A stretch of 64,000 nucleotides of DNA from Prosthecobacter sp. Its GTDB lineage: Bacteria > Verrucomicrobiota > Verrucomicrobiia > Verrucomicrobiales > Verrucomicrobiaceae. The translations under genes and the position numbers were made by a program. The DNA lies in NCBI GenBank assembly GCA_021733925.1, contig JAIPJY010000036.1, forward strand, positions 1 to 64,000, in the 5' to 3' direction. Under the pieces are notes generated by a model that did no database searches, was not told the DNA's origin, and saw only the letters and a program-made list of their open reading frames with translations. This document shows, piece by piece, positions 1-64,000 of the stretch (positions are counted from its first letter, which is position 1; each line of letters starts with the position of its first letter).

Positions 1-225
1 CGCGACATTGATTTCCATGCCCACTACCCTCCAAGGCGCGGCTACACCCAACAACTCTTCCCATGCTTTTGTGTCCATTCTGGCTACTTGGTTCTCTTTT
101 CGTCACTCCGCATCACACGGAAATGTTTGAATGGCCAAACAAAACCCGCCGGTGGCGTCATCTACAGCCTCGACTTCGTCCAAAACGTGAAGGCGCTAAG
201 CACCTGGCTCAAGACACAGCAGTAG
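1..225 (+). CDS. possible C-terminal fragment of a protein cut by the window edge
   Basis: Frame 1 is open from the first base to a TAG at 223-225 and gives 74 residues. The last part (GGVIYSLDFVQNVKALSTWL) reads like a folded protein end. The middle, rich in Cys, Arg and Leu, does not, so the frame may be chance or may contain a frameshift. I do not recognise the family. It is followed by an inverted repeat at 240-319 that could act as its terminator. Confidence 0.3.
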   Translation, partial: RDIDFHAHYPPRRGYTQQLFPCFCVHSGYLVLFSSLRITRKCLNGQTKPAGGVIYSLDFVQNVKALSTWLKTQQ

Positions 226-239
226 AAGCTTTTTTGAAA

Positions 240-319
240 CCACTGACTGCCACTAACTTTCACTGACCTCCTTACCATGAAAAGTCTCTTGTTAGTGTCA
301 GTCAGTGAAAGTCAGTGGT
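240..319. repeat. imperfect inverted repeat of CACTGAC/GTCAGTG units
   Basis: The left arm (240-267) contains CCACTGACT and TTCACTGAC. The right arm (291-319) contains GTCAGTGAA and AGTCAGTGG, their reverse complements, around a loop of about 23 nt. It lies just upstream of the DUF1549/DUF1553 gene and could be a dispersed palindromic element or a terminator of the upstream gene. No other copy was noticed in this window. Confidence 0.6.
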
Positions 320-333
320 TATAAAATCCGGCC

Positions 334-2415
334 ATGAAAGCGCTGCCACCCACCCAACGAACCGCCCAGAGATCAACGCAGGCCATTTCTCATCTCTGCG
401 TTCTCCTGATTTCTGCGGTGCATCTCTTTGCAACACCTCTGCAAGCCGCTGAAGAATACGAAAACCCCACCCCCTGGTCCTACCAGCGCATCCAGCGTCC
501 TGCCATCCCAGCCGTCAAAGACACCGCCTGGCCCAAAGACGACATCGACCGCTTCATCCTCGCCCGCCTCGAAAAAGACAACCTCCACCCCATCGGCGAC
601 GCCTCACGCCTCACCCTCATCCGCCGCGCCTCCTTCGACCTCCGAGGCCTCCCACCGTCACAGCAGGAAATCGACCGCTTCATCCGCGACTCCGCCCCCG
701 ACGATCTCGCCTTCGCCAAAGTCATCGACACCTTCCTCCAGTCCGAACGCTTCGGCGAACGCTGGGCGCGCCACTGGCTCGATGTCGTGCGCTATGCCGA
801 CAGCGTGGGCCGCGTGTGGAATGCCCCCTTCACCTACTCCTGGCGCTACCGCGACTGGGTCATCGACTCCCTCAACGCCGACAAACCCTACACCCGCTTC
901 GTCGCCGAACAGCTCGCGGGCGATCTCCTCCCCGCCACCACCGTCCTGCAAAAGCGCGATCAAATCGTCGGCACCGGCATGCTCGCACTCGGCAGCGTCA
1001 ATCTCCAGGAAGGCAGCTACGAACAGTTCGTCCTCGATCAAGTGGACGACCAAATCGACGTCGTCTCCCGCGCCTTCCTCGGCCTCACGCTCAGTTGCGC
1101 ACGCTGCCACGATCACAAAACCGAGCCCGTCAGCCAGCAGGACTACTACGCCCTCGCAGGCATCTTCTACAGCAGCCGCACACTGCCCGGTCAGGCAAAC
1201 CGCAGCGACATGAACGGCTCCGGCTACGTCGATCCCGAAATGCTCGTCGATCTCCCCACCAAGCTCGATGAAGCCGTCGGCCCTCCGTCCAAACTCCCCG
1301 AAGGCATCCACTCCATGGATGACATTCGCGCGCTTGGAAATCCGAAGACCACCATCCGCTACGATGTCGATCCCCACTTCTGCATGGGTGTCATCGACGG
1401 CGAAATCAAAGACTGCGAACTCGCCGTCGGCGGCGATCCCTTCGATCGCAAAGCCGCTCCCGCTCGCGGCAAGTTCGGCATGCCCGCCCTGCCCCCGCTT
1501 CCCAAGATCCCCTCCACTTCCTCCGGCCGCCTCGAACTCGCCCAATGGATGACCCAGCCCACGCATCCCCTCACCTCCCGCGTCGCCGTCAATCGCCTCT
1601 GGCAGCATCTTTTCGGCGAAGGCATCGTCCGCACCGTCGATGACTTCGGCATCACCGGCAGCGATCCCACCCATCCCGAACTCCTCGACCACCTCGCCAT
1701 TCGTTTCGTCGAAGGCGGCTGGTCCGTGAAAAAAATGATCCGTACCCTGATGCTCAGCCGCACCTATCGACTGAAGTCAATGAATGCGGAAGGTGGAATG
1801 CGGGATGCGAACTCCCCAGCCAGCACAGATATCGCGGCAGCGTCTTCAACCATTCCGCATTCCGCACTCACCAATCCGAATTCGCAACATCCCGACGCCG
1901 GAAACAAACTGCACTGGCGCATGAACCCCAAGCGCCTCGAACTCGAACCCCTGCGCGACACCCTCCTGCAGCTCGCCGGAAAGCTCACCTTAGACCGCCC
2001 CGAAGGCATCCAAGTCGCAGGCACCGGCGGCAAAGGCCGCCATGGCCTGACTCGCGGCCTCCTCAGCCCCGAAGATCCCTACCGCACCATCTACCTGCCC
2101 GTCGTCCGCGATAACATCCCCGAACTCTTCAGCACCTTCGACTTCCCCGGCCCCACTCAGATCAAAGGCCAGCGCGATGTCACCACCGTCGCCCCGCAGT
2201 CACTCTTCTTCATGAACAATGAGTTCGTGTCAGAAGTGGCGGCCGAAATCGCCACTCAGGCCAGGAACGATGTCAAAGCCGCCTATCGCCTCGTCTTGAA
2301 TCGCGAGCCTGGCAGCGAAGAACTGAGTGATGCAGAAGCGCTCAAACGTGAACTCGGGCTCGAAGTGCTGGTGCAGGCATTGCTGGGCACAGCCGAGTTC
2401 AGATATGTGTTTTAA
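334..2415 (+). CDS. secreted DUF1549/DUF1553 (PSCyt2/PSD1-type) protein
   Basis: Encodes 693 aa. Residues 1-39 look like a signal peptide with a long polar n-region, ending PLQAA before EEYENPTPW. DUF1549 spans about residues 65-285: the DDIDRFILARLE start, RWARHWLDVVRYADS, and a CARCHDH site near residue 254. DUF1553 spans about 400-690 (SRVAVNRLWQHLFGEGIV, WRMNPKRLELEPLRD). These exported proteins are common in Planctomycetes and Verrucomicrobia and nearly always sit beside a DUF1501 gene. Their biochemical role is unproven; links to sulfated-polysaccharide breakdown or to a surface cytochrome system have been suggested. The usual N-terminal PSCyt1 haem domain is missing. About 40 residues (roughly 483-524) are an in-frame insertion made of an inverted ATGCGGAATG-type repeat. 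The domain assignment is firm; the function is not. Confidence 0.9.
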   Translation: MKALPPTQRTAQRSTQAISHLCVLLISAVHLFATPLQAAEEYENPTPWSYQRIQRPAIPAVKDTAWPKDDIDRFILARLEKDNLHPIGDASRLTLIRRASFDLRGLPPSQQEIDRFIRDSAPDDLAFAKVIDTFLQSERFGERWARHWLDVVRYADSVGRVWNAPFTYSWRYRDWVIDSLNADKPYTRFVAEQLAGDLLPATTVLQKRDQIVGTGMLALGSVNLQEGSYEQFVLDQVDDQIDVVSRAFLGLTLSCARCHDHKTEPVSQQDYYALAGIFYSSRTLPGQANRSDMNGSGYVDPEMLVDLPTKLDEAVGPPSKLPEGIHSMDDIRALGNPKTTIRYDVDPHFCMGVIDGEIKDCELAVGGDPFDRKAAPARGKFGMPALPPLPKIPSTSSGRLELAQWMTQPTHPLTSRVAVNRLWQHLFGEGIVRTVDDFGITGSDPTHPELLDHLAIRFVEGGWSVKKMIRTLMLSRTYRLKSMNAEGGMRDANSPASTDIAAASSTIPHSALTNPNSQHPDAGNKLHWRMNPKRLELEPLRDTLLQLAGKLTLDRPEGIQVAGTGGKGRHGLTRGLLSPEDPYRTIYLPVVRDNIPELFSTFDFPGPTQIKGQRDVTTVAPQSLFFMNNEFVSEVAAEIATQARNDVKAAYRLVLNREPGSEELSDAEALKRELGLEVLVQALLGTAEFRYVF
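1783..1869. repeat. ATGCGGAATG-type inverted repeat inside a coding sequence
   Basis: Left arm 1783-1811 (AATGCGG, then GGAATGCGGGATGCG) and right arm 1851-1869 (CATTCCGCATTCCGCACTC) are inverted copies of the motif that also flanks the four-helix-bundle gene at 2417-2441 and 2861-2893. The element keeps the reading frame of the DUF1549/DUF1553 gene and encodes a low-complexity stretch between two conserved DUF1553 blocks. Confidence 0.75.
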
Positions 2416-2416
2416 C

Positions 2417-2441
2417 AATGCGGAATGTGGAATGCGGAATG
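2417..2441 (+). repeat. ATGCGGAATG repeat, left flank of four-helix-bundle gene
   Basis: Tandem AATGCGGAATG / GTGGAATGCGGAATG units begin one base after the stop codon of the upstream gene. The inverted counterpart lies at 2861-2893, on the far side of the 369-bp gene at 2482-2850. Confidence 0.8.
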
Positions 2442-2481
2442 ACTGAAACCCAAGCGTAAACGATCTATATTTTGATATGCC

Positions 2482-2850
2482 ATGAACGATCTCAAACAAC
2501 GCACCAAAAATTTCGCCCTTCGTGTCATCAAACTTGTTGAGAGCCTGCCAAAAACGCGAACCTCGGATGTGCTTGGCAAGCAACTCATCAGATCTGGCAC
2601 ATCCGTCGGAGCCAATTTCCGGGCGGCATGCCGTGGTCGCAGCCCCGCAGAATTCCAAGCGAAGATGGGCATCGTGGAAGAGGAGGCAGACGAGTGTTGT
2701 TACTGGATTGAACTCCTCACCGAATCAAACCAGATCAAGTCATCACGAACAGTCGAATTACTCAAGGAGGCTGGTGAAATCACGGCCATCGCCGTCGCGT
2801 CCATCAAAACCTCACGCCAGCATTCACGCTCCAAAACTCGCAAGCCATGA
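2482..2850 (+). CDS. four-helix bundle protein (TIGR02436, 23S rRNA IVS-protein/Avd-like family)
   Basis: Encodes 122 aa, usual for the family. Diagnostic blocks are FALRVIKLVESLPK near residue 13, LGKQLIRSGTSVGANFRAACRGRSPAEFQAKMGIVEEEADECCYW at about 31-75, and a helical C-terminal ILL/EEA region. Family members form basic four-helix pentamers. Relatives are encoded in 23S rRNA intervening sequences or act as Avd partners of diversity-generating reverse transcriptases; most are orphans of unknown role. No reverse transcriptase is present here. The gene sits between a DUF1549/DUF1553 gene and a DUF1501 gene, which are normally adjacent, and is bracketed by inverted ATGCGGAATG repeats, so it looks inserted. 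Its TGA overlaps the downstream ATG (ATGA at 2847-2850), suggesting translational coupling. Confidence 0.9.
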   Translation: MNDLKQRTKNFALRVIKLVESLPKTRTSDVLGKQLIRSGTSVGANFRAACRGRSPAEFQAKMGIVEEEADECCYWIELLTESNQIKSSRTVELLKEAGEITAIAVASIKTSRQHSRSKTRKP

Positions 2851-4250
2851 AGCGCTCTTCCATTCCGCATTCCGAATTCCGCATTCCGCATTCACCGCTT
2901 TCTCACACCCGCCGCTCCATCCTCCAGTCCACCAGCACCGGCTTCGGCTGGCTCGCCTTCAATGCCCTGCATCAGCAATGGGCGAATGCGGCAGCGCCGC
3001 CCAAGACCCTCAATCCCCTCGCACCCAAAGAGCCCCATTTCCCCGCAAAAGCCAAACGCGTGATCTTCATGTTCATGCAGGGCGGCCCCAGCCATCTGGA
3101 CACCTTCGACTACAAGCCCGAACTCGCCAAAGCCGAGGCGGACAAAGTACAAAAATACATGGGCTCCGTGTTTGAGTTCAAGCCACGCGGCAAGAGCGGC
3201 CTCATGATTTCAGACGCCTTTCCCGAACTCGCCAAACACGCCGACGACCTCTGCATCCTCAACGGCATGCAGACCCGCACCAATGCCCACCAGATGGCCA
3301 CCGTCGCGCTGCACATCGGCAGCGAGACCTTCGTCCGCCCCTCCATGGGCGCATGGATCGTTTACGGCCTCGGCACCCAGGCGGAAGACCTCCCCGGCTT
3401 CGTCACCATCAATCCCGCCGCCGACTCAGGCGGTGCCATGAACTACGGCTCCGCCTTTCTCCCCGCCACCTATCAAGGCACACGCCTCAGCAGCGGCGGC
3501 GGTGGCGTCCCAGACCTGAGCAATGGCCGCCTCAGCGACGCCCAGCAGCGCAAGCAGATCGAGTTCATCCAAAAAGCCAACCGCAAGCTTCTCAGCGGCG
3601 ATCCCGGCAACCCCGAAATCGAAGGCATCATTCAAAGTTACGAACTCGCCTACAAGATGCAGACCAGCGTCCCTGCCGTACTCGATCTCGACCAAGAGCC
3701 GCAGCACATCCGCGAACTCTACGGCCTCGACGATGGCGCTACGGAGCGCTTCGGCACCCAGTGCCTCATGGCCCGCCGCATGGCGGAAAAAGGCGTGCGC
3801 TTCATCCAGCTCACCTCCCCCGGCTGGGATCACCACAACGGCCTGCGCGACAACCTCGCCCGCCAGTGCACCTCCATCGACAAACCCATCGCCGGATTGA
3901 TCGCCGACCTCAAGCAACGCGACATGCTCAAAGACACCCTCATCATCTGGGGCGGTGAATTCGGACGCGGCAGCGGCTACGACAACGAACCCTACAACGG
4001 TCGCGGTCACAACGGCGGCGGCTACACCATGTGGATGGCCGGTGGCGGCGTCAAAGGCGGCTTCACCTACGGCAGCACCAACGACATGGGCAACACCGCC
4101 GAGACCGGCATCATCGGCACCCACGATCTCCACGCCACCATCCTCCATCTCCTCGGCATCAATCACGAACGCCTCACCTATCGCTACGCCGGCCGAAACT
4201 TCCGCCTCACCGATGTCAGCGGCGAAGTGGCCAAGGACATCCTCGCGTAA
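2847..4250 (+). CDS. DUF1501 family, Tat-exported sulfatase-like protein
   Basis: Encodes 467 aa. The repeat-coded leader IPHSEFRIPHS is followed by TRRSILQ and a hydrophobic stretch, which fits a twin-arginine signal. The body shows standard DUF1501 blocks: MFMQGGPSHLDTFDYKP near residue 74, SMGAWIVYGLG, GWDHHNGLRDNLA, LIIWGGEFGR near residue 369, GRGHNGGGYTMWMAGGGVKGG and THDLHATILHLLGI. The family has the alkaline-phosphatase/sulfatase fold, but catalytic activity is not established. It pairs with DUF1549/DUF1553 proteins in this phylum and here overlaps the four-helix gene by 4 nt. No alternative start lies after the repeat, so the repeat appears to be part of the present protein. Confidence 0.9.
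   Translation: MKRSSIPHSEFRIPHSPLSHTRRSILQSTSTGFGWLAFNALHQQWANAAAPPKTLNPLAPKEPHFPAKAKRVIFMFMQGGPSHLDTFDYKPELAKAEADKVQKYMGSVFEFKPRGKSGLMISDAFPELAKHADDLCILNGMQTRTNAHQMATVALHIGSETFVRPSMGAWIVYGLGTQAEDLPGFVTINPAADSGGAMNYGSAFLPATYQGTRLSSGGGGVPDLSNGRLSDAQQRKQIEFIQKANRKLLSGDPGNPEIEGIIQSYELAYKMQTSVPAVLDLDQEPQHIRELYGLDDGATERFGTQCLMARRMAEKGVRFIQLTSPGWDHHNGLRDNLARQCTSIDKPIAGLIADLKQRDMLKDTLIIWGGEFGRGSGYDNEPYNGRGHNGGGYTMWMAGGGVKGGFTYGSTNDMGNTAETGIIGTHDLHATILHLLGINHERLTYRYAGRNFRLTDVSGEVAKDILA
2861..2893 (-). repeat. ATGCGGAATG repeat, right flank, coding the DUF1501 N-terminus
   Basis: CATTCCGCATTCCGAATTCC followed by GCATTCCGCATTC is the inverted counterpart of 2417-2441. It lies within the first 16 codons of the DUF1501 gene, where it is translated as the repetitive IPHSEFRIPHS segment ahead of the twin-arginine signal. 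Confidence 0.8.
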
Positions 4251-4304
4251 GGAGGATAGCCGTCCCGGCTGTCTACGGAGGTCAGGCATCCTGCCTGATC
4301 AGTT
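4251..4304. repeat. short paired hairpins between convergent genes
   Basis: AGCCGTCCCGGCT and TCAGGCATCCTGCCTGA form two adjacent hairpins directly after the DUF1501 stop codon. The next gene runs toward it on the minus strand, so the element could terminate transcription in both directions. It resembles dispersed intergenic repeats of verrucomicrobia, but only one copy is seen here. Confidence 0.5.
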
Positions 4305-4355
4305 CAGGTTACTTCCAAGCCCGAGGCCCTACTCCATCACGAACAGCCCTCCCCG

Positions 4356-5780
4356 CTACCCTCCAATCGCCCGCTTCAACAAATTCGCCGTGATGCGCTG
4401 CACTCGCTCATCCATTCCATGCGGTCGTGAATAGTGACTCCACACCGGCATATGCCCCGGCGGCTTGCTCAAGCCCTGCGCCCACCAAATGGTGGAGGCA
4501 TTGAAAATAAAATTCCCCTTCGGACCATCAAAGATCACCGCCTGCCACTGCTGCGGATTGTGCCCGCCCTGAAAAGCCGTGCCAGCAGCGACGATTTCCA
4601 ATCCGGGCAGATCCTTCGGTGCATCCCCATGATACTCCCAGCCGATCATGCCGGGAATGCTGTCCCCCTGCTTCATGCCCGTGCCTTCAAACACCCAGTT
4701 CCCAGGCTTGGCGCAGATCCAGTCACCACCACCGTTCACGGGGTCGATGTTGCGCACGCCCATGAGATAGCCTTCGTCCGGCCCGCGATGCGGATAGGGA
4801 CCGTAATCCTTCTCGCGATCCACCGCATACTTGTACTCACCACCGTAGGGTCCGCCGCGGAAGATCCGGCGATTGGGAACGCCGTCGGCATTCGGTGAGA
4901 AGGGCGTGACCCAGCAGACCGAATTGCCGGAAAGGAAGAGCAGATTGACGCCTGCATCGCGCATCTTCGCCACACTGTCGTGCTGGCGGATGTCCCAGTA
5001 CTCGTCGTGCCCGATGCTGATGAAGGCCTTGCACTTCAAACCGTGATCCGGGGCGATCATGTCGACATTCGAGCAGTAGGTCACATCGTAGCCCTCCTTC
5101 TCCAGCCAGTAGGCGGCGGGAAACTCAAAGCACAGCCACTCGCCGCTGCCGACGGACTGCGGATTCTCATAAATCTGCGCATACTTCGCATACGGACGAT
5201 CAAAGCTCACATCCGACCACGGCCCCTGATTGCCCTTCGGATCCGTGTAGAGCGAGTAATTGTCCGGCCACTTGTTGTAGGCCTGCCAGGTGTTGTCACT
5301 GCACTGAAAGAGAATGTCCGCCTTCCGGTCGTCGGTGACAATGAAGACGATGAAGCTTTGCCAGTAGGGTTCGTCCTTCGAGGCTGGCAACGTGGTGAGC
5401 CGTCCCAGATACACGCCGCTCACCCAGTCCTGCGGAATCGTGAGCGTCGTCGTCTTCTCCCACCTGCATTCACGCAGCCGCTTCTCACCGATCTCCGGCA
5501 CCGGCTGTTCCCTCCCCTCAAACGGCCCGAGTTCCGTCATCAAGCGCGCACCGAAGCCGCCATAGTAGCCCGTGCGAAAAATCTCGATCTTGAATCGGGC
5601 CGCAGGCTTCGTGCTGACAAAAATGTCCAGCGGCTCACCCGCCTTCACCGACTGCCGCGAGCAATAGCCTTCGATCACCGGAGAGCGAAAGCCCTCGTTC
5701 TTGTCGAGGCGCATGCGCGTGAGTTGCCAGTCGTTCGAGCCGGGCTTGGAGTTTTCTGCGGTGATCAGGGACATTCCCAT
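4356..5780 (-). CDS. N,N-dimethylformamidase beta-subunit-like protein (DMFA2 C-terminal domain)
   Basis: About 474 aa from ATG 5780; ATG 5774 is equally possible. A TTG at 5840 would add a hydrophobic leader and is less likely. Conserved blocks include IEIFRTGYYGG near residue 75, a run of aromatic-rich strands, EKEGYDVTYCSNVD, FISIGHDEYWD near residue 250, LLFLSGNSVCW, and FNASTIWWAQGL near the C-terminus. This matches the large-subunit domain of dimethylformamidase, an iron-dependent amidohydrolase, but many homologues are uncharacterised and no small-subunit gene is adjacent. It converges with the DUF1501 gene. The family call is good; the substrate is unknown. Confidence 0.75.
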   Translation of the reverse strand: MGMSLITAENSKPGSNDWQLTRMRLDKNEGFRSPVIEGYCSRQSVKAGEPLDIFVSTKPAARFKIEIFRTGYYGGFGARLMTELGPFEGREQPVPEIGEKRLRECRWEKTTTLTIPQDWVSGVYLGRLTTLPASKDEPYWQSFIVFIVTDDRKADILFQCSDNTWQAYNKWPDNYSLYTDPKGNQGPWSDVSFDRPYAKYAQIYENPQSVGSGEWLCFEFPAAYWLEKEGYDVTYCSNVDMIAPDHGLKCKAFISIGHDEYWDIRQHDSVAKMRDAGVNLLFLSGNSVCWVTPFSPNADGVPNRRIFRGGPYGGEYKYAVDREKDYGPYPHRGPDEGYLMGVRNIDPVNGGGDWICAKPGNWVFEGTGMKQGDSIPGMIGWEYHGDAPKDLPGLEIVAAGTAFQGGHNPQQWQAVIFDGPKGNFIFNASTIWWAQGLSKPPGHMPVWSHYSRPHGMDERVQRITANLLKRAIGG

Positions 5781-5880
5781 ATTACGCAGCGTGATGACTA
5801 AAACGATCAGCACGTCCCCCTGCCAACAGATGTGAAGCAAAAATTTTGGTCACCCGAGATCTCCACCAGTTGCCTTTAGA

Positions 5881-6030
5881 CCAGCCCCAATCGGGGCTGT
5901 GCATCATAGATAAGGGTTGCCGAGCCTCAGCGAGGCTACCCTGGTACCCTCCATCAAGACCGTGAAGCAAACCCAGCACTCCGCCACGCCCCACGCCTAC
6001 CAGCAGCGTCTGCACTGAACCCCGCCGCAC
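5881..6030. repeat. twin-hairpin dispersed repeat, copy 1
   Basis: Hairpin 1 (AGCCCCAATCGGGGCT) is followed by GTGCATCATAGATAAGGGTTGCCG, hairpin 2 (AGCCTCAGCGAGGCT), ACCCTGGTA and a less conserved tail (AAACCCAGC, CACGCC, CACCAGCAGCGT-like). Copies 2 and 3 lie at 10243-10393 and 10832-10989. Hairpin 1 varies in sequence but stays self-complementary between copies, which points to selection for RNA or DNA structure. This fills most of the 5781-6073 gap. Confidence 0.8.
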
Positions 6031-6073
6031 CTCTGCCACGCCGAACCAGTTCTCGTGGGAGTATGCCCTCGGC

Positions 6074-6826
6074 TCAATACGTCGCTCTGCCGCCAGACAA
6101 ATCGAACACCGCACCCGTCGTGAAAGAGCAGTCCTCCGAACTCAGCCACGCCACCATCGCCGCAGCCTCCTCTTTCTTCCCAAAGCGGTTCATCGGAATT
6201 TTCGAGAGCATGTAGTCAATGTGCTGCTGCGTCAGTTGCTTCAGGATGTCCGTCTCAATCACTGCAGGCGTCACCGCATTGACGATGATGTTGCTCGTCG
6301 CCAGTTCCTTGCCCAGAGACTTCGTCAAAGCCACCACCCCCGCCTTCGAGGCGCTATAGTGCGCGGCATTGGGATTCCCTTCTTTCCCCGCAATCGAAGC
6401 GATGTTCACGATCCGGCCATAGCCATTCTTGAGCATGTGCGGCACCACCGCATGGCAGCAATGGAAGGGACCGTTCAAGTTGATCGCCATCACGCGCTGC
6501 CATTCGCCAGGATCGGTCTCCCACGTTTTCGCATTCGCACCAGCAATGCCCGCGTTGTTCACGAGAATGTCGATCTTCCCAAACGCACCAATGGTCGAGG
6601 CCGCTGCCTGTTCCACCGATTCGATGCTCGTCAGATCAACCGTGGCAGTGTGCACTTTCCCCAGCGCAGAAAGTTCGCCCTTCGCAGCCTCCAGCGCCGC
6701 CGCATCAATGTCCCACAGGCAAACACCCGCCCCTGATTTCAGCAGGCGCTCTGCAATGGCATGGCCGATTCCGCGTGCGCCACCGGTGACGATGGCAACT
6801 CTGTCCTTGAGGTCGATTTGATTCAT
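6074..6826 (-). CDS. SDR-family oxidoreductase (FabG-like)
   Basis: 250 aa, classical SDR length. Shows TGGARGIGHAIAERL at residues 14-28 (NAD(P) binding), NNAGIAG near 91, NIASIAG (catalytic Ser region) and YSASK near 156. Asp at the end of strand 2 (CLWDIDAAA) suggests NAD preference. The C-terminal DLSGGRATY ending is typical of FabG and sugar dehydrogenases. The next gene upstream is the FKBP gene 17 bp away, so the two may be cotranscribed. The substrate is not determinable. Confidence 0.88.
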   Translation of the reverse strand: MNQIDLKDRVAIVTGGARGIGHAIAERLLKSGAGVCLWDIDAAALEAAKGELSALGKVHTATVDLTSIESVEQAAASTIGAFGKIDILVNNAGIAGANAKTWETDPGEWQRVMAINLNGPFHCCHAVVPHMLKNGYGRIVNIASIAGKEGNPNAAHYSASKAGVVALTKSLGKELATSNIIVNAVTPAVIETDILKQLTQQHIDYMLSKIPMNRFGKKEEAAAMVAWLSSEDCSFTTGAVFDLSGGRATY

Positions 6827-6843
6827 GAGCAGAGCAATCGCAC

Positions 6844-7248
6844 TTAATCCTCCCAGACTTTCAGCAGTTCCACCTCAAAGATCAGTGTTTCATTCGGTCC
6901 GATGTCGATTCCCGCCCCGCGCTTGCCATAGGCCAGCTCCGGCGGAATGAAAAAACGGAACTTCGCCCCCTCCTGCATCAGCTGCAGGCCTTCCTTCCAG
7001 CCTTTGATCACCCGCTTCAGCGGAAACTCCGCCGGTTCTCTCCCGGCAAGATAGGAGCTGTCAAACTCCACGCCACTCAGCAGCGTACCGCGATAGTTCA
7101 CCACCACCGTGTCCTTCAACTTCGGGCTTTTCCCTGCTCCCGGCGTGAGCACCAGGTATTGCAGACCGCTGGCAGTCATGGTGATGCCTTCTTTCGTGGC
7201 GTTTTCGGCCAGGAAAGCTTTGCCGGTTTCAAGAACAGATTGGGACAT
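6844..7248 (-). CDS. FKBP-type peptidyl-prolyl cis-trans isomerase
   Basis: 134 aa. A short helical N-terminus (VLETGKAFLAENATKEGITM) precedes the FKBP domain: GLQYLVLTPGAGKSPKLKD, VNYRGTLLSGVEFDSSY, FPLKRVIKGWKEGLQLMQEGAKFRFFIPPELAYGKRGAG and the final LIFEVELLKV. This layout matches FkpA/Mip-type enzymes, which speed proline isomerisation in folding proteins. No signal peptide is evident, so it is probably cytoplasmic or its export signal is not classical. It is divergent from the gene at 7390. Confidence 0.9.
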   Translation of the reverse strand: MSQSVLETGKAFLAENATKEGITMTASGLQYLVLTPGAGKSPKLKDTVVVNYRGTLLSGVEFDSSYLAGREPAEFPLKRVIKGWKEGLQLMQEGAKFRFFIPPELAYGKRGAGIDIGPNETLIFEVELLKVWED

Positions 7249-7389
7249 GGAAAAAGGGGTAAACGGGCGCGCTCCATCACCGCAAGCTTTGGCCCACGCA
7301 ACCCCAAATCACACACAATACGCCATTGGTTTCGTCGAAATCATTGCCACTCTACAAGCGTATCCTGCATACCCCCATTCCACTTTTTC

Positions 7390-10092
7390 ATGCTTCGTCG
7401 CATCATCTTCGCCTCCCTCGCGATCCCCTCCCTGCTGCCCGCCGCCGATCGCGGCCAGGACGCCTACAATCAGCGCATCCTCCCCCTGCTGCAAAAATTC
7501 TGCTACGACTGCCATGGCGACGGCTCGGACAAAGGCGACTTCGCGCTCGATGAATACCCCGAATACTCCAAGCTCATCGGGGACAAGGTCCTGTGGGATC
7601 ATACCCGCCAGCAGCTCGTCACCCACGTGATGCCGCCGGAAAAGAAGGACAAACCCTCCCTGCCCGAGCGCGACGAAATCGTCGCCTGGATCGACAACAC
7701 CGTCTTCTGGTTCGACCCGCAAAAAATTGACCCCGGCCACATCACCTACCGCCGCCTCAACCGCACCGAATACAACAACACCATCCGCGATCTCATGCTG
7801 GTGGACTTGAAGCCCGCAAGCCAGTTCCCACCCGATGACACCGGCTACGGCTTCGACAACATTGGCGACGTGCTCAGCATCTCGCCCATGCTGATGGAAA
7901 AGTACATTCGCGCCGCCAATGCCGTGGCTGCCAAGGCATTGGATGCCTCCAACGTCGAGCGTCTTGACATGGAACTGGGTGCCAAAAAGTTCTGGAATCA
8001 GAAAGGTGAAACCAAAGAGTGGGAGGGCATCCGTTGGTTCCACGGCAACGCCGATGCCGCCACCAAGTTCACCGCACCCGCCAGCGGCAACTACAAGCTG
8101 AAATTCCATCTCTCCGCCACCCAGGCCGGCCCGGATGCCGCCAAGGCAACTCTCCGGATTGATGACAAGGAACTCGGCACCTTCGACGTCACAGCCCCCT
8201 ATCACGGCGACAAAGGCCCTTGGCAGACGATCAAGCAACTGGTCCCGCTCAAAAGCGGCGAGCACAAAATCGTGGTGCGCTTTGTCAATGATTTCGCCGA
8301 CCCGCAGAATCCTGATCCCAACAAGCGCGACCGCAATCTCGCACTCGAAAAAATCGAAATCGAAGGCCCCGACGGCCTGCTGCCGCCACGTGGCACCCGC
8401 CTCGTGCAATGGCTGCTCGATGGCAAGCCTGCCGGGCTCCCCGCCATCAATCTCAGCGGTGAGGATTTCGAAAATGGCCAGGGCAATGCGAGCCGCGACA
8501 CTGGCACCATCCAGCTCCCCTCCAATGGCTATGTGAAGCACCACCTCGATCTCGCCATCCCCGGCAAGTACCGCCTCATCATCAAAGCCGGCGCGCAACA
8601 GGCCGGCGGCGAACCCGCGAAATTCGACGTCCGCATCGGTGGCAAAAACGCCGGCTCTTTCTCCATCACCGCCAAAGACCAGACACCGCAGACCTTCACC
8701 GCTGAGGCTGAACTGCCTGCGGGAACGCATGAAATTCAGGTGTGGTTCCTGAACGATTTCTACGACGAAAAAACGCATCAAGACCGCAACTTCTGGCTCC
8801 ATCAGCTCACCGTCGAAGGCCCCCTCGGCCAGCCCGGCGGCATCGCTGTAGCAGACATGCATGGCCTGGTGGACAAACTCGGCCAGCGCGTTTTCCGCCG
8901 CCCGTTGCGTGATGCAGAAAAAGCCAAATGGCACGCCATCGCCGATCTCGGCCTCAAGGAAAACCTGCCTCCTCTGGAGTCCATCGGCTACGTGCTGCGT
9001 GGCATGCTCATGTCCCCCGGCTTTCTCTACCGTGGCTCCCCCACCCCCGTCGGCGAGGCCAAAAACGGCGTCGCCTTGATTGATGAGTACAGCCTCGCGT
9101 CACGCCTCTCCTACTTTCTCTGGTCCGCCCCACCCGATGACAAACTCCTGCAACTCGCCGCCAAAGGCGAACTGCGCAAAAATCTCGCGTCAGAAGTGAA
9201 GCGCATGATTGCCGACTACCGCGCCTACAGCCTCTCCGAAGACTTCGCCGGTCAGTGGCTGCAGCTGCGCGACATGGACATCGTCGATGTGGACACCAAA
9301 CGCTTTCCTGAATGGAAGGGCGGACTGGGTTACTTGATGAAGAAGGAATCCCAGACCTTCTTTGACAACATCCTGCGCAACAACCTCAGCGTCATCGAAT
9401 TCCTCAATGCCGACTACTCCTTCCTCAATGAAAAGCTCGCCAGCTTCTACGGCATCAAGGGCGTCAAAGGAGACAAATACCAAAAAGTATCACTGCAAGG
9501 CACGCCGCGTGGCGGCATCCTGACCCAGGGCAGCATCCTCACCCTCACCTCCACCCCGACACGCACTTCACCGGTCAAGCGCGGCAAGTACCTGCTCGAA
9601 AACATCCTTGGCACTCCGCCACCACCCGCCCCAGGCGGCGTCCCTCCCCTCGATGAGAGAAAGCAGCAGTTTGGCAAGCTCACCCTGCGCCAGCAGTTCG
9701 CCGAGCACCGCAGCAATGCCTCCTGCGCCGGATGCCATGCCTTCCTGGACCCCATGGGCTTCGCCTTTGAAAACTACGACGCCATCGGCCGCTGGCGCGA
9801 CGAAGAAAAGAAGCAGCCCATCGATGCCTCCGGCTCTCTCGTTCGCGGCCAGACCTTTGCCAACCTCGCCGAACTCCGCACCATCCTTGTCCGTGATATG
9901 AGCGATCAGTTCGTCAAAAACCTTGCCGACAACCTCCTCATCTACGCCCTCGGTCGCGGCCTCGAATACTCCGATAAACCGACCACCGAAGAAATCCTGC
10001 GCAAAGCCAAAGCCTCCGGCGACCGCATGCAGGACATCATCCTCGCCGTCATCGAAAGCGTGCCCTTCCAAAAGATGCGGGTGGCTCAGTAA
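7390..10092 (+). CDS. secreted c-type cytochrome/DUF1587-DUF1595-DUF1592-DUF1588-DUF1585 protein with two CBM-like modules
   Basis: 900 aa from ATG 7390; the upstream extension of this frame runs through the FKBP promoter and is not plausible. A short signal peptide (LRRIIFASLAIPSLLPAA) precedes a haem-binding CYDCH near residue 38. Order: PSCyt-like haem domain (25-110), DUF1587 (YRRLNRTEYNNTIRDLM, about 118-180), two copies of a carbohydrate-binding-like module (about 203-326 and 355-480, each ending in FVNDF/FLNDF and an IEGP/VEGP motif), DUF1595 (485-545), DUF1592 (560-690), DUF1588 (700-795, with CAGCH near 778), DUF1585 (to the C-terminus). Such genes usually precede a DUF1552 gene; none follows here. 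Probably exported and haem-bearing; its role is unknown. Confidence 0.9.
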   Translation: MLRRIIFASLAIPSLLPAADRGQDAYNQRILPLLQKFCYDCHGDGSDKGDFALDEYPEYSKLIGDKVLWDHTRQQLVTHVMPPEKKDKPSLPERDEIVAWIDNTVFWFDPQKIDPGHITYRRLNRTEYNNTIRDLMLVDLKPASQFPPDDTGYGFDNIGDVLSISPMLMEKYIRAANAVAAKALDASNVERLDMELGAKKFWNQKGETKEWEGIRWFHGNADAATKFTAPASGNYKLKFHLSATQAGPDAAKATLRIDDKELGTFDVTAPYHGDKGPWQTIKQLVPLKSGEHKIVVRFVNDFADPQNPDPNKRDRNLALEKIEIEGPDGLLPPRGTRLVQWLLDGKPAGLPAINLSGEDFENGQGNASRDTGTIQLPSNGYVKHHLDLAIPGKYRLIIKAGAQQAGGEPAKFDVRIGGKNAGSFSITAKDQTPQTFTAEAELPAGTHEIQVWFLNDFYDEKTHQDRNFWLHQLTVEGPLGQPGGIAVADMHGLVDKLGQRVFRRPLRDAEKAKWHAIADLGLKENLPPLESIGYVLRGMLMSPGFLYRGSPTPVGEAKNGVALIDEYSLASRLSYFLWSAPPDDKLLQLAAKGELRKNLASEVKRMIADYRAYSLSEDFAGQWLQLRDMDIVDVDTKRFPEWKGGLGYLMKKESQTFFDNILRNNLSVIEFLNADYSFLNEKLASFYGIKGVKGDKYQKVSLQGTPRGGILTQGSILTLTSTPTRTSPVKRGKYLLENILGTPPPPAPGGVPPLDERKQQFGKLTLRQQFAEHRSNASCAGCHAFLDPMGFAFENYDAIGRWRDEEKKQPIDASGSLVRGQTFANLAELRTILVRDMSDQFVKNLADNLLIYALGRGLEYSDKPTTEEILRKAKASGDRMQDIILAVIESVPFQKMRVAQ

Positions 10093-10242
10093 TCTACCTT
10101 GGTAGGTTATACTGCCGCGCATGAATGCCACTCGGTTAAGGCGTGGTAACGTGCAAATTTCAACTTCCGCCGTATCGTGTCTTCCACCACTGGATCTCCG
10201 TGACAGCCCCATGAATACTTCCTCCACGCCACTCCGCAATAC

Positions 10243-10393
10243 ACCAGCCCTGAAAGGGCTGCGTATTACAGCCCAGGGTCAGCCGAGCCTTGGCGAGGCG
10301 ACCCTGGGTTTTGCCATCATGACGGAGAAGCAAACCCAGCGACTTCTTCACACGCGCAGCTCACCAGCAGCGTCCTCAATGCGCACCGCCGCG
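10243..10393. repeat. twin-hairpin dispersed repeat, copy 2
   Basis: Hairpin 1 here is AGCCCTGAAAGGGCT; it is followed by a GCGTATTACAGCCCAGGGTCAGCCG-like spacer, hairpin 2 (GCCTTGGCGAGGC), ACCCTGGGT, then AAGCAAACCCAGCG and CACCAGCAGCGT as in the other copies. Confidence 0.78.
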
Positions 10394-10831
10394 ATCCGAG
10401 AGCATCCCTGGCTTCCAAGCTCTCGAACTATGCCCTTAACCGAGTGCCATTCCTGCCGCGCATCATAAACTTTCATTTTGAGAAAGTGCCCTTCCAAGGG
10501 CTGTATTGCCTTCCGACGCGGCATCGATGCTGCGAAGCGAAACATCAACGCTTCCAGCAAAGAACTGCGCGCGGCACGGGAGTCCGTGCTGGGAGCGCTG
10601 GTTTTTAACCGGCTCTGGGAGCTCCGCCACACGAACACACGCCGCATTTTCAATCATATCGGCATGCATCATCACTTTCATTCGAGGGTCGTATTTTTTG
10701 AAATTTTGTGATGCGCGGCAATATATCAGTGAGCATAACATCCATCGGGATTTCTTTCCTGCGGCTTCACATCTTACGCCGTGGAATGTTCTTGGCAGGT
10801 TGCCATGATCCTTCGTCATCCCATTCCGTTT

Positions 10832-10989
10832 GACCCCAGTCCCAACGGGACTGTGCATCACAGCGAAGGGTTGCCGAGCCTCAGCGAGGCTACCCTGGTA
10901 CTCGCCATCAAATCCGGAAAGCCAACCCAGCGCCTTCGCCACACTCCACGCCCACCAGCAGCGTTTGCAAGAAACTCCGCCGCGTTCAG
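10832..10989. repeat. twin-hairpin dispersed repeat, copy 3
   Basis: Hairpin 1 is AGTCCCAACGGGACT, then GTGCATCACAGCGAAGGG, hairpin 2 (AGCCTCAGCGAGGCT), ACCCTGGTA and the AACCCAGCGCC / CACGCCCACCAGCAGCGT tail. It is closest in sequence to copy 1 at 5881. Confidence 0.8.
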
Positions 10990-11094
10990 AGCGTACCGCA
11001 AGCCCCCAAACACCGATAACTTACCAAAGTAGAAGTAAAGCAGGTTTCATTTCCTGCCATTCCAAGGCAGAATCGGAACACCTGCCGTCATTTC

Positions 11095-11748
11095 ATGGAC
11101 AATTCCACTGCTGCCAAAAATTCTTCCGGCGAAAGCTGGCGCAATGAGCCCATTCAGCCCAAGCAGAAGGCCGTGCTTGAATTCCTCAAGATGCCCGTGC
11201 CCCCGACCCGGGGTGGAGCGAGCAACCTGATCAAGGCTGTCTTCGAAGGCCCCGCTGGCAATTCCCATCAGAACTTGTGGGAGGCTGCCAAGTACGAACT
11301 GCACCCAGACCTGTATCCGCCCAAACCCAAAAAAGAAATTCCGACCCCCAAGCCTCCAATCTTGTTTGGCTATGTGGTCAAAGCAGTGCTGGCGCTGGCG
11401 GTCATCTTTTATGCCATGGACCGGTATCATGAGTATTCCATCACCCAAAAGCCCGCTGTCAGCCCGCCCCCTGTAAATGAACCAGCCGCCGCGGCACCCA
11501 CCGTCGCCGTCAAAACCGACACCCCTCCACCGGCACCCGAACGCAAGCCGGTCAGCGCCATCATCCCCTTGCAGAGCACGGACGGTCGAACGGTTCAGGC
11601 CAAAATTCTCGCGCTCACCAAGACCACCGTTCTGATTCGCCGGGAAGATGGCCGGACCTTTGACCTGCCTCTGGATCAGCTGACCGCCGACTCAAAACAG
11701 CGCATCGAAGAGTACCGTACGGCGAAACGGACAGGTTTGGTGAAATGA
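11095..11748 (+). CDS. single-pass membrane protein with C-terminal SHD1-like domain
   Basis: 217 aa. The polar N-terminus (about 1-92) is followed by one hydrophobic segment (ILFGYVVKAVLALAVIFYAM, about 89-108), a Pro/Ala-rich linker, and a C-terminal beta-rich module: TDGRTVQAKILALTKTTVLI, REDGRTFDLPLDQLTADSKQ. That module has the pattern of the SLA1 homology domain 1, common in Planctomycetes and Verrucomicrobia. With no signal peptide the N-terminus is probably cytoplasmic and the SHD1-like part periplasmic. Function unknown. It ends just before the operator of the next operon. Confidence 0.75.
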   Translation: MDNSTAAKNSSGESWRNEPIQPKQKAVLEFLKMPVPPTRGGASNLIKAVFEGPAGNSHQNLWEAAKYELHPDLYPPKPKKEIPTPKPPILFGYVVKAVLALAVIFYAMDRYHEYSITQKPAVSPPPVNEPAAAAPTVAVKTDTPPPAPERKPVSAIIPLQSTDGRTVQAKILALTKTTVLIRREDGRTFDLPLDQLTADSKQRIEEYRTAKRTGLVK

Positions 11749-11759
11749 ACCATCGCACG

Positions 11760-11780
11760 CTGGTTCCCTGACCAGACCAG
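11760..11780 (+). promoter_or_regulatory. operator palindrome 1 (CTGGT-N11-ACCAG)
   Basis: Exact CTGGT-N11-ACCAG, extended by flanking G and C to GCTGGT...ACCAGC. It ends 46 nt before the ATG of the Gfo/Idh operon at 11827. The same palindrome occurs at 16416, 28254, 34283, 45117 and, with one mismatch, 47201. It is the inferred site of the regulator encoded at 45138-46223. Confidence 0.75.
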
Positions 11781-11826
11781 CTCATTTCCCTTTGATCAGA
11801 TCTGGCGCGACGTTTACTCCGCCCTC

Positions 11827-12816
11827 ATGCATTCCATCCTCATCATCGGCTGCGGCAGCATCGGCGAGCGACATCTGCGCTGCTTTCAGCAGACCGTCCG
11901 CTGCCGCGTCAGCGTCTGTGATGCCAATGCAAAACTGCTGAGCGAGGTCAGCCAACGCTACAACGTCCCATCGTTCAGCACCCTCGCGGAAGCGGCACAC
12001 TCACAGCACTTCGACGCCTGGGTCATCTGCACGCCTGCCCACACTCATCTCACCATCGCCCGCGAAGGCGCAGCCCATGGCGCGGCTCTGCTCATCGAAA
12101 AGCCCCTCTCAGTCACGCTGGACGGCCTGGAAGAAACGCGCACTGCCCTCACCACCAGCGCCCGCTTTGTTGCCGTCGCCTACGTGTACCACTGCTTCCC
12201 TTGGATCATCGCGGCACGTGAGTTTTTACAAACCGGCACCTTGGGCAAACCTCTGCACGCCAGCGTCGTTGCCGGCCAGCACTTCCCCACCTTCCGCCCT
12301 GCCTATCGCGACATCTACTACGCACGCCACGAAACCGGCGGCGGCGCCATCCAGGATGCTCTCACTCACATCGTGAACGCCATGGAATGGATGATCGGCC
12401 CCATGACCCGCGTCTTTTGTGATGCCGCACATCAGCAGCTCGAAGGCGTCACCGTCGAAGACACCGTCAATGTCACCGCCCGCCACGGCAGCGTTCTTGC
12501 CAGCTACGCCATGACCCAGTTTCAGGCCGTCAACGAAGCCATCTTCGAAATTCACTGCGAACACGGCAGCCTGAAAATCGAATCCCACGCCCAGCGCTGG
12601 GCCAGCATGAAACGCGGCGAAACCACCTGGACCTGGAACACCACTCCACCTTTGGAGCGTGATGACCTCTTCATCGCCCAAGCCAATGCCTTCCTCGATG
12701 GCATGGAGGGCAAGCCCTGCAATCTGAGCACCTTTGACGAAGCCGTGCAAACCCTGCGCTTCAATCGTGCCGCCCTCGACTCCGCCGCCACCGGCCTGCC
12801 CATCACCCTTTCATGA
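11827..12816 (+). CDS. Gfo/Idh/MocA family oxidoreductase
   Basis: 329 aa. The N-terminal Rossmann fold shows LIIGCGSIGERHLRCF at residues 4-19. VICTPAHTHL and LIEKPLS near residue 90 carry the usual Pro and the EKP lysine that contacts nicotinamide. The C-terminal substrate domain includes ETGGGAIQDALTHIVNAMEW, where Asp/His are the likely catalytic pair. The family interconverts hydroxy and keto groups of sugars, inositols or sugar acids with NAD(P). It is first gene of a four-gene operon, overlapping the next gene by 4 nt (ATGA), and lies behind operator 1. The exact substrate is unknown. Confidence 0.9.
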   Translation: MHSILIIGCGSIGERHLRCFQQTVRCRVSVCDANAKLLSEVSQRYNVPSFSTLAEAAHSQHFDAWVICTPAHTHLTIAREGAAHGAALLIEKPLSVTLDGLEETRTALTTSARFVAVAYVYHCFPWIIAAREFLQTGTLGKPLHASVVAGQHFPTFRPAYRDIYYARHETGGGAIQDALTHIVNAMEWMIGPMTRVFCDAAHQQLEGVTVEDTVNVTARHGSVLASYAMTQFQAVNEAIFEIHCEHGSLKIESHAQRWASMKRGETTWTWNTTPPLERDDLFIAQANAFLDGMEGKPCNLSTFDEAVQTLRFNRAALDSAATGLPITLS

Positions 12817-13775
12817 GCAGCACTCCCAAACAGCTCCGCCTCGCCATGCTCGGCATGATCGAAGGCAACGGCCATCCCTATTCATGGAGCGCCATCATCA
12901 ATGGCTACGATCCCGCCGCCATGGCCGCATGCCCCTACCCGGGCATCATCGCCTATCTCGGTCAGCAGCCCTTGGCCACCATGCAGATCCCCGGTGCCCG
13001 CGTCACCCACCTCTGGACCGACGATCCCACCGACGCCCCCAAAGTCGCCGCCGCCAGCCTGATCCCCAACATCGTCGCTCAACCCGAAGACGTCATCGGC
13101 CAGGTCGATGCCGTAATCATCTCCACCGATGATGGCGACGATCACATCCGCCGCGCCCTCCCCTTCATTGAAGCCGGACTGCCCGTCTTCGTGGACAAGC
13201 CCATGGCCACCAACATCGCCGACCTCCGCCAGTTCGTGCAGTGGCATCGCGCCGGAGCCACCATCCTCTCCACCAGCGGCATGCGCTACGCGCCCGAGAT
13301 GCGCCTGACCGTAGAACAGCACACCCATCTCGGCGACCTCCGCTGGATCACCAGCTTCACCTGCAAAACCTGGGAACGCTACGGCATCCACGCCCTCGAA
13401 GCCATCGAGCCCCTCCTCGGCCCCGGCTTCCTCACCGTCCAGGCACTCAGCGATTCCGGCGGCGACGTCATGCACCTCACCCACCGCAGCGGCGTCCGCA
13501 TCACCATCGGTGCCATTCACGATGCCTACGGCAGCTTCGGTGCCGTCCATCTCTACGGTACAAAAGGCCAGCTCCCCCTCCGCCTCACCGACACCTACCA
13601 CGCCTTCCGCGGCCAGTTGGTCGCCTTCATCGACATGCTCCACACCGGCACCCGTCCCCTCCCCTTTGCCGAAACCGTTGAACTCATGGCCGTCATCATT
13701 GCCGGTCGCCGCAGCCGCGAACAAAGTGGCGCGCTAATGCAAATCTCAGACATTATTGCCGAATCCGACACATGA
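12813..13775 (+). CDS. Gfo/Idh/MocA family oxidoreductase (second, divergent)
   Basis: 320 aa. N-terminal blocks are atypical: LRLAMLGMIEGNGHPYSWSAIINGYDP replaces the canonical GxGxxG, but VDAVIISTDDGDDH, GLPVFVDKPMATN (the EKP equivalent is DKP) and a C-terminal alpha/beta domain support the family. This resembles the verrucomicrobial/planctomycete subgroup next to aldolases. The altered glycine motif could mean weak or altered cofactor binding. It overlaps both neighbours by 4 nt (ATGA), so the three are translationally coupled. Confidence 0.8.
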   Translation: MSSTPKQLRLAMLGMIEGNGHPYSWSAIINGYDPAAMAACPYPGIIAYLGQQPLATMQIPGARVTHLWTDDPTDAPKVAAASLIPNIVAQPEDVIGQVDAVIISTDDGDDHIRRALPFIEAGLPVFVDKPMATNIADLRQFVQWHRAGATILSTSGMRYAPEMRLTVEQHTHLGDLRWITSFTCKTWERYGIHALEAIEPLLGPGFLTVQALSDSGGDVMHLTHRSGVRITIGAIHDAYGSFGAVHLYGTKGQLPLRLTDTYHAFRGQLVAFIDMLHTGTRPLPFAETVELMAVIIAGRRSREQSGALMQISDIIAESDT

Positions 13776-14581
13776 AACTCCGCCCCTCCCGCATCCTCCG
13801 CGAACTCCGCGCCGGCCAAAACTGCACCGTCCTCAAACTCAACTTAGGAGATCCTCGCATCGTCGAACTCGCCGGACTCTCCGGAGCCAGCGCCGTCTGG
13901 CTCTGCAACGAGCACGTACCCAACTCCTGGCTCAATCTCGAACACCAGGTCCGCGCCGCCAAGCTCCACGATCTGGACACCATCGTCCGCGTCAACAAAG
14001 GCGGCTACAGCGAATACGTAAAACCCTTCGAATGCGATGCCACCGGCATCATGGTCCCCCACGTCACCAGCGCCGACGAAGCCCGCAACGTGGTGGACAT
14101 GGTCCGCTGCCGACCTCTCGGCAGCAAGGCTCTGGACGCCGGCAACATGGACGGCCTCTTCTGCCAGGTGCCCCTTGCGGACTACGCACATCACTGCAAC
14201 ACAGAGAAATTCGTCATCCTCCAAATCGAAAGCCCCGAAGCGCTCGAAGTCGTCGAAGAGATCGCCGCCGTTCCTGGATTCGACATGCTGCTCTTCGGTG
14301 CAGGTGATTTCAGCCACCGCATCGGCAAACTCGGCCAGGCCACCCATCCCGAAGTCGTCGCCGCCCGCAAGCGAGTAGCCGCCGCAGCACTCAAATACGG
14401 CAAATATCCCGCTGTTGCCTCCCTTTTCGGTCAGAAAGAGGAAGTCATCGCCGAAGGCACCCGCGTCTTCACCCTCGGTGCCGATGTGATCGAACTCGGC
14501 AACGCCTTCAAGAAACTGGTCGGTGACTTTGGCGGCTCTGATTCTGCAAATGGCAGTGATTCAATTTACAAATCCAAGTAA
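13772..14581 (+). CDS. HpcH/HpaI family aldolase
   Basis: 269 aa, within the usual 250-270. Conserved features are LKLNLGDPRIVELAGLSGASAVWLCNEH near the N-terminus, GIMVPHVTSADEARNVVDMVRCRPLG at about 90-115, [34 protein letters not shown] (metal-binding Glu and Asp around residues 150-175). The family are Mg/Mn-dependent class II aldolases releasing pyruvate or acetyl products from 2-keto-3-deoxy acids or related substrates. The typical catalytic His/Arg context is partly changed (LCNEH). A paralogue lies at 41162-41977. Coupled to the preceding gene and followed 5 nt later by an SDR. Confidence 0.85.
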   Translation: MKLRPSRILRELRAGQNCTVLKLNLGDPRIVELAGLSGASAVWLCNEHVPNSWLNLEHQVRAAKLHDLDTIVRVNKGGYSEYVKPFECDATGIMVPHVTSADEARNVVDMVRCRPLGSKALDAGNMDGLFCQVPLADYAHHCNTEKFVILQIESPEALEVVEEIAAVPGFDMLLFGAGDFSHRIGKLGQATHPEVVAARKRVAAAALKYGKYPAVASLFGQKEEVIAEGTRVFTLGADVIELGNAFKKLVGDFGGSDSANGSDSIYKSK

Positions 14582-14586
14582 GCATC

Positions 14587-15363
14587 ATGTCCGCCGATCT
14601 CTTCTCTCTCCAAGGCAAAACCATCCTCCTCACCGGGGGTGCAGGCCTCTATGGTCGTGGTCTGGCCGCCATGCTGGCGCAGACAGGTGCCACGCTGATC
14701 CTCGCCTCGCGTGATGTTGCCAAGCTGCAAGTCGTCGCCGGGGAAGAAACAGCCAAAGGCCACCGCGTGTTAGCCGAAACGCTGGATCAGGGGGATGAAT
14801 CCTCCGTGGTCGCACTGCATGAACGCATCACCGCGCAGCATGGTGCACTGCATGGTTTGGTGAACAACGCCGTGCTGCGTCCCATGAAAGGTGCGAATGG
14901 CACGGCGGAGCAATTTGCTGAATCCATGCGCGTCAATGCCACCGGCGTCATGCTCATGCACCGCCACTTTGGCCAGACCATGGCCGCCGCCGGACGCGGC
15001 AGCATTGTCAACATCGGCAGCATCCAGGGCATGATCGGCCCCAGCTACGAACTCTACACCGGCACCAACATGGGCGATATGCCGCCGGATTACTTCTTCC
15101 ACAAAGGCGGCATCGAAAACCTCACCCGCTTCTACGCCGCCCTCTATGGCCAGCAGGGAGTCCGCGTCAACAACCTCGCCGCCGGTGGCTTTTTCAACCA
15201 CCAGCCCGAGCCCTTTCTACAGCGCTACTGCGAGCACACCATGCTCGGCCGCATGGCCAGCGAATCCGATCTCGGCGGTGCCGTCATCTTCTTGCTCAGT
15301 GATGCATCTCAATACATCACCGGCGTCAATCTCCCCGTCGATGGTGGCTACACAGCTAAATAG
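14587..15363 (+). CDS. SDR-family oxidoreductase
   Basis: 258 aa. TGGAGLYGRGLAAMLAQTGA at residues 17-36 is the cofactor loop; NNAVLRPM replaces NNAG; NIGSIQG supplies the catalytic Ser and YFFHK the Tyr-x3-Lys. The ending GVNLPVDGGYTAK is typical. An insertion (LYTGTNMGDMPPD) just before the Tyr is shared with the SDR at 46368 (PMNPNPIE at the same place), so the two may belong to one subgroup. Last gene of the operon; it meets the minus-strand Kelch gene end to end with no spacer. Confidence 0.88.
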   Translation: MSADLFSLQGKTILLTGGAGLYGRGLAAMLAQTGATLILASRDVAKLQVVAGEETAKGHRVLAETLDQGDESSVVALHERITAQHGALHGLVNNAVLRPMKGANGTAEQFAESMRVNATGVMLMHRHFGQTMAAAGRGSIVNIGSIQGMIGPSYELYTGTNMGDMPPDYFFHKGGIENLTRFYAALYGQQGVRVNNLAAGGFFNHQPEPFLQRYCEHTMLGRMASESDLGGAVIFLLSDASQYITGVNLPVDGGYTAK

Positions 15364-16356
15364 TTACTTCAAAAGCTCCCCCACCGGAATGCGGAAGAAC
15401 TTGTCCGTGCGTGACTGCTTCTTGTCCTCACCACCGAGGCAATAGACAAAGTCGTCGAGCTTCACCAAACCCACCATCGCGGCATACGGCAGCGATTTCG
15501 CCTTTCGATAGCTGTCCGCCTTCACATCGTAGATCATGGCATCTGCCGTGAAGTCACTCGTGTAGCCTCCAGCGAGGTAAATGTGCTCCTCATCAACCGC
15601 CACCGCCACCATTCCACGATTTGCCACCGTGAGCGGCTTCAGCACACGCCATGCATTTTTGGCAGGCGCAAATGCATAGGCTTCCACGGAGTTCACCGGG
15701 GTGCTTGTCGTTGAATCATAGTTCATCCCTCCAAACACGAAGAGTTCATCCCCCACCACCGCCGATGCGGCCACGGCGAAAGGTTTGCCAGGATAGTCGG
15801 CCATCTTTTTCACCTGCATGCCACCGTTGCTAAACTCCACGGCATGCACGAAGCGCTGCACACCAGCGATGTTCGCCGCATCATCAATGCCTCCGACCAG
15901 GAAATCCTTGCCATTCACATTCCCCCCGGCAGCGAGCACGACTGCCGCCGGCAGTTCAGACAGTTGTATGCTGGTTTTGCTCCCTTCAATGACCTCGATC
16001 ATTTTCAGCGCCTGCTTGCCGTCGCTTCCGCCAATCCACGCAAAAGCCGCGCCCTGTTGAAATGCGGTCCCATAGGCCAGCGGATGGCTCAAATCCCGCA
16101 CCTTTGCCCAGTGAGCCGTTGCCGGATCAAAGGCGTGGATCGCCCGCAGCCAGAGCTTCTCTCCATCTTCCCAGTTGGTGCCTCCAGCGATGACGATCTT
16201 GCCATTCGCCGATCCGCAGATAAAGCCCCCATTCGGCTCCGGCAGCGGCGTCAGCGGCTCCCAGTCAGCGGCTTGCAAAGTGCCTATGAGTGACGAAAAC
16301 AGTACAAGCCCGGCATTCAGAACTCGGTTTATCATCGGGATCGGTCGTGCTTTCAT
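15364..16356 (-). CDS. secreted Kelch-repeat protein (N-acetylneuraminate epimerase/mutarotase-like)
   Basis: 330 aa. A signal peptide (MINRVLNAGLVLFSSLIGTLQA from ATG 16335, or 7 residues longer from 16356) precedes a six-bladed Kelch propeller. Repeated pairs such as GKIVIAGGTNWEDGEKLW, LFVFGGMNYDSTTSTPVNSVEAY, HIYLAGGYTSDF and VYCLGGEDKK mark the blades. Closest recognised class is the cyclically permuted mutarotase/NanM-type family, which equilibrates sugar anomers in the periplasm. It is divergent from the sodium symporter and shares the intergenic space with operator 2, so the two could be co-regulated. Assignment to the NanM group is tentative; the Kelch fold is clear. Confidence 0.8.
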   Translation of the reverse strand: MKARPIPMINRVLNAGLVLFSSLIGTLQAADWEPLTPLPEPNGGFICGSANGKIVIAGGTNWEDGEKLWLRAIHAFDPATAHWAKVRDLSHPLAYGTAFQQGAAFAWIGGSDGKQALKMIEVIEGSKTSIQLSELPAAVVLAAGGNVNGKDFLVGGIDDAANIAGVQRFVHAVEFSNGGMQVKKMADYPGKPFAVAASAVVGDELFVFGGMNYDSTTSTPVNSVEAYAFAPAKNAWRVLKPLTVANRGMVAVAVDEEHIYLAGGYTSDFTADAMIYDVKADSYRKAKSLPYAAMVGLVKLDDFVYCLGGEDKKQSRTDKFFRIPVGELLK

Positions 16357-16415
16357 GGTGTGCAGTACAGGTCGCAGTTCATCGTACTGAACTTTCCATT
16401 TTTTCGCCCAATTGC

Positions 16416-16436
16416 CTGGTCATAAAAACGAACCAG
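16416..16436 (+). promoter_or_regulatory. operator palindrome 2 (CTGGT-N11-ACCAG)
   Basis: Exact palindrome, AT-rich spacer. It lies 56 nt upstream of the symporter ATG at 16493 and 59 nt from the divergent Kelch start at 16356, so one bound dimer could control both. Confidence 0.75.
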
Positions 16437-16492
16437 CAAACACTTTCGAAAGAGTGCGTTTATCTGCCCTTCTCTTCTCCGATACACACGAC

Positions 16493-17989
16493 ATGACGCA
16501 CTTCTCCTGGCTCGATTACACCATCTTCGGCGGCTACCTCACGGCTTCGGTCACCGTTGGGCTGCTCTCGGCGCGCGGGTCCAGATCTCTCAGCGACTAC
16601 TTTCTCGCGGGTCGTGGCATGGGCAGCATCCTGGTGGGCATGTCGATTCTGGCGGCGTTGTTTTCCGGGATCAGCTTCCTCGCGGGTCCGGCGGATGTGT
16701 ACAAGAATGGATTTGGCTTTGCCTACATCATCCTGGCGTTCTTCATCGCCACACCGTTCACGGCGTTGTACATGCTGCCCCTGTTTTATCAGTCGCGATT
16801 CTTCACCGCCTATCAGTTTCTCGAAGAGCGCTTTTCACTCTCCGTGCGACTCCTTGCATCTGGATTGTTCATCTTTCGCGTCGCGCTCTGGCTGGCCGCC
16901 GCCACCTACGCACCCGCGCTGGCACTGGAAAAAGTGACGGGTATTCCGCTGTGGATCACCATTCTGGCCACGGGCACGCTGACCACTCTTTATACCGCAC
17001 TCGGTGGAATGCGGGCAGTCATCTGGACGGATGTGATGCAACTGATCGTGCTTTTTGGCGGCCAGTTGCTCATCGTCTTTGTAGCCGTGGGCAAGATCCC
17101 CGGCGGGCTCGGCGGCGTCTGGGACACAGCACTGGCGGATGGCCGCATGGACCTCAGCCTCTCTTTCAGCCTGTCAGAGCGCGTCAATCTGGGCTCCGTG
17201 CTGATTGCGGGGGCCTTTCTGCATCTGGTGCAGATGGCGACTGACCAAGTCTCGGTGCAGCGCTACCTCAGCGCGGGCAGTTTGCGGGAGGCGAAGCGCT
17301 CGCTGTGGCTCAAGCTGTGGTTCGTCCTGCCGGTGCTGGTGCTGTTTTATGGCACGGGCCTGGTGCTCTACGCATTCTACAAAACGCATGGCGACCCAAT
17401 GGCTGCGGGCTTGATTGCCAAGGAGGACCAAATTCTGCCCTATTTCGTCGTGACGCAGCTTCCATCCGGACTGCCCGGACTTCTCATCGCAGCGATCTAC
17501 GCGGCCAGCATGTCCACGATTTCCGCCGGGCTGAACTCCCTCGCCTCCGCCACGGTGGTCGATTTCAAGCAGCGCCTCTCAACCTCACCGGAGGGCACGC
17601 AGGCGCAGCAGGTCGGCAGCGCACGCTGGATCACGGTGATTTACGGAGTCATCGTCGTTGCACTGGCCTTTGCGGTGTCGTTCATGCCGGGAAATCTGGT
17701 CGAGTCGGTGAACACCGTCATCGGCCTCATTGGCGGGCCGCTGCTCGGGCTGTTCTTTCTGGGCATGTTCACGCAGCGGGCCACCACGCGCGGGGCGCTG
17801 CTGGGCTGCCTGGTGGGCTTTCTCACGCTGCTGGGGATCTTTATGTATCAAAACGGTGCTTTCACCGCAGAGAAGCCGCCCATGCTCGTCTCCTTCATCT
17901 GGTTCAGCCTGCTGGGCTCGCTGATCACCATGGCCGTCGGCCTGCTCACCTCCGGCCGATCTGCCCCGTCGTCAGCCCGCCATCAATGA
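16493..17989 (+). CDS. sodium:solute symporter family protein
   Basis: 498 aa from ATG 16493. Upstream in-frame codons cross the operator and are not used. About 13 hydrophobic segments begin with WLDYTIFGGYLTASVTVGLL. SSS-family marks are the SLSDYFLAGRGMGSILVGMSILAALFSGISFLAGPADVY region, TALGGMRAVIWTDVMQLIVLFGG in the middle, MATDQVSVQRYLSAGSLREAKRSL, and GLPGLLIAAIYAASMSTISAGLNSLASATVVDF. It resembles the multivitamin/iodide/monocarboxylate branch, whose members move organic acids or sugars with Na+. In this context it probably imports the substrate of the locus. Its 3' end overlaps the convergent SDR gene by 44 bp. Confidence 0.9.
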   Translation: MTHFSWLDYTIFGGYLTASVTVGLLSARGSRSLSDYFLAGRGMGSILVGMSILAALFSGISFLAGPADVYKNGFGFAYIILAFFIATPFTALYMLPLFYQSRFFTAYQFLEERFSLSVRLLASGLFIFRVALWLAAATYAPALALEKVTGIPLWITILATGTLTTLYTALGGMRAVIWTDVMQLIVLFGGQLLIVFVAVGKIPGGLGGVWDTALADGRMDLSLSFSLSERVNLGSVLIAGAFLHLVQMATDQVSVQRYLSAGSLREAKRSLWLKLWFVLPVLVLFYGTGLVLYAFYKTHGDPMAAGLIAKEDQILPYFVVTQLPSGLPGLLIAAIYAASMSTISAGLNSLASATVVDFKQRLSTSPEGTQAQQVGSARWITVIYGVIVVALAFAVSFMPGNLVESVNTVIGLIGGPLLGLFFLGMFTQRATTRGALLGCLVGFLTLLGIFMYQNGAFTAEKPPMLVSFIWFSLLGSLITMAVGLLTSGRSAPSSARHQ

Positions 17990-18707
17990 TGATGGTCTCG
18001 CCGGTGATGTAGCTGGCTGCGCCAGAGCACAGAAACACCGCCGCGCCTGCGACATCTTCAGGATCACCCAGGCGCTGGAGCAGGATTTTCTTCTCATAGT
18101 GCTCCACCATGCCGGGGTCGCTGCCATGGTGAAGTCCCGCCGTGAGCGGTGTCTTGATCAGACCTGGTGCCACGCCGTTCACACGGATGCCATGATCTGC
18201 CAGAGAAACGGCCAGCGACTTCGTCAGCATCACCAGCGCGCCTTTGCTGGCGTCATACGCAGCGGAATCCGCCTCCGCCTGAAAGCCGTTCGTGGAAGAC
18301 GTGATGACGATGCAGCCGCCACGTTTCTCAGCCACGAGACGTTTTGCAAAAGCCTGCGTCGCGAAAAACACGGACGCCATGTTGAGATTCACCGTCTTGT
18401 CCCATCGTTCCCGCGTCATCTCCAGAAACGCCACATCGAAAAAACTGCCTGCATTGCAGATGAGAGTGTCCAGGCCGGGCTCCAGGGCAAAGGCGGCCTC
18501 CACCAGACTCGCGGGCGCAGAGGGGGCGGACAGGTCAAAGGGGACGTAAGCGGCCCAGGCTGGGAAATCCACGGGACGTTCAGTGAGCCCATGGCATACG
18601 ACGCGGGCGCCGGACTCATGGAGACCCTTTGCCAACGCCAATCCAATGCCCTGCGATGATCCTGTCACCAATGCTGCCCGACCTTCAAGAGAGAATGCTT
18701 TCATCAT
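17946..18707 (-). CDS. SDR-family oxidoreductase
   Basis: 253 aa from ATG 18707 (or 18704). TGSSQGIGLALAKGLHESGARV is the cofactor loop, CNAGSFF replaces NNAG, ITSSTNG gives the catalytic Ser, YDASK the Tyr-Lys pair, and the end is YITGETIIIDGGLTTGQI. It is the last gene of the leftward operon that starts at 28209 and overlaps the amidohydrolase gene by 23 bp, which implies translational coupling. Probably oxidises a sugar or sugar-acid intermediate; substrate unknown. Confidence 0.9.
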   Translation of the reverse strand: MMKAFSLEGRAALVTGSSQGIGLALAKGLHESGARVVCHGLTERPVDFPAWAAYVPFDLSAPSAPASLVEAAFALEPGLDTLICNAGSFFDVAFLEMTRERWDKTVNLNMASVFFATQAFAKRLVAEKRGGCIVITSSTNGFQAEADSAAYDASKGALVMLTKSLAVSLADHGIRVNGVAPGLIKTPLTAGLHHGSDPGMVEHYEKKILLQRLGDPEDVAGAAVFLCSGAASYITGETIIIDGGLTTGQIGRR

Positions 18708-19659
18708 GCAGCTTCAAATAATCGCGGATGTTTGCGTTCGCAATGCGATCCACCATTTCTGTTCCGCCGGCCGTCAGCGCCTCCACCTCGGCCTTGTAGG
18801 TGCTGATGAGGCGCACGACCTCTCCGTTGATCTCTGCCGCGTAGCTGTAAAAGGGGGAATCACTGCCCCACATGAACTTTTTCGGATAGGCCGCCGCCAG
18901 ATCGGCGATCACCCGGGCGGGATTGGTGTAATCCGAGTCAAAGCGCCGCTCTTTCGGCGCGACATAGGGCAGCTCCTTCACCACGCCTTCGCAATGGATG
19001 CAGTGCGCGGAGTTGTCGAACCACGTATTTGGCAGCGCCTGCACGCGGTCGAGGCATTCCTTGTCATAGCGGCAGGAGTGCGCAAGGCAGAAGCGCACGT
19101 GCGGATTTTCCTCTGCAATGTCGAGGATGTCGTGTGCCTGGGCCCACAGGTCGCTCTTGGCCACGCTGGAGTGAATCAAAAACGGCACGTCCCACTCTGC
19201 GGCGAGTTCCACGAAGACCTTGCCACGATCCCGCAGGTGCTTGATGTCGGCCTGAAGGATGGTCGTTTGCATCTTGATGCCATGAAAGCGGTATTCGCCC
19301 TGCAGTTTGCGCAATTCCTCCGCCTGCGCCGCCGTGTTGCGCATGGGATCTGCCATCACAAACGGCAGCATGCGCCTCCCTTCCTCCGGAAACAGCTCAT
19401 AGCATTCCTTCATGAGACGGCGGTTTTCAAAGGCATACGGGATGTCCTGCAAACGCCCCTTCTCGTCCTTGATCTCATTTTGCATGAAGACAGTGACATC
19501 CAGCGCCAGATGACTGACGAAGGGGAAGACGATCCAGCGGTCCACCCCGAGTGCGCGGCCTTCGTCGTGCATGGTTACGAGGTGCTGGGCGTAGGGGAAG
19601 TCGCCGTGGAGGTAGAAGAGCAAGTCGGAGCCGACGTGGTTATGACAGTCAATGATCAT
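18685..19659 (-). CDS. amidohydrolase family protein (Amidohydro_2)
   Basis: 324 aa from the ATG giving MIIDCHNHVGSDLL; the 15 codons before it lack family similarity. The HxH metal site is HNHVG at residues 5-9, followed by FHGIKMQ, VPFLIHSSV (metal His), CLAHSCRYD (His), and FMWGSDSPFY, where the Asp is the catalytic/metal residue near the C-terminus. Members are TIM-barrel metal hydrolases, lactonases or decarboxylases. Lactonase activity would fit a sugar-oxidation pathway here. A second amidohydrolase domain is fused to an aminotransferase at 24410-26692. Confidence 0.85.
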   Translation of the reverse strand: MIIDCHNHVGSDLLFYLHGDFPYAQHLVTMHDEGRALGVDRWIVFPFVSHLALDVTVFMQNEIKDEKGRLQDIPYAFENRRLMKECYELFPEEGRRMLPFVMADPMRNTAAQAEELRKLQGEYRFHGIKMQTTILQADIKHLRDRGKVFVELAAEWDVPFLIHSSVAKSDLWAQAHDILDIAEENPHVRFCLAHSCRYDKECLDRVQALPNTWFDNSAHCIHCEGVVKELPYVAPKERRFDSDYTNPARVIADLAAAYPKKFMWGSDSPFYSYAAEINGEVVRLISTYKAEVEALTAGGTEMVDRIANANIRDYLKLHDESILS

Positions 19660-19705
19660 GGTTGTTATGCTTTGAGTTGGAAATACACACGCGGAGCATG
19701 CCATT

Positions 19706-22700
19706 TCATGGATTCACCTGCATCCACTTCACAGACTCCATACCCGAGGCAAGCTCGCGCACATGCACCTCCCAGATTCCTGGTGTTTCGTTTTTGGCAA
19801 GATCCAGTCGCAGGATCAGTTCACCGTTTTCTACGACGTGGTAACCATCGAATTCGGCAGGCGCTCCGTTCGCATCACGAATACTGACAGCCACCGGAAT
19901 AGCCGCTGGCATGGGCTTGCCACCTGAGGTCATGAGATTGATGCGTGCCTCCGCTATATTCCCACAAGTTGCCGTCTCTGGCAGATTGAGCTGCATTTCG
20001 AGCAATGGCGAAGGCGAGAGCAGGAGAACACGTCCTTCTGATGGGCCTAGTTTCAAAGGGATGCTGAGCCCGTTGTCTGCACGTTTTGGCAGCACAAAAG
20101 CGGCATGCGAGAGATCATAAATATTCACCTTGCCCTGCCCAAGATTCAGATTGGCTGTCACGGGAAGTCCCGCCTCCCTCACAAGTCCATGCTGGCCAAC
20201 ATAAGAGCCGGCCGCCCGGCTATCATTGATGACAAACAAGCAGATTGCCTCCCCCGTCTGGCTGGCGTGCAGAATGACATCGGCACTGTCACAACTAACA
20301 AGCGGCTGCCAGCCAAGGTCCTTGCACAACTGGGTGATTCGCTCCGGCAAAAGCTGCGGTGCGACAGGTGCGACAGGCGAGGTGTCTGCTGGTGGGCTCG
20401 CCCGAACATTCGTCTCAACCGGTTCTGACAATAATGCATCTGCCTTGAGTGCCGGGCAGAGGTGCTCGTCAGCAATTATTTTGCCGCCCATTTCCTGCCA
20501 CCTCCTGATTTTTTCAACAATGCTGACGGGCAGTATATCGCAATCCGTCAAGAGCAAAATCTGACGACCATCCAGGCCACCTTCAGCAAGGTATTCTTCA
20601 TACACAATGTCCGTCTGAATGTGGGCATGCTGCAACGCCTGCCACACCTCCAGTGTACGAGATGAACGCCCACGATAAAGTCCGCGACCCGCCATCATTT
20701 GCGATGTAAAGCTCTCCAGCATGGCCACGGGCGAACGCCAAGGCTGGCGTCTGGCAAGCATGGGACCCAGCGGAAACAACAGCCGCTTCGCAACGTCTGA
20801 AAATGCCGCGTAACTCTGCGGGTGTGTGGCGCCAAGAGTGCTTTGCAGCTGATTCTTTCCAGTGCGCAAGGCGAACCCATCAGTAAGAACAAGCCCCTTG
20901 ACAGGTCTTGAGAGCATCATCCAAAGATTCTCTTTCAGAATGGCAGGGGCGACACTGATCCGCTGCAGGGGCGAGATCCGATCCCATTGCATGATTGATT
21001 CCGCAGTCCCCTCAGCGCCCACAGGAGAAGCCAAGGCGCGATCCCAGCTCAATGGCATGATGCCAAAAACACCCAATTCATGCTCATTTGCGGCGCTCAT
21101 GGCGAATTGTTGATCCGCGCATAAGCCAGCCATGAGCGGATCACGCGAATCCATGCTCTCATCGCCGATGTACATCACGGAACTGAAGCTGCCTGCCTTC
21201 GATGGCTGACGCACCGATGGATGGTGCATGATCCAGGTGTCCGCACGATCCTGCTTGCGCCTTTCGTAGGCCCGATGCCAAGCTTCATTAACTGCTTTCC
21301 AGCCATTCCCCTCAGACCAAAACCAGCGATAGTATTTCAGTATCGGATGATCGTCCGGAATCATGCGGTTGGTTGGAAAGCCTGGAAGCTTTTGCCAATC
21401 AACGTCATCGCCCTGGATTTCGGCGGGAATTTCCTGACCACTGAATTTGCGGTATGCCTCCACATCCATCGCACCGAAACCAGGATGTGTTTTGCTCAAT
21501 GAGGACGATCCCAGTAAAACGCCTGACCAAGCGTTGAAGTTTCGGTAGTAAAGCGTGAACATGTTGCCACAGGCAACCATAAAATTGGCTGCTTCAGGAT
21601 GAGCTGCATTGATCTCAGGTGGAGAAAACTCTTTGCCATCACGACCTGCCTTGCGAAATCCCCGGCTCAACATGAGCTGGTCATAATCAAGGGCGGCAAC
21701 GGTCCGAAGTCCGGATTGAAGACCCGCCTCAATTTTTGGCCGCACGGCAAGAGGGCGGGATTTATTAGCCGTGCCTGCATAGGGTGCATCATCATTGCTG
21801 ATGCCGGTCCAATGGGTGCAGGCCAGCGGCTGCAACTGAGGAAGATCAGACTGACTCATGCCATCCATGATCACCGGAAGCATCTGACTGCGTCTGCCGA
21901 CGATTTGAAACTCCTGCGAACGGCTGACACGGCGGCTTCCCTTGCCCATGACCACCTCCAAAGTGTAGGCTCCCAGCTTGAGCGAAGTGTCAGGCCCGAA
22001 CTCATTGATATTGGCTGCTCCAGGAGCCAGATCAGGGAAAATGAAAGATTGCTCAACTCCATCGACAATAAACGTCATGTCAGCTCCAGTTAATGGCTGG
22101 GGACGCAGATTGGTGCAGTTGATCTTCATCGGCAAAGAGCGCTCCATCCGCTCCCAAACATGAGAGACGCTGTTGATCTCCAGCAAAAAAGCCGCGAACC
22201 CACGAACGCCCGAACATATCCTCACCTCGTCGATGACCCCCGGAAAAGCTGCCGCCCCGGCGATGCTGCTGCCCAGGCATAGCGACTGTGCGCCCGGCTG
22301 CAATGCACCACAACGCTCTTCAAAAATTTCACCTGAAGGTTGTGAATCGGCAAAGAAGGCTACCCTGCCAGCTCCATCATAAGTGAAGGCCAGATGCCGC
22401 CAATCGTTGATGGGCAGAAAGACAGGTGCTGAAACAAACTCTTTCACAAACGTACCAAAACCAAGCTTTACAACCATCTGCCTCAGGCCGCGCTCATTCG
22501 CTGGCAGCAAGTTCCAGCAAAAGTCTTCCATCCGTGCCCCTTGTTTGTCTAACAGACAGGCCGTTTGTGTCGGCGGCGTGTCGGTGGCAACCTTCACCCA
22601 CATTTCAGCGGAGAATGCACCCTGCGGTGAATGCCTCGGCAGAGCCACTGCGGATTTGGTGGCAGTGGCGCACTTGAGGCCGCCACCGAAACGCCCATCC

Positions 22701-22921
22701 GGCACCAGATTCGCTCTGTCCGACACCAGCTGTGCTCCATGCCCGGAGGCGTCTGCCAGAGGCAGTTCGTCAAATTTCCAACAGCCCAAGACATGTGTCC
22801 CTGTGGCGTCCAGATTGGCATAACTTTCCTCCCAGGGGTCTTGCAGTGGCGGAGTTCCATTTGCACCACGACAGACCAGCCCCAGAGCCAGAAGATGCAG
22901 AATGGCGGAGCGCAGTCTCAT
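19706..22921 (-). CDS. large secreted LamG-domain protein with glycoside-hydrolase-like central region
   Basis: 1071 aa from ATG 22921, which directly gives a signal peptide (MRLRSAILHLLALGLVCRG). An overlapping GTG at 22948 is an alternative. Residues about 45-260 form a LamG/concanavalin-like domain (GCWKFDELPLADASGHG, EMWVKV, WRHLAFTYDGAGRVAFFAD, GVIDEVRICSG). The central 350-750 region has no family I can name, but AYERRKQDRADTWIMHHPS, YIGDESMDSRDPLMAG and PLSWDRALAS look like a TIM-barrel enzyme. A segment near 800 (RQILLLTDCDILPVSIVEKIRRWQEMGGKIIADE) resembles the Rossmann-like domain of GH42/GHL-type hydrolases. Inferred surface or periplasmic glycan-active protein; catalytic residues not assigned. 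Confidence 0.75.
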   Translation of the reverse strand: MRLRSAILHLLALGLVCRGANGTPPLQDPWEESYANLDATGTHVLGCWKFDELPLADASGHGAQLVSDRANLVPDGRFGGGLKCATATKSAVALPRHSPQGAFSAEMWVKVATDTPPTQTACLLDKQGARMEDFCWNLLPANERGLRQMVVKLGFGTFVKEFVSAPVFLPINDWRHLAFTYDGAGRVAFFADSQPSGEIFEERCGALQPGAQSLCLGSSIAGAAAFPGVIDEVRICSGVRGFAAFLLEINSVSHVWERMERSLPMKINCTNLRPQPLTGADMTFIVDGVEQSFIFPDLAPGAANINEFGPDTSLKLGAYTLEVVMGKGSRRVSRSQEFQIVGRRSQMLPVIMDGMSQSDLPQLQPLACTHWTGISNDDAPYAGTANKSRPLAVRPKIEAGLQSGLRTVAALDYDQLMLSRGFRKAGRDGKEFSPPEINAAHPEAANFMVACGNMFTLYYRNFNAWSGVLLGSSSLSKTHPGFGAMDVEAYRKFSGQEIPAEIQGDDVDWQKLPGFPTNRMIPDDHPILKYYRWFWSEGNGWKAVNEAWHRAYERRKQDRADTWIMHHPSVRQPSKAGSFSSVMYIGDESMDSRDPLMAGLCADQQFAMSAANEHELGVFGIMPLSWDRALASPVGAEGTAESIMQWDRISPLQRISVAPAILKENLWMMLSRPVKGLVLTDGFALRTGKNQLQSTLGATHPQSYAAFSDVAKRLLFPLGPMLARRQPWRSPVAMLESFTSQMMAGRGLYRGRSSRTLEVWQALQHAHIQTDIVYEEYLAEGGLDGRQILLLTDCDILPVSIVEKIRRWQEMGGKIIADEHLCPALKADALLSEPVETNVRASPPADTSPVAPVAPQLLPERITQLCKDLGWQPLVSCDSADVILHASQTGEAICLFVINDSRAAGSYVGQHGLVREAGLPVTANLNLGQGKVNIYDLSHAAFVLPKRADNGLSIPLKLGPSEGRVLLLSPSPLLEMQLNLPETATCGNIAEARINLMTSGGKPMPAAIPVAVSIRDANGAPAEFDGYHVVENGELILRLDLAKNETPGIWEVHVRELASGMESVKWMQVNP

Positions 22922-22944
22922 ACAAGGCGAGGTATATTTCGCTG

Positions 22945-24333
22945 TCACAGAGCCCCAAGGTTGCGTTGTCCTGCCGCAGGAAAATCCTCAATCTTTTGAT
23001 GACGAATGTAACGATGAAGCACTGGCGGCACTCCGGCGGGGAGATCAGACGCAGTTCCTATGCATGGAGACCCTGGAGCAAGGTTGAAATCCTGCCCCTG
23101 CAAAGACACAAAGCCAGGATCCAGCCCCTGTACCGAAGCAGCCATGGTTTGAATTTTCCCCGTGAATTCGTCCACGCTGGGCACCCAGCCTTCCGTGAGC
23201 CAGTTCTTGCCGAGCTTTAGCACCCCCAGCTTGCACATGAGTGACAGGTTTTTTCCTTTTGATGTGACATGCAGGATGTTTCCCTGACACTCGACGGTCT
23301 CCTCGTCCGTGGAGAGGCGAAACAATGCAACAGATCGGGTTCTCGAAGAAATGACCGTGTTGTGGTAGAAGTAGAGCACGCCTTTCCGATACCCGCCGGT
23401 CTTCCCGCTGTCGCCACCGTAATGAACGATCTGGTTGTTTCCATCGCCTTCACGCTCGATGATCACATTTCCAAAGACATGGGTGTGGCGATAGGCAGGC
23501 GAGGCATTTAGCGCCGCGTTGCCAGTGGCATCCACCAGATCAAGCTGCCTGTTGCCACCCTCGATCCAGTTATATGACACCACCAGGCCAGCGGAGCGGT
23601 CCTTGAGATTGTTGCCAGCACAGCCTTCCCGCAGCGGCCCAAAGTGATTGCCCTCGAAGACAATTCCATCGCACTCCGTGTAAGCGTTGTGCTCGGTAAT
23701 GCTGCCGGGATTGCCGTTGTCGTAAATGTGACAGCGCTCCACACGCACATTTTTTGATTGCGGGCTGACCATGAGGCCATTGCTGCTGTCATGCAGAGCG
23801 AGGTTTCGGAGCACCAGATGCTCCACGATCTCCACATTCACACTCGCCGCATCTTTGCTGTAAGCAGTGACGCCGCGCCTGCCTTTGAAGGTGAAGGGAG
23901 CCCTGCCGCCCCGGATGTCCAGATTCTCCAGTACAATGTACCCTGGAACGGATTTACCCGAGGTGTTGGATCCTCCGATCTTCACAACCCCACGTTCCTG
24001 GCCCCAGTAATTCAACTGTGCACGCGTCGTTGCATCCTGGCCGTCGATCACCGGCAACTGTCCCTCCGGTCCGGGGACGCCACTGATTGTTATCGGCTTC
24101 GTTTCGGTGCCACGACAGCTCAAAACCCACTTCTCTTTGTATGGTTGCGACCGCCAGTGAATACGCACCTCATCTCCGGGGACCAGTGCCTCCCAACGCA
24201 CAGATCCGATGTCGCTGCATGCTTGATTGGGACCGACTTCATAGACCGCCGCCTCCAAAACATTTGACGACAACAAGCCTCCTGAAAAAGCGATGAACCG
24301 AAGAAGATGGGAGGTGCAATTCAAAGGACGCAT
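22945..24333 (-). CDS. secreted right-handed parallel beta-helix protein
   Basis: 462 aa from ATG 24333 (RPLNCTSHLLRFIAFSGGLLSSNVLEA as signal; a 20-codon upstream extension is unlikely). The N-terminal segment KWVLSCRGTETKPITISGVPGPEGQLPVIDGQD is the usual opening of beta-helix polysaccharide lyases and epimerases. Rungs follow: YIVLENLDIRGG, HLVLRNLALHDSSNGLMV, NVRVERCHIYDNG, GIVFEGNHFGPL, GLVVSYNWIEGG. The ending DFNLAPGSPCIGTASDLP is a common C-terminal motif of such proteins. Likely binds or cleaves an acidic polysaccharide. Its TGA overlaps the GTG of the next gene at 22945-22948. Confidence 0.85.
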   Translation of the reverse strand: MRPLNCTSHLLRFIAFSGGLLSSNVLEAAVYEVGPNQACSDIGSVRWEALVPGDEVRIHWRSQPYKEKWVLSCRGTETKPITISGVPGPEGQLPVIDGQDATTRAQLNYWGQERGVVKIGGSNTSGKSVPGYIVLENLDIRGGRAPFTFKGRRGVTAYSKDAASVNVEIVEHLVLRNLALHDSSNGLMVSPQSKNVRVERCHIYDNGNPGSITEHNAYTECDGIVFEGNHFGPLREGCAGNNLKDRSAGLVVSYNWIEGGNRQLDLVDATGNAALNASPAYRHTHVFGNVIIEREGDGNNQIVHYGGDSGKTGGYRKGVLYFYHNTVISSRTRSVALFRLSTDEETVECQGNILHVTSKGKNLSLMCKLGVLKLGKNWLTEGWVPSVDEFTGKIQTMAASVQGLDPGFVSLQGQDFNLAPGSPCIGTASDLPAGVPPVLHRYIRHQKIEDFPAAGQRNLGAL

Positions 24334-24409
24334 GATTAAACTCGGGTGTGAATTCCAATTGATTCTCCGGTGCAGCCACTCATTTGCCAGCAAAATCTCC
24401 GTTGGTCAG

Positions 24410-26692
24410 TCATACCAGCCGTGCGAAACCTTGTTGCGGTCCTTGTGCCAACTCCAAGGGGGTATTGGCAACGATGGCGAGGGATTCATCCAGCGCCGCC
24501 AGCATTTCGGCCACCATCGCTTCGGTGTGGGACCACGTGACATAGAGCTGGCTGGACATCAAAAAGCCGCGCTGCAGCATGTGGCGAATCATGTGCTGCT
24601 TCGCCGCTGGATTGGCAAAGGCAAGCGAAGGCGCGCAGGGCATCCCCCCCACTTTGAGCTGCAAGGCGGGATGCCGCGCGGCGACTTCACGCAGGCCTGA
24701 CTGCAAGCGCTCGCCCAACTGCCACACCTGCTGCTGCACGCCCTCGCGCTGCATTTTACGGATGCATGCCAGCGAGGCTGCGGTGCCCACGCCATCCGTC
24801 CAGTAGCTGCTGGAGATGAAGCTGCTGTTCGCAGCATCCATGACCTCATTCTTTCCCACGATGGCTCCGGCGGGATAGCCGTTGCTCATGGCCTTGGCAT
24901 ACACGGAGATGTCCGGCTCGATACCCAGCCCAGGTGCGGCGCCGGGAAAGCCAAAGCGCCAGCCGCTGGTCACTTCATCCAGCACATAGACGGCTCCGGC
25001 TGCATGGCAGGCATCGATGACGTGCTGCAGGAAGCCATCGCGCGGAAGTTCGGAACGCATGGGCTCCATGACGACAGCAGCAAGTTTGCCATCGAGCTTC
25101 TGCAGGGCCGACTGGAAGGAAGCGGGATCATTGTAGCGGAAGGGCACGGCGGTGCCAGCCAGCTCGCGTGGCACACCAAGCGGTTGCAAGCCGGGGAGCA
25201 AGTGCCCGTCGAGCGCGGCGTCATCGCCGAGATTGGCCGCGAGATACCAGTCGCTCCAGCCGTGGTAGCCGCAGAAGGCGATGCCGCTTTTTCCTGTGGC
25301 TGCGCGGGCGATGCGCACGGCAAGCCCGAGGGCCTCGCCACCGCCGCGTGCGTAACGCACCTTACCGGCCCAGGGATGGAGACCGAGCAGGACATCGGCG
25401 AGCTTGACTTCATCCGGCGAAGCGAGCGTGGCGTAGCTGCCGAGATTCACGCGGCGCTTCACAGCGGCATTCACTTCATCATCGGCATGACCGAGCAAAA
25501 TGGCACCGACGCCGCCGGTGAAGTCGGTGTAGCGTTTGTCATCGAGATCCCAGATGTACGCGCCTTTGGCACGGGAGAAATAGGAGGGCCAGGATTGGGG
25601 ATCGAAGAGATGAGCGCGCTTGGAGAGGAGGCCGGTACCGCAGGAGATTTTTGTTTTTGCTTCTTCCCAGAGCTGGGGTCCAGAGGGAGAAGCCGGGGCG
25701 GGCTTGAGAAGGCGTAGTGCATTCTCGCGGAAGATGTCTTCCAGATCGCCCTGTGTCATGCCGGTGTCTTCACAGGCTTCGCGCAGGCAGAGGAGAGACT
25801 CGATGCCCACGGTGGTGTACTGGCCAAAGATGGTGAGCTTGTCCCCGGTGATCTCCGGATGAATCCAGGTGAAGCCATCGCCCTGAGTGATGCAGGAACC
25901 GCGCAGCTCGCTGACCATGTAATCGCTGCCCCAGAGAACGCGGCGCGGGCCGAGGATCTCCAATGCGGCGAGGAAGGCTCCGGCTTGTGTGACGGCGGAG
26001 GTGTCCACGACGACGTTGTCCAAATCGACGAGATGGTGCAGGCCTTCGCGGGCGTGGCGGTAATTGAACGAGCGAGCCACATGCGCCAGCACGAGCTTGC
26101 ACCGTGGGTAGCGGCGGCAGAGGCGGCGGATTGAGGCCACATTGCGCGGATCGGTGATGCCTCCCGCCAGCATGATGTGGAGCATCATGATGCCGTCATG
26201 CTCATGACACAGCTCCCACATCCATTCCGGTGCGAAGGATTCAATTTCAGCCTCCTTGGTGTCGGGCACGTCTGCGTAGAGGCGGTAGGGCTTGATGCCG
26301 ACAAACACGCCCGTGCTCAGCAACCGCCGCACCTCCGCCTGATCATCCGTCGGTGCGGCGAGGACGAGCGCGCGCGAATTCGTACTCGCATCCACCTGGG
26401 ACTGCACCCACGCGTTTTCGCCTGCGCGATCATTGCCCGCGCTGGGATAGCCGAAGAACAGCCCCTCCACCCGCCGCCCCGGCAGCCAGAGCTGCATGGC
26501 CGCTTGAAAATCAGGCATGCCGTAGCCGCGATCTTCATCGAGAAACACCGGGCGATTTCCCGCTGCAAAATGGCGCGAGTGAAACAGGTGCGTGTGGACA
26601 TCAAAGACCGCTTCAGGCACGAAGCCGTCTATCGAGCGATGCAGCAGACTGCGGTCGGTATCGTTGAGTTCGGTGACGAGTTTGAGTGACAT
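24410..26692 (-). CDS. fusion of amidohydrolase and class III aminotransferase
   Basis: 760 aa from the ATG giving MSLKLVTELNDTDRSLL; the earlier in-frame codons overlap the previous gene. Residues about 25-345 are an Amidohydro_2 TIM barrel: DVHTH at 31-35, GIKPYRLY, MMLHIMLAGG, LVLAHVARSF, RVLWGSDYM. Residues about 350-760 are a fold-type I PLP enzyme of the glutamate-1-semialdehyde aminotransferase type: DLDDKRYTDFTGGVGAILLGHAD, FCGYHGWSDWYLAANLG, VLDEVTSGWR near 569 (PLP Asp) and YAKAMSNGYPAGAIVG with the Schiff-base Lys near 599. Both active sites look intact. The fusion suggests consecutive amide/lactone hydrolysis and transamination or aminomutation, perhaps of an amino sugar derivative (inference). 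Second gene of the operon behind operator 3. Confidence 0.85.
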   Translation of the reverse strand: MSLKLVTELNDTDRSLLHRSIDGFVPEAVFDVHTHLFHSRHFAAGNRPVFLDEDRGYGMPDFQAAMQLWLPGRRVEGLFFGYPSAGNDRAGENAWVQSQVDASTNSRALVLAAPTDDQAEVRRLLSTGVFVGIKPYRLYADVPDTKEAEIESFAPEWMWELCHEHDGIMMLHIMLAGGITDPRNVASIRRLCRRYPRCKLVLAHVARSFNYRHAREGLHHLVDLDNVVVDTSAVTQAGAFLAALEILGPRRVLWGSDYMVSELRGSCITQGDGFTWIHPEITGDKLTIFGQYTTVGIESLLCLREACEDTGMTQGDLEDIFRENALRLLKPAPASPSGPQLWEEAKTKISCGTGLLSKRAHLFDPQSWPSYFSRAKGAYIWDLDDKRYTDFTGGVGAILLGHADDEVNAAVKRRVNLGSYATLASPDEVKLADVLLGLHPWAGKVRYARGGGEALGLAVRIARAATGKSGIAFCGYHGWSDWYLAANLGDDAALDGHLLPGLQPLGVPRELAGTAVPFRYNDPASFQSALQKLDGKLAAVVMEPMRSELPRDGFLQHVIDACHAAGAVYVLDEVTSGWRFGFPGAAPGLGIEPDISVYAKAMSNGYPAGAIVGKNEVMDAANSSFISSSYWTDGVGTAASLACIRKMQREGVQQQVWQLGERLQSGLREVAARHPALQLKVGGMPCAPSLAFANPAAKQHMIRHMLQRGFLMSSQLYVTWSHTEAMVAEMLAALDESLAIVANTPLELAQGPQQGFARLV

Positions 26693-26697
26693 GGAGG

Positions 26698-28209
26698 TCA
26701 GTTGTTGAGGTAAATGGCATACACACGCGCGGTGCTGCCGGCTGGGAAGTTCACGCGCAGGGCGAGTTTTTTGCCGGAGGGCAAGGGCTTGGGCCATGCG
26801 ATGGGCACACGCACGCCGGTGGTGGTTGCTTTGACTTCATAACCGTCAAGCGGGTGGTCAAGGTGGTCAAGGAGTTGCACGGTGAGCGGGGTCTCTGGCG
26901 TGATGCCATCCACATTCAGGGCAATCTCTTTTGCATTGAAAGCACTGGTGATGAAGTGGCCCTCCTCCTCGGCGACCTTGCGCGAGAGCGAGCCGAAGCC
27001 ATCACGCCGGAGCGTGGCGAGGCCGATGTCCATGTTCTCAAGGTCACCGCCGGTGTTCCAGTGAGAATACCAGATCATAGTCTTGTCTCCCTCGTTCACA
27101 AAGGCATGACCTTGCAGGATGGCGACGTCGTCCCACTCGCCCTCCTTGCCACGTGGAATGATTGTGAAACCGGGTACTGGTTCGCGGAAATGAACGCCAT
27201 CGTTGCTGATGAGCAGGCCGAGATCGACGCGCACGCCGTAGTTCCAGCTCTGGCCCTTGGGTGGTGGTTGCTCTGCATCCTGCCACATGCCGTGCAGGCC
27301 GACCATGACGTTGCCGCGATTCCACAGGCCCGCGCCCATGTGCATCTGCTGACCTTTGACCGGAGGATTGGAGAGCTGGCCGGGCCGCGCATAGGAGAAG
27401 GCCTTCGCCTTGGACCACGAGACGAAATCGGGTGAGCGATAGGCGAGCATGTCGCGACCGATGTCGCTGCCATCCGGCCGCCACGACCAGGGGCTGAGCA
27501 GCTGACCGGTGGCATAATAGAAGTCACCGAAGCGATAGAGGCCGCTCACCTCGAAGCGCTCGCCACCTGCATTGGCGGGGCGGTCGCCGACGCAGTTCCA
27601 TTTCAAACCATCGGCGCTGGTTGCGGTGACAAACGAGCCCCAGCGTTTCTCGTTGGGGCCGATCTTGCTGCGGCCGCCTTTGACTTCGTCGATGGGCATG
27701 TGGGCGATGTAGGCGCACTTGTAGCGCTTGGCGGCGTCCGGCTCATCGGGCTCGTAGAGCACGGAGAGGAAATCATTCACGCGGGTCATGGACCAGGGCT
27801 CGCCTTCAATGCGGCAGATGTTGTTTTTGGTGCTGCCGTTGAACTCCACGAGGCCGAGATCGGGCTTGGTCCATGTGACGCCGTCTTTGCTTTCGGCGTA
27901 GCACATGGGCCGCCACCAGCCGGGGGCCTGGCCTTTCTCGATTTTCGGCTCGTGCATGCCGAGGTACCACATGCGAAAGGTGTCGCCCTGCTTCAGCACT
28001 GTACCATAAAGAATGGCATGCCCATGATCCGTCGCCCCCGGCGGCCCATTGCTCAGGACGGGATTTTGCGGATGCTTCTGCGCCGTTTCCAGCGTGAGCT
28101 TCATATTGTGCTGCCAGGCGATGTTGTGATCATCGAAGGCGAAGAAAACTTGCTCGGCTGCATGGAGCGGGAGCATCAGAGCGCTGAGGATGCAAAGGGT
28201 GAGCTTCAT
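26698..28209 (-). CDS. secreted beta-propeller protein, GH32/43-like fold
   Basis: 503 aa from ATG 28209 (signal MKLTLCILSALMLPLHAAEQ); in-frame codons upstream reach toward operator 3. Blades recur as FRMWYLGMHEP, PMCYAESKDGVTWTKPDLGLVEFNGSTKNNIC, RWGSFVTATSADGLKWNCVGD, DVAILQGHAFVNEGDKTMIWYSHWNTGG and a C-terminal jelly-roll-like segment. This pattern is seen in verrucomicrobial/planctomycete glycosidase-like propellers related to GH32/GH43. A paralogue is at 30086-31573. First gene of the leftward operon, 44 nt from operator 3. Active-site acids are not assigned, so it may be a hydrolase or a binding protein. Confidence 0.8.
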   Translation of the reverse strand: MKLTLCILSALMLPLHAAEQVFFAFDDHNIAWQHNMKLTLETAQKHPQNPVLSNGPPGATDHGHAILYGTVLKQGDTFRMWYLGMHEPKIEKGQAPGWWRPMCYAESKDGVTWTKPDLGLVEFNGSTKNNICRIEGEPWSMTRVNDFLSVLYEPDEPDAAKRYKCAYIAHMPIDEVKGGRSKIGPNEKRWGSFVTATSADGLKWNCVGDRPANAGGERFEVSGLYRFGDFYYATGQLLSPWSWRPDGSDIGRDMLAYRSPDFVSWSKAKAFSYARPGQLSNPPVKGQQMHMGAGLWNRGNVMVGLHGMWQDAEQPPPKGQSWNYGVRVDLGLLISNDGVHFREPVPGFTIIPRGKEGEWDDVAILQGHAFVNEGDKTMIWYSHWNTGGDLENMDIGLATLRRDGFGSLSRKVAEEEGHFITSAFNAKEIALNVDGITPETPLTVQLLDHLDHPLDGYEVKATTTGVRVPIAWPKPLPSGKKLALRVNFPAGSTARVYAIYLNN

Positions 28210-28253
28210 GGGCGAATTGTGAAGCCCAGCCATGCTGTTGCGAGCGCAAACCG

Positions 28254-28274
28254 CTGGTCCGCTGCGCGAACCAG
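28254..28274 (-). promoter_or_regulatory. operator palindrome 3 (CTGGT-N11-ACCAG)
   Basis: Exact palindrome with a GC-rich spacer. The inner edge is 44 nt upstream of the start codon at 28209 that opens the six-gene leftward operon. Confidence 0.75.
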
Positions 28275-28364
28275 TGACGACATGTTCGATGCCATAGCTA
28301 TGAGGCGCGTCTGGCTAAAGCAGTTGTGAGCTTCAACTGAGTCTTGGAACGGTGGGGTGGAGTA

Positions 28365-28402
28365 CACGCTCCAGAACGAGCTAAAGCTCGGGAGTACTTT
28401 GG
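28365..28402. repeat. GAGCTAAAGCTC repeat, single copy
   Basis: CTCCAGAACGAGCTAAAGCTC then GGGAGTACTTTG. The core GAGCTAAAGCTC at 28378-28389 is palindromic apart from its centre. Further copies are at 39731, 46233-46361 and 61488. It lies between the stop of the SGNH gene (28419) and operator 3. Confidence 0.8.
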
Positions 28403-28418
28403 TTCGCTTGCGCGAGCG

Positions 28419-30089
28419 CTACTCATCCGCGCCCAAATCGCCAAAGAGCACGCACCAGTTCCAGAGGGGGTAGGGCTGACCTGCGCGGGTGCCGTAGGTG
28501 GTGTCGGCGAAGGTGTGCGTGGAGCGCTCGGGATCGGAGTCGCGCAGATTGCCGTAGCTGAATGAGCGCTGGGCGACGATTTCCTGCCCTGCCACAAAAG
28601 GAACGCTGTTGCGCAGTTCGCCCGGATCGTAGCGCAGCACGGTGACGCCGTTGTCTTCACTCGTTGCACGAATGGCCACGCGAGTCGGTGGGCCGGAAAG
28701 GTTTGCGACGAAGAAGGCACCTTCTGCGAGAAGGGGCTTGAGCTGTGCAGCGACTCTGCGCGCGAGCACCAACTCCGCCGTCTTCTCCGGCCCTTCGCGC
28801 AATGCCGCAAGGGTGCCGAGTGCTGCGGCATACGGATGACCGTAGCTGATGCGGCAGGTTTTGCCTGCGGGCAGCGGCTGCTCTAGGCGGAGACACACCT
28901 GCGTGGGTGCGACGACTTCGACCGCTGTGAGTGTGAGAGGTTGCCCGGCACTGTCACGCACGCGAAAGCCTGCCAGCGAGGTGAAGCCGCCTTTCACCGC
29001 GATCTCCTGCTGCGCGAGGAATGTGGTGTCGAGCACGAGTGGCGGACGGGGCACGGAGAAGTCGATGAGGATGCTGTCGCGACCTGCCGCGATTTTTGCG
29101 GAGAGGGGCCGCAGCGGCTGCCAGTCTTCGCTGCGATCCAGCACGCGGTGCATGACTTTGCCGACTTGTTCGCCCCACCAGCGTTCGCCGTCGGCGGAGA
29201 GATGGATGGGATCGCCATGGCGGTCGGGTTTTGTGCGGCTGTTGATGGCGCTGGGCACGGCGTAGTGCGGGCCGACGAGCCAGATGTTTTGATCGGCATC
29301 TGCCGCCATGAGCTGTGCTTCGCCCGCTGGGCCGAGGGTCTGATAGGTGAACATGGGCAGCTCGCCGCCCTGCCCTGTGATAGCGCACAGGTCTGCCGAC
29401 CATTGTTTGCGATAGGCGATGAGCTGATCGCGATACCATGCGAGTCCTGCGGGGCGTGGCAGCTCGGCGTCCCAACGCGTGGGCATGATGCCGCCAGTGG
29501 GCCCGCCATTGCCCTCTCCCTGCATCCAGTAGAGGGCGGCGATGCGAAAGTCCGCACCTGCGGTTTTTGCCTGCGCGACTGCGCGCCGTGCATCATCCAG
29601 ACTGGTGCGGTAGTACCCGCCGCCATGCCTGCGTGACTCGGGGGTGCGTGCATCGGTGGAGAGATCGGCGCTGGAGAGCTCCTGAATCTGACGACCGCCC
29701 TGCCCTGAATAGGCGACGAGAAAGCGTGGGGCTGACTGTGTTATGCGCGCCTTGTCATTGCCAAAGCGCGCCGACTGCCAGTGGTCGGCCATGCCATTGG
29801 CCACGGTTTCACCGAGGCCGCCGTTTGTCTGCGCGCGCAGTGGCACGAGCTTGAACAATTCTGCGGGACGCAGCTCGGGTGTGGCGGAGTTGTCTTTGGG
29901 AAGCCAGGTGCGGACACCGCGCTGGAAGGCGAGATTTCCCCAGCCGGTGTCTTCACGGGTGACGATGGGGAGGGACTCCGAGCCATCGCACAAGGACTGG
30001 CCCATCATCCAGATGCCGGAGATTTTTGGCGCTGTATCCGCAGCACCAGCCAGACCCGTGAGAGCGAGGAGTATGAAGCGAAGTTTCAC
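28419..30089 (-). CDS. secreted SGNH-fold carbohydrate esterase (sialate O-acetylesterase-like)
   Basis: 556 aa. Signal peptide MKLRFILLALTGLAGAADTA. Block I is ISGIWMMGQSLCDG (nucleophile Ser in GQS near residue 31); IAALYWMQGEGNGG is the WxQGE block that provides the oxyanion Gly/Asn region; DPIHLSADGERWWGEQVG carries the catalytic Asp-x-x-His (residues about 295-300). This is the DUF303/SASA arrangement of acetyl esterases acting on sialic acid or acetylated polysaccharides. The C-terminal half has a beta-sandwich. It overlaps the upstream propeller gene by 4 nt. Likely deacetylates the locus glycan. Confidence 0.85.
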   Translation of the reverse strand: MKLRFILLALTGLAGAADTAPKISGIWMMGQSLCDGSESLPIVTREDTGWGNLAFQRGVRTWLPKDNSATPELRPAELFKLVPLRAQTNGGLGETVANGMADHWQSARFGNDKARITQSAPRFLVAYSGQGGRQIQELSSADLSTDARTPESRRHGGGYYRTSLDDARRAVAQAKTAGADFRIAALYWMQGEGNGGPTGGIMPTRWDAELPRPAGLAWYRDQLIAYRKQWSADLCAITGQGGELPMFTYQTLGPAGEAQLMAADADQNIWLVGPHYAVPSAINSRTKPDRHGDPIHLSADGERWWGEQVGKVMHRVLDRSEDWQPLRPLSAKIAAGRDSILIDFSVPRPPLVLDTTFLAQQEIAVKGGFTSLAGFRVRDSAGQPLTLTAVEVVAPTQVCLRLEQPLPAGKTCRISYGHPYAAALGTLAALREGPEKTAELVLARRVAAQLKPLLAEGAFFVANLSGPPTRVAIRATSEDNGVTVLRYDPGELRNSVPFVAGQEIVAQRSFSYGNLRDSDPERSTHTFADTTYGTRAGQPYPLWNWCVLFGDLGADE

Positions 30090-31573
30090 GGGATGAACTG
30101 GAATGAGAAGATATCGGCGTCCTTCATGGAGAAGCGCAGACGCAGTGTTTTCCCGGCGAGCGTGCTTACGTCCGCGCCGGATTTCCAGGTGACTTTGCGG
30201 TCCAGTTCATTACCGATCTGCATCACACATTCCTCCAGGCCGAAGCCGGGGACGGGTTTGCCATCGACATCTTCAAAACCGACTTTCACGCCACCGGCGG
30301 CGGAGGTGGAGAAGTTCAGTGAGAGCTCGCGCCCGGAAAAGATGAGCGGCTTGGTGATGGCGTGGCCGCCTGCGTAGCCGCAATGCAGCGAAGCAAAGCC
30401 GTCCGTGCGCAGCGAGTAGCGGCGCATGTGCGCGGTGGGCTGCGCGTAATCTTGATTCACAAAGACGGACATCTCATGCGGCCCTGTGGGCACCACATTG
30501 AGGGCGGGATAATTGGTGCGGGAGACCCAGTTCTGCGCGCCGATGCCACCACGGATGAATCCTTCGAGAAAGGTGCGGTCGTACATGCCGATATGCGCTG
30601 AGCCCTCCGCCGGGCGTGTGGTCATGAAGATGGCGTCTGAGGTGTCTTTGAAGTAGCCGGGGTTCACATGGATGGCAGCGGCCTGCTCGTCCGTGAGCAC
30701 GCGGCGGCCTGGCATGAAGCGCGCGGCGATGGCCACATAGAGGTGTGGTGCGCGGAAGTAGGGGTGCGTTTGATTGGTGTACAAATGCTCGACAGGGGCC
30801 TTCATGGAGGGATTGCGGTACTCCATGAGCACGGGGGCGGACCAGGTGCGGAAGTCTTTGCTTTCGCTGCGGACGATGCGCCGGATGCCGCCCTCAAACA
30901 CGCGGTAGTAGGCCACGTATTTGTTTTCTGCTGCGGACCAGAAGGGCACGTTTTGGGAATCGAACATGTATTTGTACGGCACCATCGCTTTGGTGATGAC
31001 GGGCTCGGGGCTGATCTTTTCCCAGCGCAGGCCATCGGGAGATTTCCAGGCGGTGAGGCCGCCGCCTTCCATGGTGCCGCCGAAGGCTTTGAAGCGCTCG
31101 TCTTCAGGCACGCCGGGGCGCGCGTCGCGGAAGGGGCTGAAGTTGTGCGTGGCGGTGTGCGCCTTCATCAGGACCACGTTGTTCTTGCGGGTGCCCATCA
31201 CTTCATACAGGCCGAGCTCGGGCTTGGTCCATTGGCGGCCGTCGGTGGATTCTGCGACGCAGGTCACTTCCTCCTCGCTGCCGTCTTTGTTGGCCACGGC
31301 CTTGCCACGGTAGTAGGCGCGCAGGCGGCCATCTGCGAGTGTGACGAGGGTGGCATAGCCGCTGAAGAGGCCCTCCCATGGCTGGTCAAACTTGAAGGCC
31401 ACGCCTTCATCACGCGGGGTCTGCTGTTGCAGGTGTGTGCCGCTGAAGCTTTCGAGCAAAAAGGAATCGGCAAAGAGTTCGCGGCGGCTGCTTATGTTGG
31501 TTGGCGCTTCGGCTGCGGCGAGAGTGCTGGCAAGCAGCAGTAGAGAAGTGAAGAGTGAGTATGTGGGCTTCAT
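30086..31573 (-). CDS. secreted beta-propeller protein, GH32/43-like fold (paralogue)
   Basis: 495 aa. Signal peptide (YSLFTSLLLLASTLAAAEA) from ATG 31573. RRELFADSFLLESFSGTHLQ opens the propeller; VTCVAESTDGRQWTKPELGLYEVMGTRKNNVVL parallels the same blade in the protein at 26698. FWSAAENKYVAYYRVFEGGIRRIVRSESKDFRTWS and PYFRAPHLYVAIAARFMPGRR follow, and the C-terminus is a jelly-roll (LIFSGRELSLNFSTSAAGGVKVGFEDVDGKPVPGF). Typical of hypothetical glycosidase-like proteins in Verrucomicrobia. It is separated from the carboxypeptidase-esterase gene by 148 nt containing a hairpin. Confidence 0.82.
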   Translation of the reverse strand: MKPTYSLFTSLLLLASTLAAAEAPTNISSRRELFADSFLLESFSGTHLQQQTPRDEGVAFKFDQPWEGLFSGYATLVTLADGRLRAYYRGKAVANKDGSEEEVTCVAESTDGRQWTKPELGLYEVMGTRKNNVVLMKAHTATHNFSPFRDARPGVPEDERFKAFGGTMEGGGLTAWKSPDGLRWEKISPEPVITKAMVPYKYMFDSQNVPFWSAAENKYVAYYRVFEGGIRRIVRSESKDFRTWSAPVLMEYRNPSMKAPVEHLYTNQTHPYFRAPHLYVAIAARFMPGRRVLTDEQAAAIHVNPGYFKDTSDAIFMTTRPAEGSAHIGMYDRTFLEGFIRGGIGAQNWVSRTNYPALNVVPTGPHEMSVFVNQDYAQPTAHMRRYSLRTDGFASLHCGYAGGHAITKPLIFSGRELSLNFSTSAAGGVKVGFEDVDGKPVPGFGLEECVMQIGNELDRKVTWKSGADVSTLAGKTLRLRFSMKDADIFSFQFIP

Positions 31574-31647
31574 GGGTTGTAACTGTTCAGGTTTCGGAGG
31601 AATCAGGTGCGGCAGATTGTGGGAGCTTTGTTTCGCCCCTCACCCGG

Positions 31648-31696
31648 CCTCTCCCCGAAGGATGCCCAGAGCTATAATGTCCAGGACGGGGAGAGG
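31648..31696. terminator. CCTCTCCCCG/CGGGGAGAGG hairpin in a leftward operon
   Basis: Perfect 10-nt arms at 31648-31657 and 31687-31696 with a 29-nt loop. It lies between two minus-strand genes and could attenuate or terminate transcription, or be a dispersed repeat. The loop contains TATAAT on the plus strand, where no suitable gene follows. Confidence 0.45.
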
Positions 31697-31721
31697 GGTT
31701 CTGCGCTGGATGGCATTGAGA

Positions 31722-34238
31722 CTAGTTGCCATGGTTGATTGGTTTGAGGTGTTGCAGCAGGAGATCCTGCAAGGTGGTGGCGGGTTTGCCATCCTGTGGA
31801 TAGTGGACGGCGCAGGGCACGCCGAGAGGCTGCAGTGTTTCTTGCAGCATGAGGGCATGCAGGACGCTGTGGCTTGGATCGGTCTGTGGCTGGCCTTTGA
31901 CGGGGGGCTTGTCGTCCTTGGTGTAGATGATGAAGGCGGGTGGATCGTCGGCAGTGGCGTGGGCGATGGGTGACCAGAGGGGGATGTCTGCGAGGTGCTG
32001 CGCGCGGTTTGCGAGGAAGAGCGGGAAGGTTTCTTTGCGCGACTTGGTGAGCGGGTAGCCGAAGGCGTGGGCGCCGTATTCGCTGTTGGGGATCCATTCG
32101 ATGAGCTGCTGCGGATCAAAGGAAGCCTGCGGGGCTTTGGTGGCGGTGAAGAGGAGGCGGGTGGATTCGCGGGCGATGGGATCGGCGCTTTGAGGATCGG
32201 CCATGTCAGCGTGCATGGCGAGCCAGAGGGATGAGCAGCCACCGGCACTGACGCCGCTGGCGGCGATGCGTGTTTTATCGAGGTGCCACTCATCTGCTTT
32301 CGAGCGGAGGAACTGCAAGGCACGCGCGGCATCTTGCAGGGGCCATTGCAGCGGCGGCGTGACCTTGGCGGCGTTGGCATCCATGAGGAAGCGGTAGTTG
32401 ATGGATGCAACGGAGATGCCGGCGGCGAGGAAAGCGCGCACGTCGAGATGCTGATGGATGTCTGTCTTGTCTTGCGCGGCCCAGCCGCCGCCGTGGATGT
32501 AAAATACGACGGGCGTGGGCTGCTCTGATTTCGCGAGCCAGACGTCCAGCGTCTGGCGGAAATGGGGACCGTATGGGACGTCGGTAAAGGTCGCGGGAGC
32601 GGCATCGAGCTTTGCGGTGGCGTACTTTTTCTGTACTTCCGCAGGCGGCATCCAGCCGGTGGGTCGCTGCTCATCGGGCGCATAGGCGCAGGTGATGAAG
32701 TAGAGGCCGTGGGCGGGGAGTTTTTGCGGAGGCACGTTGACCTGCACCTGCGTGAAGCCATCAGCGAACCAGCTTTCGAAGCCGTCGGTGGTATCGGTCT
32801 TTAACACGGCACCATTGAGGCGCACTTCGAGTTGTTTGGGCGCGGGATAGGGCAGGCGCAAGCGGAAGCCGATGCCGTGGGTGAATTTGGCGTCAGTCTT
32901 GGCTGCGAGGAGTTGCTCATTGGGCTGCTCCATGGCGACTTTGAGCTCGGGGCCGGCTTTGATGAAGCGCTCGACTTCGGTGGCGGAGTCGCCGAGGAGG
33001 GAGCGGAAGTCGTTGCTGGCGACAGCGTGCTTGGCTGCTGCGGTGGTGGCTACTACGAGGGTCTCGCGGCCTACTGTCTGCGGATAGAGAAAGCCGAGGG
33101 CGAAGTCGCTTTGCTGGTTCCACAATTCCACGCGGCTGGTGCGGCGTGCGGAGGCTGTGGCGCCATACGCGGTGACGTAGTGGCCGACGAAGTGGCGCAT
33201 GCGGTTCACGGGATAGCCGGGTGTTTTTTCATCCAGCCACGCGCCATTGCCGATGCGCATGAGACCCTGCATGCGAGCGACGAGGCTCTGCTCCCAGGCA
33301 ACTTCCTGCGTGAGCAGCATGGTGTGGTATTTGGCATAGCCGTAGTGCGCGGAGTAAAACATGGGCATGCCGTGCCAGAGCTTGCGCCCCAGGGGGGCGA
33401 GCTCGGGGCCCCAGAAGGTGCGCTGGGCATCTGCCTCGAAACGATCGGAGGGAAAACCGGCGGCGCGTCCGGCATCGATCATGGCCTCCGTGACGCGCCA
33501 GTCCCAGGGGCGCAGGGCGTAGTTTGAATACGCGCCGCCGGTGACCTCCGTCATGATCTGGCCGTGATACATGCGGCGTGTGCCGAGCTGAGTGGGGGCG
33601 TATTCTTGAAGGCCTGTGCCATGCAGGTCGGCGTGAACTTCGGGCTGGTATTCGTCGATGACGGAGAGCACGGCGGTGAGTTCGGGAGCATCCTCCGGTT
33701 TGGTGAGGGTGAGCGTCTTTACATCCCAGAGTTTGCCGATGCGGCCGCTGCCGGTGTAGGGATCGACGCCGTGCTCGTTGCGGAAGCGGTCGGTGTAAAA
33801 CATGGCCAGCGGATTCACGCAGGGCATCACGAGGATGATCTGCTTGCGCCGCGTTTCCACGGCCAGGGGATCATCGCTGAGGCACCATTCTGCAAAGGCA
33901 AGTGCGCCCGTGGTCCCGGTGCGCTCGGGGCCGCTGTGCAGGGTGGTGATGAGGCAGATTTGCTTGTCAGCGGCGGGGACCGTGGAGTCGGTGATTTTCA
34001 GCAGATACACGGGCATGGTTTGTCCGCTGATGCCGCGTGATTCGAGCGACATGGTCTTGGGGAATTTTTGCCGCCAGTGCGTCAGTGTTCCCACGTATTC
34101 CTCCCAGGTGAGGCGGTGCATGGGTGCGTAGGTCTCCTGTGTCAGCTTCGCGTTGCCGTCAGCAGAAGCTGAAAGCTCCTGCCCAGCCGCAGGAAGCAGA
34201 AGGGCAAGCCCGCCGAGAATGCAGAAAAAAAGCCTCAT
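31722..34238 (-). CDS. fusion of M14-type carboxypeptidase-like and alpha/beta hydrolase domains
   Basis: 838 aa from ATG 34238 (signal MRLFFCILGGLALLLPAAGQ); the earlier in-frame codons run through operator 4. Residues about 40-340 resemble zinc carboxypeptidases: LESRGISGQTMPVYLLKIT, TTLHSGPERTGTTGALAFAEW near 100 (H-x2-E metal pair), ILVMPCVNPLAMFYTDRFRNEHGVDP and a third His in EVHADLHGTG. Residues about 555-838 are a BD-FAE/HSL-type esterase: VVFYIHGGGWAAQDK near 579, IAASGVSAGGCSSLWLAM near 664 (nucleophile Ser), and a C-terminal His in DPSHSVLHALM. Probably secreted, with two hydrolytic sites acting on substituted glycan or peptidoglycan-like material (inference). Confidence 0.82.
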   Translation of the reverse strand: MRLFFCILGGLALLLPAAGQELSASADGNAKLTQETYAPMHRLTWEEYVGTLTHWRQKFPKTMSLESRGISGQTMPVYLLKITDSTVPAADKQICLITTLHSGPERTGTTGALAFAEWCLSDDPLAVETRRKQIILVMPCVNPLAMFYTDRFRNEHGVDPYTGSGRIGKLWDVKTLTLTKPEDAPELTAVLSVIDEYQPEVHADLHGTGLQEYAPTQLGTRRMYHGQIMTEVTGGAYSNYALRPWDWRVTEAMIDAGRAAGFPSDRFEADAQRTFWGPELAPLGRKLWHGMPMFYSAHYGYAKYHTMLLTQEVAWEQSLVARMQGLMRIGNGAWLDEKTPGYPVNRMRHFVGHYVTAYGATASARRTSRVELWNQQSDFALGFLYPQTVGRETLVVATTAAAKHAVASNDFRSLLGDSATEVERFIKAGPELKVAMEQPNEQLLAAKTDAKFTHGIGFRLRLPYPAPKQLEVRLNGAVLKTDTTDGFESWFADGFTQVQVNVPPQKLPAHGLYFITCAYAPDEQRPTGWMPPAEVQKKYATAKLDAAPATFTDVPYGPHFRQTLDVWLAKSEQPTPVVFYIHGGGWAAQDKTDIHQHLDVRAFLAAGISVASINYRFLMDANAAKVTPPLQWPLQDAARALQFLRSKADEWHLDKTRIAASGVSAGGCSSLWLAMHADMADPQSADPIARESTRLLFTATKAPQASFDPQQLIEWIPNSEYGAHAFGYPLTKSRKETFPLFLANRAQHLADIPLWSPIAHATADDPPAFIIYTKDDKPPVKGQPQTDPSHSVLHALMLQETLQPLGVPCAVHYPQDGKPATTLQDLLLQHLKPINHGN

Positions 34239-34282
34239 GAGCAGAGTATGAATTCGCAGCCCTCCACCACCAGCGCAAGCAT

Positions 34283-34303
34283 CTGGTCCTTTGTGCAGAC
34301 CAG
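34283..34303 (-). promoter_or_regulatory. operator palindrome 4 (CTGGT-N11-ACCAG)
   Basis: Exact palindrome in the 74-nt gap between the beta-helix gene stop and the carboxypeptidase-esterase ATG at 34238; the inner edge is 44 nt from that ATG, the same spacing as operator 3. Confidence 0.75.
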
Positions 34304-34312
34304 GGCGGCTTT

Positions 34313-35503
34313 TCAAGGCTTGAAATCCTTCGGCACGAGCTTCATCAGTTCATGGAGATCAGCGCCCACTGAGCCGCTGCCCTCGGGAAAGGATTTGCCG
34401 TTGATGAGGCAGTTTTCCCAGGTGGCGGTGCCAGCGACTTTGACGTCCATGTTTTCAAAGGTGCAGTGCTTTGCCTCCAGCACGGCACGCAGGGCGACGC
34501 TGCCGACGCGGGGCTCAGCAAGGCGGCGGATAAAGACGTTCTTCATCTGCATCCGGCAGTCGCCGGTTGTGCGGCCTGTGATGGAGAGCGGATTCTGCGC
34601 CATCGAGATCACGAGTGCATTCGTGAGAGTGTAGCGGCCTTCGTCGAGGAAGAAGAGATCGAAGCCGATGTTTTTTGCCAGGAAGACATTGGTGTAGCGG
34701 GTCTGCGCGGTGCCGGTGTCGGTGATGCCGGTGCTGTTGCCGATGCTGACAAAGCCATCGACGCGATACTGTGCGGACTCGTGCGCGCTGATGCCATCGT
34801 CTCCGCACTCGATGGCGGCGATGTTTTCAAAGACCACGTCGCGGCAGTCGCCGTGGATGTTGAAGCCGTCGTTGTAAGGATGGGTGGCGGTGAGGTTCTT
34901 GATGATGAGGTGGGCATTGTCGCCGCTGAACTGCACGCCTGCGCTGCGCACGGGGGCAAAGATGTGGGCGTCGGCGAGTTTCTGGTCTGCTGGTAGTTTG
35001 AGGTAGAAGCTGCCATAGATCTGCCTCGATGGCGGTTTCTCGCGTGAGGGGTCTTTGACGAAGGTCCATTCACCGGGCTGGAGTTCCTCCGGTTTTTTGA
35101 GCGATGCGCTGCGGCCTTTGGAGGTGCGGCCCATGTGCTGCATCTGGCCATTCCATAGGAAGAACCAGCGGCCGATGATGGCGTCGTCATTGGGTGCGAT
35201 GAGATGGTCATTGGCGAAGAGTCCGGGCGACACTTCAGTCCACTGCGCGGGATCGAGAGGATCGCTGCCTTCCAAGGTCGCGCCGTGGCCATCGAGCGTG
35301 ATGGGTTTGCCGGACTCGCCTTTCTTGCCGTGGAAGCCGGCATAATCGCGATACACCTTGGATTCGAGATGGATGATGTCTCCCGGCAGCGCGGCTTTGA
35401 TGGCATGAGCGATGGTGGGGAAGTCTTGGTCTTTGCCGACATGAATGTCACGCGCAGCGGCAGATGCGGTGATCAGGAGCAGGAAGAGGAGACTGGTTTT
35501 CAT
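34313..35503 (-). CDS. secreted right-handed parallel beta-helix protein
   Basis: 396 aa from ATG 35503, which gives the signal MKTSLLFLLLITASAAA. The longer open frame upstream is antisense-like and overlaps the PhyH gene. DIHVGKDQDFPTIAHAIKAALPGDIIHLESKVYRDY is the classic opening of pectate-lyase/chondroitinase-like beta-helices, with KPITLDGHGATLEGSDPLDPAQW next. Rungs: LIIKNLTATHPYNDGFNIHGDCRDVVFENIAAIECGDDGISAHESAQYRVDGFVSIGNSTGI. The CGDDGISAHE segment could include acidic catalytic or Ca-binding residues. Likely acts on an acidic polysaccharide. It overlaps PhyH by 4 nt (ATGA). Confidence 0.85.
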   Translation of the reverse strand: MKTSLLFLLLITASAAARDIHVGKDQDFPTIAHAIKAALPGDIIHLESKVYRDYAGFHGKKGESGKPITLDGHGATLEGSDPLDPAQWTEVSPGLFANDHLIAPNDDAIIGRWFFLWNGQMQHMGRTSKGRSASLKKPEELQPGEWTFVKDPSREKPPSRQIYGSFYLKLPADQKLADAHIFAPVRSAGVQFSGDNAHLIIKNLTATHPYNDGFNIHGDCRDVVFENIAAIECGDDGISAHESAQYRVDGFVSIGNSTGITDTGTAQTRYTNVFLAKNIGFDLFFLDEGRYTLTNALVISMAQNPLSITGRTTGDCRMQMKNVFIRRLAEPRVGSVALRAVLEAKHCTFENMDVKVAGTATWENCLINGKSFPEGSGSVGADLHELMKLVPKDFKP

Positions 35504-36237
35504 GCAGGAGGTGTCAGGGCGGCGGCGGCAGAGTAGGCGGCTTTGAGGGTGGGATCTGTCTGCGTGTGGCTGCCGCGAAAGACGAGCAGCAGGCCGAGGC
35601 GGGAGTGGTCCGTGGTGTTGGGCGCGGAGTGGTGGATCGTTTCGCACTGATGGATGGTGGCATCTCCGGGAGCGAGCAGGCCGCAGAATTGTTCGCTCAA
35701 CGGCACATGGGAAGGCTCTGCCATGCCGATGCTGTTGCCGCGCACGCCGCTGGGCTTGGTGGGCTGCATGCCGTCCTTGTGCGAGCCTTTGACGAAGAAG
35801 ACGGGGCCGTTTGCCTCGGTGACGGCATCGATGGCGATCCAGACGGTGAGCATGTCCGGCGGAGTCTGGCAGAAGTAGGCGTTGTCCTGGTGATAGGGCA
35901 CTCCGGAGCCGATGCGGGCGGGCTTGCTGAAGGTCTCGACTCCGACGAGCACGGGCTCGCCATGGACCAGTGGAGCGACGAGTGAGCGGATGTCCGCGCG
36001 TTCGCCGAGCTGGCGGAACCACTCGTTGTATTTTTCGAGACGCCAGAGATTGCGCACGGTCTTCTCATCTTTTTCGAAGGTGCGGGCATCGACGGGCTGC
36101 GCGGCGAGGTCATCGCGGATGTAGCGCTCCAGTTCGGCGCGCACGGCGGCGACTTCGTCAGAGGTGAGGAGATGGCGGACGAGCACGACGCCGTCGCGCT
36201 CATAGTCTTCGAGGATCTGGGTGGGGTCTGTGTTCAT
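35500..36237 (-). CDS. phytanoyl-CoA dioxygenase (PhyH) family protein
   Basis: 245 aa. The Fe(II)/2-oxoglutarate facial triad is visible: VPYHQDNAYF (His-x-Asp) near residue 115, IHHSAPN distal His near 200, and SRLGLLLVFRG supplying the Arg that holds 2-oxoglutarate. FFVKGSHKDG is the usual PhyH turn. Family members hydroxylate diverse small molecules; many verrucomicrobial copies lie in sugar or natural-product clusters. Coupled to both neighbours by ATGA overlaps within the kinase-enolase-AKR operon, so it probably modifies the same pathway intermediate. Confidence 0.88.
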   Translation of the reverse strand: MNTDPTQILEDYERDGVVLVRHLLTSDEVAAVRAELERYIRDDLAAQPVDARTFEKDEKTVRNLWRLEKYNEWFRQLGERADIRSLVAPLVHGEPVLVGVETFSKPARIGSGVPYHQDNAYFCQTPPDMLTVWIAIDAVTEANGPVFFVKGSHKDGMQPTKPSGVRGNSIGMAEPSHVPLSEQFCGLLAPGDATIHQCETIHHSAPNTTDHSRLGLLLVFRGSHTQTDPTLKAAYSAAAALTPPA

Positions 36238-37085
36238 GCGGTGAGTTCGGCAAAGAGTGCAGGGTCATCAAGGTCGAGCGCGGCATAGGCCTGGTCGAGA
36301 TGCGCAGGTGTGCGGCCGCCGACGAGCACGGAGGCGATGCCCGGCTGATGCAGCGCCCAGGCAAGAGCGAGATGCGCCTGCGAGTGGCCGGTGCGTGCGG
36401 AGGTGGCTTCGAGGGTGGCGAGACGGTGATACGAACCGTTGTGAAAATAGACATCCTGATGCCCGGGGACGAGATCGAAACGCGATCCGCTTTGCACGCC
36501 GTGCTGATGCTTGCCCGTGAGGAATCCGGCACCCAGCGGGCTGTAGGTGACGAGGGCGATGCCGTGCTCAGCGCAGTGTGCACGCAAGGCATCGCTCACG
36601 TCGCTGACAGCGAGGTTGTGATTGTTCTGCACGACGCTGAAGCGTGGGCCTGCGGAGCGCAGTTGATCCAGAGTGACATTGCTGAGACCGAGCGCCTTCA
36701 CTTTGCCGGAGCGCAGGAGTTCATCGAGCGCGGGGCCAGCGGCGGGCACGCTGTCATGCCACTGATGGAGGTACAGCAGATCGATTTGATCCATATCGAG
36801 CCGCTGCATGCTGGCAGCGATGTCGATGCGGTCATAAGGCGGGAGAATCTTGGTGGCGATGGTGATGCCACTCGGGCGGCGCGAGGCCAGCCAGCGGCCG
36901 AGGATGCTTTCCGAGGCGCCGTGACCGTAGGCTGCTGCTGTGTCGAACAGACGAACGCCACGCGCGAGAGCGTGATCAAGCAGCACGCAGGAGGCGGCCT
37001 CGTCGATCTCGCGCCCCAGCGTCACGCAGCCGAGCCCGATCTGGCTGACCGGCAATGCAGCGTGCGTGATGGAGGTCAGTTTCAT
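36234..37085 (-). CDS. aldo/keto reductase
   Basis: 283 aa from the ATG giving MKLTSITHAALPVSQIGLGCVTLG. The barrel shows RLFDTAAAYGHGASESILGRWL with the catalytic Asp and Tyr, TIATKI (Lys), LLYLHQWHDS (His), the GLSNVTLDQL motif, and the NADPH-contact GIASVLVGGRTPAHL near the C-terminus. Shorter than classical AKRs by about 30-40 residues, so a substrate loop may be reduced. In-frame codons upstream to 37178 overlap enolase and are not used. Coupled by 4-nt overlaps on both sides. It likely reduces an aldehyde or ketone made by the pathway aldolases. Confidence 0.88.
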   Translation of the reverse strand: MKLTSITHAALPVSQIGLGCVTLGREIDEAASCVLLDHALARGVRLFDTAAAYGHGASESILGRWLASRRPSGITIATKILPPYDRIDIAASMQRLDMDQIDLLYLHQWHDSVPAAGPALDELLRSGKVKALGLSNVTLDQLRSAGPRFSVVQNNHNLAVSDVSDALRAHCAEHGIALVTYSPLGAGFLTGKHQHGVQSGSRFDLVPGHQDVYFHNGSYHRLATLEATSARTGHSQAHLALAWALHQPGIASVLVGGRTPAHLDQAYAALDLDDPALFAELTA

Positions 37086-38374
37086 GGAAGCTGGATGCCT
37101 GCGGTGGCAAAGATGCCTGCGCCGATGAAGCGGGCGCGTGAGCCGAGCAGGCGCTGGATGCGGAGGACTTCGTTCCATTTCGCCATGCGCTCGCTGCGGC
37201 TGAAGGAGCCGACTTTGAGCTGCCCGGCATTGGTGGCCACGGCCAAGTGCGCGATGAAGGCGTCCTCGGTTTCTCCCGAACGTGCGGAGACGACGGGCAG
37301 CCAGCCCGCAGCCTGCGTGCGGTGAATGGCGGCGATGGTTTCGGTGACGGTGCCGATTTGATTGAGCTTGATGAGCACGGCGTTGGCGGTGTTGGCGGCG
37401 ATGCCGCGCTCGATGCGCTCAATGTTGGTGGTGAAATGATCGTCGCCGATGAGCTGGCAGCGCTGGCCGATGGCCGCGCGCACGATCTTCCAGCCTGCCC
37501 AGTCATCTTCGGCCATGGGATCTTCGATGGAGACGATGGGATATTTATCGACCCACTCGATCATGAGGGCGGCGAACTGCTCGGAGGTGAAGCGGCGCTG
37601 ATCGAGACCGAGCGTGTAGTGCCCGTCCTGAAACAAATCCGTGGCGGCGATGTCGAGCGAGATGCCGACCTCATGCCCGGGGGTGTAACCTGCGCGTTCG
37701 ATGGAGGCCATGAGGGCATCGAAGACGTCTTCATTGCGGTCAAACATGGGCCAGTAGCCGCCTTCATCCGCGACGCCGGCGAGCAGGCCGCGCTCGCGCA
37801 TGACATCGGCGGCGGCGTGGAAGACGTTGGAGGTGACTTCGAGGGTCTCCTCATACGACTGCGCAGTGAGCGCCATGATCATGAAGTCCTGGATATCGAT
37901 GCGGCCCTGCGCGTGCTTGCCACCACCGAAGATCTGGATCTCGGGGAGCGGCAGGAGAGTCCCCTGCCCGGCTCCGAGGGATTCAAACAATGGGATGCGT
38001 TTCGCATTTGCCGCGGCCTGCGCCACGGCCATGCTGGTGCCGAGAATGGCATTGGCGCCGAGGCGTGATTTCCCGGGTGTGCCGTCGAGCGCGATCAAGG
38101 CGGCATCCAGTCCGGCTTGATCAAAGACATTGCACCCGAGGGTGGTGCTGGCGATTTCTCCTTTCACATGAGAGACGGCCTTGAAGACGGATTTGCCACG
38201 AAAGCGGCTTTTGTCGCCATCGCGTAGTTCCAGCGCTTCATGGTGGCCGGTGGAGGCGCCTGAGGGCACCAGACCATGGCCCGTCGTGCCATCTTCCAAT
38301 GTGGCAATGACCTCCACGGTGGGATTGCCGCGGCTGTCGAAGATTTGCAGGGCGTCGAGAGAGGAGATTTTCAT
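37082..38374 (-). CDS. enolase-like protein with altered active site
   Basis: 430 aa, full enolase length and clear throughout: SRGNPTVEV, PSGASTGHHEALELRDGD, GANAILGTSMAVAQAA, SIEDPMAEDDW, LIKLNQIGTVTETI, RSERMAKWNEVLRI. Metal ligands D241, E284 and D311, general-base lysine K336, K387, H154 and E204 are kept. Two invariant positions differ: D163 in IQDF stands for yeast Glu168, and A364 in SARSGE for His373, which contacts the substrate. PLPEIQIFGGGKHAQG also departs from the normal PMMNIINGG. Housekeeping enolase should be elsewhere. It lies between an APH-type kinase and an aldo/keto reductase, so I infer dehydration of a different 2-phospho acid. Loss of function is possible. Confidence 0.9.
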   Translation of the reverse strand: MKISSLDALQIFDSRGNPTVEVIATLEDGTTGHGLVPSGASTGHHEALELRDGDKSRFRGKSVFKAVSHVKGEIASTTLGCNVFDQAGLDAALIALDGTPGKSRLGANAILGTSMAVAQAAANAKRIPLFESLGAGQGTLLPLPEIQIFGGGKHAQGRIDIQDFMIMALTAQSYEETLEVTSNVFHAAADVMRERGLLAGVADEGGYWPMFDRNEDVFDALMASIERAGYTPGHEVGISLDIAATDLFQDGHYTLGLDQRRFTSEQFAALMIEWVDKYPIVSIEDPMAEDDWAGWKIVRAAIGQRCQLIGDDHFTTNIERIERGIAANTANAVLIKLNQIGTVTETIAAIHRTQAAGWLPVVSARSGETEDAFIAHLAVATNAGQLKVGSFSRSERMAKWNEVLRIQRLLGSRARFIGAGIFATAGIQLP

Positions 38375-39342
38375 GCGTGCGCAGCCCAGGCTTCCGTGAG
38401 AGCGGCAAGCGAGGGAGGTTGGGATAAATGGGAGAGAACGAAACGCGTGACGAGGTCGCGTTGTTCTGCGGAAAGATACTCGGCGGGTGATTTTCCATGC
38501 ACGCGGGCGAGGAGCAGGCAGAGGAGGAGCTTCACGGTGCGCTGCTCAAGATCGTGACCGCAGGCGGAGGTGTAGGCGGACCAAAAGACGGGAATGAGTT
38601 GAAGGGCCTGCGGGTTTAGGAGGGCCTTCAGGTGCAGATGCGTGAGCATGAAGGCGGCATCAAAGGCGGGATCGCCAAACCATGCGCATTCGGCATCTAG
38701 CACGATGAGACGTTGCGGGCCGACGAGGAGGTTTTTGGGGCTGTAGTCTCCATGCACGAGGGCGAGCTTGGTTTCTGCCAGTCGTGCAGCCTCTGCGCGG
38801 AGCACGGCAGCGGCTTCAGGCACGCGCTCGGCAGTGGTCAGCAGATAGGGATCGATGCGCAGGGCTTGGAAATTCGGCAGGGTGTCAAAGCGTTCGCGTG
38901 CGACGGGATCATTCCATGATGCGTCATGCAGACGACCGAGGACATCGCCTGCGAGCCTTACGGTCTCGGTTTCAAAGTGGCCTGCCAGCAACTGCGACTT
39001 CCAGTTTTGCAGTTCATCGCCGAGGTACTCCATGGCGAACCAGCCAGCGCCACCGCCGAGGATGCGCGGCACGGCGGCGGGCATGAGGGGCGAGACGTAT
39101 TCAAAGAAGGACTGCTCCACGCGATTGCGCGAGACATCGACAAACCAGTCGTCTTTGACGCGCAGTTTTTCCAGGGCTGCCTTGACCACGAGGCGTTGCG
39201 TTGGGGATTCCACCAGCACGATGTCGCTGGAGACACCGCCGGTGAGAGGGGTGACGCGGAGGTCGGTGCCGTTGATCAAGCCAGCGGATTGAAGGCGTGG
39301 CAGGAGGTCCTCGGAGGTCATGCTGGAAAGGCGATCAGTCAT
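38371..39342 (-). CDS. APH/choline-kinase-fold phosphotransferase
   Basis: 323 aa from ATG 39342; MTSEDLL at 39321 is an alternative. VVKAALEKL carries the ATP-binding Lys, LALVHGDYSPKNLLVGP is the HGDxxxxN catalytic loop and VLDAECAWFGDPAFDAAF the metal Asp region. Homologues phosphorylate aminoglycosides, choline, homoserine, methylthioribose or sugars. Here it overlaps the enolase-like gene by 4 nt, so it probably makes the phosphorylated substrate for that enzyme or recycles a free acid. Resistance is an unlikely role in this context. It is the promoter-proximal gene of a five-gene leftward unit. Confidence 0.85.
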   Translation of the reverse strand: MTDRLSSMTSEDLLPRLQSAGLINGTDLRVTPLTGGVSSDIVLVESPTQRLVVKAALEKLRVKDDWFVDVSRNRVEQSFFEYVSPLMPAAVPRILGGGAGWFAMEYLGDELQNWKSQLLAGHFETETVRLAGDVLGRLHDASWNDPVARERFDTLPNFQALRIDPYLLTTAERVPEAAAVLRAEAARLAETKLALVHGDYSPKNLLVGPQRLIVLDAECAWFGDPAFDAAFMLTHLHLKALLNPQALQLIPVFWSAYTSACGHDLEQRTVKLLLCLLLARVHGKSPAEYLSAEQRDLVTRFVLSHLSQPPSLAALTEAWAAHA

Positions 39343-39424
39343 ACGAATTGGGAAGCTGGTTGTTCCGTCCAGCCCCGTGGATTCGGCACCTCGACAAAAA
39401 CCACTCTTTGAATACAATCCAGCC

Positions 39425-39685
39425 ATGCCAGTCACCGTTGAACAGATCAAACAGGAGATCCGCAGCCTTGCGCCTGCGGACGTGGATCGCCTGCTGCGTG
39501 ACCTTCAACAAGAATACATCATGCCTTCGGTGGATGAGGCCTCGGTTGAGGCTGAGTGGGACGCGGAGATTGACCGTCGTGTGCAAGAGATTGAGGAGGG
39601 GAAAGTGGAGCTTATCTCTGGTGCTGAGTTTCGCCGTGGAACGGATGCACTCTTTGCAGAGCTTGGCATCAAGAGATCGGCATAA
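39425..39685 (+). CDS. putative addiction-module component (TIGR02574 family), orphan
   Basis: 86 aa from ATG 39425. The family signature is present at the C-terminus: EAEWDAEIDRRVQEIEEGKVELISGAEFRR, with the preceding helix LAPADVDRLLRDLQQEY. Such proteins often precede a RelE/ParE-type toxin, but the next 77 nt contain only a GAGCTAAAGCTC repeat and then a convergent gene. It is therefore an orphan, perhaps with its partner lost or elsewhere. It sits on the plus strand within an otherwise leftward run of genes and divides the ceramidase-like gene from the kinase gene. Confidence 0.75.
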   Translation: MPVTVEQIKQEIRSLAPADVDRLLRDLQQEYIMPSVDEASVEAEWDAEIDRRVQEIEEGKVELISGAEFRRGTDALFAELGIKRSA

Positions 39686-39730
39686 GCGACTTTTGCGAAA
39701 CTAACTCGTTCTGGAAGGTGCGGAGTTTCC

Positions 39731-39760
39731 CAGAGCGAGCTAAAGCTCGGCAGTACTTTG
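39731..39760. repeat. GAGCTAAAGCTC repeat, single copy
   Basis: CAGAGCGAGCTAAAGCTCGG followed by CAGTACTTTG. It lies between two convergent genes (39685 and 39763) and could also serve as a terminator. It matches the copies at 46268-46330 almost exactly. Confidence 0.85.
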
Positions 39761-39762
39761 CT

Positions 39763-41133
39763 TCACGGCTTTTTGCCCAGCAGCTGCTGCATGGCTGAAG
39801 TGAGCACTTGCTCCACTTCGGGGGCGACGTTTGAAGATGTGGGGCCGGTTTCGTAGCCGCCTTCGGGGTAGGCGGCGGCGGTGCCGATGTAGCCGGGGCC
39901 GTAGTTGCCGTAGGCGGCCATCATGACGTGGAGATCGGGGCGCATGGCCTTGGCGGCGAGCTGGTATTCGACGAAGAGTTCGCCGGGGAGGTGCAGCATG
40001 CGTGAGTCACCCACCTGGAGGCAGGTGATGTCGATCTCGTGTCCGGCTTTGCTGCGGCGGACGAATGCGAGCTGGTCAGCACAAGAGATGTAGCCTTTGG
40101 GTGGTGTGGCTTTGAGCTTGGTGATCAGATCCTCTTCGTTGAGCCGGGGGGAGAGAGGCAGTTTCACGGGGACATTGCCCCAGCCGATATCGGCGGCTGC
40201 GAGCGGCAGCTTTTTGGTTTTGTCATAGGCTTCGCGCATGCCGGCGGCGAGACGGGTGGCGAGGATGACGCGGTTGCTTTGCGTGCCGTCGTTGTATTTG
40301 CCTGCAGCGACGTTGCCACCGGCGCCGTTAAAATGGACATGCAGTGCGGCGTTCACATCCTGCCCGCGAATGAAGCGTGCGATGCCGGGAAAATCCGGGC
40401 TTGGTATGCCGAGGCGGTAGTAGCTCTGCGGATGGCAGGCGTAGGCGCTGAGCACGGCGATGGGCTTGTCGCCGTTCCAAAAGCTGAGCAGGGAGACGAC
40501 GGGATCGATGAGGCCTTCGGGCAGGGAGATGAGGCCTTCGATTTTGCAAGCGCTGCCGCGCATGCGTCCGACCTTTCCTTCTGGGGTGCGCTCCACGCGG
40601 CGGTTTGAGGCGACTTCTTTGACCACGGCTTCGCCGTAGCCGTAGTGGGTGGCGGGCTGGGCATTGGGCAATGCGGTGCGAATGGCATCTGCTGCGCGCT
40701 GGATGACCTGGCGATGGAAGGTGCCTTCAAAGCGGGTGTAGCCTTTCACGCCGAGTTCCTGGATGAGTTTTTCTGCTGTGAAGTCGCAGCCGGGGGCATC
40801 ATGCTGGTGCAGGGTGTGCACGGCCACGCGGCCCGGCACGGTGCCTGCTGCCTCTGCGAGTGCGGAGCGAAAGGCATCGTGGCCTTCATTGGCGATGCCG
40901 ATCCAATCCACCGCGCAGAGCACGATGGGCTGTCCGCCGCCGAGGATGACGATGCCACGGCAGCGCAGGGTGAGATCATCCACGCGTTTCACCGGATAGT
41001 AGGCCATCGCGGCACCGAGCGGCGGTGTGGCATCCACATCGAAGGTGGCGATGCGCACGGGCTCGGCGGCATGTGCGGCATTCCACAAGCAGATGGGCGA
41101 AAGGAGAAACGCGAGAACGAGAAGGGCTTTCAT
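39763..41133 (-). CDS. secreted neutral/alkaline ceramidase-like (NEUT/ALK N-terminal) protein
   Basis: 456 aa from ATG 41133 with signal [20 protein letters not shown]. The upstream open frame is antisense to the aldolase gene. [18 protein letters not shown] is the typical start; [39 protein letters not shown] (zinc-type HxH), [12 protein letters not shown], and [18 protein letters not shown] follow. These features are standard for the ceramidase N-terminal family, whose Planctomycete/Verrucomicrobia members are often in carbohydrate clusters and may be amidases of other substrates. Last gene of the leftward unit that starts at 45070. Confidence 0.82.
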
Positions 41134-41161
41134 GATGACGAGATGAAACAAACGCGCCTTG

Positions 41162-41977
41162 TCAGTACGTCTTGCCCGTGGGGATGGCGGTCTGGCCGGA
41201 GATTTCGCTGAGCGCGCTGTCGAAGTCGGCGGCGCAGGCGCTGAGATGCGCGTGCAGTGCGCCGAATTCGCTGCCGAGCACGACGAACTGCGCGCCGAGT
41301 TCGATGATGGTTTTCGCATCTGCGGCGGAGCCCACGGGACGGCCCCAGGTTTTGCCGTGTTTGCGGCAGGCGGCGGCGATCTGTTTTTGAACATCGAGCA
41401 TCACGGGATCATTCACGGCGGGCGTGCAGCCGAGGCGCAAAGACATGTCTCCGGGGCCGAGAAAGAGGATGTCCACGCCGGGGACGGCGGCGATTTCTTC
41501 GGCATTGGCGAGAGCGGCAGGGGTTTCGATTTGCACGGTGAGGAAGGTCTCGCGATTGGCCTGCTCGATGTAGTCGTCGGGCTTGCCGATCCAGTAGTCG
41601 GCATCACGGCCGCCGCCGCAGAAGCCGCGATCGCCGAGGGGTGGGAATTTGATGGCGTTGACCAAGGCGCGGGCTTCATCCGCACTGCCGACGTGGGGGA
41701 TCATCAACCCGGCAGCACCGTCTTCGAGGAGACGGTAGAGGCTGTTTTTCTCCTTGGTGATCGGACGCCACATGCAGTCGATGTCCGCGGCGTGATGGCG
41801 GCCCAGCATGGTTTCGGCTTCACGCGGGTCCCATACTCGGTGCTCGGCATCGAGCCAGATGCCGTCGTATTTGAAATGCGCGGCGATGGCGGGGAAGAAG
41901 GCGATGGGCGAGCCGGTGCAGCAGATGCGGGCGACCTGGCCTGCACGGATTTTGGCGAGGACTTTGGAGCGTCTCAT
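41162..41977 (-). CDS. HpcH/HpaI family aldolase (second)
   Basis: 271 aa. [32 protein letters not shown] is the classic HpaI N-terminal block with the catalytic His. [43 protein letters not shown] follows the 2-keto-3-deoxy-L-rhamnonate/4-hydroxy-2-oxo-heptanedioate aldolase pattern. [36 protein letters not shown] carries the Mg-binding Glu and Asp. More canonical than the paralogue at 13772. Expected to cleave a 2-keto-3-deoxy sugar acid to pyruvate and an aldehyde. Confidence 0.88.
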
Positions 41978-41985
41978 AAATGGGG

Positions 41986-43185
41986 TCAGGGTTGATGTTG
42001 GGCGAGCCAGGTGGAGAGGATTTCGAGCAGCGGCGTGGTGTCAGCGGTGCGGCGTGTGATCATGGAAAGGTCCTGGGCTTTGATCAGGCGCAGCGCGAGC
42101 GCCTCGTGGCGGCTCTCTTCTGGGCTGAGTGCGGGTTTTGCCGCTGAGGGCAAGGCCACCACCACATCCCACTCCTGTACGCCAAAGCTGAGGGACCAGT
42201 TCATGATCCATGAATAATCGTGATGAAACTGCTGATGATCCTGCAAGGGGAGTTCAGCGGGCACGGCGATGATCACCAGATCCTGCGCCATGCTGCGCAC
42301 CTTGCGCGCAGAGGCCTCAAGCTGCGCGAGCGTCTGGCCAGCAATGGGCCAGGACGTGACCTTGACCTCGACCCCCGAATACAACTCCTGCAGTGCAGGT
42401 TTGATGAGTTCATCATACGGCGGCATGGCGAGCACCTGGATGGGCTGGCCGGCTTTGAGCTTTGTGAAGGTGTGCGAAAGTGCCGACGGGGGTGGGCCGA
42501 CTTCGCGGAGTGAAACGGTGCGGCCGGTGATGGCGTGGGCGATAGTTTCGGCGAAGAGTTTGTGACCGGCCATGTTGGGATGAATGGTATCGCTGAGGAG
42601 GAGATTCCATTCGGAGGCATCGGCGGCGTGCACGGCTTCGAATGCGGCGAAGCAGTCGGCCACGACGAGCGTCTCCTCTTTGGCCACGTCTCGAATGGCC
42701 TGGGTGAATTCGGTGAGACGGGCTGGGGGGCGCTGCGGAGTTTCGATGACGGAATTCTGCGTGCACAGCACTACCTCGGCTCCGCTTTTCTGGCAGCGAG
42801 TGATCATCTCGCGAAGGTTCTTTTTGAAGGTGTCCACAGGCGTCTTCACCAGATCATTCATGCCGAACATGATCGTCACGAGATGTGGCTTGTGAGAGAG
42901 CACGTCTCGCTCAAGGCGCTTGAGGCCGCCTGTGGTGGTGTCGCCACTGATGCCGGCATTGTGCACGCTGAGCTGAGTTTGGGGGTAGAGCTGCTGGAGA
43001 GCGAGCTGGAGCATTTCGGCATACGCGCGGCGGCCGCCGCTGTGATAATAGACGCCGGTGATGCTGTCGCCGATGCAGACGATGCGGACGGGTTCCTTGC
43101 CTGCGGCGAGCAAGGCTGCGGTTTTGAGCGGCGCTGCGGGAAGCAGGTTCGCGAAACAGAAGCAGAGGAGAATGAGTTTGCGCAT
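41986..43185 (-). CDS. secreted SGNH/GDSL hydrolase
   Basis: 399 aa, signal MRKLILLCFCFANLLPAA. Block I VCIGDSITGVYYHSGG (nucleophile Ser in GDSI near residue 40), block II NAGISGDTT, block III GMNDLV, and block V DTIHPNMAGH with Asp and His near 200-203. The C-terminal 150 residues (FTKLKAGQPIQVLAMPPYDELI) form an additional domain of unknown type. Probable esterase for acetylated or acylated saccharides. It follows the sialidase-like gene by 7 nt and shares its operon. Confidence 0.88.
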   Translation of the reverse strand: MRKLILLCFCFANLLPAAPLKTAALLAAGKEPVRIVCIGDSITGVYYHSGGRRAYAEMLQLALQQLYPQTQLSVHNAGISGDTTTGGLKRLERDVLSHKPHLVTIMFGMNDLVKTPVDTFKKNLREMITRCQKSGAEVVLCTQNSVIETPQRPPARLTEFTQAIRDVAKEETLVVADCFAAFEAVHAADASEWNLLLSDTIHPNMAGHKLFAETIAHAITGRTVSLREVGPPPSALSHTFTKLKAGQPIQVLAMPPYDELIKPALQELYSGVEVKVTSWPIAGQTLAQLEASARKVRSMAQDLVIIAVPAELPLQDHQQFHHDYSWIMNWSLSFGVQEWDVVVALPSAAKPALSPEESRHEALALRLIKAQDLSMITRRTADTTPLLEILSTWLAQHQP

Positions 43186-43192
43186 GGGAGGA

Positions 43193-44293
43193 TCAGGGTT
43201 GCTTCAGCCAGTCGAGGGTGATGCGGCGGATGCGCAGACGGTTGAGCGCCCCCACTTTGCTGTCGCCAGCGCAGTAGCCGATGAGCATGGCATCGCCGAC
43301 GAAATGAATGGCGGTGTAGTGGTAGAGGCCGTCGGGGTCGTTCTCGATGAGCTTGCGCTTGGGCCAGGTCTTGCCGCCGTCGGTGGAGATGGCCGCGACG
43401 AAGGGATTGCGCTTCTTGGGCGGGAACGGGAACATGCCGGAGTGGTCGTTGTAGATGGCAAGCAGGTCGTTGCTGCCGGGCAGGCGTTTGATGCTGGCGG
43501 GGCCGTTGGGAGATTTCATTTCCGTGGGCTCCGGTGGTGAGAATGTTTTGCCCGCGTCGGTGGAGAAGAAGCCGTACTGCGCGCCCTGATCGGTGCGGCA
43601 CCAGGAGAAGAGGCCGCCGTCTGCCAGTTCCACCACGCCGGGCTCCTGCAGGCCGCTGCCGCTGCGCACGGGCATGGCCCACCAGCTGGAAGATTCCGTC
43701 CAGGTGGCGCCTTCGTCATCGGAATAGATCCAGGTGGCAATGGCGCGTGCGTCCCAGGATTTGCTGGTGTTGGGATCGGTGCCGCGTGAGCGGTGGAAGG
43801 CCAGCGGGATGATGATGCGGCCCTTGCTGGTCTGGATGACGCGGTCGTTGTTCATCACGAAGTAACCGGGGGCCTGCTGCACGAGCTTGGGCTCGGTCCA
43901 AGTCTCGCCTTCATCTGTGGAGATGCGCATGTGCGGGCGGCAGTCGATCCAGCTGTTTTTGATGCAGTAAAACATGGCGAGCTTGCCGCTGGCGAGGCGC
44001 AGGAGGGAGACGCTCATCACATTGTCGCCGCCGGTGTTTTCCACCACGGTGACGGGCGGGCTCCAGGTGCGGCCCTGATCATCTGAATGAATGCGGACGA
44101 TGCGGGCGGGGCTCTCATCCCCCGCGCCGCCGTAAAAATGTGAGTAGCAGAAAATGATGCGACCGGAGGCGAGGGTAGCGAAGGAGCCTTCGGAGTTGCG
44201 CGGGTTCTCCTTGGTGGGATCAAGATTGAAAGTGATGATGCTTTCGGCGTGCGCCATGCAGGCGATGGCGAGACAGAGGGTGATGAGTTTCAT
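43193..44293 (-). CDS. secreted sialidase/exo-alpha-sialidase-like BNR protein
   Basis: 366 aa, signal MKLITLCLAIACMAHA. Asp-box (SxDxGxTW) copies are clear: SDDQGRTW, STDEGETW, SDDEGATW, STDAGKTF, STDGGKTW. They alternate with blades of a six-bladed propeller. The canonical arginine triad could not be assigned confidently, and many bacterial relatives lack sialidase activity. In this context it may be a hydrolase or a sugar-binding protein. It lies 15 nt downstream of the RraA-like gene. Confidence 0.85.
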   Translation of the reverse strand: MKLITLCLAIACMAHAESIITFNLDPTKENPRNSEGSFATLASGRIIFCYSHFYGGAGDESPARIVRIHSDDQGRTWSPPVTVVENTGGDNVMSVSLLRLASGKLAMFYCIKNSWIDCRPHMRISTDEGETWTEPKLVQQAPGYFVMNNDRVIQTSKGRIIIPLAFHRSRGTDPNTSKSWDARAIATWIYSDDEGATWTESSSWWAMPVRSGSGLQEPGVVELADGGLFSWCRTDQGAQYGFFSTDAGKTFSPPEPTEMKSPNGPASIKRLPGSNDLLAIYNDHSGMFPFPPKKRNPFVAAISTDGGKTWPKRKLIENDPDGLYHYTAIHFVGDAMLIGYCAGDSKVGALNRLRIRRITLDWLKQP

Positions 44294-44308
44294 GATGGCT
44301 GATTGGAG

Positions 44309-45070
44309 TTACCACTCGCCCTGGCGGGAGAACTGGCTTTTCACATTGGCGCTGAACTGGGTGATGCTGGCTTCGAGATTGGCGACGAGTTCGTCCGTGC
44401 TCAGGCCTGCTGCATTGCGCGCGGCGGGGATGACGGTGGCGCATTCATTGGCATCCATGAAGCGTGCGGCTTCGAGCAGCTTGGGCTGGTCTTCCTCGGG
44501 GATGACCATGAAGCCGTGTTTGTCGGCGTGGATGAGGTCATCCGGCTTGACGGTGCGACCAAAGACTTCCACCTCGCACCCCCAGCGCACGGGGTGTACA
44601 TGCGCATGGCCGACGCAGAGGCGACGGGCGAGCGCCTTAAAGCCCGCATTGGTCATTTCATCGAGATCACGAATGGCACCGTCGGTGATGGTTCCCACGC
44701 AGCCAAGCGCACGGAACATGTTGGCGCTTACCTCCCCCCAGGCGGAGCCGAGCACGCGGGGTTTGTCGAGATCTTGGACGACGATGATTTTCGGCCCGGG
44801 CACGCTGGCGATGTAGCGGCGGAACTCAGCACCGGCATTTGGATTTGTCTGGCGGTGTGCGGCGTTGGAGGGCTCGATGACGAGGGTGACGGCGTAGCCG
44901 ACCATGGGGCCCATCTGCGGCATAAAGTCGCGGGTTTCCTCGATGTTAAAGGCATCGGCACCAGCATTGTGCCGGGTGATCTGCTCCCAGCCGTTGTAGA
45001 TCGTGGGAGTGTTCCAGCGTTTGAGCTGGAGCAGGTCGCTGTGCGAAAGGTGGCGCGCGCTGTGAGACAT
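44309..45070 (-). CDS. RraA/4-hydroxy-4-methyl-2-oxoglutarate aldolase family protein
   Basis: 253 aa. GEVSANMFRALGCVGTITDGAIRDLDEM is the core RraA-fold motif, with the GxxxxDGxxRD Asp/Arg pair used for metal and oxaloacetate/HMG binding in aldolase members. RWGCEVEVFGRTVKPDDLIHADKHGFMVIPEE is the conserved C-terminal barrel edge. Family members are HMG/CHA aldolases or RNase E regulators; a metabolic aldolase role fits this operon. First gene of the leftward unit; its ATG is 46 nt from operator 5. Confidence 0.85.
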   Translation of the reverse strand: MSHSARHLSHSDLLQLKRWNTPTIYNGWEQITRHNAGADAFNIEETRDFMPQMGPMVGYAVTLVIEPSNAAHRQTNPNAGAEFRRYIASVPGPKIIVVQDLDKPRVLGSAWGEVSANMFRALGCVGTITDGAIRDLDEMTNAGFKALARRLCVGHAHVHPVRWGCEVEVFGRTVKPDDLIHADKHGFMVIPEEDQPKLLEAARFMDANECATVIPAARNAAGLSTDELVANLEASITQFSANVKSQFSRQGEW

Positions 45071-45116
45071 GGTGGAGAAACAGGCTGCTGAAACGATTTG
45101 TCACAACGCCTTGATT

Positions 45117-45137
45117 CTGGTCTGTTGTCCAAACCAG
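45117..45137. promoter_or_regulatory. operator palindrome 5 in the regulator/RraA divergent promoter
   Basis: Exact CTGGT-N11-ACCAG flanked by T and A to give TCTGGT...ACCAGA. Its right edge abuts the ATG (45138) of the regulator gene, and its left edge is 46 nt upstream of the RraA-like ATG (45070). Binding could thus block both genes. The spacer CTGTTGTCCAA is nearly the same as in operator 6. Confidence 0.75.
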
Positions 45138-46223
45138 ATGCAACCAGACACCACCTCCAGCCCCAGACTGCCACAACGCATCTCCCTGGTCACCTTGACC
45201 GCGCAGAGTCTGCGCGAGTCAATGCAGGCCGGTCACTGGCATGGCCATCTCCCAGGGGAGCGTGAGCTGTGCGCACGCCTGCAGGTGAGCCGCCACACCC
45301 TGCGCGCCGCACTGCATGAACTGGAGCGCGATGGCGTTCTGGAGGTCTCAGACAGACAGCGGCGGCGCATCAAGACCGACGTAAAAGCAGAGACAGCAGT
45401 GCATGACCGGGTGATCGCGCTCATCTCCCCCCGTCCGCTGCTGGAAATGTCCCCCTCGACGGTCGTGATGGTGGATGATCTGCGAGATCAGCTTTCCCGT
45501 GTCGGCTTCAGCTTTGAGATCCATGTGAGCACCGCGTGCTTTTCCTCCACGCCAGCGCGTGCGCTGGAGGCTCTGACCACCCGCTCTCCTGCGGCGGCAT
45601 GGCTGCTGTTTGGTTCGCTGGAGCCCGTTCAGAGCTGGTTCATGCGCCGCCAGCTTCCCTGCCTTGTGGTGGGCTCCTGCGCACCAGGCATGAACCTGCC
45701 TTCCATTGATGCCGACTACCGGGCGCTCTGCCGCCATGCAGGCGGCATGCTCAGTGGCAAAGGCCACCGTCACATCGCCTTCATACGCCCAGCCGGTGAT
45801 TACGGCGGCGACCTGCAGAGCGAACAAGGCCTGCGTGAGGCGCTCAGCGGCACCACCGCGCCCACCTTGCAGGTGATCCAGCATGATGGCACCGCAGCCC
45901 ATCTCTGCACACTGCTGGAAAAGGCGCTGCGCTCACCCCGGCCACCCACGGCCTACGTGGTCGCCCGCGCCATCCATGTGCTCACGGTGATGATGTTTCT
46001 CACGCAGCGTGGCAAACGCATCCCGCAGGACATCGCAGTGATCTCCCGGGATGACGAAACCTTTCTCCAGCACACGGTGCCTGCCATCACCCGCTATGCC
46101 GCAAACACCGGCCAGTTCGCCCGCAGCGTGTGCAAAGCCGCGCGTCAGCTCGCCGAGGCCGGCACTCTGCCACCCAAGGCGATTCGCCTGATGCCCAAAA
46201 TGATCCGTGGTGAAACGCTGTAA
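45138..46223 (+). CDS. GntR-type HTH, LacI-type sensor transcriptional regulator
   Basis: 361 aa from ATG 45138, placed directly after the operator; a start at 45069 would read through the operator and gives no family sequence. Residues about 15-78 are a GntR winged helix: LTAQSLRESMQAGHWHGHLPGERELCARLQVSRHTLRAALHELERDGVLEV. The rest is a periplasmic-binding-protein-like sensor of the LacI/AraR kind (MVDDLRDQLSRVGFSFEIHVS, GKGHRHIAFIRP, RGKRIPQDIAVISRDDE). This combination is common in sugar regulation. As the only regulator near the six palindromes, it is the likely binder, with a sugar intermediate as inducer (inference). No start-proximal Shine-Dalgarno is seen because the operator occupies that space, so the mRNA may be leaderless or the true start later. 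Confidence 0.85.
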   Translation: MQPDTTSSPRLPQRISLVTLTAQSLRESMQAGHWHGHLPGERELCARLQVSRHTLRAALHELERDGVLEVSDRQRRRIKTDVKAETAVHDRVIALISPRPLLEMSPSTVVMVDDLRDQLSRVGFSFEIHVSTACFSSTPARALEALTTRSPAAAWLLFGSLEPVQSWFMRRQLPCLVVGSCAPGMNLPSIDADYRALCRHAGGMLSGKGHRHIAFIRPAGDYGGDLQSEQGLREALSGTTAPTLQVIQHDGTAAHLCTLLEKALRSPRPPTAYVVARAIHVLTVMMFLTQRGKRIPQDIAVISRDDETFLQHTVPAITRYAANTGQFARSVCKAARQLAEAGTLPPKAIRLMPKMIRGETL

Positions 46224-46232
46224 AAAGCACTC

Positions 46233-46361
46233 ATGAGCTGAAGCTCATTCCAGATGCGCTTCCCCCTCCCAGACCGAGCTAAAGCTCGGCAGTACTTTTC
46301 CAGACCGAGCTAAAGCTCGGCAATACATTTCCAGGACGAGCTGAAGCTCGTGAGTACTTTA
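46233..46361. repeat. cluster of GAGCTAAAGCTC repeats (three full, one partial)
   Basis: A degenerate copy (ATGAGCTGAAGCTCAT, 46233-46248) is followed by three units at about 46270, 46302 and 46335, each CCAGACCGAGCTAAAGCTCGGCAGTAC-like and about 32-33 nt apart. It fills the gap between the regulator gene and the convergent SDR gene and may terminate both. Confidence 0.85.
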
Positions 46362-46367
46362 GGGGCG

Positions 46368-47153
46368 TCACCAAGCCGTCCAGCCACCATCCACCGCCAG
46401 ATTCTGGCCGGTGATGAATGAGGACGCATCGCTGAGCAGGAAGGTCACCGCCCCGGCGATCTCATTCGCCTGCCCCACGCGGCCAAGCGGCACTTTTTGC
46501 GCGAGGCTTTCGACAAACTCGGGCTGCTGAAATTGAATCGTCGGGTTTGGAAACGGACCGGGCGAGAGGCTGTTGCAGCGCACGCCCTGCCTGCCCCAGT
46601 GCACGGCCAGGTAGCGCGCCATCTGCTGGATGCCCGCCTTGCCCACGCCATACTCGATGGGATTCGGGTTCATCGGCGCTGCATAGACGGCAGGGTCAGG
46701 CGAGACGCTGCCATACATGCTGGAGAACAGCACCATGCTGCCCCTTCCCCGCTCCGCCATGCGCTGGCCTGCGGCACGCGCGAGAGCGAAGGTGGCGGTG
46801 AGATTGCCGTGGTTCGCCATGTCAAAATCTTCGGCGGTGAGATCGTCAAAACGCTTGGCCGTTGAGGCATACGTCATCACCACCAGCCCATGCGGCACGC
46901 CATGCGCGGCGATCTGCTCTTTGACGAATTCCTCCACGGCGGCAATGTCGGCGGCGTTGAGTGAGGCCGCGCTTACCTGCGCCTCCAAGCCTGCGTTCCT
47001 GATCATCTCCGCAGCGCGCTCCGCCAAGTCCACGCATAGCACGCGGGCCTGCATCTCCGCCAGTTGCGCCACGACAGCAGCGCCGAGATAACCGGCGCCG
47101 CCAAAGACCCAGATGCTGCGTTCCTTGAGATCAAACGGATGAGGAGAGGACAT
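46368..47153 (-). CDS. SDR-family oxidoreductase
   Basis: 261 aa from ATG 47153. A TTG at 47165 is less likely. FGGAGYLGAAVVAQLAEMQARVLCVDLAERA is the cofactor region (Asp after strand 2 suggests NAD). VVMTYAST replaces NNAG; LFSSMYG gives the Ser; the catalytic site is IEYGVGK (Tyr-x3-Lys) after the PMNPNP insertion shared with the SDR at 14587. The ending FITGQNLAVDGGWTAW is typical. It stands alone, 47 nt from operator 6. Confidence 0.85.
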   Translation of the reverse strand: MSSPHPFDLKERSIWVFGGAGYLGAAVVAQLAEMQARVLCVDLAERAAEMIRNAGLEAQVSAASLNAADIAAVEEFVKEQIAAHGVPHGLVVMTYASTAKRFDDLTAEDFDMANHGNLTATFALARAAGQRMAERGRGSMVLFSSMYGSVSPDPAVYAAPMNPNPIEYGVGKAGIQQMARYLAVHWGRQGVRCNSLSPGPFPNPTIQFQQPEFVESLAQKVPLGRVGQANEIAGAVTFLLSDASSFITGQNLAVDGGWTAW

Positions 47154-47200
47154 GGGTGGCAACAAGGACTGCTCAAGCCACCGGGCTCAAGGCCGCGCTG

Positions 47201-47221
47201 CTGGTCTGTTGTCCATGCCAG
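47201..47221 (-). promoter_or_regulatory. operator palindrome 6 (one mismatch)
   Basis: CTGGT-N11-GCCAG differs from the consensus by one base. Its spacer CTGTTGTCCAT matches operator 5 in ten of eleven bases. It is 47 nt upstream of the SDR ATG at 47153. Confidence 0.65.
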
Positions 47222-47278
47222 ACCAGCACGCCGCCCTTCTGCACAGGTGGAAAAAATCCTCAGCACTGTTGCTGAGGC

Positions 47279-47506
47279 TTATTTAGCCACTTCCTTTTTC
47301 TTCACCGGATAGGAACCGGGAGACTTGGTAAACTTCTGCATGCAGTCCACGCAGCAGAAGGATACGAAGCCTTCATCCGTCTTTACGCGATAGATCGGAC
47401 GCGAGGCTTTGTGATCCACCGGGCATTCATCATTGATGGGCCAGGCGGCGAACACGGTGGCGGTCATGGCCAGACTGAGCAGAAGAGGAGCGAGAAGCGT
47501 TTTCAT
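47279..47506 (-). CDS. small secreted cysteine-rich protein, YHS/TRASH-like
   Basis: 75 aa from ATG 47506. Signal MKTLLAPLLLSLAMTATVFA. Mature part: CPVDHKASRPIYRVKTDEGFVSFCCVDCMQKFTKSPGSY. The CPV...CCxxC...F pattern resembles YHS and TRASH domains, which bind divalent or soft metals. The Lys-rich tail (PVKKKEVAK) follows. A metal-related role agrees with the permease and His-rich protein 1 kb away, but they are not adjacent. Confidence 0.75.
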   Translation of the reverse strand: MKTLLAPLLLSLAMTATVFAAWPINDECPVDHKASRPIYRVKTDEGFVSFCCVDCMQKFTKSPGSYPVKKKEVAK

Positions 47507-47620
47507 GGATGGAGTCGAGTTGGAGTTGGCGCGCGTTACCCCAACAACGCACCAGCCCACTCTCCTCATAGGCCATCGCAAATCTCGCCCATGGATGCGC
47601 AAGGCAGGCACAGTGCAGGG

Positions 47621-48319
47621 TTATTTCTCCTCGATGTCCCAGTAGGAAAGCTTGGCGATCTGCTCGGGGGACAGGGTGTCGATCCAGCTTTTGTTGCCGT
47701 ATCCTGAATTGTTCATGCGACGCCAGTCGATGGTTCCATCTGGGCTCAATCTCTCCACGGCGACGGAACCATCATTGCGACCAATGATGATTTTATTCCC
47801 TTTCCACACTCGGCCACGCTTGTTGCTCGATGGGTCCGAGACGTCCCATTTTGGCGGCCATGAGGCATTGAGTGCGTTTTCCACCACGACGGGCATATTT
47901 CCGTTAGAAGAATCCGTTTGAAATTTGAGCAGCATCCAGTGGCACTCACCTGGAGTGAGTGCTTGGGAAAAGCCAGGTGCAGTACCGATGTCGGCATTAG
48001 GCACAAACACACTATTAGGACACCCAAAGATGCGTTCATCCGCGGTGATGCGTTCTTCAAACAGCCTGTGAAAAATCTGATTCGCAGATTTTGCACTGGC
48101 CGCTGACAGTCCGGCATCTGGATAGGCAGAGCCGTTGTCCTTGGCGTACAGCTTTAAACTAAGCATGATATTCTTGCAGTTCATCACGCCCCGCACTTGC
48201 AGGGCTGGCCTCGAAATCATACGCGGGAGGTAAAACATCAATACGCTGGCCAGCAAACCCACGACCAGCACAATCCCCCATTGCAGGCATCCCCAGCGCT
48301 CCTGTGGTGGCTTATACAT
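47621..48319 (-). CDS. single-pass pseudopilin-like/DUF1559-like membrane protein
   Basis: 232 aa. One hydrophobic helix (LQWGIVLVVGLLASVLMFYL, about 12-31) near the N-terminus without a clear prepilin glycine-glutamate site. CKNIMLSLKLYAKDNGSAYPDAG resembles the start of verrucomicrobial pseudopilin-like proteins, and IIIGRNDGSVAVERLSPDGTI resembles the DG tail. The family cannot be assigned firmly. Codon use is less GC-biased than its neighbours. The region upstream holds a partial ATTCCGCATTC repeat. Confidence 0.6.
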   Translation of the reverse strand: MYKPPQERWGCLQWGIVLVVGLLASVLMFYLPRMISRPALQVRGVMNCKNIMLSLKLYAKDNGSAYPDAGLSAASAKSANQIFHRLFEERITADERIFGCPNSVFVPNADIGTAPGFSQALTPGECHWMLLKFQTDSSNGNMPVVVENALNASWPPKWDVSDPSSNKRGRVWKGNKIIIGRNDGSVAVERLSPDGTIDWRRMNNSGYGNKSWIDTLSPEQIAKLSYWDIEEK

Positions 48320-48358
48320 GGTCGTAATTCATCAAAACCGCTGCTCCAACGCAATCTC

Positions 48359-48388
48359 ATTCCGCATTCGTCGTTCGACATTCCGCCA
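48359..48388. repeat. degenerate ATTCCGCATTC repeat
   Basis: ATTCCGCATTCGTCGTTCG then ACATTCCGCC is a degenerate member of the repeat family at 1783-1869, 2417 and 2861. It lies in the 134-nt gap upstream of the permease gene. Confidence 0.55.
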
Positions 48389-48453
48389 ATCCCCCGTTCT
48401 TTCTCGCTTGAACCCGCCTTCTCGGCGCGTTTAGAAGTCTTCTCACCAACCAC

Positions 48454-49440
48454 ATGATTTTTCTCGCCGAACTGCCCGCACCCAGCCGCATGGGGGACAT
48501 CCTCATGGCCTTCCTGAGCATTGTCTTCGAAGGCGCTCCCTACATTCTCATCGGCACGGTGTTTTCAGGGATTATCGATGCCTTTCTGCCGGCCAAGCTG
48601 CTGGACCGGGTGCTGCCGAAGAGCAAGGTGCTGGCGACGCTGATCGCGGGCTTTCTGGGGCTGGTGTTTCCGGTGTGCGAGTGCGCGGTGGTGCCGGTGA
48701 TCCGGCGGCTGGTGCAAAAGGGGCTGCCTCTTTCCTGTGCGGTGACGTACATGCTTTCCGCCCCGATCATGAACCCCATCGTGGCGATCAGCACGCTGAC
48801 GGCGTTCAAGGAATTTCAGGGCCTGACCTGGGCCACGGCAGGCAATGCGACGATGACGATCGCGCGTCTATCGCTCGGCTATCTCGTGGCGGTCATCGTC
48901 GGTCTTATCGTCATGCGCTTCAAACCGGGCCAGGTGCTGCGGGCCAGCATTGCCGCCAAGATCGAAAAAGCGGCAACGACTGAAGATGACCACGTGCACG
49001 CACCTGCCTCCAGCTTCAATGGCAAGCTGGTGCACGCCATGCGCAGTTCCATGCGCGACTTCCTCGACACGGCGATGTACTTCGCCATCGGCGTGGCCAT
49101 CACCTCCGTGTTTAACACGCAAATCAATCAAGGACTGCTGAACACCGTGGCAGGCAACGACTGGCTCGCCGTCCCTTCCCTCATGGGCTTGGCTGTCGTG
49201 CTGTCCCTCTGCAGCACCTCGGACGCCTTCATTGCCGCCCCAATGACCGCCTTCTCCATGGCGGCCAAGCTGGCCTTCCTGGTCTTCGGCCCGATGATGG
49301 ACATCAAGCTGCTGTTCATGTACTCCAGCGTCTTCAAGCGCAAGGTGGTCGTATCTCTCCTGATCGGTCTTTTCATCCTCGTCGGCCTGCTCTCCGGGCC
49401 GTGGATGAATCTGGTTCAACATCTTTACATCAAACCCTAA
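48454..49440 (+). CDS. permease, DUF318/ArsP_1 (PF03773) family
   Basis: 328 aa with about eight membrane segments. Family blocks: FLSIVFEGAPYILIGTVFSGII, GFLGLVFPVCECAVVPVIRRLVQKGLPLSCAVTYMLSAPIMNPIVAIST (the conserved PxCECxxVP segment), and MGLAVVLSLCSTSDAFIAAPM. The middle loop is long and polar with a His pair (DDHVHAP). Relatives export organoarsenicals or other metal species, and many are paired with DUF1980 proteins as here. Six nt separate the genes. Confidence 0.88.
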   Translation: MIFLAELPAPSRMGDILMAFLSIVFEGAPYILIGTVFSGIIDAFLPAKLLDRVLPKSKVLATLIAGFLGLVFPVCECAVVPVIRRLVQKGLPLSCAVTYMLSAPIMNPIVAISTLTAFKEFQGLTWATAGNATMTIARLSLGYLVAVIVGLIVMRFKPGQVLRASIAAKIEKAATTEDDHVHAPASSFNGKLVHAMRSSMRDFLDTAMYFAIGVAITSVFNTQINQGLLNTVAGNDWLAVPSLMGLAVVLSLCSTSDAFIAAPMTAFSMAAKLAFLVFGPMMDIKLLFMYSSVFKRKVVVSLLIGLFILVGLLSGPWMNLVQHLYIKP

Positions 49441-49446
49441 ATTGCC

Positions 49447-50742
49447 ATGAGTGGATCCCGCACCCTCGTTCATCTTCTCAGTGTCGCCATGCTCCTGCTG
49501 TGGGCCGGTGTGCTGCTGTATTTCTATATCAGCGGTCGTCTGATCAACTACCTCCCGCCAGATGGCATCTTCCGCCCGATGGTGCTGGTGTCCGGCATCG
49601 GCCTGGCTGTGCTGGGTCTTTTCAACCTGCTGACCATGGGGGCTGAGGACGCAGGCTGCGAAGGACATGATCACGGTCACTCCCACGATGACCATGACCA
49701 CAAGGATTGCGGTCACGACCATGCTCACAAGCACGGCGACTGCGGCCATGACCACGGGCATGAGCACACACACGATCACGGCACCTGTGACCACGATCAT
49801 GCGCACGACGCAGGCTGCGGCCACGACCACTCGCACGATCATGCGAAGACAGAGGGCTGCTGCGGGCATGATCATGCCCATGCCCATGCCCACAGCCACG
49901 AAGGCCATGCGCACGGCATCCTTGATGAGAGTTCCTGGCCGGGCCGCATTGCGGTGCTGCTCATTCTTGCCGCGCCTCTCTCATGGGCTGCGCTTGCCAC
50001 GCCGGACCGCTACAGTTCGAATGCCATCGTGAACAAGGGGCTCTACGACCCCAACTACACGGACACCTCGCGTGCGGAGCAGTTCTCGCTGCAAAACAAG
50101 GTCAAGAACGCCGAGAAGCTCGTTGCCGCCACGACGGCAAAAATCACCACGGAGAAGGTGGCCGATCAGCCTCCCGCCATGGTCAGCCCGCAGACTCTTG
50201 GACCTGCTGGAGAACCCGCAAAGCCCGCCACCACCCCACCGCCCGGAGTCGCCACCGCCGCCGCTGCCGCCGCTGAAACCAACACCCCGCCCAAAAACAT
50301 CCCGGCTCCCGCGCAGGCCTCCAAGAGCTACGGCACCTTCACTCTCGAAGACCTCAAGAAACAGGTGCCTCAGAGCAAGGAGGGAAACTTCATCCTCGAA
50401 GTGCCCGAACTCTACTACACCGGTGGCGATGTCGAAGTGCAGAAGGTGCTCACCGGACAGATGGTCGAGACCGTGGCGCAGATCCTGCCTGAGAAAGTGA
50501 ACAACCCCGACGGCAACCGCCTGCGCATCTTCCGCATGCTCGTCCAGTGCTGCGCCGCCGATGCCCGCCCCTACTCCGTGCCTGTCGATTTTGGCAAGAA
50601 AGCCCCCGACTTCAAAGACATGACCTGGGTCAAAGTCGTCGGCAAAATGAGCTACAAAAAGGAAGGCACGCAAACCGTCCCCATCATCGAAGTCAGCAAA
50701 GTGGAAGAAACCACCGCGCCGGACAATGCGATGATTTACTGA
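49447..50742 (+). CDS. DUF1980/TIGR03943 permease partner with large His-rich insert
   Basis: 431 aa. Two N-terminal membrane helices ([23 protein letters not shown] and [19 protein letters not shown]) are followed by a His/Asp/Cys-rich region (about residues 68-156) made of repeated GHDH, HDHAH and CGHDH units, then a third helix ([17 protein letters not shown]). An Ala/Pro linker leads to the C-terminal DUF1980 domain ([25 protein letters not shown]), with the conserved CCAADA cysteines. Homologues pair with DUF318 permeases. The insert would bind several Zn, Ni, Co or Cu ions. Metal trafficking is likely; the metal is unknown. Confidence 0.88.
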
Positions 50743-50775
50743 GGCGGGGCTGCGTTTCAAGTCGTCAACGAATTC

Positions 50776-50876
50776 CGCGTGAGCGTCCTGGAGTGCTCCA
50801 GTCCTCTGGAGCTTTGCGCAGGCCATAGGACTCTCGAAAGCGCCGGAGGACCGGCGCACTCCAAGACGCTCACGCG
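50776..50876. terminator. 101-bp near-perfect palindrome between convergent genes
   Basis: Arm 50776-50818 (CGCGTGAGCGTCCTGGAGTG...) pairs with arm 50835-50876 (...CACTCCAAGACGCTCACGCG). Each arm contains its own smaller hairpin (CTCCAGTCCTCTGGAG and GCCGGAGGACCGGC) so it can form a cruciform with side stems. It separates the ends of the DUF1980 gene and the minus-strand dehydrogenase and is probably a bidirectional terminator and/or mobile repeat. Confidence 0.7.
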
Positions 50877-50903
50877 TCTTAGTTGCCTATCCCTGCGAAC
50901 GCC

Positions 50904-52028
50904 TCACGGCACGTCATACGTCTTCAAAGCGGCGACATCAAAGCGCGTGCAGCCGGCCTCATCGGCGATCTCGTTGAGGGCTTCGACTTCAGCGGTGCTG
51001 AAGAGGAGGCCGCCGGCATTGGTGGTGTGGGCGGCGTTTTGCGCTTCGGGCTGGCCCGGAAGCATGCAACCTTCGTTGCCGTGGCCGAGAATGTCGTCGA
51101 TCACGGCCTTGATGTTCTCGCTGAAGTTGCGACCGTTGGAGAAGAGGCCTGTGCTGATGGCGTCTGGGTGGATGACCTGGAAGTAGAAGCTGCTGGTGCG
51201 CTTTTCGCCGGCTGGGAAGGGCTTCCCTTTGATGTCAGGATGCGCGCCGCCGCCGCGCAGGGTGGGCAGGCCGCCGCCGATCATGCCGCCCATGACTTCG
51301 ATGAGGAGGGAGAGGCCGTAGCCTTTGTGCGCGCCGAAGGGCAGCAGCCAGGCGGCTTCATTGGCATCGGTGGTGGGTTTGCCAGCGGCATCCACGGCAG
51401 CGCCGGGGGGGAGGGGCTTGCCTTCGCGCTTGAGTTGCTGCACGCGGCCCATGGCCACGGTGGAGGTGGCCCAGTCGATCACGATGGGGAAGCCGCAGGC
51501 ATCCTGCGTGGGCAGGCCCCAGGAGTGGGGATTGGTGCCTAGCACGGGGAACTTGCCGCCAAAGGGCACCACTTCGCCAAGCGTGGAGGTGCAGTTGGTG
51601 TAGGCGATGTAGCCTTTCTTGGCCGCATCCATGACGTAACCTCCGCCCCAGAGGTAGTGAAAGGCGTTGTCCACGCTGACCTGGCCGATGCCGTATTTGT
51701 CCGCCATTTCCATGCAGCGCTGCATGGCGCTGAAGGCCACGCTTTGGCCCAGCTTCAATTTGCCATCCCAGGCTTCGCTGGCGGCAAAGTTCTTTTTGAT
51801 CACCTCGATCTCCGCGCCCGGTTTGCAGCCACCGGTGGCACTGCCGAAAAGGTGGTCCAGATGCAGCGCCTTGATGACGTTGTGCGTGCGGATGCCGTGG
51901 GCTGAGGCCATCTCGCAAAACCGTGCGGCGTCATCGGCTTCCGCCTGGGTGTAGCCACGGTGCTGGTAGGCGGCGCGGACAAGGGCGTTGTGGGCTTCAG
52001 AGGGGATGACGTGGTAGGTAGTGGGCAT
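50904..52028 (-). CDS. Ldh family (malate/L-sulfolactate/ureidoglycolate-type) oxidoreductase
   Basis: 374 aa from ATG 52028. Hallmarks of the MDH/LDH type-2 family: ASAHGIRTHNVIKALHLDH (substrate Arg/His region near the N-terminus), IAYTNCTSTLGEVVPFGGKFPVLGTNPHSWGLPT, VIDWATSTVAMGRVQQLKREGKPLPPG, PFGAHKGYGLSLLIEVMGGMIGGG. These NAD(P)-dependent enzymes oxidise 2-hydroxy acids. The exact substrate cannot be told from motifs. Preceded by the cytochrome gene and its terminator. Confidence 0.88.
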   Translation of the reverse strand: MPTTYHVIPSEAHNALVRAAYQHRGYTQAEADDAARFCEMASAHGIRTHNVIKALHLDHLFGSATGGCKPGAEIEVIKKNFAASEAWDGKLKLGQSVAFSAMQRCMEMADKYGIGQVSVDNAFHYLWGGGYVMDAAKKGYIAYTNCTSTLGEVVPFGGKFPVLGTNPHSWGLPTQDACGFPIVIDWATSTVAMGRVQQLKREGKPLPPGAAVDAAGKPTTDANEAAWLLPFGAHKGYGLSLLIEVMGGMIGGGLPTLRGGGAHPDIKGKPFPAGEKRTSSFYFQVIHPDAISTGLFSNGRNFSENIKAVIDDILGHGNEGCMLPGQPEAQNAAHTTNAGGLLFSTAEVEALNEIADEAGCTRFDVAALKTYDVP

Positions 52029-52062
52029 GGTTTGCGGATATTGGAGCATTCGCCCAGACACG

Positions 52063-52106
52063 CAAGAAGCAGAAACAAAGAAGGCTCCGCTCTTGCGAGC
52101 GGAGCC
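52063..52106 (-). terminator. rho-independent terminator of the small cytochrome gene
   Basis: On the minus strand GGCTCCGCT, a 6-nt loop and AGCGGAGCC (52083-52106) are followed by TTCTTTGTTTCTGCTTCTTG. It lies 37 nt after the cytochrome stop and before the Ldh-family ATG, so the two genes are probably separate units. Confidence 0.75.
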
Positions 52107-52142
52107 TCCGGAAGTCCCGGCTGGTGCCGAGGCCGTGGGCCT

Positions 52143-52499
52143 TTACTTTTTGGCGGGCTTGAAGACGTCGTGGCAGGCCTTGCAGTTGTTGGCCTTCTTA
52201 AATTCGCTGATGCCGCTGGCGTCCTTGGCCTTCACCTTTTGCAGCGCGGCGACCATGGTCTTGCACTTGGCCACCCAGGCGGCGTTGTCGCCCTTCGGGG
52301 GTTTGGCGGCGCAGATGGCCTGCACGCATTTGATCAGGGAGTCGAGCTCGGCGTCGGTGGCTTCGCCTTTGCCAACCTTCTTGGAGATGGCGTCCTCGGG
52401 TTTGAAATTCTTCTTCATCGCTTCCTTGATGACGTCGTCAGCTGCGGCGGTGCTGAGAGTGATGGCAAGGCAGAGGAGGGAGAGTGCTGTTTTCTTCAT
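52143..52499 (-). CDS. small secreted c-type cytochrome, cytochrome c'-like
   Basis: 118 aa. Signal MKKTALSLLCLAITLSTAAA. The single haem motif CKACH is 9 residues from the C-terminus, as in class II cytochromes such as cytochrome c' or b562-type folds. The body is helical with Lys/Glu-rich segments (VIKEAMKKNFKPEDA, ISEFKKANNC). A conserved two-Cys pair (CVQAIC and AKCK) may form a disulfide. Partner proteins are not adjacent. Confidence 0.78.
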   Translation of the reverse strand: MKKTALSLLCLAITLSTAAADDVIKEAMKKNFKPEDAISKKVGKGEATDAELDSLIKCVQAICAAKPPKGDNAAWVAKCKTMVAALQKVKAKDASGISEFKKANNCKACHDVFKPAKK

Positions 52500-52737
52500 G
52501 TGGTGTCGAACGTGTGATATGATGTGATGTTATTTGAGGATGAGCCGCAGCGCGCACGGCGTTGGAAAAACGCAGTTCAAGCAGTTCTTTTACCAACCGC
52601 CGTGTGCATTATTTTCCAATTCACGTTTTTAATCCCCCCGCGCCGTTCGCGTCAATGCGGGAGTCTGCCGTTACTCATTCTTCTGAAAACTCGGCGCGTG
52701 ATTGGGCTTTCGACAGCGTTTACCGCAGCTTCCAGCC

Positions 52738-52858
52738 ATGAAACTTCACCTTCTCTCTCATCCTGCTCGGCGGCCTCGCGTCTGCCGCAGACACCGAGCT
52801 GCTGATCCATCTCGGTCTGAATGACAAAGCCTCCACCGTCTGGGACGGCTCCATCACG
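52738..52858 (+). other. frameshifted leader of the DUF3604 gene
   Basis: ATG 52738 begins MKLHLL in frame 1 but soon ends. Reading from 52742 in the frame of the DUF3604 gene gives NFTFSLILLGGLASAADTE, an excellent signal peptide directly continuous with the gene but lacking a start codon. Removing one base near 52744 would join ATGAAA to it. Either a one-base insertion or a sequence error is present. Confidence 0.7.
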
Positions 52859-55837
52859 GTGACGCCCGGTGAGGTGCATGAAGTCAGGGGCTACCGTTTT
52901 GAGCAAAAGGACATGATCAAGGGCAAGGCTGCCTGGCAGGCCAGCAGCCGCACCCCTCAGGGCGCAGGCCCCAACAAAGCGCGCAGCAACAATCCGAAGA
53001 AGATCGGCGCGATGGCGAGACAACTCGGCCCCATTTTTGAAAACGGCGTGTTTGTGAAGCTGAAGGACATCACGCCCGAAAGCAGCGTGGAAATCACCAC
53101 TGAGCAGGGCAAGGTGTCCTTCAAGCTGGCCGATGTGAAACCCGGCGAGCCGCTGGATCTGCTGGACGGACGCCTAGCGGTTCAAGAGACGGCCTTCAAT
53201 CTGCGCCGCATGTCGCCGGAGCGCACGGACGATGACTTCCCTGCCCTCGCCATCGGCCCCAACGGCAACGGCTTCCTCGTGTATCAAAGCTTCACCCCGG
53301 GCATCGACCGCAATGAACGCGCGAAGCGCTGGGACAAGGAGCCGGAGGATTTCGCCTTCCTCGGCCAGCCCACAGGTGGTGATCAGCTCTGGCTGCACTT
53401 GCGCAAGGTCAACAAGTGGGAGGAGGAGCGCATCGCCGTCACGGAGCCCGGACGCGACATCTACAAATCCGCCGCCTCGTTGGATGGCAAAGGCGGCGCA
53501 TGGATCGTATGGGGCGAGCGCGTGGACGGCAACTTCGAGATCCTGTCGCGCCACTTTGCAGAGGGAAAACTCGGCCCCGTGAAAAATCTGTCCTCCTCAC
53601 CCGGCAACGATCTCTGCCCCGTGATTGCCCATTCCCCCAAGGGCACCGTGATGGTGGCGTGGATGGCCGCAAAGGATGGCAAATTTGAGATCCGCACCCG
53701 CACTCAGCTAGACGGTGCCTGGGCACCGACGCAGACCGTCTCCAACAGCGCCGGCAACTGCTGGAATCCCTCGATCTGTGCTGATCCTCGCGCCGATGGC
53801 AGCGGCCAGTTTGCACTGGCTTGGGACAGCTATGAGAAGGGCGACTACGACGTGTGGCTCTGCCTGCTGGAAGCTGGTGGCAAGGGTCCCTTCAAACCCA
53901 TGTCCGTGGCCAATACCGCGCAGTATGAGGCGCGTGCCTCCGTGGCCTACGATCACCAGGGCAGCGTGTGGGTCGCTTATGAAAAAAGCGGCGCCACCTG
54001 GGGCAAGGACTGGGGCGCCTACGACAGCAACGACGGCATCGGCTTGTACCGCAATCGTGAAATCGGCATCGCCGTTTGGGATGGCAAGGAATGGAAAGAA
54101 CCTCAGGGGAACATCGCCGATGCACTGCCCGGAGCCGTGGCCGCCCGAGGACGCGGCAAGGGGAAGGGTAAAGGACGCGGGGCGGATGTGACCGCCCCCG
54201 CTCCGGCCAAAAGCCCCGAAGTCCCCGAGGGCCTCGCCTTTGAGCAGCCCGCCGAGCGCCGTGGTGCGCCGGGCTCCCATGCCGAAGCCACCGGCCCGCA
54301 GACCTACAACAATCTGGGCCGCATCATCTGCGATGCCGAGGGGCGCATCTGGCTCATCGCCCGCACGCGCTTGAACAGCTTCCGGGGCCCGCTGGGCAGC
54401 ACCTGGGGCAGCGTGGCGGCTTATCTCGATGGCGCCGAGTGGGTGGGCCCCATCACCATTCCTCACAGCGACAACTTGATGTACAATCTTCCTGCCCTCG
54501 CCGCCGGGCCAAAGAAGCTCTTCGTCGCGCACAGCAGTGATCACCGCATGGACCGCATGCACGAGTTCAATCGCGCCAAGGCCCCACGCGGCAAGGGCGG
54601 CAACGCCGCGCTCGATGCGAGCAAGGACCCCTTTGACAACGACGTCTATTTCAGCCGCCTGCACACCAGCACTCCGGCAAAGGCCGCTGAACTCAAGCCC
54701 ATCGCGGAGGCACCCCAGGACAATCCCACCCCCAGCAAGCGCACGCAGGCCGAACGCGCCGAACTGACCGCCATCCGCGGTTACCGCTCCACCATCGACG
54801 GCACAGAGCGCCAGATCCTGCGTGGTGAATTCCACCGCCACACCGAGATCAGCGGAGACGGCGCAAACGACGGCCCGCTGGAAGACATGTGGCGCTACGC
54901 CATCGATGCCGCTTCCATGGACTGGATCGGCAATGGCGACCACGACAACGGCAACGGCCGCGAGTACACCTGGTGGCTCACGCAGAAGACCACGGACGCC
55001 TTTTTCCTGCCCAAGGCCTTCACCCCCATGTTCAGCTACGAGCGCAGCGTGGTTTATCCCGAAGGCCACCGCAACGTGGTCTTCGCCCAGCGCGGCGTGC
55101 GCACCCTGCCCCGCCTGCCCCTGAGTGATGCACGCGTGCATGAGCCCGCGCCGGACACCAACATGCTCTACAAGTACCTCAAAAAATTCAACGGCGTCTG
55201 CGCCAGCCACACCAGCGTGGGCAGCATGGGCACTGACTGGCGCAACTGGGGCGGCGAACTCGAGCCCATGGTCGAGATCTATCAGGGCGCCCGCCAGAAC
55301 TACGAGTACCCCGGCTGCCCGCGCTGCCCCACTCAGGACGACGCCATCGGCGGCTGGGAGCCCGGCGGCTGGGTGTCTGACGCCTTCGCCAAAGGCTACA
55401 AGTTCAGCTTCCAAAGCAGCAGCGACCACGGCAGCACGCACATCAGCTATGCCATGATCTACGCCGAGGACTACAGCCGCGAAGGCATCCTCAAAGCCAT
55501 GAAGCAGCGCCACACGTATGGAGCCACGGACAACATCATCGCCGACAGCCGCTGCACCGCCGCCGACGGCAAGGAGCGCATGATGGGAGACGAATTCACC
55601 GTCAAAGGCGCGCCCACCTTCACCCTCAAACTCATCGGCACCATGCCCTTTGAAAAAGTGACCCTCATCAAAGACAACGTGGAGATCCCCATGAACGCCC
55701 CCAAGGAAAAGGAAATCAACCTCTCCTGGACCGATCCCAAGCCCGAGAAAGGCAAGACCAGCTACTACTATTTCCGTGGCGAACAGACCAACGGTGAGCT
55801 TGTGTGGGTCTCTCCGATGTGGATCACTCTGGAATGA
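52859..55837 (+). CDS. secreted DUF3604 protein with N-terminal beta-propeller
   Basis: 992 aa from the first available in-frame start (GTG 52859), but the true N-terminus is about 39 codons earlier (see 52738-52858). The first half has propeller-like repeats (WLHLRKVNKWEEERIAVTE, GGAWIVWGERVDGNFEILSRHF, GTVMVAWMAAKDGKFEIRTR, QFALAWDSYEKGDYDVWLC). Near residue 650 the DUF3604 domain begins: ILRGEFHRHTEISGDGAND, DWIGNGDHDNGNGREY, FSYERSVVYPEGHRNVVF, VCASHTSVGSMGTDW, FSFQSSSDHGSTHISYA. These His/Asp clusters match a PHP-like metallophosphoesterase site. The enzyme substrate is unknown. The gene overlaps the next by 4 nt (ATGA). Confidence 0.82.
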   Translation: MTPGEVHEVRGYRFEQKDMIKGKAAWQASSRTPQGAGPNKARSNNPKKIGAMARQLGPIFENGVFVKLKDITPESSVEITTEQGKVSFKLADVKPGEPLDLLDGRLAVQETAFNLRRMSPERTDDDFPALAIGPNGNGFLVYQSFTPGIDRNERAKRWDKEPEDFAFLGQPTGGDQLWLHLRKVNKWEEERIAVTEPGRDIYKSAASLDGKGGAWIVWGERVDGNFEILSRHFAEGKLGPVKNLSSSPGNDLCPVIAHSPKGTVMVAWMAAKDGKFEIRTRTQLDGAWAPTQTVSNSAGNCWNPSICADPRADGSGQFALAWDSYEKGDYDVWLCLLEAGGKGPFKPMSVANTAQYEARASVAYDHQGSVWVAYEKSGATWGKDWGAYDSNDGIGLYRNREIGIAVWDGKEWKEPQGNIADALPGAVAARGRGKGKGKGRGADVTAPAPAKSPEVPEGLAFEQPAERRGAPGSHAEATGPQTYNNLGRIICDAEGRIWLIARTRLNSFRGPLGSTWGSVAAYLDGAEWVGPITIPHSDNLMYNLPALAAGPKKLFVAHSSDHRMDRMHEFNRAKAPRGKGGNAALDASKDPFDNDVYFSRLHTSTPAKAAELKPIAEAPQDNPTPSKRTQAERAELTAIRGYRSTIDGTERQILRGEFHRHTEISGDGANDGPLEDMWRYAIDAASMDWIGNGDHDNGNGREYTWWLTQKTTDAFFLPKAFTPMFSYERSVVYPEGHRNVVFAQRGVRTLPRLPLSDARVHEPAPDTNMLYKYLKKFNGVCASHTSVGSMGTDWRNWGGELEPMVEIYQGARQNYEYPGCPRCPTQDDAIGGWEPGGWVSDAFAKGYKFSFQSSSDHGSTHISYAMIYAEDYSREGILKAMKQRHTYGATDNIIADSRCTAADGKERMMGDEFTVKGAPTFTLKLIGTMPFEKVTLIKDNVEIPMNAPKEKEINLSWTDPKPEKGKTSYYYFRGEQTNGELVWVSPMWITLE

Positions 55838-56322
55838 CGCAAACCGAAAGCCGAATGACAAACGTGCGCAGCCTCTGGCCTGGACGGCTGCTGGCGATCG
55901 CGGACGGCGTGTTGTTTGGGTGGTTTCTGTTTTTGAGTCACGCCTTCATCATGAGGCTGCAGCAGGCGGCAGAGTTCGTGTCGCATGAATTGAGGGCTCC
56001 AAGGCTGACTCACTTTGCCTACGCAGTAATTCCTGATGAGACATGGTCTTTGGTCACTGGCTTGGTCTGTCTCAGCATGGGCTTTGGCCTGATCAGCTTG
56101 CACTCCATGGAATCCACCTCCAGCCGCCTTTTCCGCTGGGCGTTCATTGCGGTTTTGACGCTGGCGGTCGGCATGTCCCTGCCTATCTTTGACCGATACA
56201 AAGACTTGAGCGGTGGCCCAGACGATCAATGGTTGGACGAAGTGCTGTTTGTTGTTTTCTCCGCAGCCATTTTGGCACTTGGAATCGTCAAATCTCTCCG
56301 TCGTTTATCGAACCGCTCATGA
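55834..56322 (+). CDS. membrane protein of unknown function (three to four helices)
   Basis: 162 aa from ATG 55834, which overlaps the DUF3604 stop codon. Hydrophobic segments: LLAIADGVLFGWFLFLSHAFIM, WSLVTGLVCLSMGFGLISL, WAFIAVLTLAVGMSLPIF, LFVVFSAAILALGIVKSL. No known family is recognised. It is translationally coupled to the DUF3604 gene before it and the EF-hand gene after it, so it is likely part of the same complex or export route. Confidence 0.72.
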   Translation: MTQTESRMTNVRSLWPGRLLAIADGVLFGWFLFLSHAFIMRLQQAAEFVSHELRAPRLTHFAYAVIPDETWSLVTGLVCLSMGFGLISLHSMESTSSRLFRWAFIAVLTLAVGMSLPIFDRYKDLSGGPDDQWLDEVLFVVFSAAILALGIVKSLRRLSNRS

Positions 56323-57236
56323 GAAGACTCCTGTTTCTCACCATCGGGGGCTTCCTTTGGCTCAGTTCTCGCACTTCATTGCAGGCCCACGCCGCTGACC
56401 AAAGCGAGATGCGAGTGCTCCCCAAGCCGCACCAGCTCGAAATCCGGCTGACGTTCAACATCCTCACGCTCACACGGTTTACCGGCATCGACACGAATGG
56501 CGATGCAAAGATCAGCATGGCGGAACTCACCGCCGCGCAGCCGCGCATTGGCACCTACCTGAACCAGCACATCCAGGTGGAGATCAACCAGCAGAATGCC
56601 ATGCTGGGCTCCGGCGTACGCTTTGAGCCGCTCTGGCCCGATGCCGCGCAGACACCCCCGATGTCCGAGCCCGAGTATGCGGCGCGCAATGTGGATGTGA
56701 CCTTCGTGCAAACCATCGAGGGCAAGGTTCTGGAGGACTTCTGGCTGGGCTTCGAAATCTTCGAGCAAACCGGCCCCATGCAGACGATCCACGCCGTCTT
56801 CACTCAGGACGGGCGCAACGAAGATGTGTCCTTCAGCGTGCAGGAGCCGGAGTACCTTTACGACACCGGTTATGCGGAAGATCCCTTTGTGCAGGAAGCG
56901 GAGAAACAGCAGAAAGGCGGTCTCTCCACCCCGACTGAAGAAGAAAACCCCATGCGTCCCGCAGCGGTGCTCGCAACCGCATCTCCCTATGCGGCACCTG
57001 CAGCTTCTTCCGGAGGCAAGCCTGCAGCCACCCTCGCGTCTGGGCCCACAGGCAATCCAGCCGTCAAACTCGCCACCCCCATCGAATCCCAAGCCGCACC
57101 TGCAGCTGCAAGCAACGAGCGCTGGTGGATGATCCGCGCCGCCTTGATTTTGGTCATCCTCGTCATCGGCCGCAAACTCCAGCTCAGTGCCCGCAACCGG
57201 CTCGTCAGCACGCGCCGACGCCCACGGCCGAGATAG
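56319..57236 (+). CDS. secreted EF-hand protein with C-terminal membrane anchor
   Basis: 305 aa from ATG 56319. Signal MRRLLFLTIGGFLWLSS. A single EF-hand loop DTNGDAKISMAEL sits near residue 60, with the classic D-x-N-x-D-x-x-I-x-x-x-E pattern and a preceding helix (NILTLTRFTGI). A beta-rich middle is followed by an Ala/Pro/Gly linker and a C-terminal helix (WMIRAALILVILVIG) with a basic tail, so it is probably anchored in the inner membrane. Third gene of the DUF3604 operon, overlapping its predecessor by 4 nt. Confidence 0.75.
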   Translation: MRRLLFLTIGGFLWLSSRTSLQAHAADQSEMRVLPKPHQLEIRLTFNILTLTRFTGIDTNGDAKISMAELTAAQPRIGTYLNQHIQVEINQQNAMLGSGVRFEPLWPDAAQTPPMSEPEYAARNVDVTFVQTIEGKVLEDFWLGFEIFEQTGPMQTIHAVFTQDGRNEDVSFSVQEPEYLYDTGYAEDPFVQEAEKQQKGGLSTPTEEENPMRPAAVLATASPYAAPAASSGGKPAATLASGPTGNPAVKLATPIESQAAPAAASNERWWMIRAALILVILVIGRKLQLSARNRLVSTRRRPRPR

Positions 57237-57277
57237 CCGCCAACGAAATCAAATCATCGCGCCCTTGTTCGAGACGG

Positions 57278-60200
57278 TCAACCGCTCGCATCCATGGCCG
57301 CGGCGTGCTGCATCTGGACTTCGCCACGGAGTTCCTCGATCTGCCCTTTGAGTGCGGCGATTTTTTCCAGGAGGTTTGATTCATCAATGGCAGCGCGCTT
57401 GATGCGCTCCTCCCAGTGAGACAAACCTTCCTGACTCACCACGCTCTGACCTTCCTGCCCCGACAGAATCGGCGGGCGGGTGCGGGCACGGAGTTCGAGG
57501 GTCCGCGTATTTTGACGCAGAAAACTCAGACGGCTCTCTTCACGCTGCAACTCGTCACGCAGGCGGCTGAGACGGCTGTTTGGCCTCATCTCGCTGTGCA
57601 TTGAGCCACCCGTTCTCACCTCTGGGGAAGCCGTGTCATCAGATGAACTGACAGCTCTGGATGCAGAGGCACCCTCGCCAGCGGCCGGACGCGATGATGA
57701 GCCAGCAGCGTCAGTCTTGCCAGTTTGGAGGCGCTCCATGATCTGACGCAGAGCGCCCAGTGCCATGTGAATTTCATCGTTCGCGCTGCGTGCTTCAGGT
57801 GAATCCGCCTCGGCATGCTGCTGCCGGTTCAGGCATTGATCCATGCGCTCTTTCCAGTCCAGCAATGCTGAGATCTGCGTTTCCCAGCCGTTGAGCTGCT
57901 GGCGCAGATCCTTGATCTGCGTGCCCAGCGCGGCGCTTTCCTCATCATGCAGCTGGCGGGCGTCCTTCGACAAAGAACGGAATTCATCGTACATCACCCG
58001 CTCCTGCTGGGCGGAGGTGGTCAGTGTCGCGATTTCCTGACGGAGATCTTTTTCCTGCGCAGTCATCTGTTCCAGACGCTGGCGGGTCTCGGTCTCCTGC
58101 TGGCTGACGGTGTCACAGCTTGCGGTGGCGGTGGCCAGCTGCTGGGTGATGTCGGCAAGAGCAGCGTCGAGCTGGGTGCGGCGCTGGGAAGCCTCGTCCA
58201 CCTGGCGTCCCAAAATTCCCAGATGCTGCTCTGCGGCTGCCACGTTGGCCTGCCGGGATGTCAGCGCCTCCACAGTGGCCTTCAGTTCATGCGCCAGCTG
58301 CAGTTCCTGCGTCGCGGCATCGAGTGCGCTGCGGGTTTCCAGCAGCTTTTGGTCCTGGCCGACCAGAGTGGCCACAGTGGTCGTCAGGTTCTGTTCGGTC
58401 GCTTGAACAGCTGCCTGAAGTTCTGACAGCTTGCTCGTTGCCGCAATGATGCCGGCCTGCTGTTCAGCCAGTTCCCTGCGGGCTGCCATGACAGCCGCAG
58501 CCGAGGCCTCATGCTCCTGCTGGGCCTGGCGGGCACCTGCGGTGGAGGCTTCACGTTCCTGCTCACGCCGCGCTGTCTGGGCTTCGATTTCACGCAGCAC
58601 CATCTCCTGATTCTGCTGCCTCATTTGCAGATTTTCCACATCATGGCTCAAGGCCATCCGTCGCTCCTCGGCTTGCTGGCACTCATGCATTGCCTGCTGA
58701 AGTCGCACCGCAGTGGTGTCGATCTCCGCATGCCGAGTTTCCAATCGGATGCCAGCCTCTTCATGCTCCTGGCTGAGACGCTGCAGCGCGATCTCGGCGC
58801 CAATGCGCTCCTGACGCAGCGCTTCGAGCTTTCCGGTCTGCTCCTGAGTCTGCGCCTCCAGCTGCTGGGATTGCTGCTCCAGCACGTTGATATGATCCCC
58901 CAGGATGGCTTCCAGTTCCTGCCTCTCCTGCAGAGTCTGCAGGAGGGTGGCCAGCTGCGTTTCGGCAGCCACACATTCATCCCGGGTGCTTTGCAGCCGC
59001 TCTTCCGTGGTGGCAAGTTCAGCGCGGCAGCCCTGCACAGCGTCCGCAGTGGACTGCCGGGTGTTGACCAGTACAACGATCTCTTCTCCGAGCGTGCGAT
59101 GCTGCCCAGCCAGCGCTGCCAGAGAGGTTTCTGTTTCAGCAATCTGTTCCTGCATCTGCTGGCGCTTCACACCGAGATCCACGAGCTCCTGGGAGAACTG
59201 CTGAATCTGCTGCATTGACGCTGATTCCTGCGTCTCGAGTTGAGCCACAGTCCGGCCAAGCTCGGACAGCTGCCGGGTGGCTTCTGTGCACTCATTCAGG
59301 GTGATGCCAAGCTTCTCCTCCATGCGGGCGAGTTCGCCGCGGCGTGCCAGCAGAGCCTGCGCGATGGTCTGCTCACAGGCGCGCAGCTCATCCATTTCAG
59401 CCTGGCTTTCCGCGCGTTGCTTGCGGAGCATGATCATGGTCTGATCGTGCTGCACCGCTTCGGCCTTGAGTTCTCCGATCGCCGCTGCCGCCGCCACCCG
59501 CTGGGCTGCCAGATCCCTCACCTCATTCTGCAAATCGGCGTGGTGCTGGCTGGTCTCCTGCACGGCATGCCGTTCATCCTGCAGCCGCGCCCGTTCATCG
59601 GCGATGGCGCTGCGGGTGATGTTGAGAGAGTTCTCGCTTTCACGGCACTGAGCAGTGAGCCTCGAAAAATTCTGCTCCAAGGCCTGATAGCGCGCCGTCA
59701 GATCCACGACATGCCCGGTGGCCTTGCTGCCAGCTTCTTCCAAATAATTGAGACGGTCTTGCTTCAGCTTGAGGTTGGCCTCCGCCTGCTGGGCGCTCAC
59801 CTCCAGCCGTGCGATGTTGATCGTCAGTTCCTGGTGCCTCGTTTCATGACGGAGCACCAAGCCACGCGCCTCGACGATGCGCTCCTGCTGGCGCGTCACC
59901 TCATCAATCGCCTTCTGCAGCAGGTCGGAGAGCTCGGAACTGCGCTCCTCCAGCAATGCCGACTCCGCTTTCAGGCCAGCAAGCTGCCTCGATGCTGCGG
60001 CCACTTGAGACTCCACAGACTGCTTGTGACTTTCCCATTCGCTCAGCTGCTGCTGCGTCTGCTCCAGCCTGCCCTGATCTTGCAGGTAGCGGGCGTTGAT
60101 CTCCTGCATCCGGCCCTGCAACAGTTCCCGGTGTCCGTTCAGCTTGCCCAGCTGCTCGTTCAGACTTGCCTCAAGGCGGAGGAGACGGTTCACCTCGGAA

Positions 60201-60418
60201 GTCTTCTGCTCATGCAGCCGTGATGTCTGCCTCAGTTCATGCGTCAGCGCCCGGTGCTGTTCCTGTACAGATTGCAGTTCGGAATGCCAGCGCTCACAGG
60301 TTGCCTGGGCATCAGCAGCGGCGGCATTGAGTTCCACCAATCTTCCGACTGGCAGGCCGGATGTCCGCGTCGCCTTGGTTTCCCGACCACCGTCTATTTC
60401 AAAAGGGCTGTTGCTCAT
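57278..60418 (-). CDS. 1046-residue coiled-coil protein
   Basis: Nearly the whole length is Gln/Glu/Arg/Ala/Leu-rich heptad sequence from about residue 30 to 870, with HELRQTSRLHEQKTSEVNRLLRLEASLNEQL, RQSTADAVQG and QQLEAQTQEQTGKLEALRQER as examples. No Walker A, SMC hinge or membrane segment is seen, so it is not an SMC ATPase. A Ser/Ala/Thr-rich linker (about 870-950) leads to a second short coiled coil (RLSRLRDELQREESRLSFL and LIGQIEELRGEVQMQHA). The N-terminus is short and polar. It may be a structural filament or scaffold, as in other bacteria with crescentin-like proteins; no functional evidence. The 60419-60599 gap upstream is AT-rich and presumably holds its promoter. Confidence 0.85.
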   Translation of the reverse strand: MSNSPFEIDGGRETKATRTSGLPVGRLVELNAAAADAQATCERWHSELQSVQEQHRALTHELRQTSRLHEQKTSEVNRLLRLEASLNEQLGKLNGHRELLQGRMQEINARYLQDQGRLEQTQQQLSEWESHKQSVESQVAAASRQLAGLKAESALLEERSSELSDLLQKAIDEVTRQQERIVEARGLVLRHETRHQELTINIARLEVSAQQAEANLKLKQDRLNYLEEAGSKATGHVVDLTARYQALEQNFSRLTAQCRESENSLNITRSAIADERARLQDERHAVQETSQHHADLQNEVRDLAAQRVAAAAAIGELKAEAVQHDQTMIMLRKQRAESQAEMDELRACEQTIAQALLARRGELARMEEKLGITLNECTEATRQLSELGRTVAQLETQESASMQQIQQFSQELVDLGVKRQQMQEQIAETETSLAALAGQHRTLGEEIVVLVNTRQSTADAVQGCRAELATTEERLQSTRDECVAAETQLATLLQTLQERQELEAILGDHINVLEQQSQQLEAQTQEQTGKLEALRQERIGAEIALQRLSQEHEEAGIRLETRHAEIDTTAVRLQQAMHECQQAEERRMALSHDVENLQMRQQNQEMVLREIEAQTARREQEREASTAGARQAQQEHEASAAAVMAARRELAEQQAGIIAATSKLSELQAAVQATEQNLTTTVATLVGQDQKLLETRSALDAATQELQLAHELKATVEALTSRQANVAAAEQHLGILGRQVDEASQRRTQLDAALADITQQLATATASCDTVSQQETETRQRLEQMTAQEKDLRQEIATLTTSAQQERVMYDEFRSLSKDARQLHDEESAALGTQIKDLRQQLNGWETQISALLDWKERMDQCLNRQQHAEADSPEARSANDEIHMALGALRQIMERLQTGKTDAAGSSSRPAAGEGASASRAVSSSDDTASPEVRTGGSMHSEMRPNSRLSRLRDELQREESRLSFLRQNTRTLELRARTRPPILSGQEGQSVVSQEGLSHWEERIKRAAIDESNLLEKIAALKGQIEELRGEVQMQHAAAMDASG

Positions 60419-60599
60419 AAGTGATTCAGTTGCAGCAATTCCTCAACTTACATCAATATTACATACTGGTTAAGCAGTTTTTTGAAAATTTTCACGCCGC
60501 CCGGGGTCGTTTGTAAAAAATGCTCAATTCCCGGCACCCAGCGGCACGCAACTTGATAAAAACGTTGCCAGAACCGCCTGTTTTCAATTCCAAACTCGT

Positions 60600-61477
60600 T
60601 TAACGACCTTTCTCGCAGTACAAGCGCACGCCATCGGCGCACATGGAGGTGACGTTGGCGTCTTCGCCTTTGCGCCACAGCTCCTCACTCACGCCCGCCT
60701 GCATGGCAATCGCATGCTCTGCCGCAGCATAGTTGCGGCGGTTCTCCTCCACGCTGACGCCAGCCTGGAAATCTGCGGCCACACGCTCATACACTTCAAG
60801 AACCCGCTGGCGATAGGTGCTCAAATGCCAGGTGACATCACTCACCGCGCCAAAGTGGGTCAGATAGAGCGTCTTGAAGTTGGCTGACAAGAGACGGTCC
60901 AAAGAGCTCGCATAGGCAACGGGATCAAACTGCGGCGGAGCGGCGGTGACGGAAAGATAGTGGCTGTGCTCCAGTCGCATGCCCGCCACGTCTCCCGCGA
61001 AGCAGATGTCTCCGATGATAAACGCATGGTGATGCCGCGCATGTCCCAGGCGATGATCTCGACATCGCCCAATGGCACGCATTCATTATCCTGCAAGGCG
61101 ACCACGCGCTCCGCTGGCGCAGGCAGCATGTCTCCCCAGAGCGAGTCCATGAGATCACCATAGACCATGCGTGCGCTGTCGATGAGCTTGGAGGGATCGA
61201 TCAAATGCCGCGCGGCATTGGGGTGGCAGTACACCGTGGCCCCATGCTGCGCGAACCACCCGGCAGCACCGGCGTGGTCGAGGTGAATGTGGGTGACAAA
61301 GACCTTCTTGATTGCCGCTTCATCGACACCGACCTCACGGATCGCCGCACGCAGCGTTTCCAGCGTGGAGCCCGGCCCCGTTTCGATCAGCGCGAACTCA
61401 CCGCTGCTCTCAATGAGATAAGAAGCGATGAGTCCGGGAGTGCCTTGGAAACGGAGATCGAGCGTGTGGATGCGCAT
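60600..61477 (-). pseudogene. metallo-beta-lactamase-fold hydrolase, frameshifted
   Basis: The 5' part (61477 down to about 61045) encodes MRIHTLDLRFQG...VFVTHIHLDHAGAAGWFAQHG, with the HxHxDH zinc motif, and runs to VPLGDVEIIAWD. The 3' part, in another frame (about 61043 to 60600), continues GHARHHHAFIIGDICFAGDVAGMRLEHSHYLSV and ends normally at EKGR. The join at about 61037-61051 lacks the expected Thr-Pro between WD and GHA. A 10-nt deletion between GGGAC direct repeats would explain it. The coding frame after the break is otherwise clean, so the change is recent or a sequencing error. In-frame start codon choice at 61477; the GAGCTAAAGCTC repeat lies upstream. Confidence 0.8.
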
Positions 61478-61487
61478 GAGGGAACAA

Positions 61488-61517
61488 AAGTACTGCCGAG
61501 CTTTAGCTCGCTCTGGA
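61488..61517. repeat. GAGCTAAAGCTC repeat, inverted copy
   Basis: AAGTACTGCCGAGCTTTAGC then TCGCTCTGG is the reverse complement of the copy at 39731. It sits just upstream of the frameshifted MBL gene. Confidence 0.85.
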
Positions 61518-61638
61518 AAGGGCAAACGAATCAGTCACTGCCTCGAAGCAATGATCTAACAAAATTCCGGGAACTCCACCCAACTTTAAATTTGGAATGG
61601 AGCACCTGAATCAAGAATGTGAACAGTCGCACCCTCCC

Positions 61639-62547
61639 CTACCTCATCGTCTCAAAGCGCTTCTTCAGAATCTCCTTCTGGGAGACGCCAACAAGCTTCG
61701 ACTGTGTCTCGTCGATCCACTTCTGCTCCAGCGCGTTCTTGGTCGGGCGATTGACCTGATAATACACGCCGAATTTTCCGGGGGCGAGATTTTCGGCCAT
61801 CTTAAAGGCAGCCTGGTCGTCCGTGACGTCGTGCTGCGTTTCATCGATGGTGTCAAAGGTGCCACCTTTCTTGGGCCAGCTGTCATCAAAGGCACCAGCA
61901 AAGAACATGACGCACTCGCTGAGGCATTCGACGACGCTGAAGCCATCATGCAAGATGGCGCGCTCAAACATGGCCTCCATGTGCTTCACCTGCGCAGCAT
62001 GCGTGCGGGCGATGAACGTGGCGCCGCTGGCAAGGAGCTGGCGCATGGGATTGATGGGGCGGTCGATGCTGCCGGTGGGGTCGGTCTTGCTCTTGAAGCC
62101 GATGGGGCTCGTCGGACTGGTCTGCTTCTTGGTCAGGCCATAAACAAAATTGTCCATGATGACGTAGGTGAGCTTGATGTTTTTGCGCGCGGCGTGGTTG
62201 AGGTGGTTGCCACCGATGGAGAAGCCGTCGCCGTCACCGCCGAAGACGAAGACGTGCAGGTCAGGACGACTCAGCGAGATGCCGGTGGCGAGTGGCACTG
62301 CACGGCCATGGATGAAGTGGATGCCGTGCGTGTTCATGAAATACGGGAAACGGCTGGAGCAGCCGATGCCGGCCACGCAGACGATGTTTTCATGCGGATA
62401 CTGCAGCTTCTCCAGCACGCGGTAGAAGATGTTCAGCACGGCAAAGTCGCCGCAGCCGGGGCACCACGTGGGATGGTCGGCGGTGAGTGCTTTTTTGGTG
62501 AGCTTGTCCGTGGCAGGAGCTGCAGGAGTGACGAGGGCGGTGGACAT
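61639..62547 (-). CDS. korB: 2-oxoacid:ferredoxin oxidoreductase, beta subunit
   Basis: 302 aa from ATG 62547. HPTWCPGCGDFAVLNIFYRVLEKLQ near the N-terminus is the TPP-binding beta-subunit start with its CxxC; GIGCSSRFPYFMNTHGIHFIHGRAVPLATGISLSRPDLHVFVFGGDGDGFSIGGNHLNHAARKN gives the GDGDxx(x)IGxN TPP/Mg motif. TYVIMDNFVYGLTKKQTSPTSP and the C-terminal tail match KorB/PorB. With the alpha subunit upstream it oxidises 2-oxoglutarate or a related 2-oxoacid and reduces ferredoxin. The pair is 41 nt apart and likely one operon. Confidence 0.9.
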   Translation of the reverse strand: MSTALVTPAAPATDKLTKKALTADHPTWCPGCGDFAVLNIFYRVLEKLQYPHENIVCVAGIGCSSRFPYFMNTHGIHFIHGRAVPLATGISLSRPDLHVFVFGGDGDGFSIGGNHLNHAARKNIKLTYVIMDNFVYGLTKKQTSPTSPIGFKSKTDPTGSIDRPINPMRQLLASGATFIARTHAAQVKHMEAMFERAILHDGFSVVECLSECVMFFAGAFDDSWPKKGGTFDTIDETQHDVTDDQAAFKMAENLAPGKFGVYYQVNRPTKNALEQKWIDETQSKLVGVSQKEILKKRFETMR

Positions 62548-62588
62548 GGTGGTTGGAAAAAGGGAAGGTTGAATGCTGCGGGTTCGGA

Positions 62589-64000
62589 TCAGGCTTGGGC
62601 GCTCATGATTTTTTCGACGCCGGTGACGATCTCGCGGATGCGGAAGGCGAGGCCGTCGGTTTTGCAAACGGACTGGATGCGTGGGTCCGCCAGGCTGGCG
62701 CGCAGCAGCGTGGCCAGCTGGCCATAGCCGTAGAGGCCGGAGTCGTTCATCTCCACACAGACCACGTGCTTGAACTTCTTGAAGAGTCCGTCCAGACCAT
62801 CCGGCATCGGGTGCAGGTGGCGCAGGTGCAGCGCACCAGCCTTGTGGCCTTCGAGGCGAAGGCGATCGACGCTCTCCTTGATCGGGCCGTAGGTGCTGCC
62901 CCAGCCGAGGACGAGGACATCGCCGGTTTGGTCGCCATGGATCTCTGGCAGCGGCAGTTCTTTGGCAAGCTGCACCAGCTTGTTGCGGCGCTTGGCCGTC
63001 ATCAGGGTATGCATCTTGGGGCTGCCGCTGGGGTGGCCCATTTCATCGTGCTCCAGACCGGTTGAGACGGGGTACTTGCCGCCGGCCATCTTGGATCCCG
63101 GAGGCGCATGCTGCGTGATGGCATCCAGCGGATAGGGCTTGAAGCCTTCCGGGCGGGTGGAGATGTCGAGCGTGGGTTCGACCCAGTGCTTGTCGAGGTC
63201 CGGCTCTTCAAAGGCCTCGATGCGGCTGCTCAGCGCCTGATCGCTCAGAATGATGACCGGGCAGGAGTATTTCTTCGCCAGCTTGCCGGCCTCCAGCGCG
63301 ATGTAGAAGCAGTCTTCCACGTCCTTTGGCGCCAGCACGATGCGCGGGCTGTCACCATGGCTGCCGTAGATAGCCTGCATGAGATCAGATTGTTCTACGC
63401 TGGTAGGCAGACCGGTGGAAGGACCACCGCGCTGCACGTTCACCACGATGAGAGGAATTTCAGCCATGCTCGCATAACCGAGAGCTTCCATCTTCAAGCT
63501 CAGGCCCGGGCCCGCGCTGCCGGTGATGGCGAGATGGCCGGCAAAGGCCGCGCCGATGGTCATGGACACGGCTGCGAGTTCGTCCTCCGCCTGCACATAG
63601 AGGCCGCCATACTTCGGCAGTTCCACGCGCAGCGTTTCCATGATCGACGACCATGGCGTGATCGGATAGGCGGAGCCGTAGCGCACCCCGGCGGCGATGA
63701 GGCCCAGCGTGAGCATCTGATTGCCATCGGCACTGATGCGATGCGCGCCATGAGCCTCTCCGGGCACGAAGGCAAATTTTTCAACATCGCCCACTTGGTA
63801 GGCAAAGCCCGCGTCAAACGCCAGCAGCGCATTGCGCAGCACGCTTTCGTCCTTCTTGCCGAACTGGCGGCTGACGATGCCCACGAGCTTTTCCTTGTCC
63901 AAGTTGAAGACGGCACAGACCATGCCGAGCACAAACATGTTCTTGCCACGGTCACGGGTGGAACCGCCCACGGCCTCCACGGTGGCGGCGGTGAAGGGCA
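62589..64000 (-). CDS. korA: 2-oxoacid:ferredoxin oxidoreductase, alpha (gamma-alpha fusion) subunit, partial
   Basis: The frame is open to the window edge (the first codons seen encode PFTAATVEAVGGSTRDRGKN), so the N-terminus is missing. The visible N-terminal stretch (MFVLGMVCAVFNLDKEKLVGIVSRQFGKKDESVLRNALLAFDAG) is the gamma/POR domain. YPITPWSSIMETLRVELPKYGGLYVQAEDELAAVSMTIGAAFAGHLAITGSAGPGLSLKMEALGYASMAEIPLIVVNVQRGGPSTGLPTSVEQSDL is the alpha-subunit PYR domain, with the conserved PxTP and E motifs, and VLVLGWGSTYGPIKESVDRLRLEG follows in the C-terminal domain. The gamma-alpha fusion is typical of the KorA type, so 2-oxoglutarate is the likelier substrate. Confidence 0.88.
   Translation of the reverse strand, partial: PFTAATVEAVGGSTRDRGKNMFVLGMVCAVFNLDKEKLVGIVSRQFGKKDESVLRNALLAFDAGFAYQVGDVEKFAFVPGEAHGAHRISADGNQMLTLGLIAAGVRYGSAYPITPWSSIMETLRVELPKYGGLYVQAEDELAAVSMTIGAAFAGHLAITGSAGPGLSLKMEALGYASMAEIPLIVVNVQRGGPSTGLPTSVEQSDLMQAIYGSHGDSPRIVLAPKDVEDCFYIALEAGKLAKKYSCPVIILSDQALSSRIEAFEEPDLDKHWVEPTLDISTRPEGFKPYPLDAITQHAPPGSKMAGGKYPVSTGLEHDEMGHPSGSPKMHTLMTAKRRNKLVQLAKELPLPEIHGDQTGDVLVLGWGSTYGPIKESVDRLRLEGHKAGALHLRHLHPMPDGLDGLFKKFKHVVCVEMNDSGLYGYGQLATLLRASLADPRIQSVCKTDGLAFRIREIVTGVEKIMSAQA

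What the first reader, a model, noticed from the sequence alone, without database searches (positions are those of the whole stretch)
11760..47221. A six-site palindrome (CTGGT-N11-ACCAG) defines a probable catabolic regulon
Seen directly: exact CTGGT-N11-ACCAG at 11760-11780, 16416-16436, 28254-28274, 34283-34303 and 45117-45137, and one mismatch at 47201-47221. All six are intergenic and upstream of a start codon. The inner edge to ATG distance is 46, 56, 44, 44, 46 and 47 nt. A simple estimate with about 60% GC gives well under one exact site by chance in 64 kb. The genes behind the sites are sugar and sugar-acid enzymes, secreted glycan-active proteins and a symporter. Inference: the GntR-HTH/LacI-sensor protein at 45138-46223 binds the sites. 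I did not scan all coding sequence exhaustively.
Basis: partly seen in the sequence, partly recalled or inferred. Interest (0 to 1): 0.85.

Follow-up and report, generated by a model that had tools for sequence, protein, structure and literature searches.

The report
Operator code of a verrucomicrobial regulator
A short mirror-image DNA word in front of sugar-catabolism-like genes in a Prosthecobacter-like bacterium is very probably the docking site of the regulator encoded beside it, and the same docking geometry recurs in front of many relatives of that regulator.

Summary
In detail: five exact CTGGT-N11-ACCAG sites and one 1-mismatch site, all between genes, 44-56 nt before start codons. 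The genome holds 19 exact copies against 9 for the reversed control; 12 of the 14 outside the window lie in genes or long open frames. In related genomes the site recurs before orthologues: Gfo/Idh 7 of 7, RraA-like 9 of 9, p26698 6 of 6, symporter 5 of 7, SDR 7 of 11 (5 at the usual distance), esterase 0 of 3. Strongest link to the regulator: among 133 homologues of the 45138-46223 protein, exact TGGT-N11-ACCA lies near the start of 69 of 82 (40% identity or more) and 13 of 51 (less); every other spacing reaches at most 2 per group. On the target side a -35-like TTG begins exactly 10 nt past the operator (16 of 44 flanks; rotated controls at most 6). I infer an operator locked upstream of the core promoter: probably target activation plus autorepression, but the sign is unproven. 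The regulator has the AraR-type GntR/LacI architecture with a much wider operator than AraR. Ligand and substrate are unknown. Interpretation supported; new variant of a known kind.

The parts
11760..11780 (+). operator 1, 46 nt before the Gfo/Idh gene at 11827
   Evidence: exact in 7 of 7 orthologous promoters
11827..15363 (+). run of two Gfo/Idh dehydrogenases, HpcH/HpaI aldolase and SDR behind operator 1
   Evidence: Pfam
16416..16436 (.). operator 2, between the SSF symporter (56 nt) and the Kelch/NanM-like gene (59 nt)
   Evidence: SSF 5 of 7, Kelch 4 of 5 orthologues
15364..16356 (-). Kelch/NanM-like protein gene
16493..17989 (+). SSF sodium:solute symporter gene
28254..28274 (-). operator 3, 44 nt before p26698
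   Evidence: 6 of 6 orthologues, 3 of them with one mismatch
17946..28209 (-). run behind operator 3: p26698 (no family), amidohydrolase/class-III aminotransferase, beta-helix, LamG, amidohydrolase, SDR; co-transcription inferred from gene order
34283..34303 (-). operator 4, 44 nt before the esterase gene start at 34238; not found at 3 of 3 orthologues
31722..34238 (-). M14/BD-FAE esterase gene behind operator 4
   Evidence: Pfam, on the longer frame 31722-34316
45117..45137 (.). operator 5, shared by the RraA-like gene (46 nt) and the regulator (0 nt)
   Evidence: RraA side 9 of 9 orthologues
39763..45070 (-). run behind operator 5: RraA-like, BNR, GDSL, HpcH/HpaI, p39763
45138..46223 (+). 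GntR-HTH/LacI-sensor regulator (an upstream in-frame ATG at 45069 exists but overlaps the RraA start)
   Evidence: both Pfam domains over cut-off
47201..47221 (-). operator 6 (one mismatch), 47 nt before the SDR gene; a second one-mismatch register overlaps at 47206-47226
   Evidence: 7 of 11 orthologues, 5 of them at 47 nt, 2 at 98-101 nt beside the regulator
46368..47153 (-). SDR dehydrogenase gene behind operator 6

Best explanation
The palindrome TGGTY-N9-RACCA (CTGGT/ACCAG in this cluster) is the operator of the GntR/LacI chimera at 45138-46223. A dimer puts one GntR-type winged helix on each TGGT arm and its LacI-type domain senses a sugar- or sugar-acid-like ligand (inferred). The central operator serves two divergent promoters: on the regulator side it abuts the start codon and should repress the regulator's own gene (inferred); on the target side its edge lies 10 nt before a -35-like TTG, so it sits just upstream of the core promoter, centred near -55 if transcription starts near the ATG (inferred). 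From there I think it most likely activates the catabolic operons (about 0.5; repression from the same place about 0.4). Shown: sites, spacing, conservation, link to the regulator family, promoter phase. Inferred: binding, ligand, sign. The confidence given is for 'operator of this regulator', not for the sign.
For: Exact TGGT-N11-ACCA near the start of 69 of 82 and 13 of 51 homologues, every other spacing at most 2 in either group; 22 of 29 and 9 of 41 clusters at 70% identity, next best spacing 3 of 70. In 31 of 82 loci with a site the operator directly abuts a regulator start codon. Arms and distance kept before orthologous targets while the interior changes. Spacing 11 occurs 34 times in 17 regions, any other spacing at most 4. 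The 21 genomes with a close regulator hold 150 sites against 45 control, the other 47 hold 142 against 83. TTG at position 11 past the operator in 16 of 44 flanks, rotations at most 6. TGGT/ACCA with conserved GT and AC is the known half-site of FadR-type GntR proteins (passages).
Against: No binding or expression data. 13 of 82 close and 38 of 51 distant homologues lack an exact site. Operator 4 is not conserved (0 of 3), operator 6 in 7 of 11. Some genomes with a close regulator show no excess (G023 2 against 6, G065 8 against 9). The symporter promoter lacks the TTG phase, and the C66-type paralogues show a different flank. The rank test ignores relatedness. Start sites are not mapped.
Confidence: 0.87

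Rival explanations
1. Same regulator and operator, but a plain repressor: bound upstream of -35 it hinders polymerase or another activator, and the ligand releases it, as for B. subtilis AraR.
For: AraR is a repressor released by arabinose (passages). Transcription starts are not mapped, so the operator might overlap a core promoter that I misplaced. A published exception exists in which CcpA represses from upstream of the promoter.
Against: A fixed 10-nt gap to a -35-like TTG in 16 of 44 flanks and in several unrelated target promoters is not needed for simple blocking; the CcpA rule links sites upstream of -35 with activation (passages).
Confidence: 0.4
2. Another DNA-binding protein, for example a global regulator, uses the palindrome, and the neighbouring GntR/LacI gene is only one of its targets.
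For: Binding by the local protein is untested, and one site would explain control of the regulator gene too.
Against: The site follows homologues of this one protein down to 31% identity, the genome-wide excess is stronger in genomes with a close regulator, and exact sites outside the cluster look like chance.
Confidence: 0.06
3. An RNA hairpin (CTGGT/ACCAG stem, 11-nt loop) in the leader acts after transcription.
For: The base outside TGGT changes symmetrically in 55 of 82 sites, as in a stem.
Against: 27 of 82 outer pairs are mixed and the four inner pairs do not vary by the way sites were selected; the inferred promoters lie downstream of the site on the target side; one site serves divergent genes.
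Confidence: 0.03
4. Chance or a dispersed repeat.
For: 12 of 14 exact copies elsewhere in the genome lie in genes or long frames; one recurrent hit in other genomes lies in 16S rRNA (one genome checked).
Against: Interiors differ between sites while spacing, distance and orthologous position are kept.
Confidence: 0.01

Closest known systems
AraR subfamily of GntR regulators (Bacillus subtilis AraR)
   Same: GntR winged helix at the N-terminus, GalR/LacI-type sensor at the C-terminus, control of sugar genes, own gene has an operator (passages of PMC4494728 and PMC4218819).
   Different: AraR operator At(T/A)tGTaCGTAcaa(A/T)T has 4 nt between GT and AC (my count); here 11, with TGGT arms.
FadR and HutC subfamilies of GntR
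   Same: TKGT/ACMA boxes (FadR), like the TGGT/ACCA arms here.
   Different: GT-to-AC distance 2-3 (FadR) or 4 (HutC); sensor domain is not LacI-type.
YtrA subfamily of GntR
   Same: Long operator with GT and AC far from the centre.
   Different: Short C-terminal domain, mostly ABC-transporter operons, divergent arrangement rare.
CcpA and other LacI-family regulators
   Same: LacI-type sensor (best PDB sequence matches of our protein are LacI-type sensors); CcpA sites upstream of -35 linked to activation (passages of PMC3463425).
   Different: LacI-type HTH rather than GntR; CcpA is global and uses cre boxes.

Membership tests
AraR subfamily (GntR/LacI chimera) | N-terminal GntR winged HTH | tested here: met
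   PF00392, 43.7 bits, cut-off 27
AraR subfamily (GntR/LacI chimera) | C-terminal GalR/LacI-type sensor domain | tested here: met
   PF13377, 73 bits, cut-off 26.5
AraR subfamily (GntR/LacI chimera) | AraR-type operator with GT-N4-AC | tested here: not met
   spacing is 11 in the six sites and in homologues; so it shares the architecture but is not AraR itself
AraR subfamily (GntR/LacI chimera) | arabinose as ligand, arabinose genes as targets | not tested
   no araA/B/D search was made; Pfam of the scanned cluster genes names other enzymes
FadR/HutC-type GntR | palindrome NyGTNxACNy with x of 2-4 | tested here: not met
   GT and AC present, x is 11
Comparative-genomics regulon | site conserved before orthologous genes in several genomes | tested here: met
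   five of six targets; esterase 0 of 3
Comparative-genomics regulon | regulator binds the site | not testable with these tools
   needs EMSA or footprint

The most novel reading that the evidence does not exclude
A branch of GntR/LacI chimeras spread through the verrucomicrobial class has fixed a wide N11 operator locked in phase to the core promoter, so that one bound dimer activates catabolic operons from about -55 while shutting its own nearly leaderless gene; paralogues diverged mainly in the sensor domain and the outer base pair of the operator.
Probability: 0.33. Interest if true: 0.62.

Novelty: new variant of a known kind. Interest (0 to 1): 0.47.

Why it matters
It gives a testable regulator-operator pair with a target list, in a lineage for which my six paper searches (open-licence papers only) listed no defined regulon of this type. 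The N11 rule and the place next to the start codon allow operators, and so target pathways, to be predicted for many uncharacterised paralogues. The wide spacing on ordinary GntR arms raises a clear structural question: how a LacI-type dimer sets the distance between two winged helices.

Tried and rejected
A genome-wide regulon: not supported. Of the 14 exact copies outside the window, 10 lie in called genes and 2 in open frames of 523 and 513 codons. One, on C66, is 40 nt before a gene but overlaps the end of the gene upstream and lacks the TTG phase; one near a contig edge has no confident gene.

The paralogue's GTGGT-type operator in this genome: no excess (1 against 2 control; its own site misses that stricter pattern).

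Recognition residues that follow the outer base: the top columns follow paralogue groups, so ancestry is not separated. Proteins with the same recognition helix (LQVSRRTLR) carry C, G or T outer bases. A wing position (RRRI against RRKI/RREI) looked suggestive by eye and was not tested.

Other LacI-type domains of the genome: 7 hits, two of them the regulator and its C66 paralogue. Of the other five loci I read N-termini of called genes and, for L139, the open frame (a LacI-type HTH by eye); I saw no further GntR/LacI chimera, but did not run Pfam on them.

Site counts in genomes without a close regulator are partly raised by a conserved 21-mer in 16S rRNA (rRNA confirmed in one genome, G013).

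Substrate: not named. Aldolase, RraA-like and symporter hits to specific NCBIfam models are below cut-off (only the general sodium/solute symporter model and enolase pass), and p26698 has no Pfam or NCBIfam match.

Limits: gene calls and later come from a simple codon score trained on window genes, so starts in other genomes are approximate. Regions were chosen around regulators. Tallies were copied by hand. Structure prediction and fold search were not run.

Full report
OBSERVATION. The genome has 19 exact copies against 9 for the reversed pattern. With Y after the first arm and R before the second it has 10 against 1; 5 of the 19, and 5 of these 10, are in the window. Of the 14 others, 10 lie in called genes, 2 in open frames of over 500 codons, 1 is 40 nt before a gene on C66, and 1 near a contig edge is unclear. 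So most real sites appear to be in this cluster.

GENES. Pfam: operator 1 leads two Gfo/Idh dehydrogenases, an HpcH/HpaI aldolase and an SDR. Operator 2 lies between an SSF symporter and a Kelch/NanM-like gene. Operator 3 leads p26698 (no family) and a run with amidohydrolase and class-III aminotransferase domains, beta-helix and LamG proteins and an SDR. Operator 4 leads an M14/BD-FAE esterase. Operator 5 lies between the regulator and an RraA-like, BNR, GDSL, HpcH/HpaI run. Operator 6 precedes an SDR. The APH-enolase-AKR-PhyH run (34313 to 39321 or 39450) starts after a gap of 312-441 nt with no site at up to two mismatches. NCBIfam models gave no specific name to the aldolases, the RraA-like protein or the symporter. 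'Sugar-acid catabolism' is inference from these families.

RELATIVES. The nearest named records that encode the regulator are Prosthecobacter and Verrucomicrobiaceae/Verrucomicrobia assemblies, up to 94% identity; records of the window's own genome may be left out there. One 83% match is a record named Akkermansia muciniphila. In the family 59 of 68 genomes have a homologue at E 1e-40; in a class sample, which includes some of these, 59 of 286. In the window and 16 regions of other genomes around close regulators, exact CTGGT-N11-ACCAG occurs 34 times, 31 intergenic; intergenic positions are 158,314 of 746,388. Among spacings 0-23 no other exceeds 4, and the everted order never exceeds 3.

ORTHOLOGOUS PROMOTERS (site with at most one mismatch within 130 nt upstream; orthologues of 55% identity or more with their start in the fetched regions). 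Gfo/Idh 7 of 7 (45-50 nt); RraA 9 of 9 (43-52); p26698 6 of 6 (44-45, three with one mismatch); SSF 5 of 7 (42-56); Kelch 4 of 5 (59-60, the site shared with SSF); SDR46368 7 of 11, of which 5 at 47 nt and 2 at 98-101 nt beside the regulator; esterase 0 of 3. Of 17 further genes of the cluster and neighbourhood, 15 had none; HpcH2 had 1 of 15 and BNR 3 of 14, at 89-97 nt. One search shows interiors changing while arms and distance stay.

LINK TO THE REGULATOR. Of 138 homologue loci I dropped 4 duplicates and 1 without its N-terminus and searched -200 to +60 of each start for exact TGGT-Nk-ACCA, k 1-21. k=11: 69 of 82 (identity 40% or more) and 13 of 51 (less); every other k at most 2 in either group. 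The lowest identity with a site is 31%. By clusters at 70% identity: 22 of 29 and 9 of 41, next best k 3 of 70. With one mismatch, -90 to +35: 76 of 82 and 20 of 51, next best 20 and 7. In 31 of the 82 loci with a site the operator abuts a regulator start codon; a divergent gene was called in 62, with its start at 43-49 nt in 27. The base outside TGGT is symmetric in 55 of 82 (CC 32, GG 15, TT 5, AA 3) and mixed in 27. The 21 genomes with a close regulator hold 150 sites against 45 control; the other 47 hold 142 against 83; rank test p 3e-7 for sites, 0.48 for control, ignoring relatedness. Against: G023 has 2 to 6 and G065 8 to 9.

PARALOGUE. The second copy in this genome (C66:93914-94966, 46% identity) is also divergent from an RraA-like gene, with GTGGT-N11-ACCAC 48 nt before it.

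PROMOTER PHASE. Reading outward from the operator on the side away from the regulator (homologues of 40% or more: 68 flanks, 44 after removing those at least 75% alike), TTG starts at position 11 in 16 and at no other position in more than 4. In 2000 random rotations the best position reached at most 6; at a stricter cut 9 of 28 against at most 2. In the window, positions 11-16 read TTTGAT (Gfo/Idh), CGAAAG (SSF), TCGCAA (p26698), TGGTGG (esterase), TTGTGA (RraA) and TTGAGC (SDR); SSF does not fit, and p26698 and the esterase only partly. Sequences resembling -10 lie near 33-39, a few nt before the ATG in several. I recall the sigma-70 consensus; it comes from no call. If this reading is right, transcripts are nearly leaderless and the operator centre is near -55. 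Divergent promoters of paralogues share ancestry, so they are not fully independent.

MECHANISM. Shown: location, spacing, conservation, regulator link, phase. Inferred: a dimer binds, it represses its own gene by covering the start region, and it acts on targets from just upstream of -35. For CcpA, another protein with a LacI-type sensor, sites upstream of -35 are described as activating, with exceptions (passages of PMC3463425). I put activation near 0.5 and repression near 0.4.

KNOWN SYSTEMS. The domain order is that of the AraR subfamily (passages of PMC4494728). The operator is not AraR-like: GT to AC is 4 nt in AraR (my count), 2-4 in FadR and HutC, 11 here. YtrA operators are also long (section 12 of PMC4494728). 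In six searches (20 of 32 listed; 37, none; 20 of 24; 3 of 3; 5 of 5; 10 of 16) I saw no title or abstract start that reports this operator or a verrucomicrobial GntR/LacI regulon. The word Verrucomicrobi does not occur in the main text of PMC4494728 or PMC4052901. I saw passages of PMC4494728, PMC4218819, PMC3463425, PMC3750489 and PMC4052901 and one section of the first; the rest only as listings.

VERDICT. A real, mainly local regulon with a conserved operator: observation confirmed, interpretation supported, new variant of a known kind. Sign, ligand and substrate stay open.

Noticed in passing
window 37082-38374: A second full enolase (529 bits, cut-off 300) in the cluster; the genome's other enolase on C109 scores 679 bits. 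Its role in a catabolic cluster is unexplained.
   Followed up: partly
L208:617-637 (G013 C21): CTGGTCTTAGAGGACGACCAG, an exact match to the operator consensus that recurs in many of the listed genomes, lies in 16S rRNA in the one genome checked.
   Followed up: yes
window 34313-39321: The APH-enolase-AKR-PhyH run has no operator-like site in its leading gap.
   Followed up: no
window 47201-47226: Operator 6 holds two overlapping one-mismatch registers 5 nt apart, also seen in G059 and, beside no called start, in G021.
   Followed up: no
L218: A record named Akkermansia muciniphila encodes an 83% identical regulator; possibly a misnamed assembly.
   Followed up: no
window 46258-46350: Repeated GAGCTAAAGCTCGG/GAGCTGAAGCTC palindromes between the regulator and the SDR gene (seen).
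   Followed up: no
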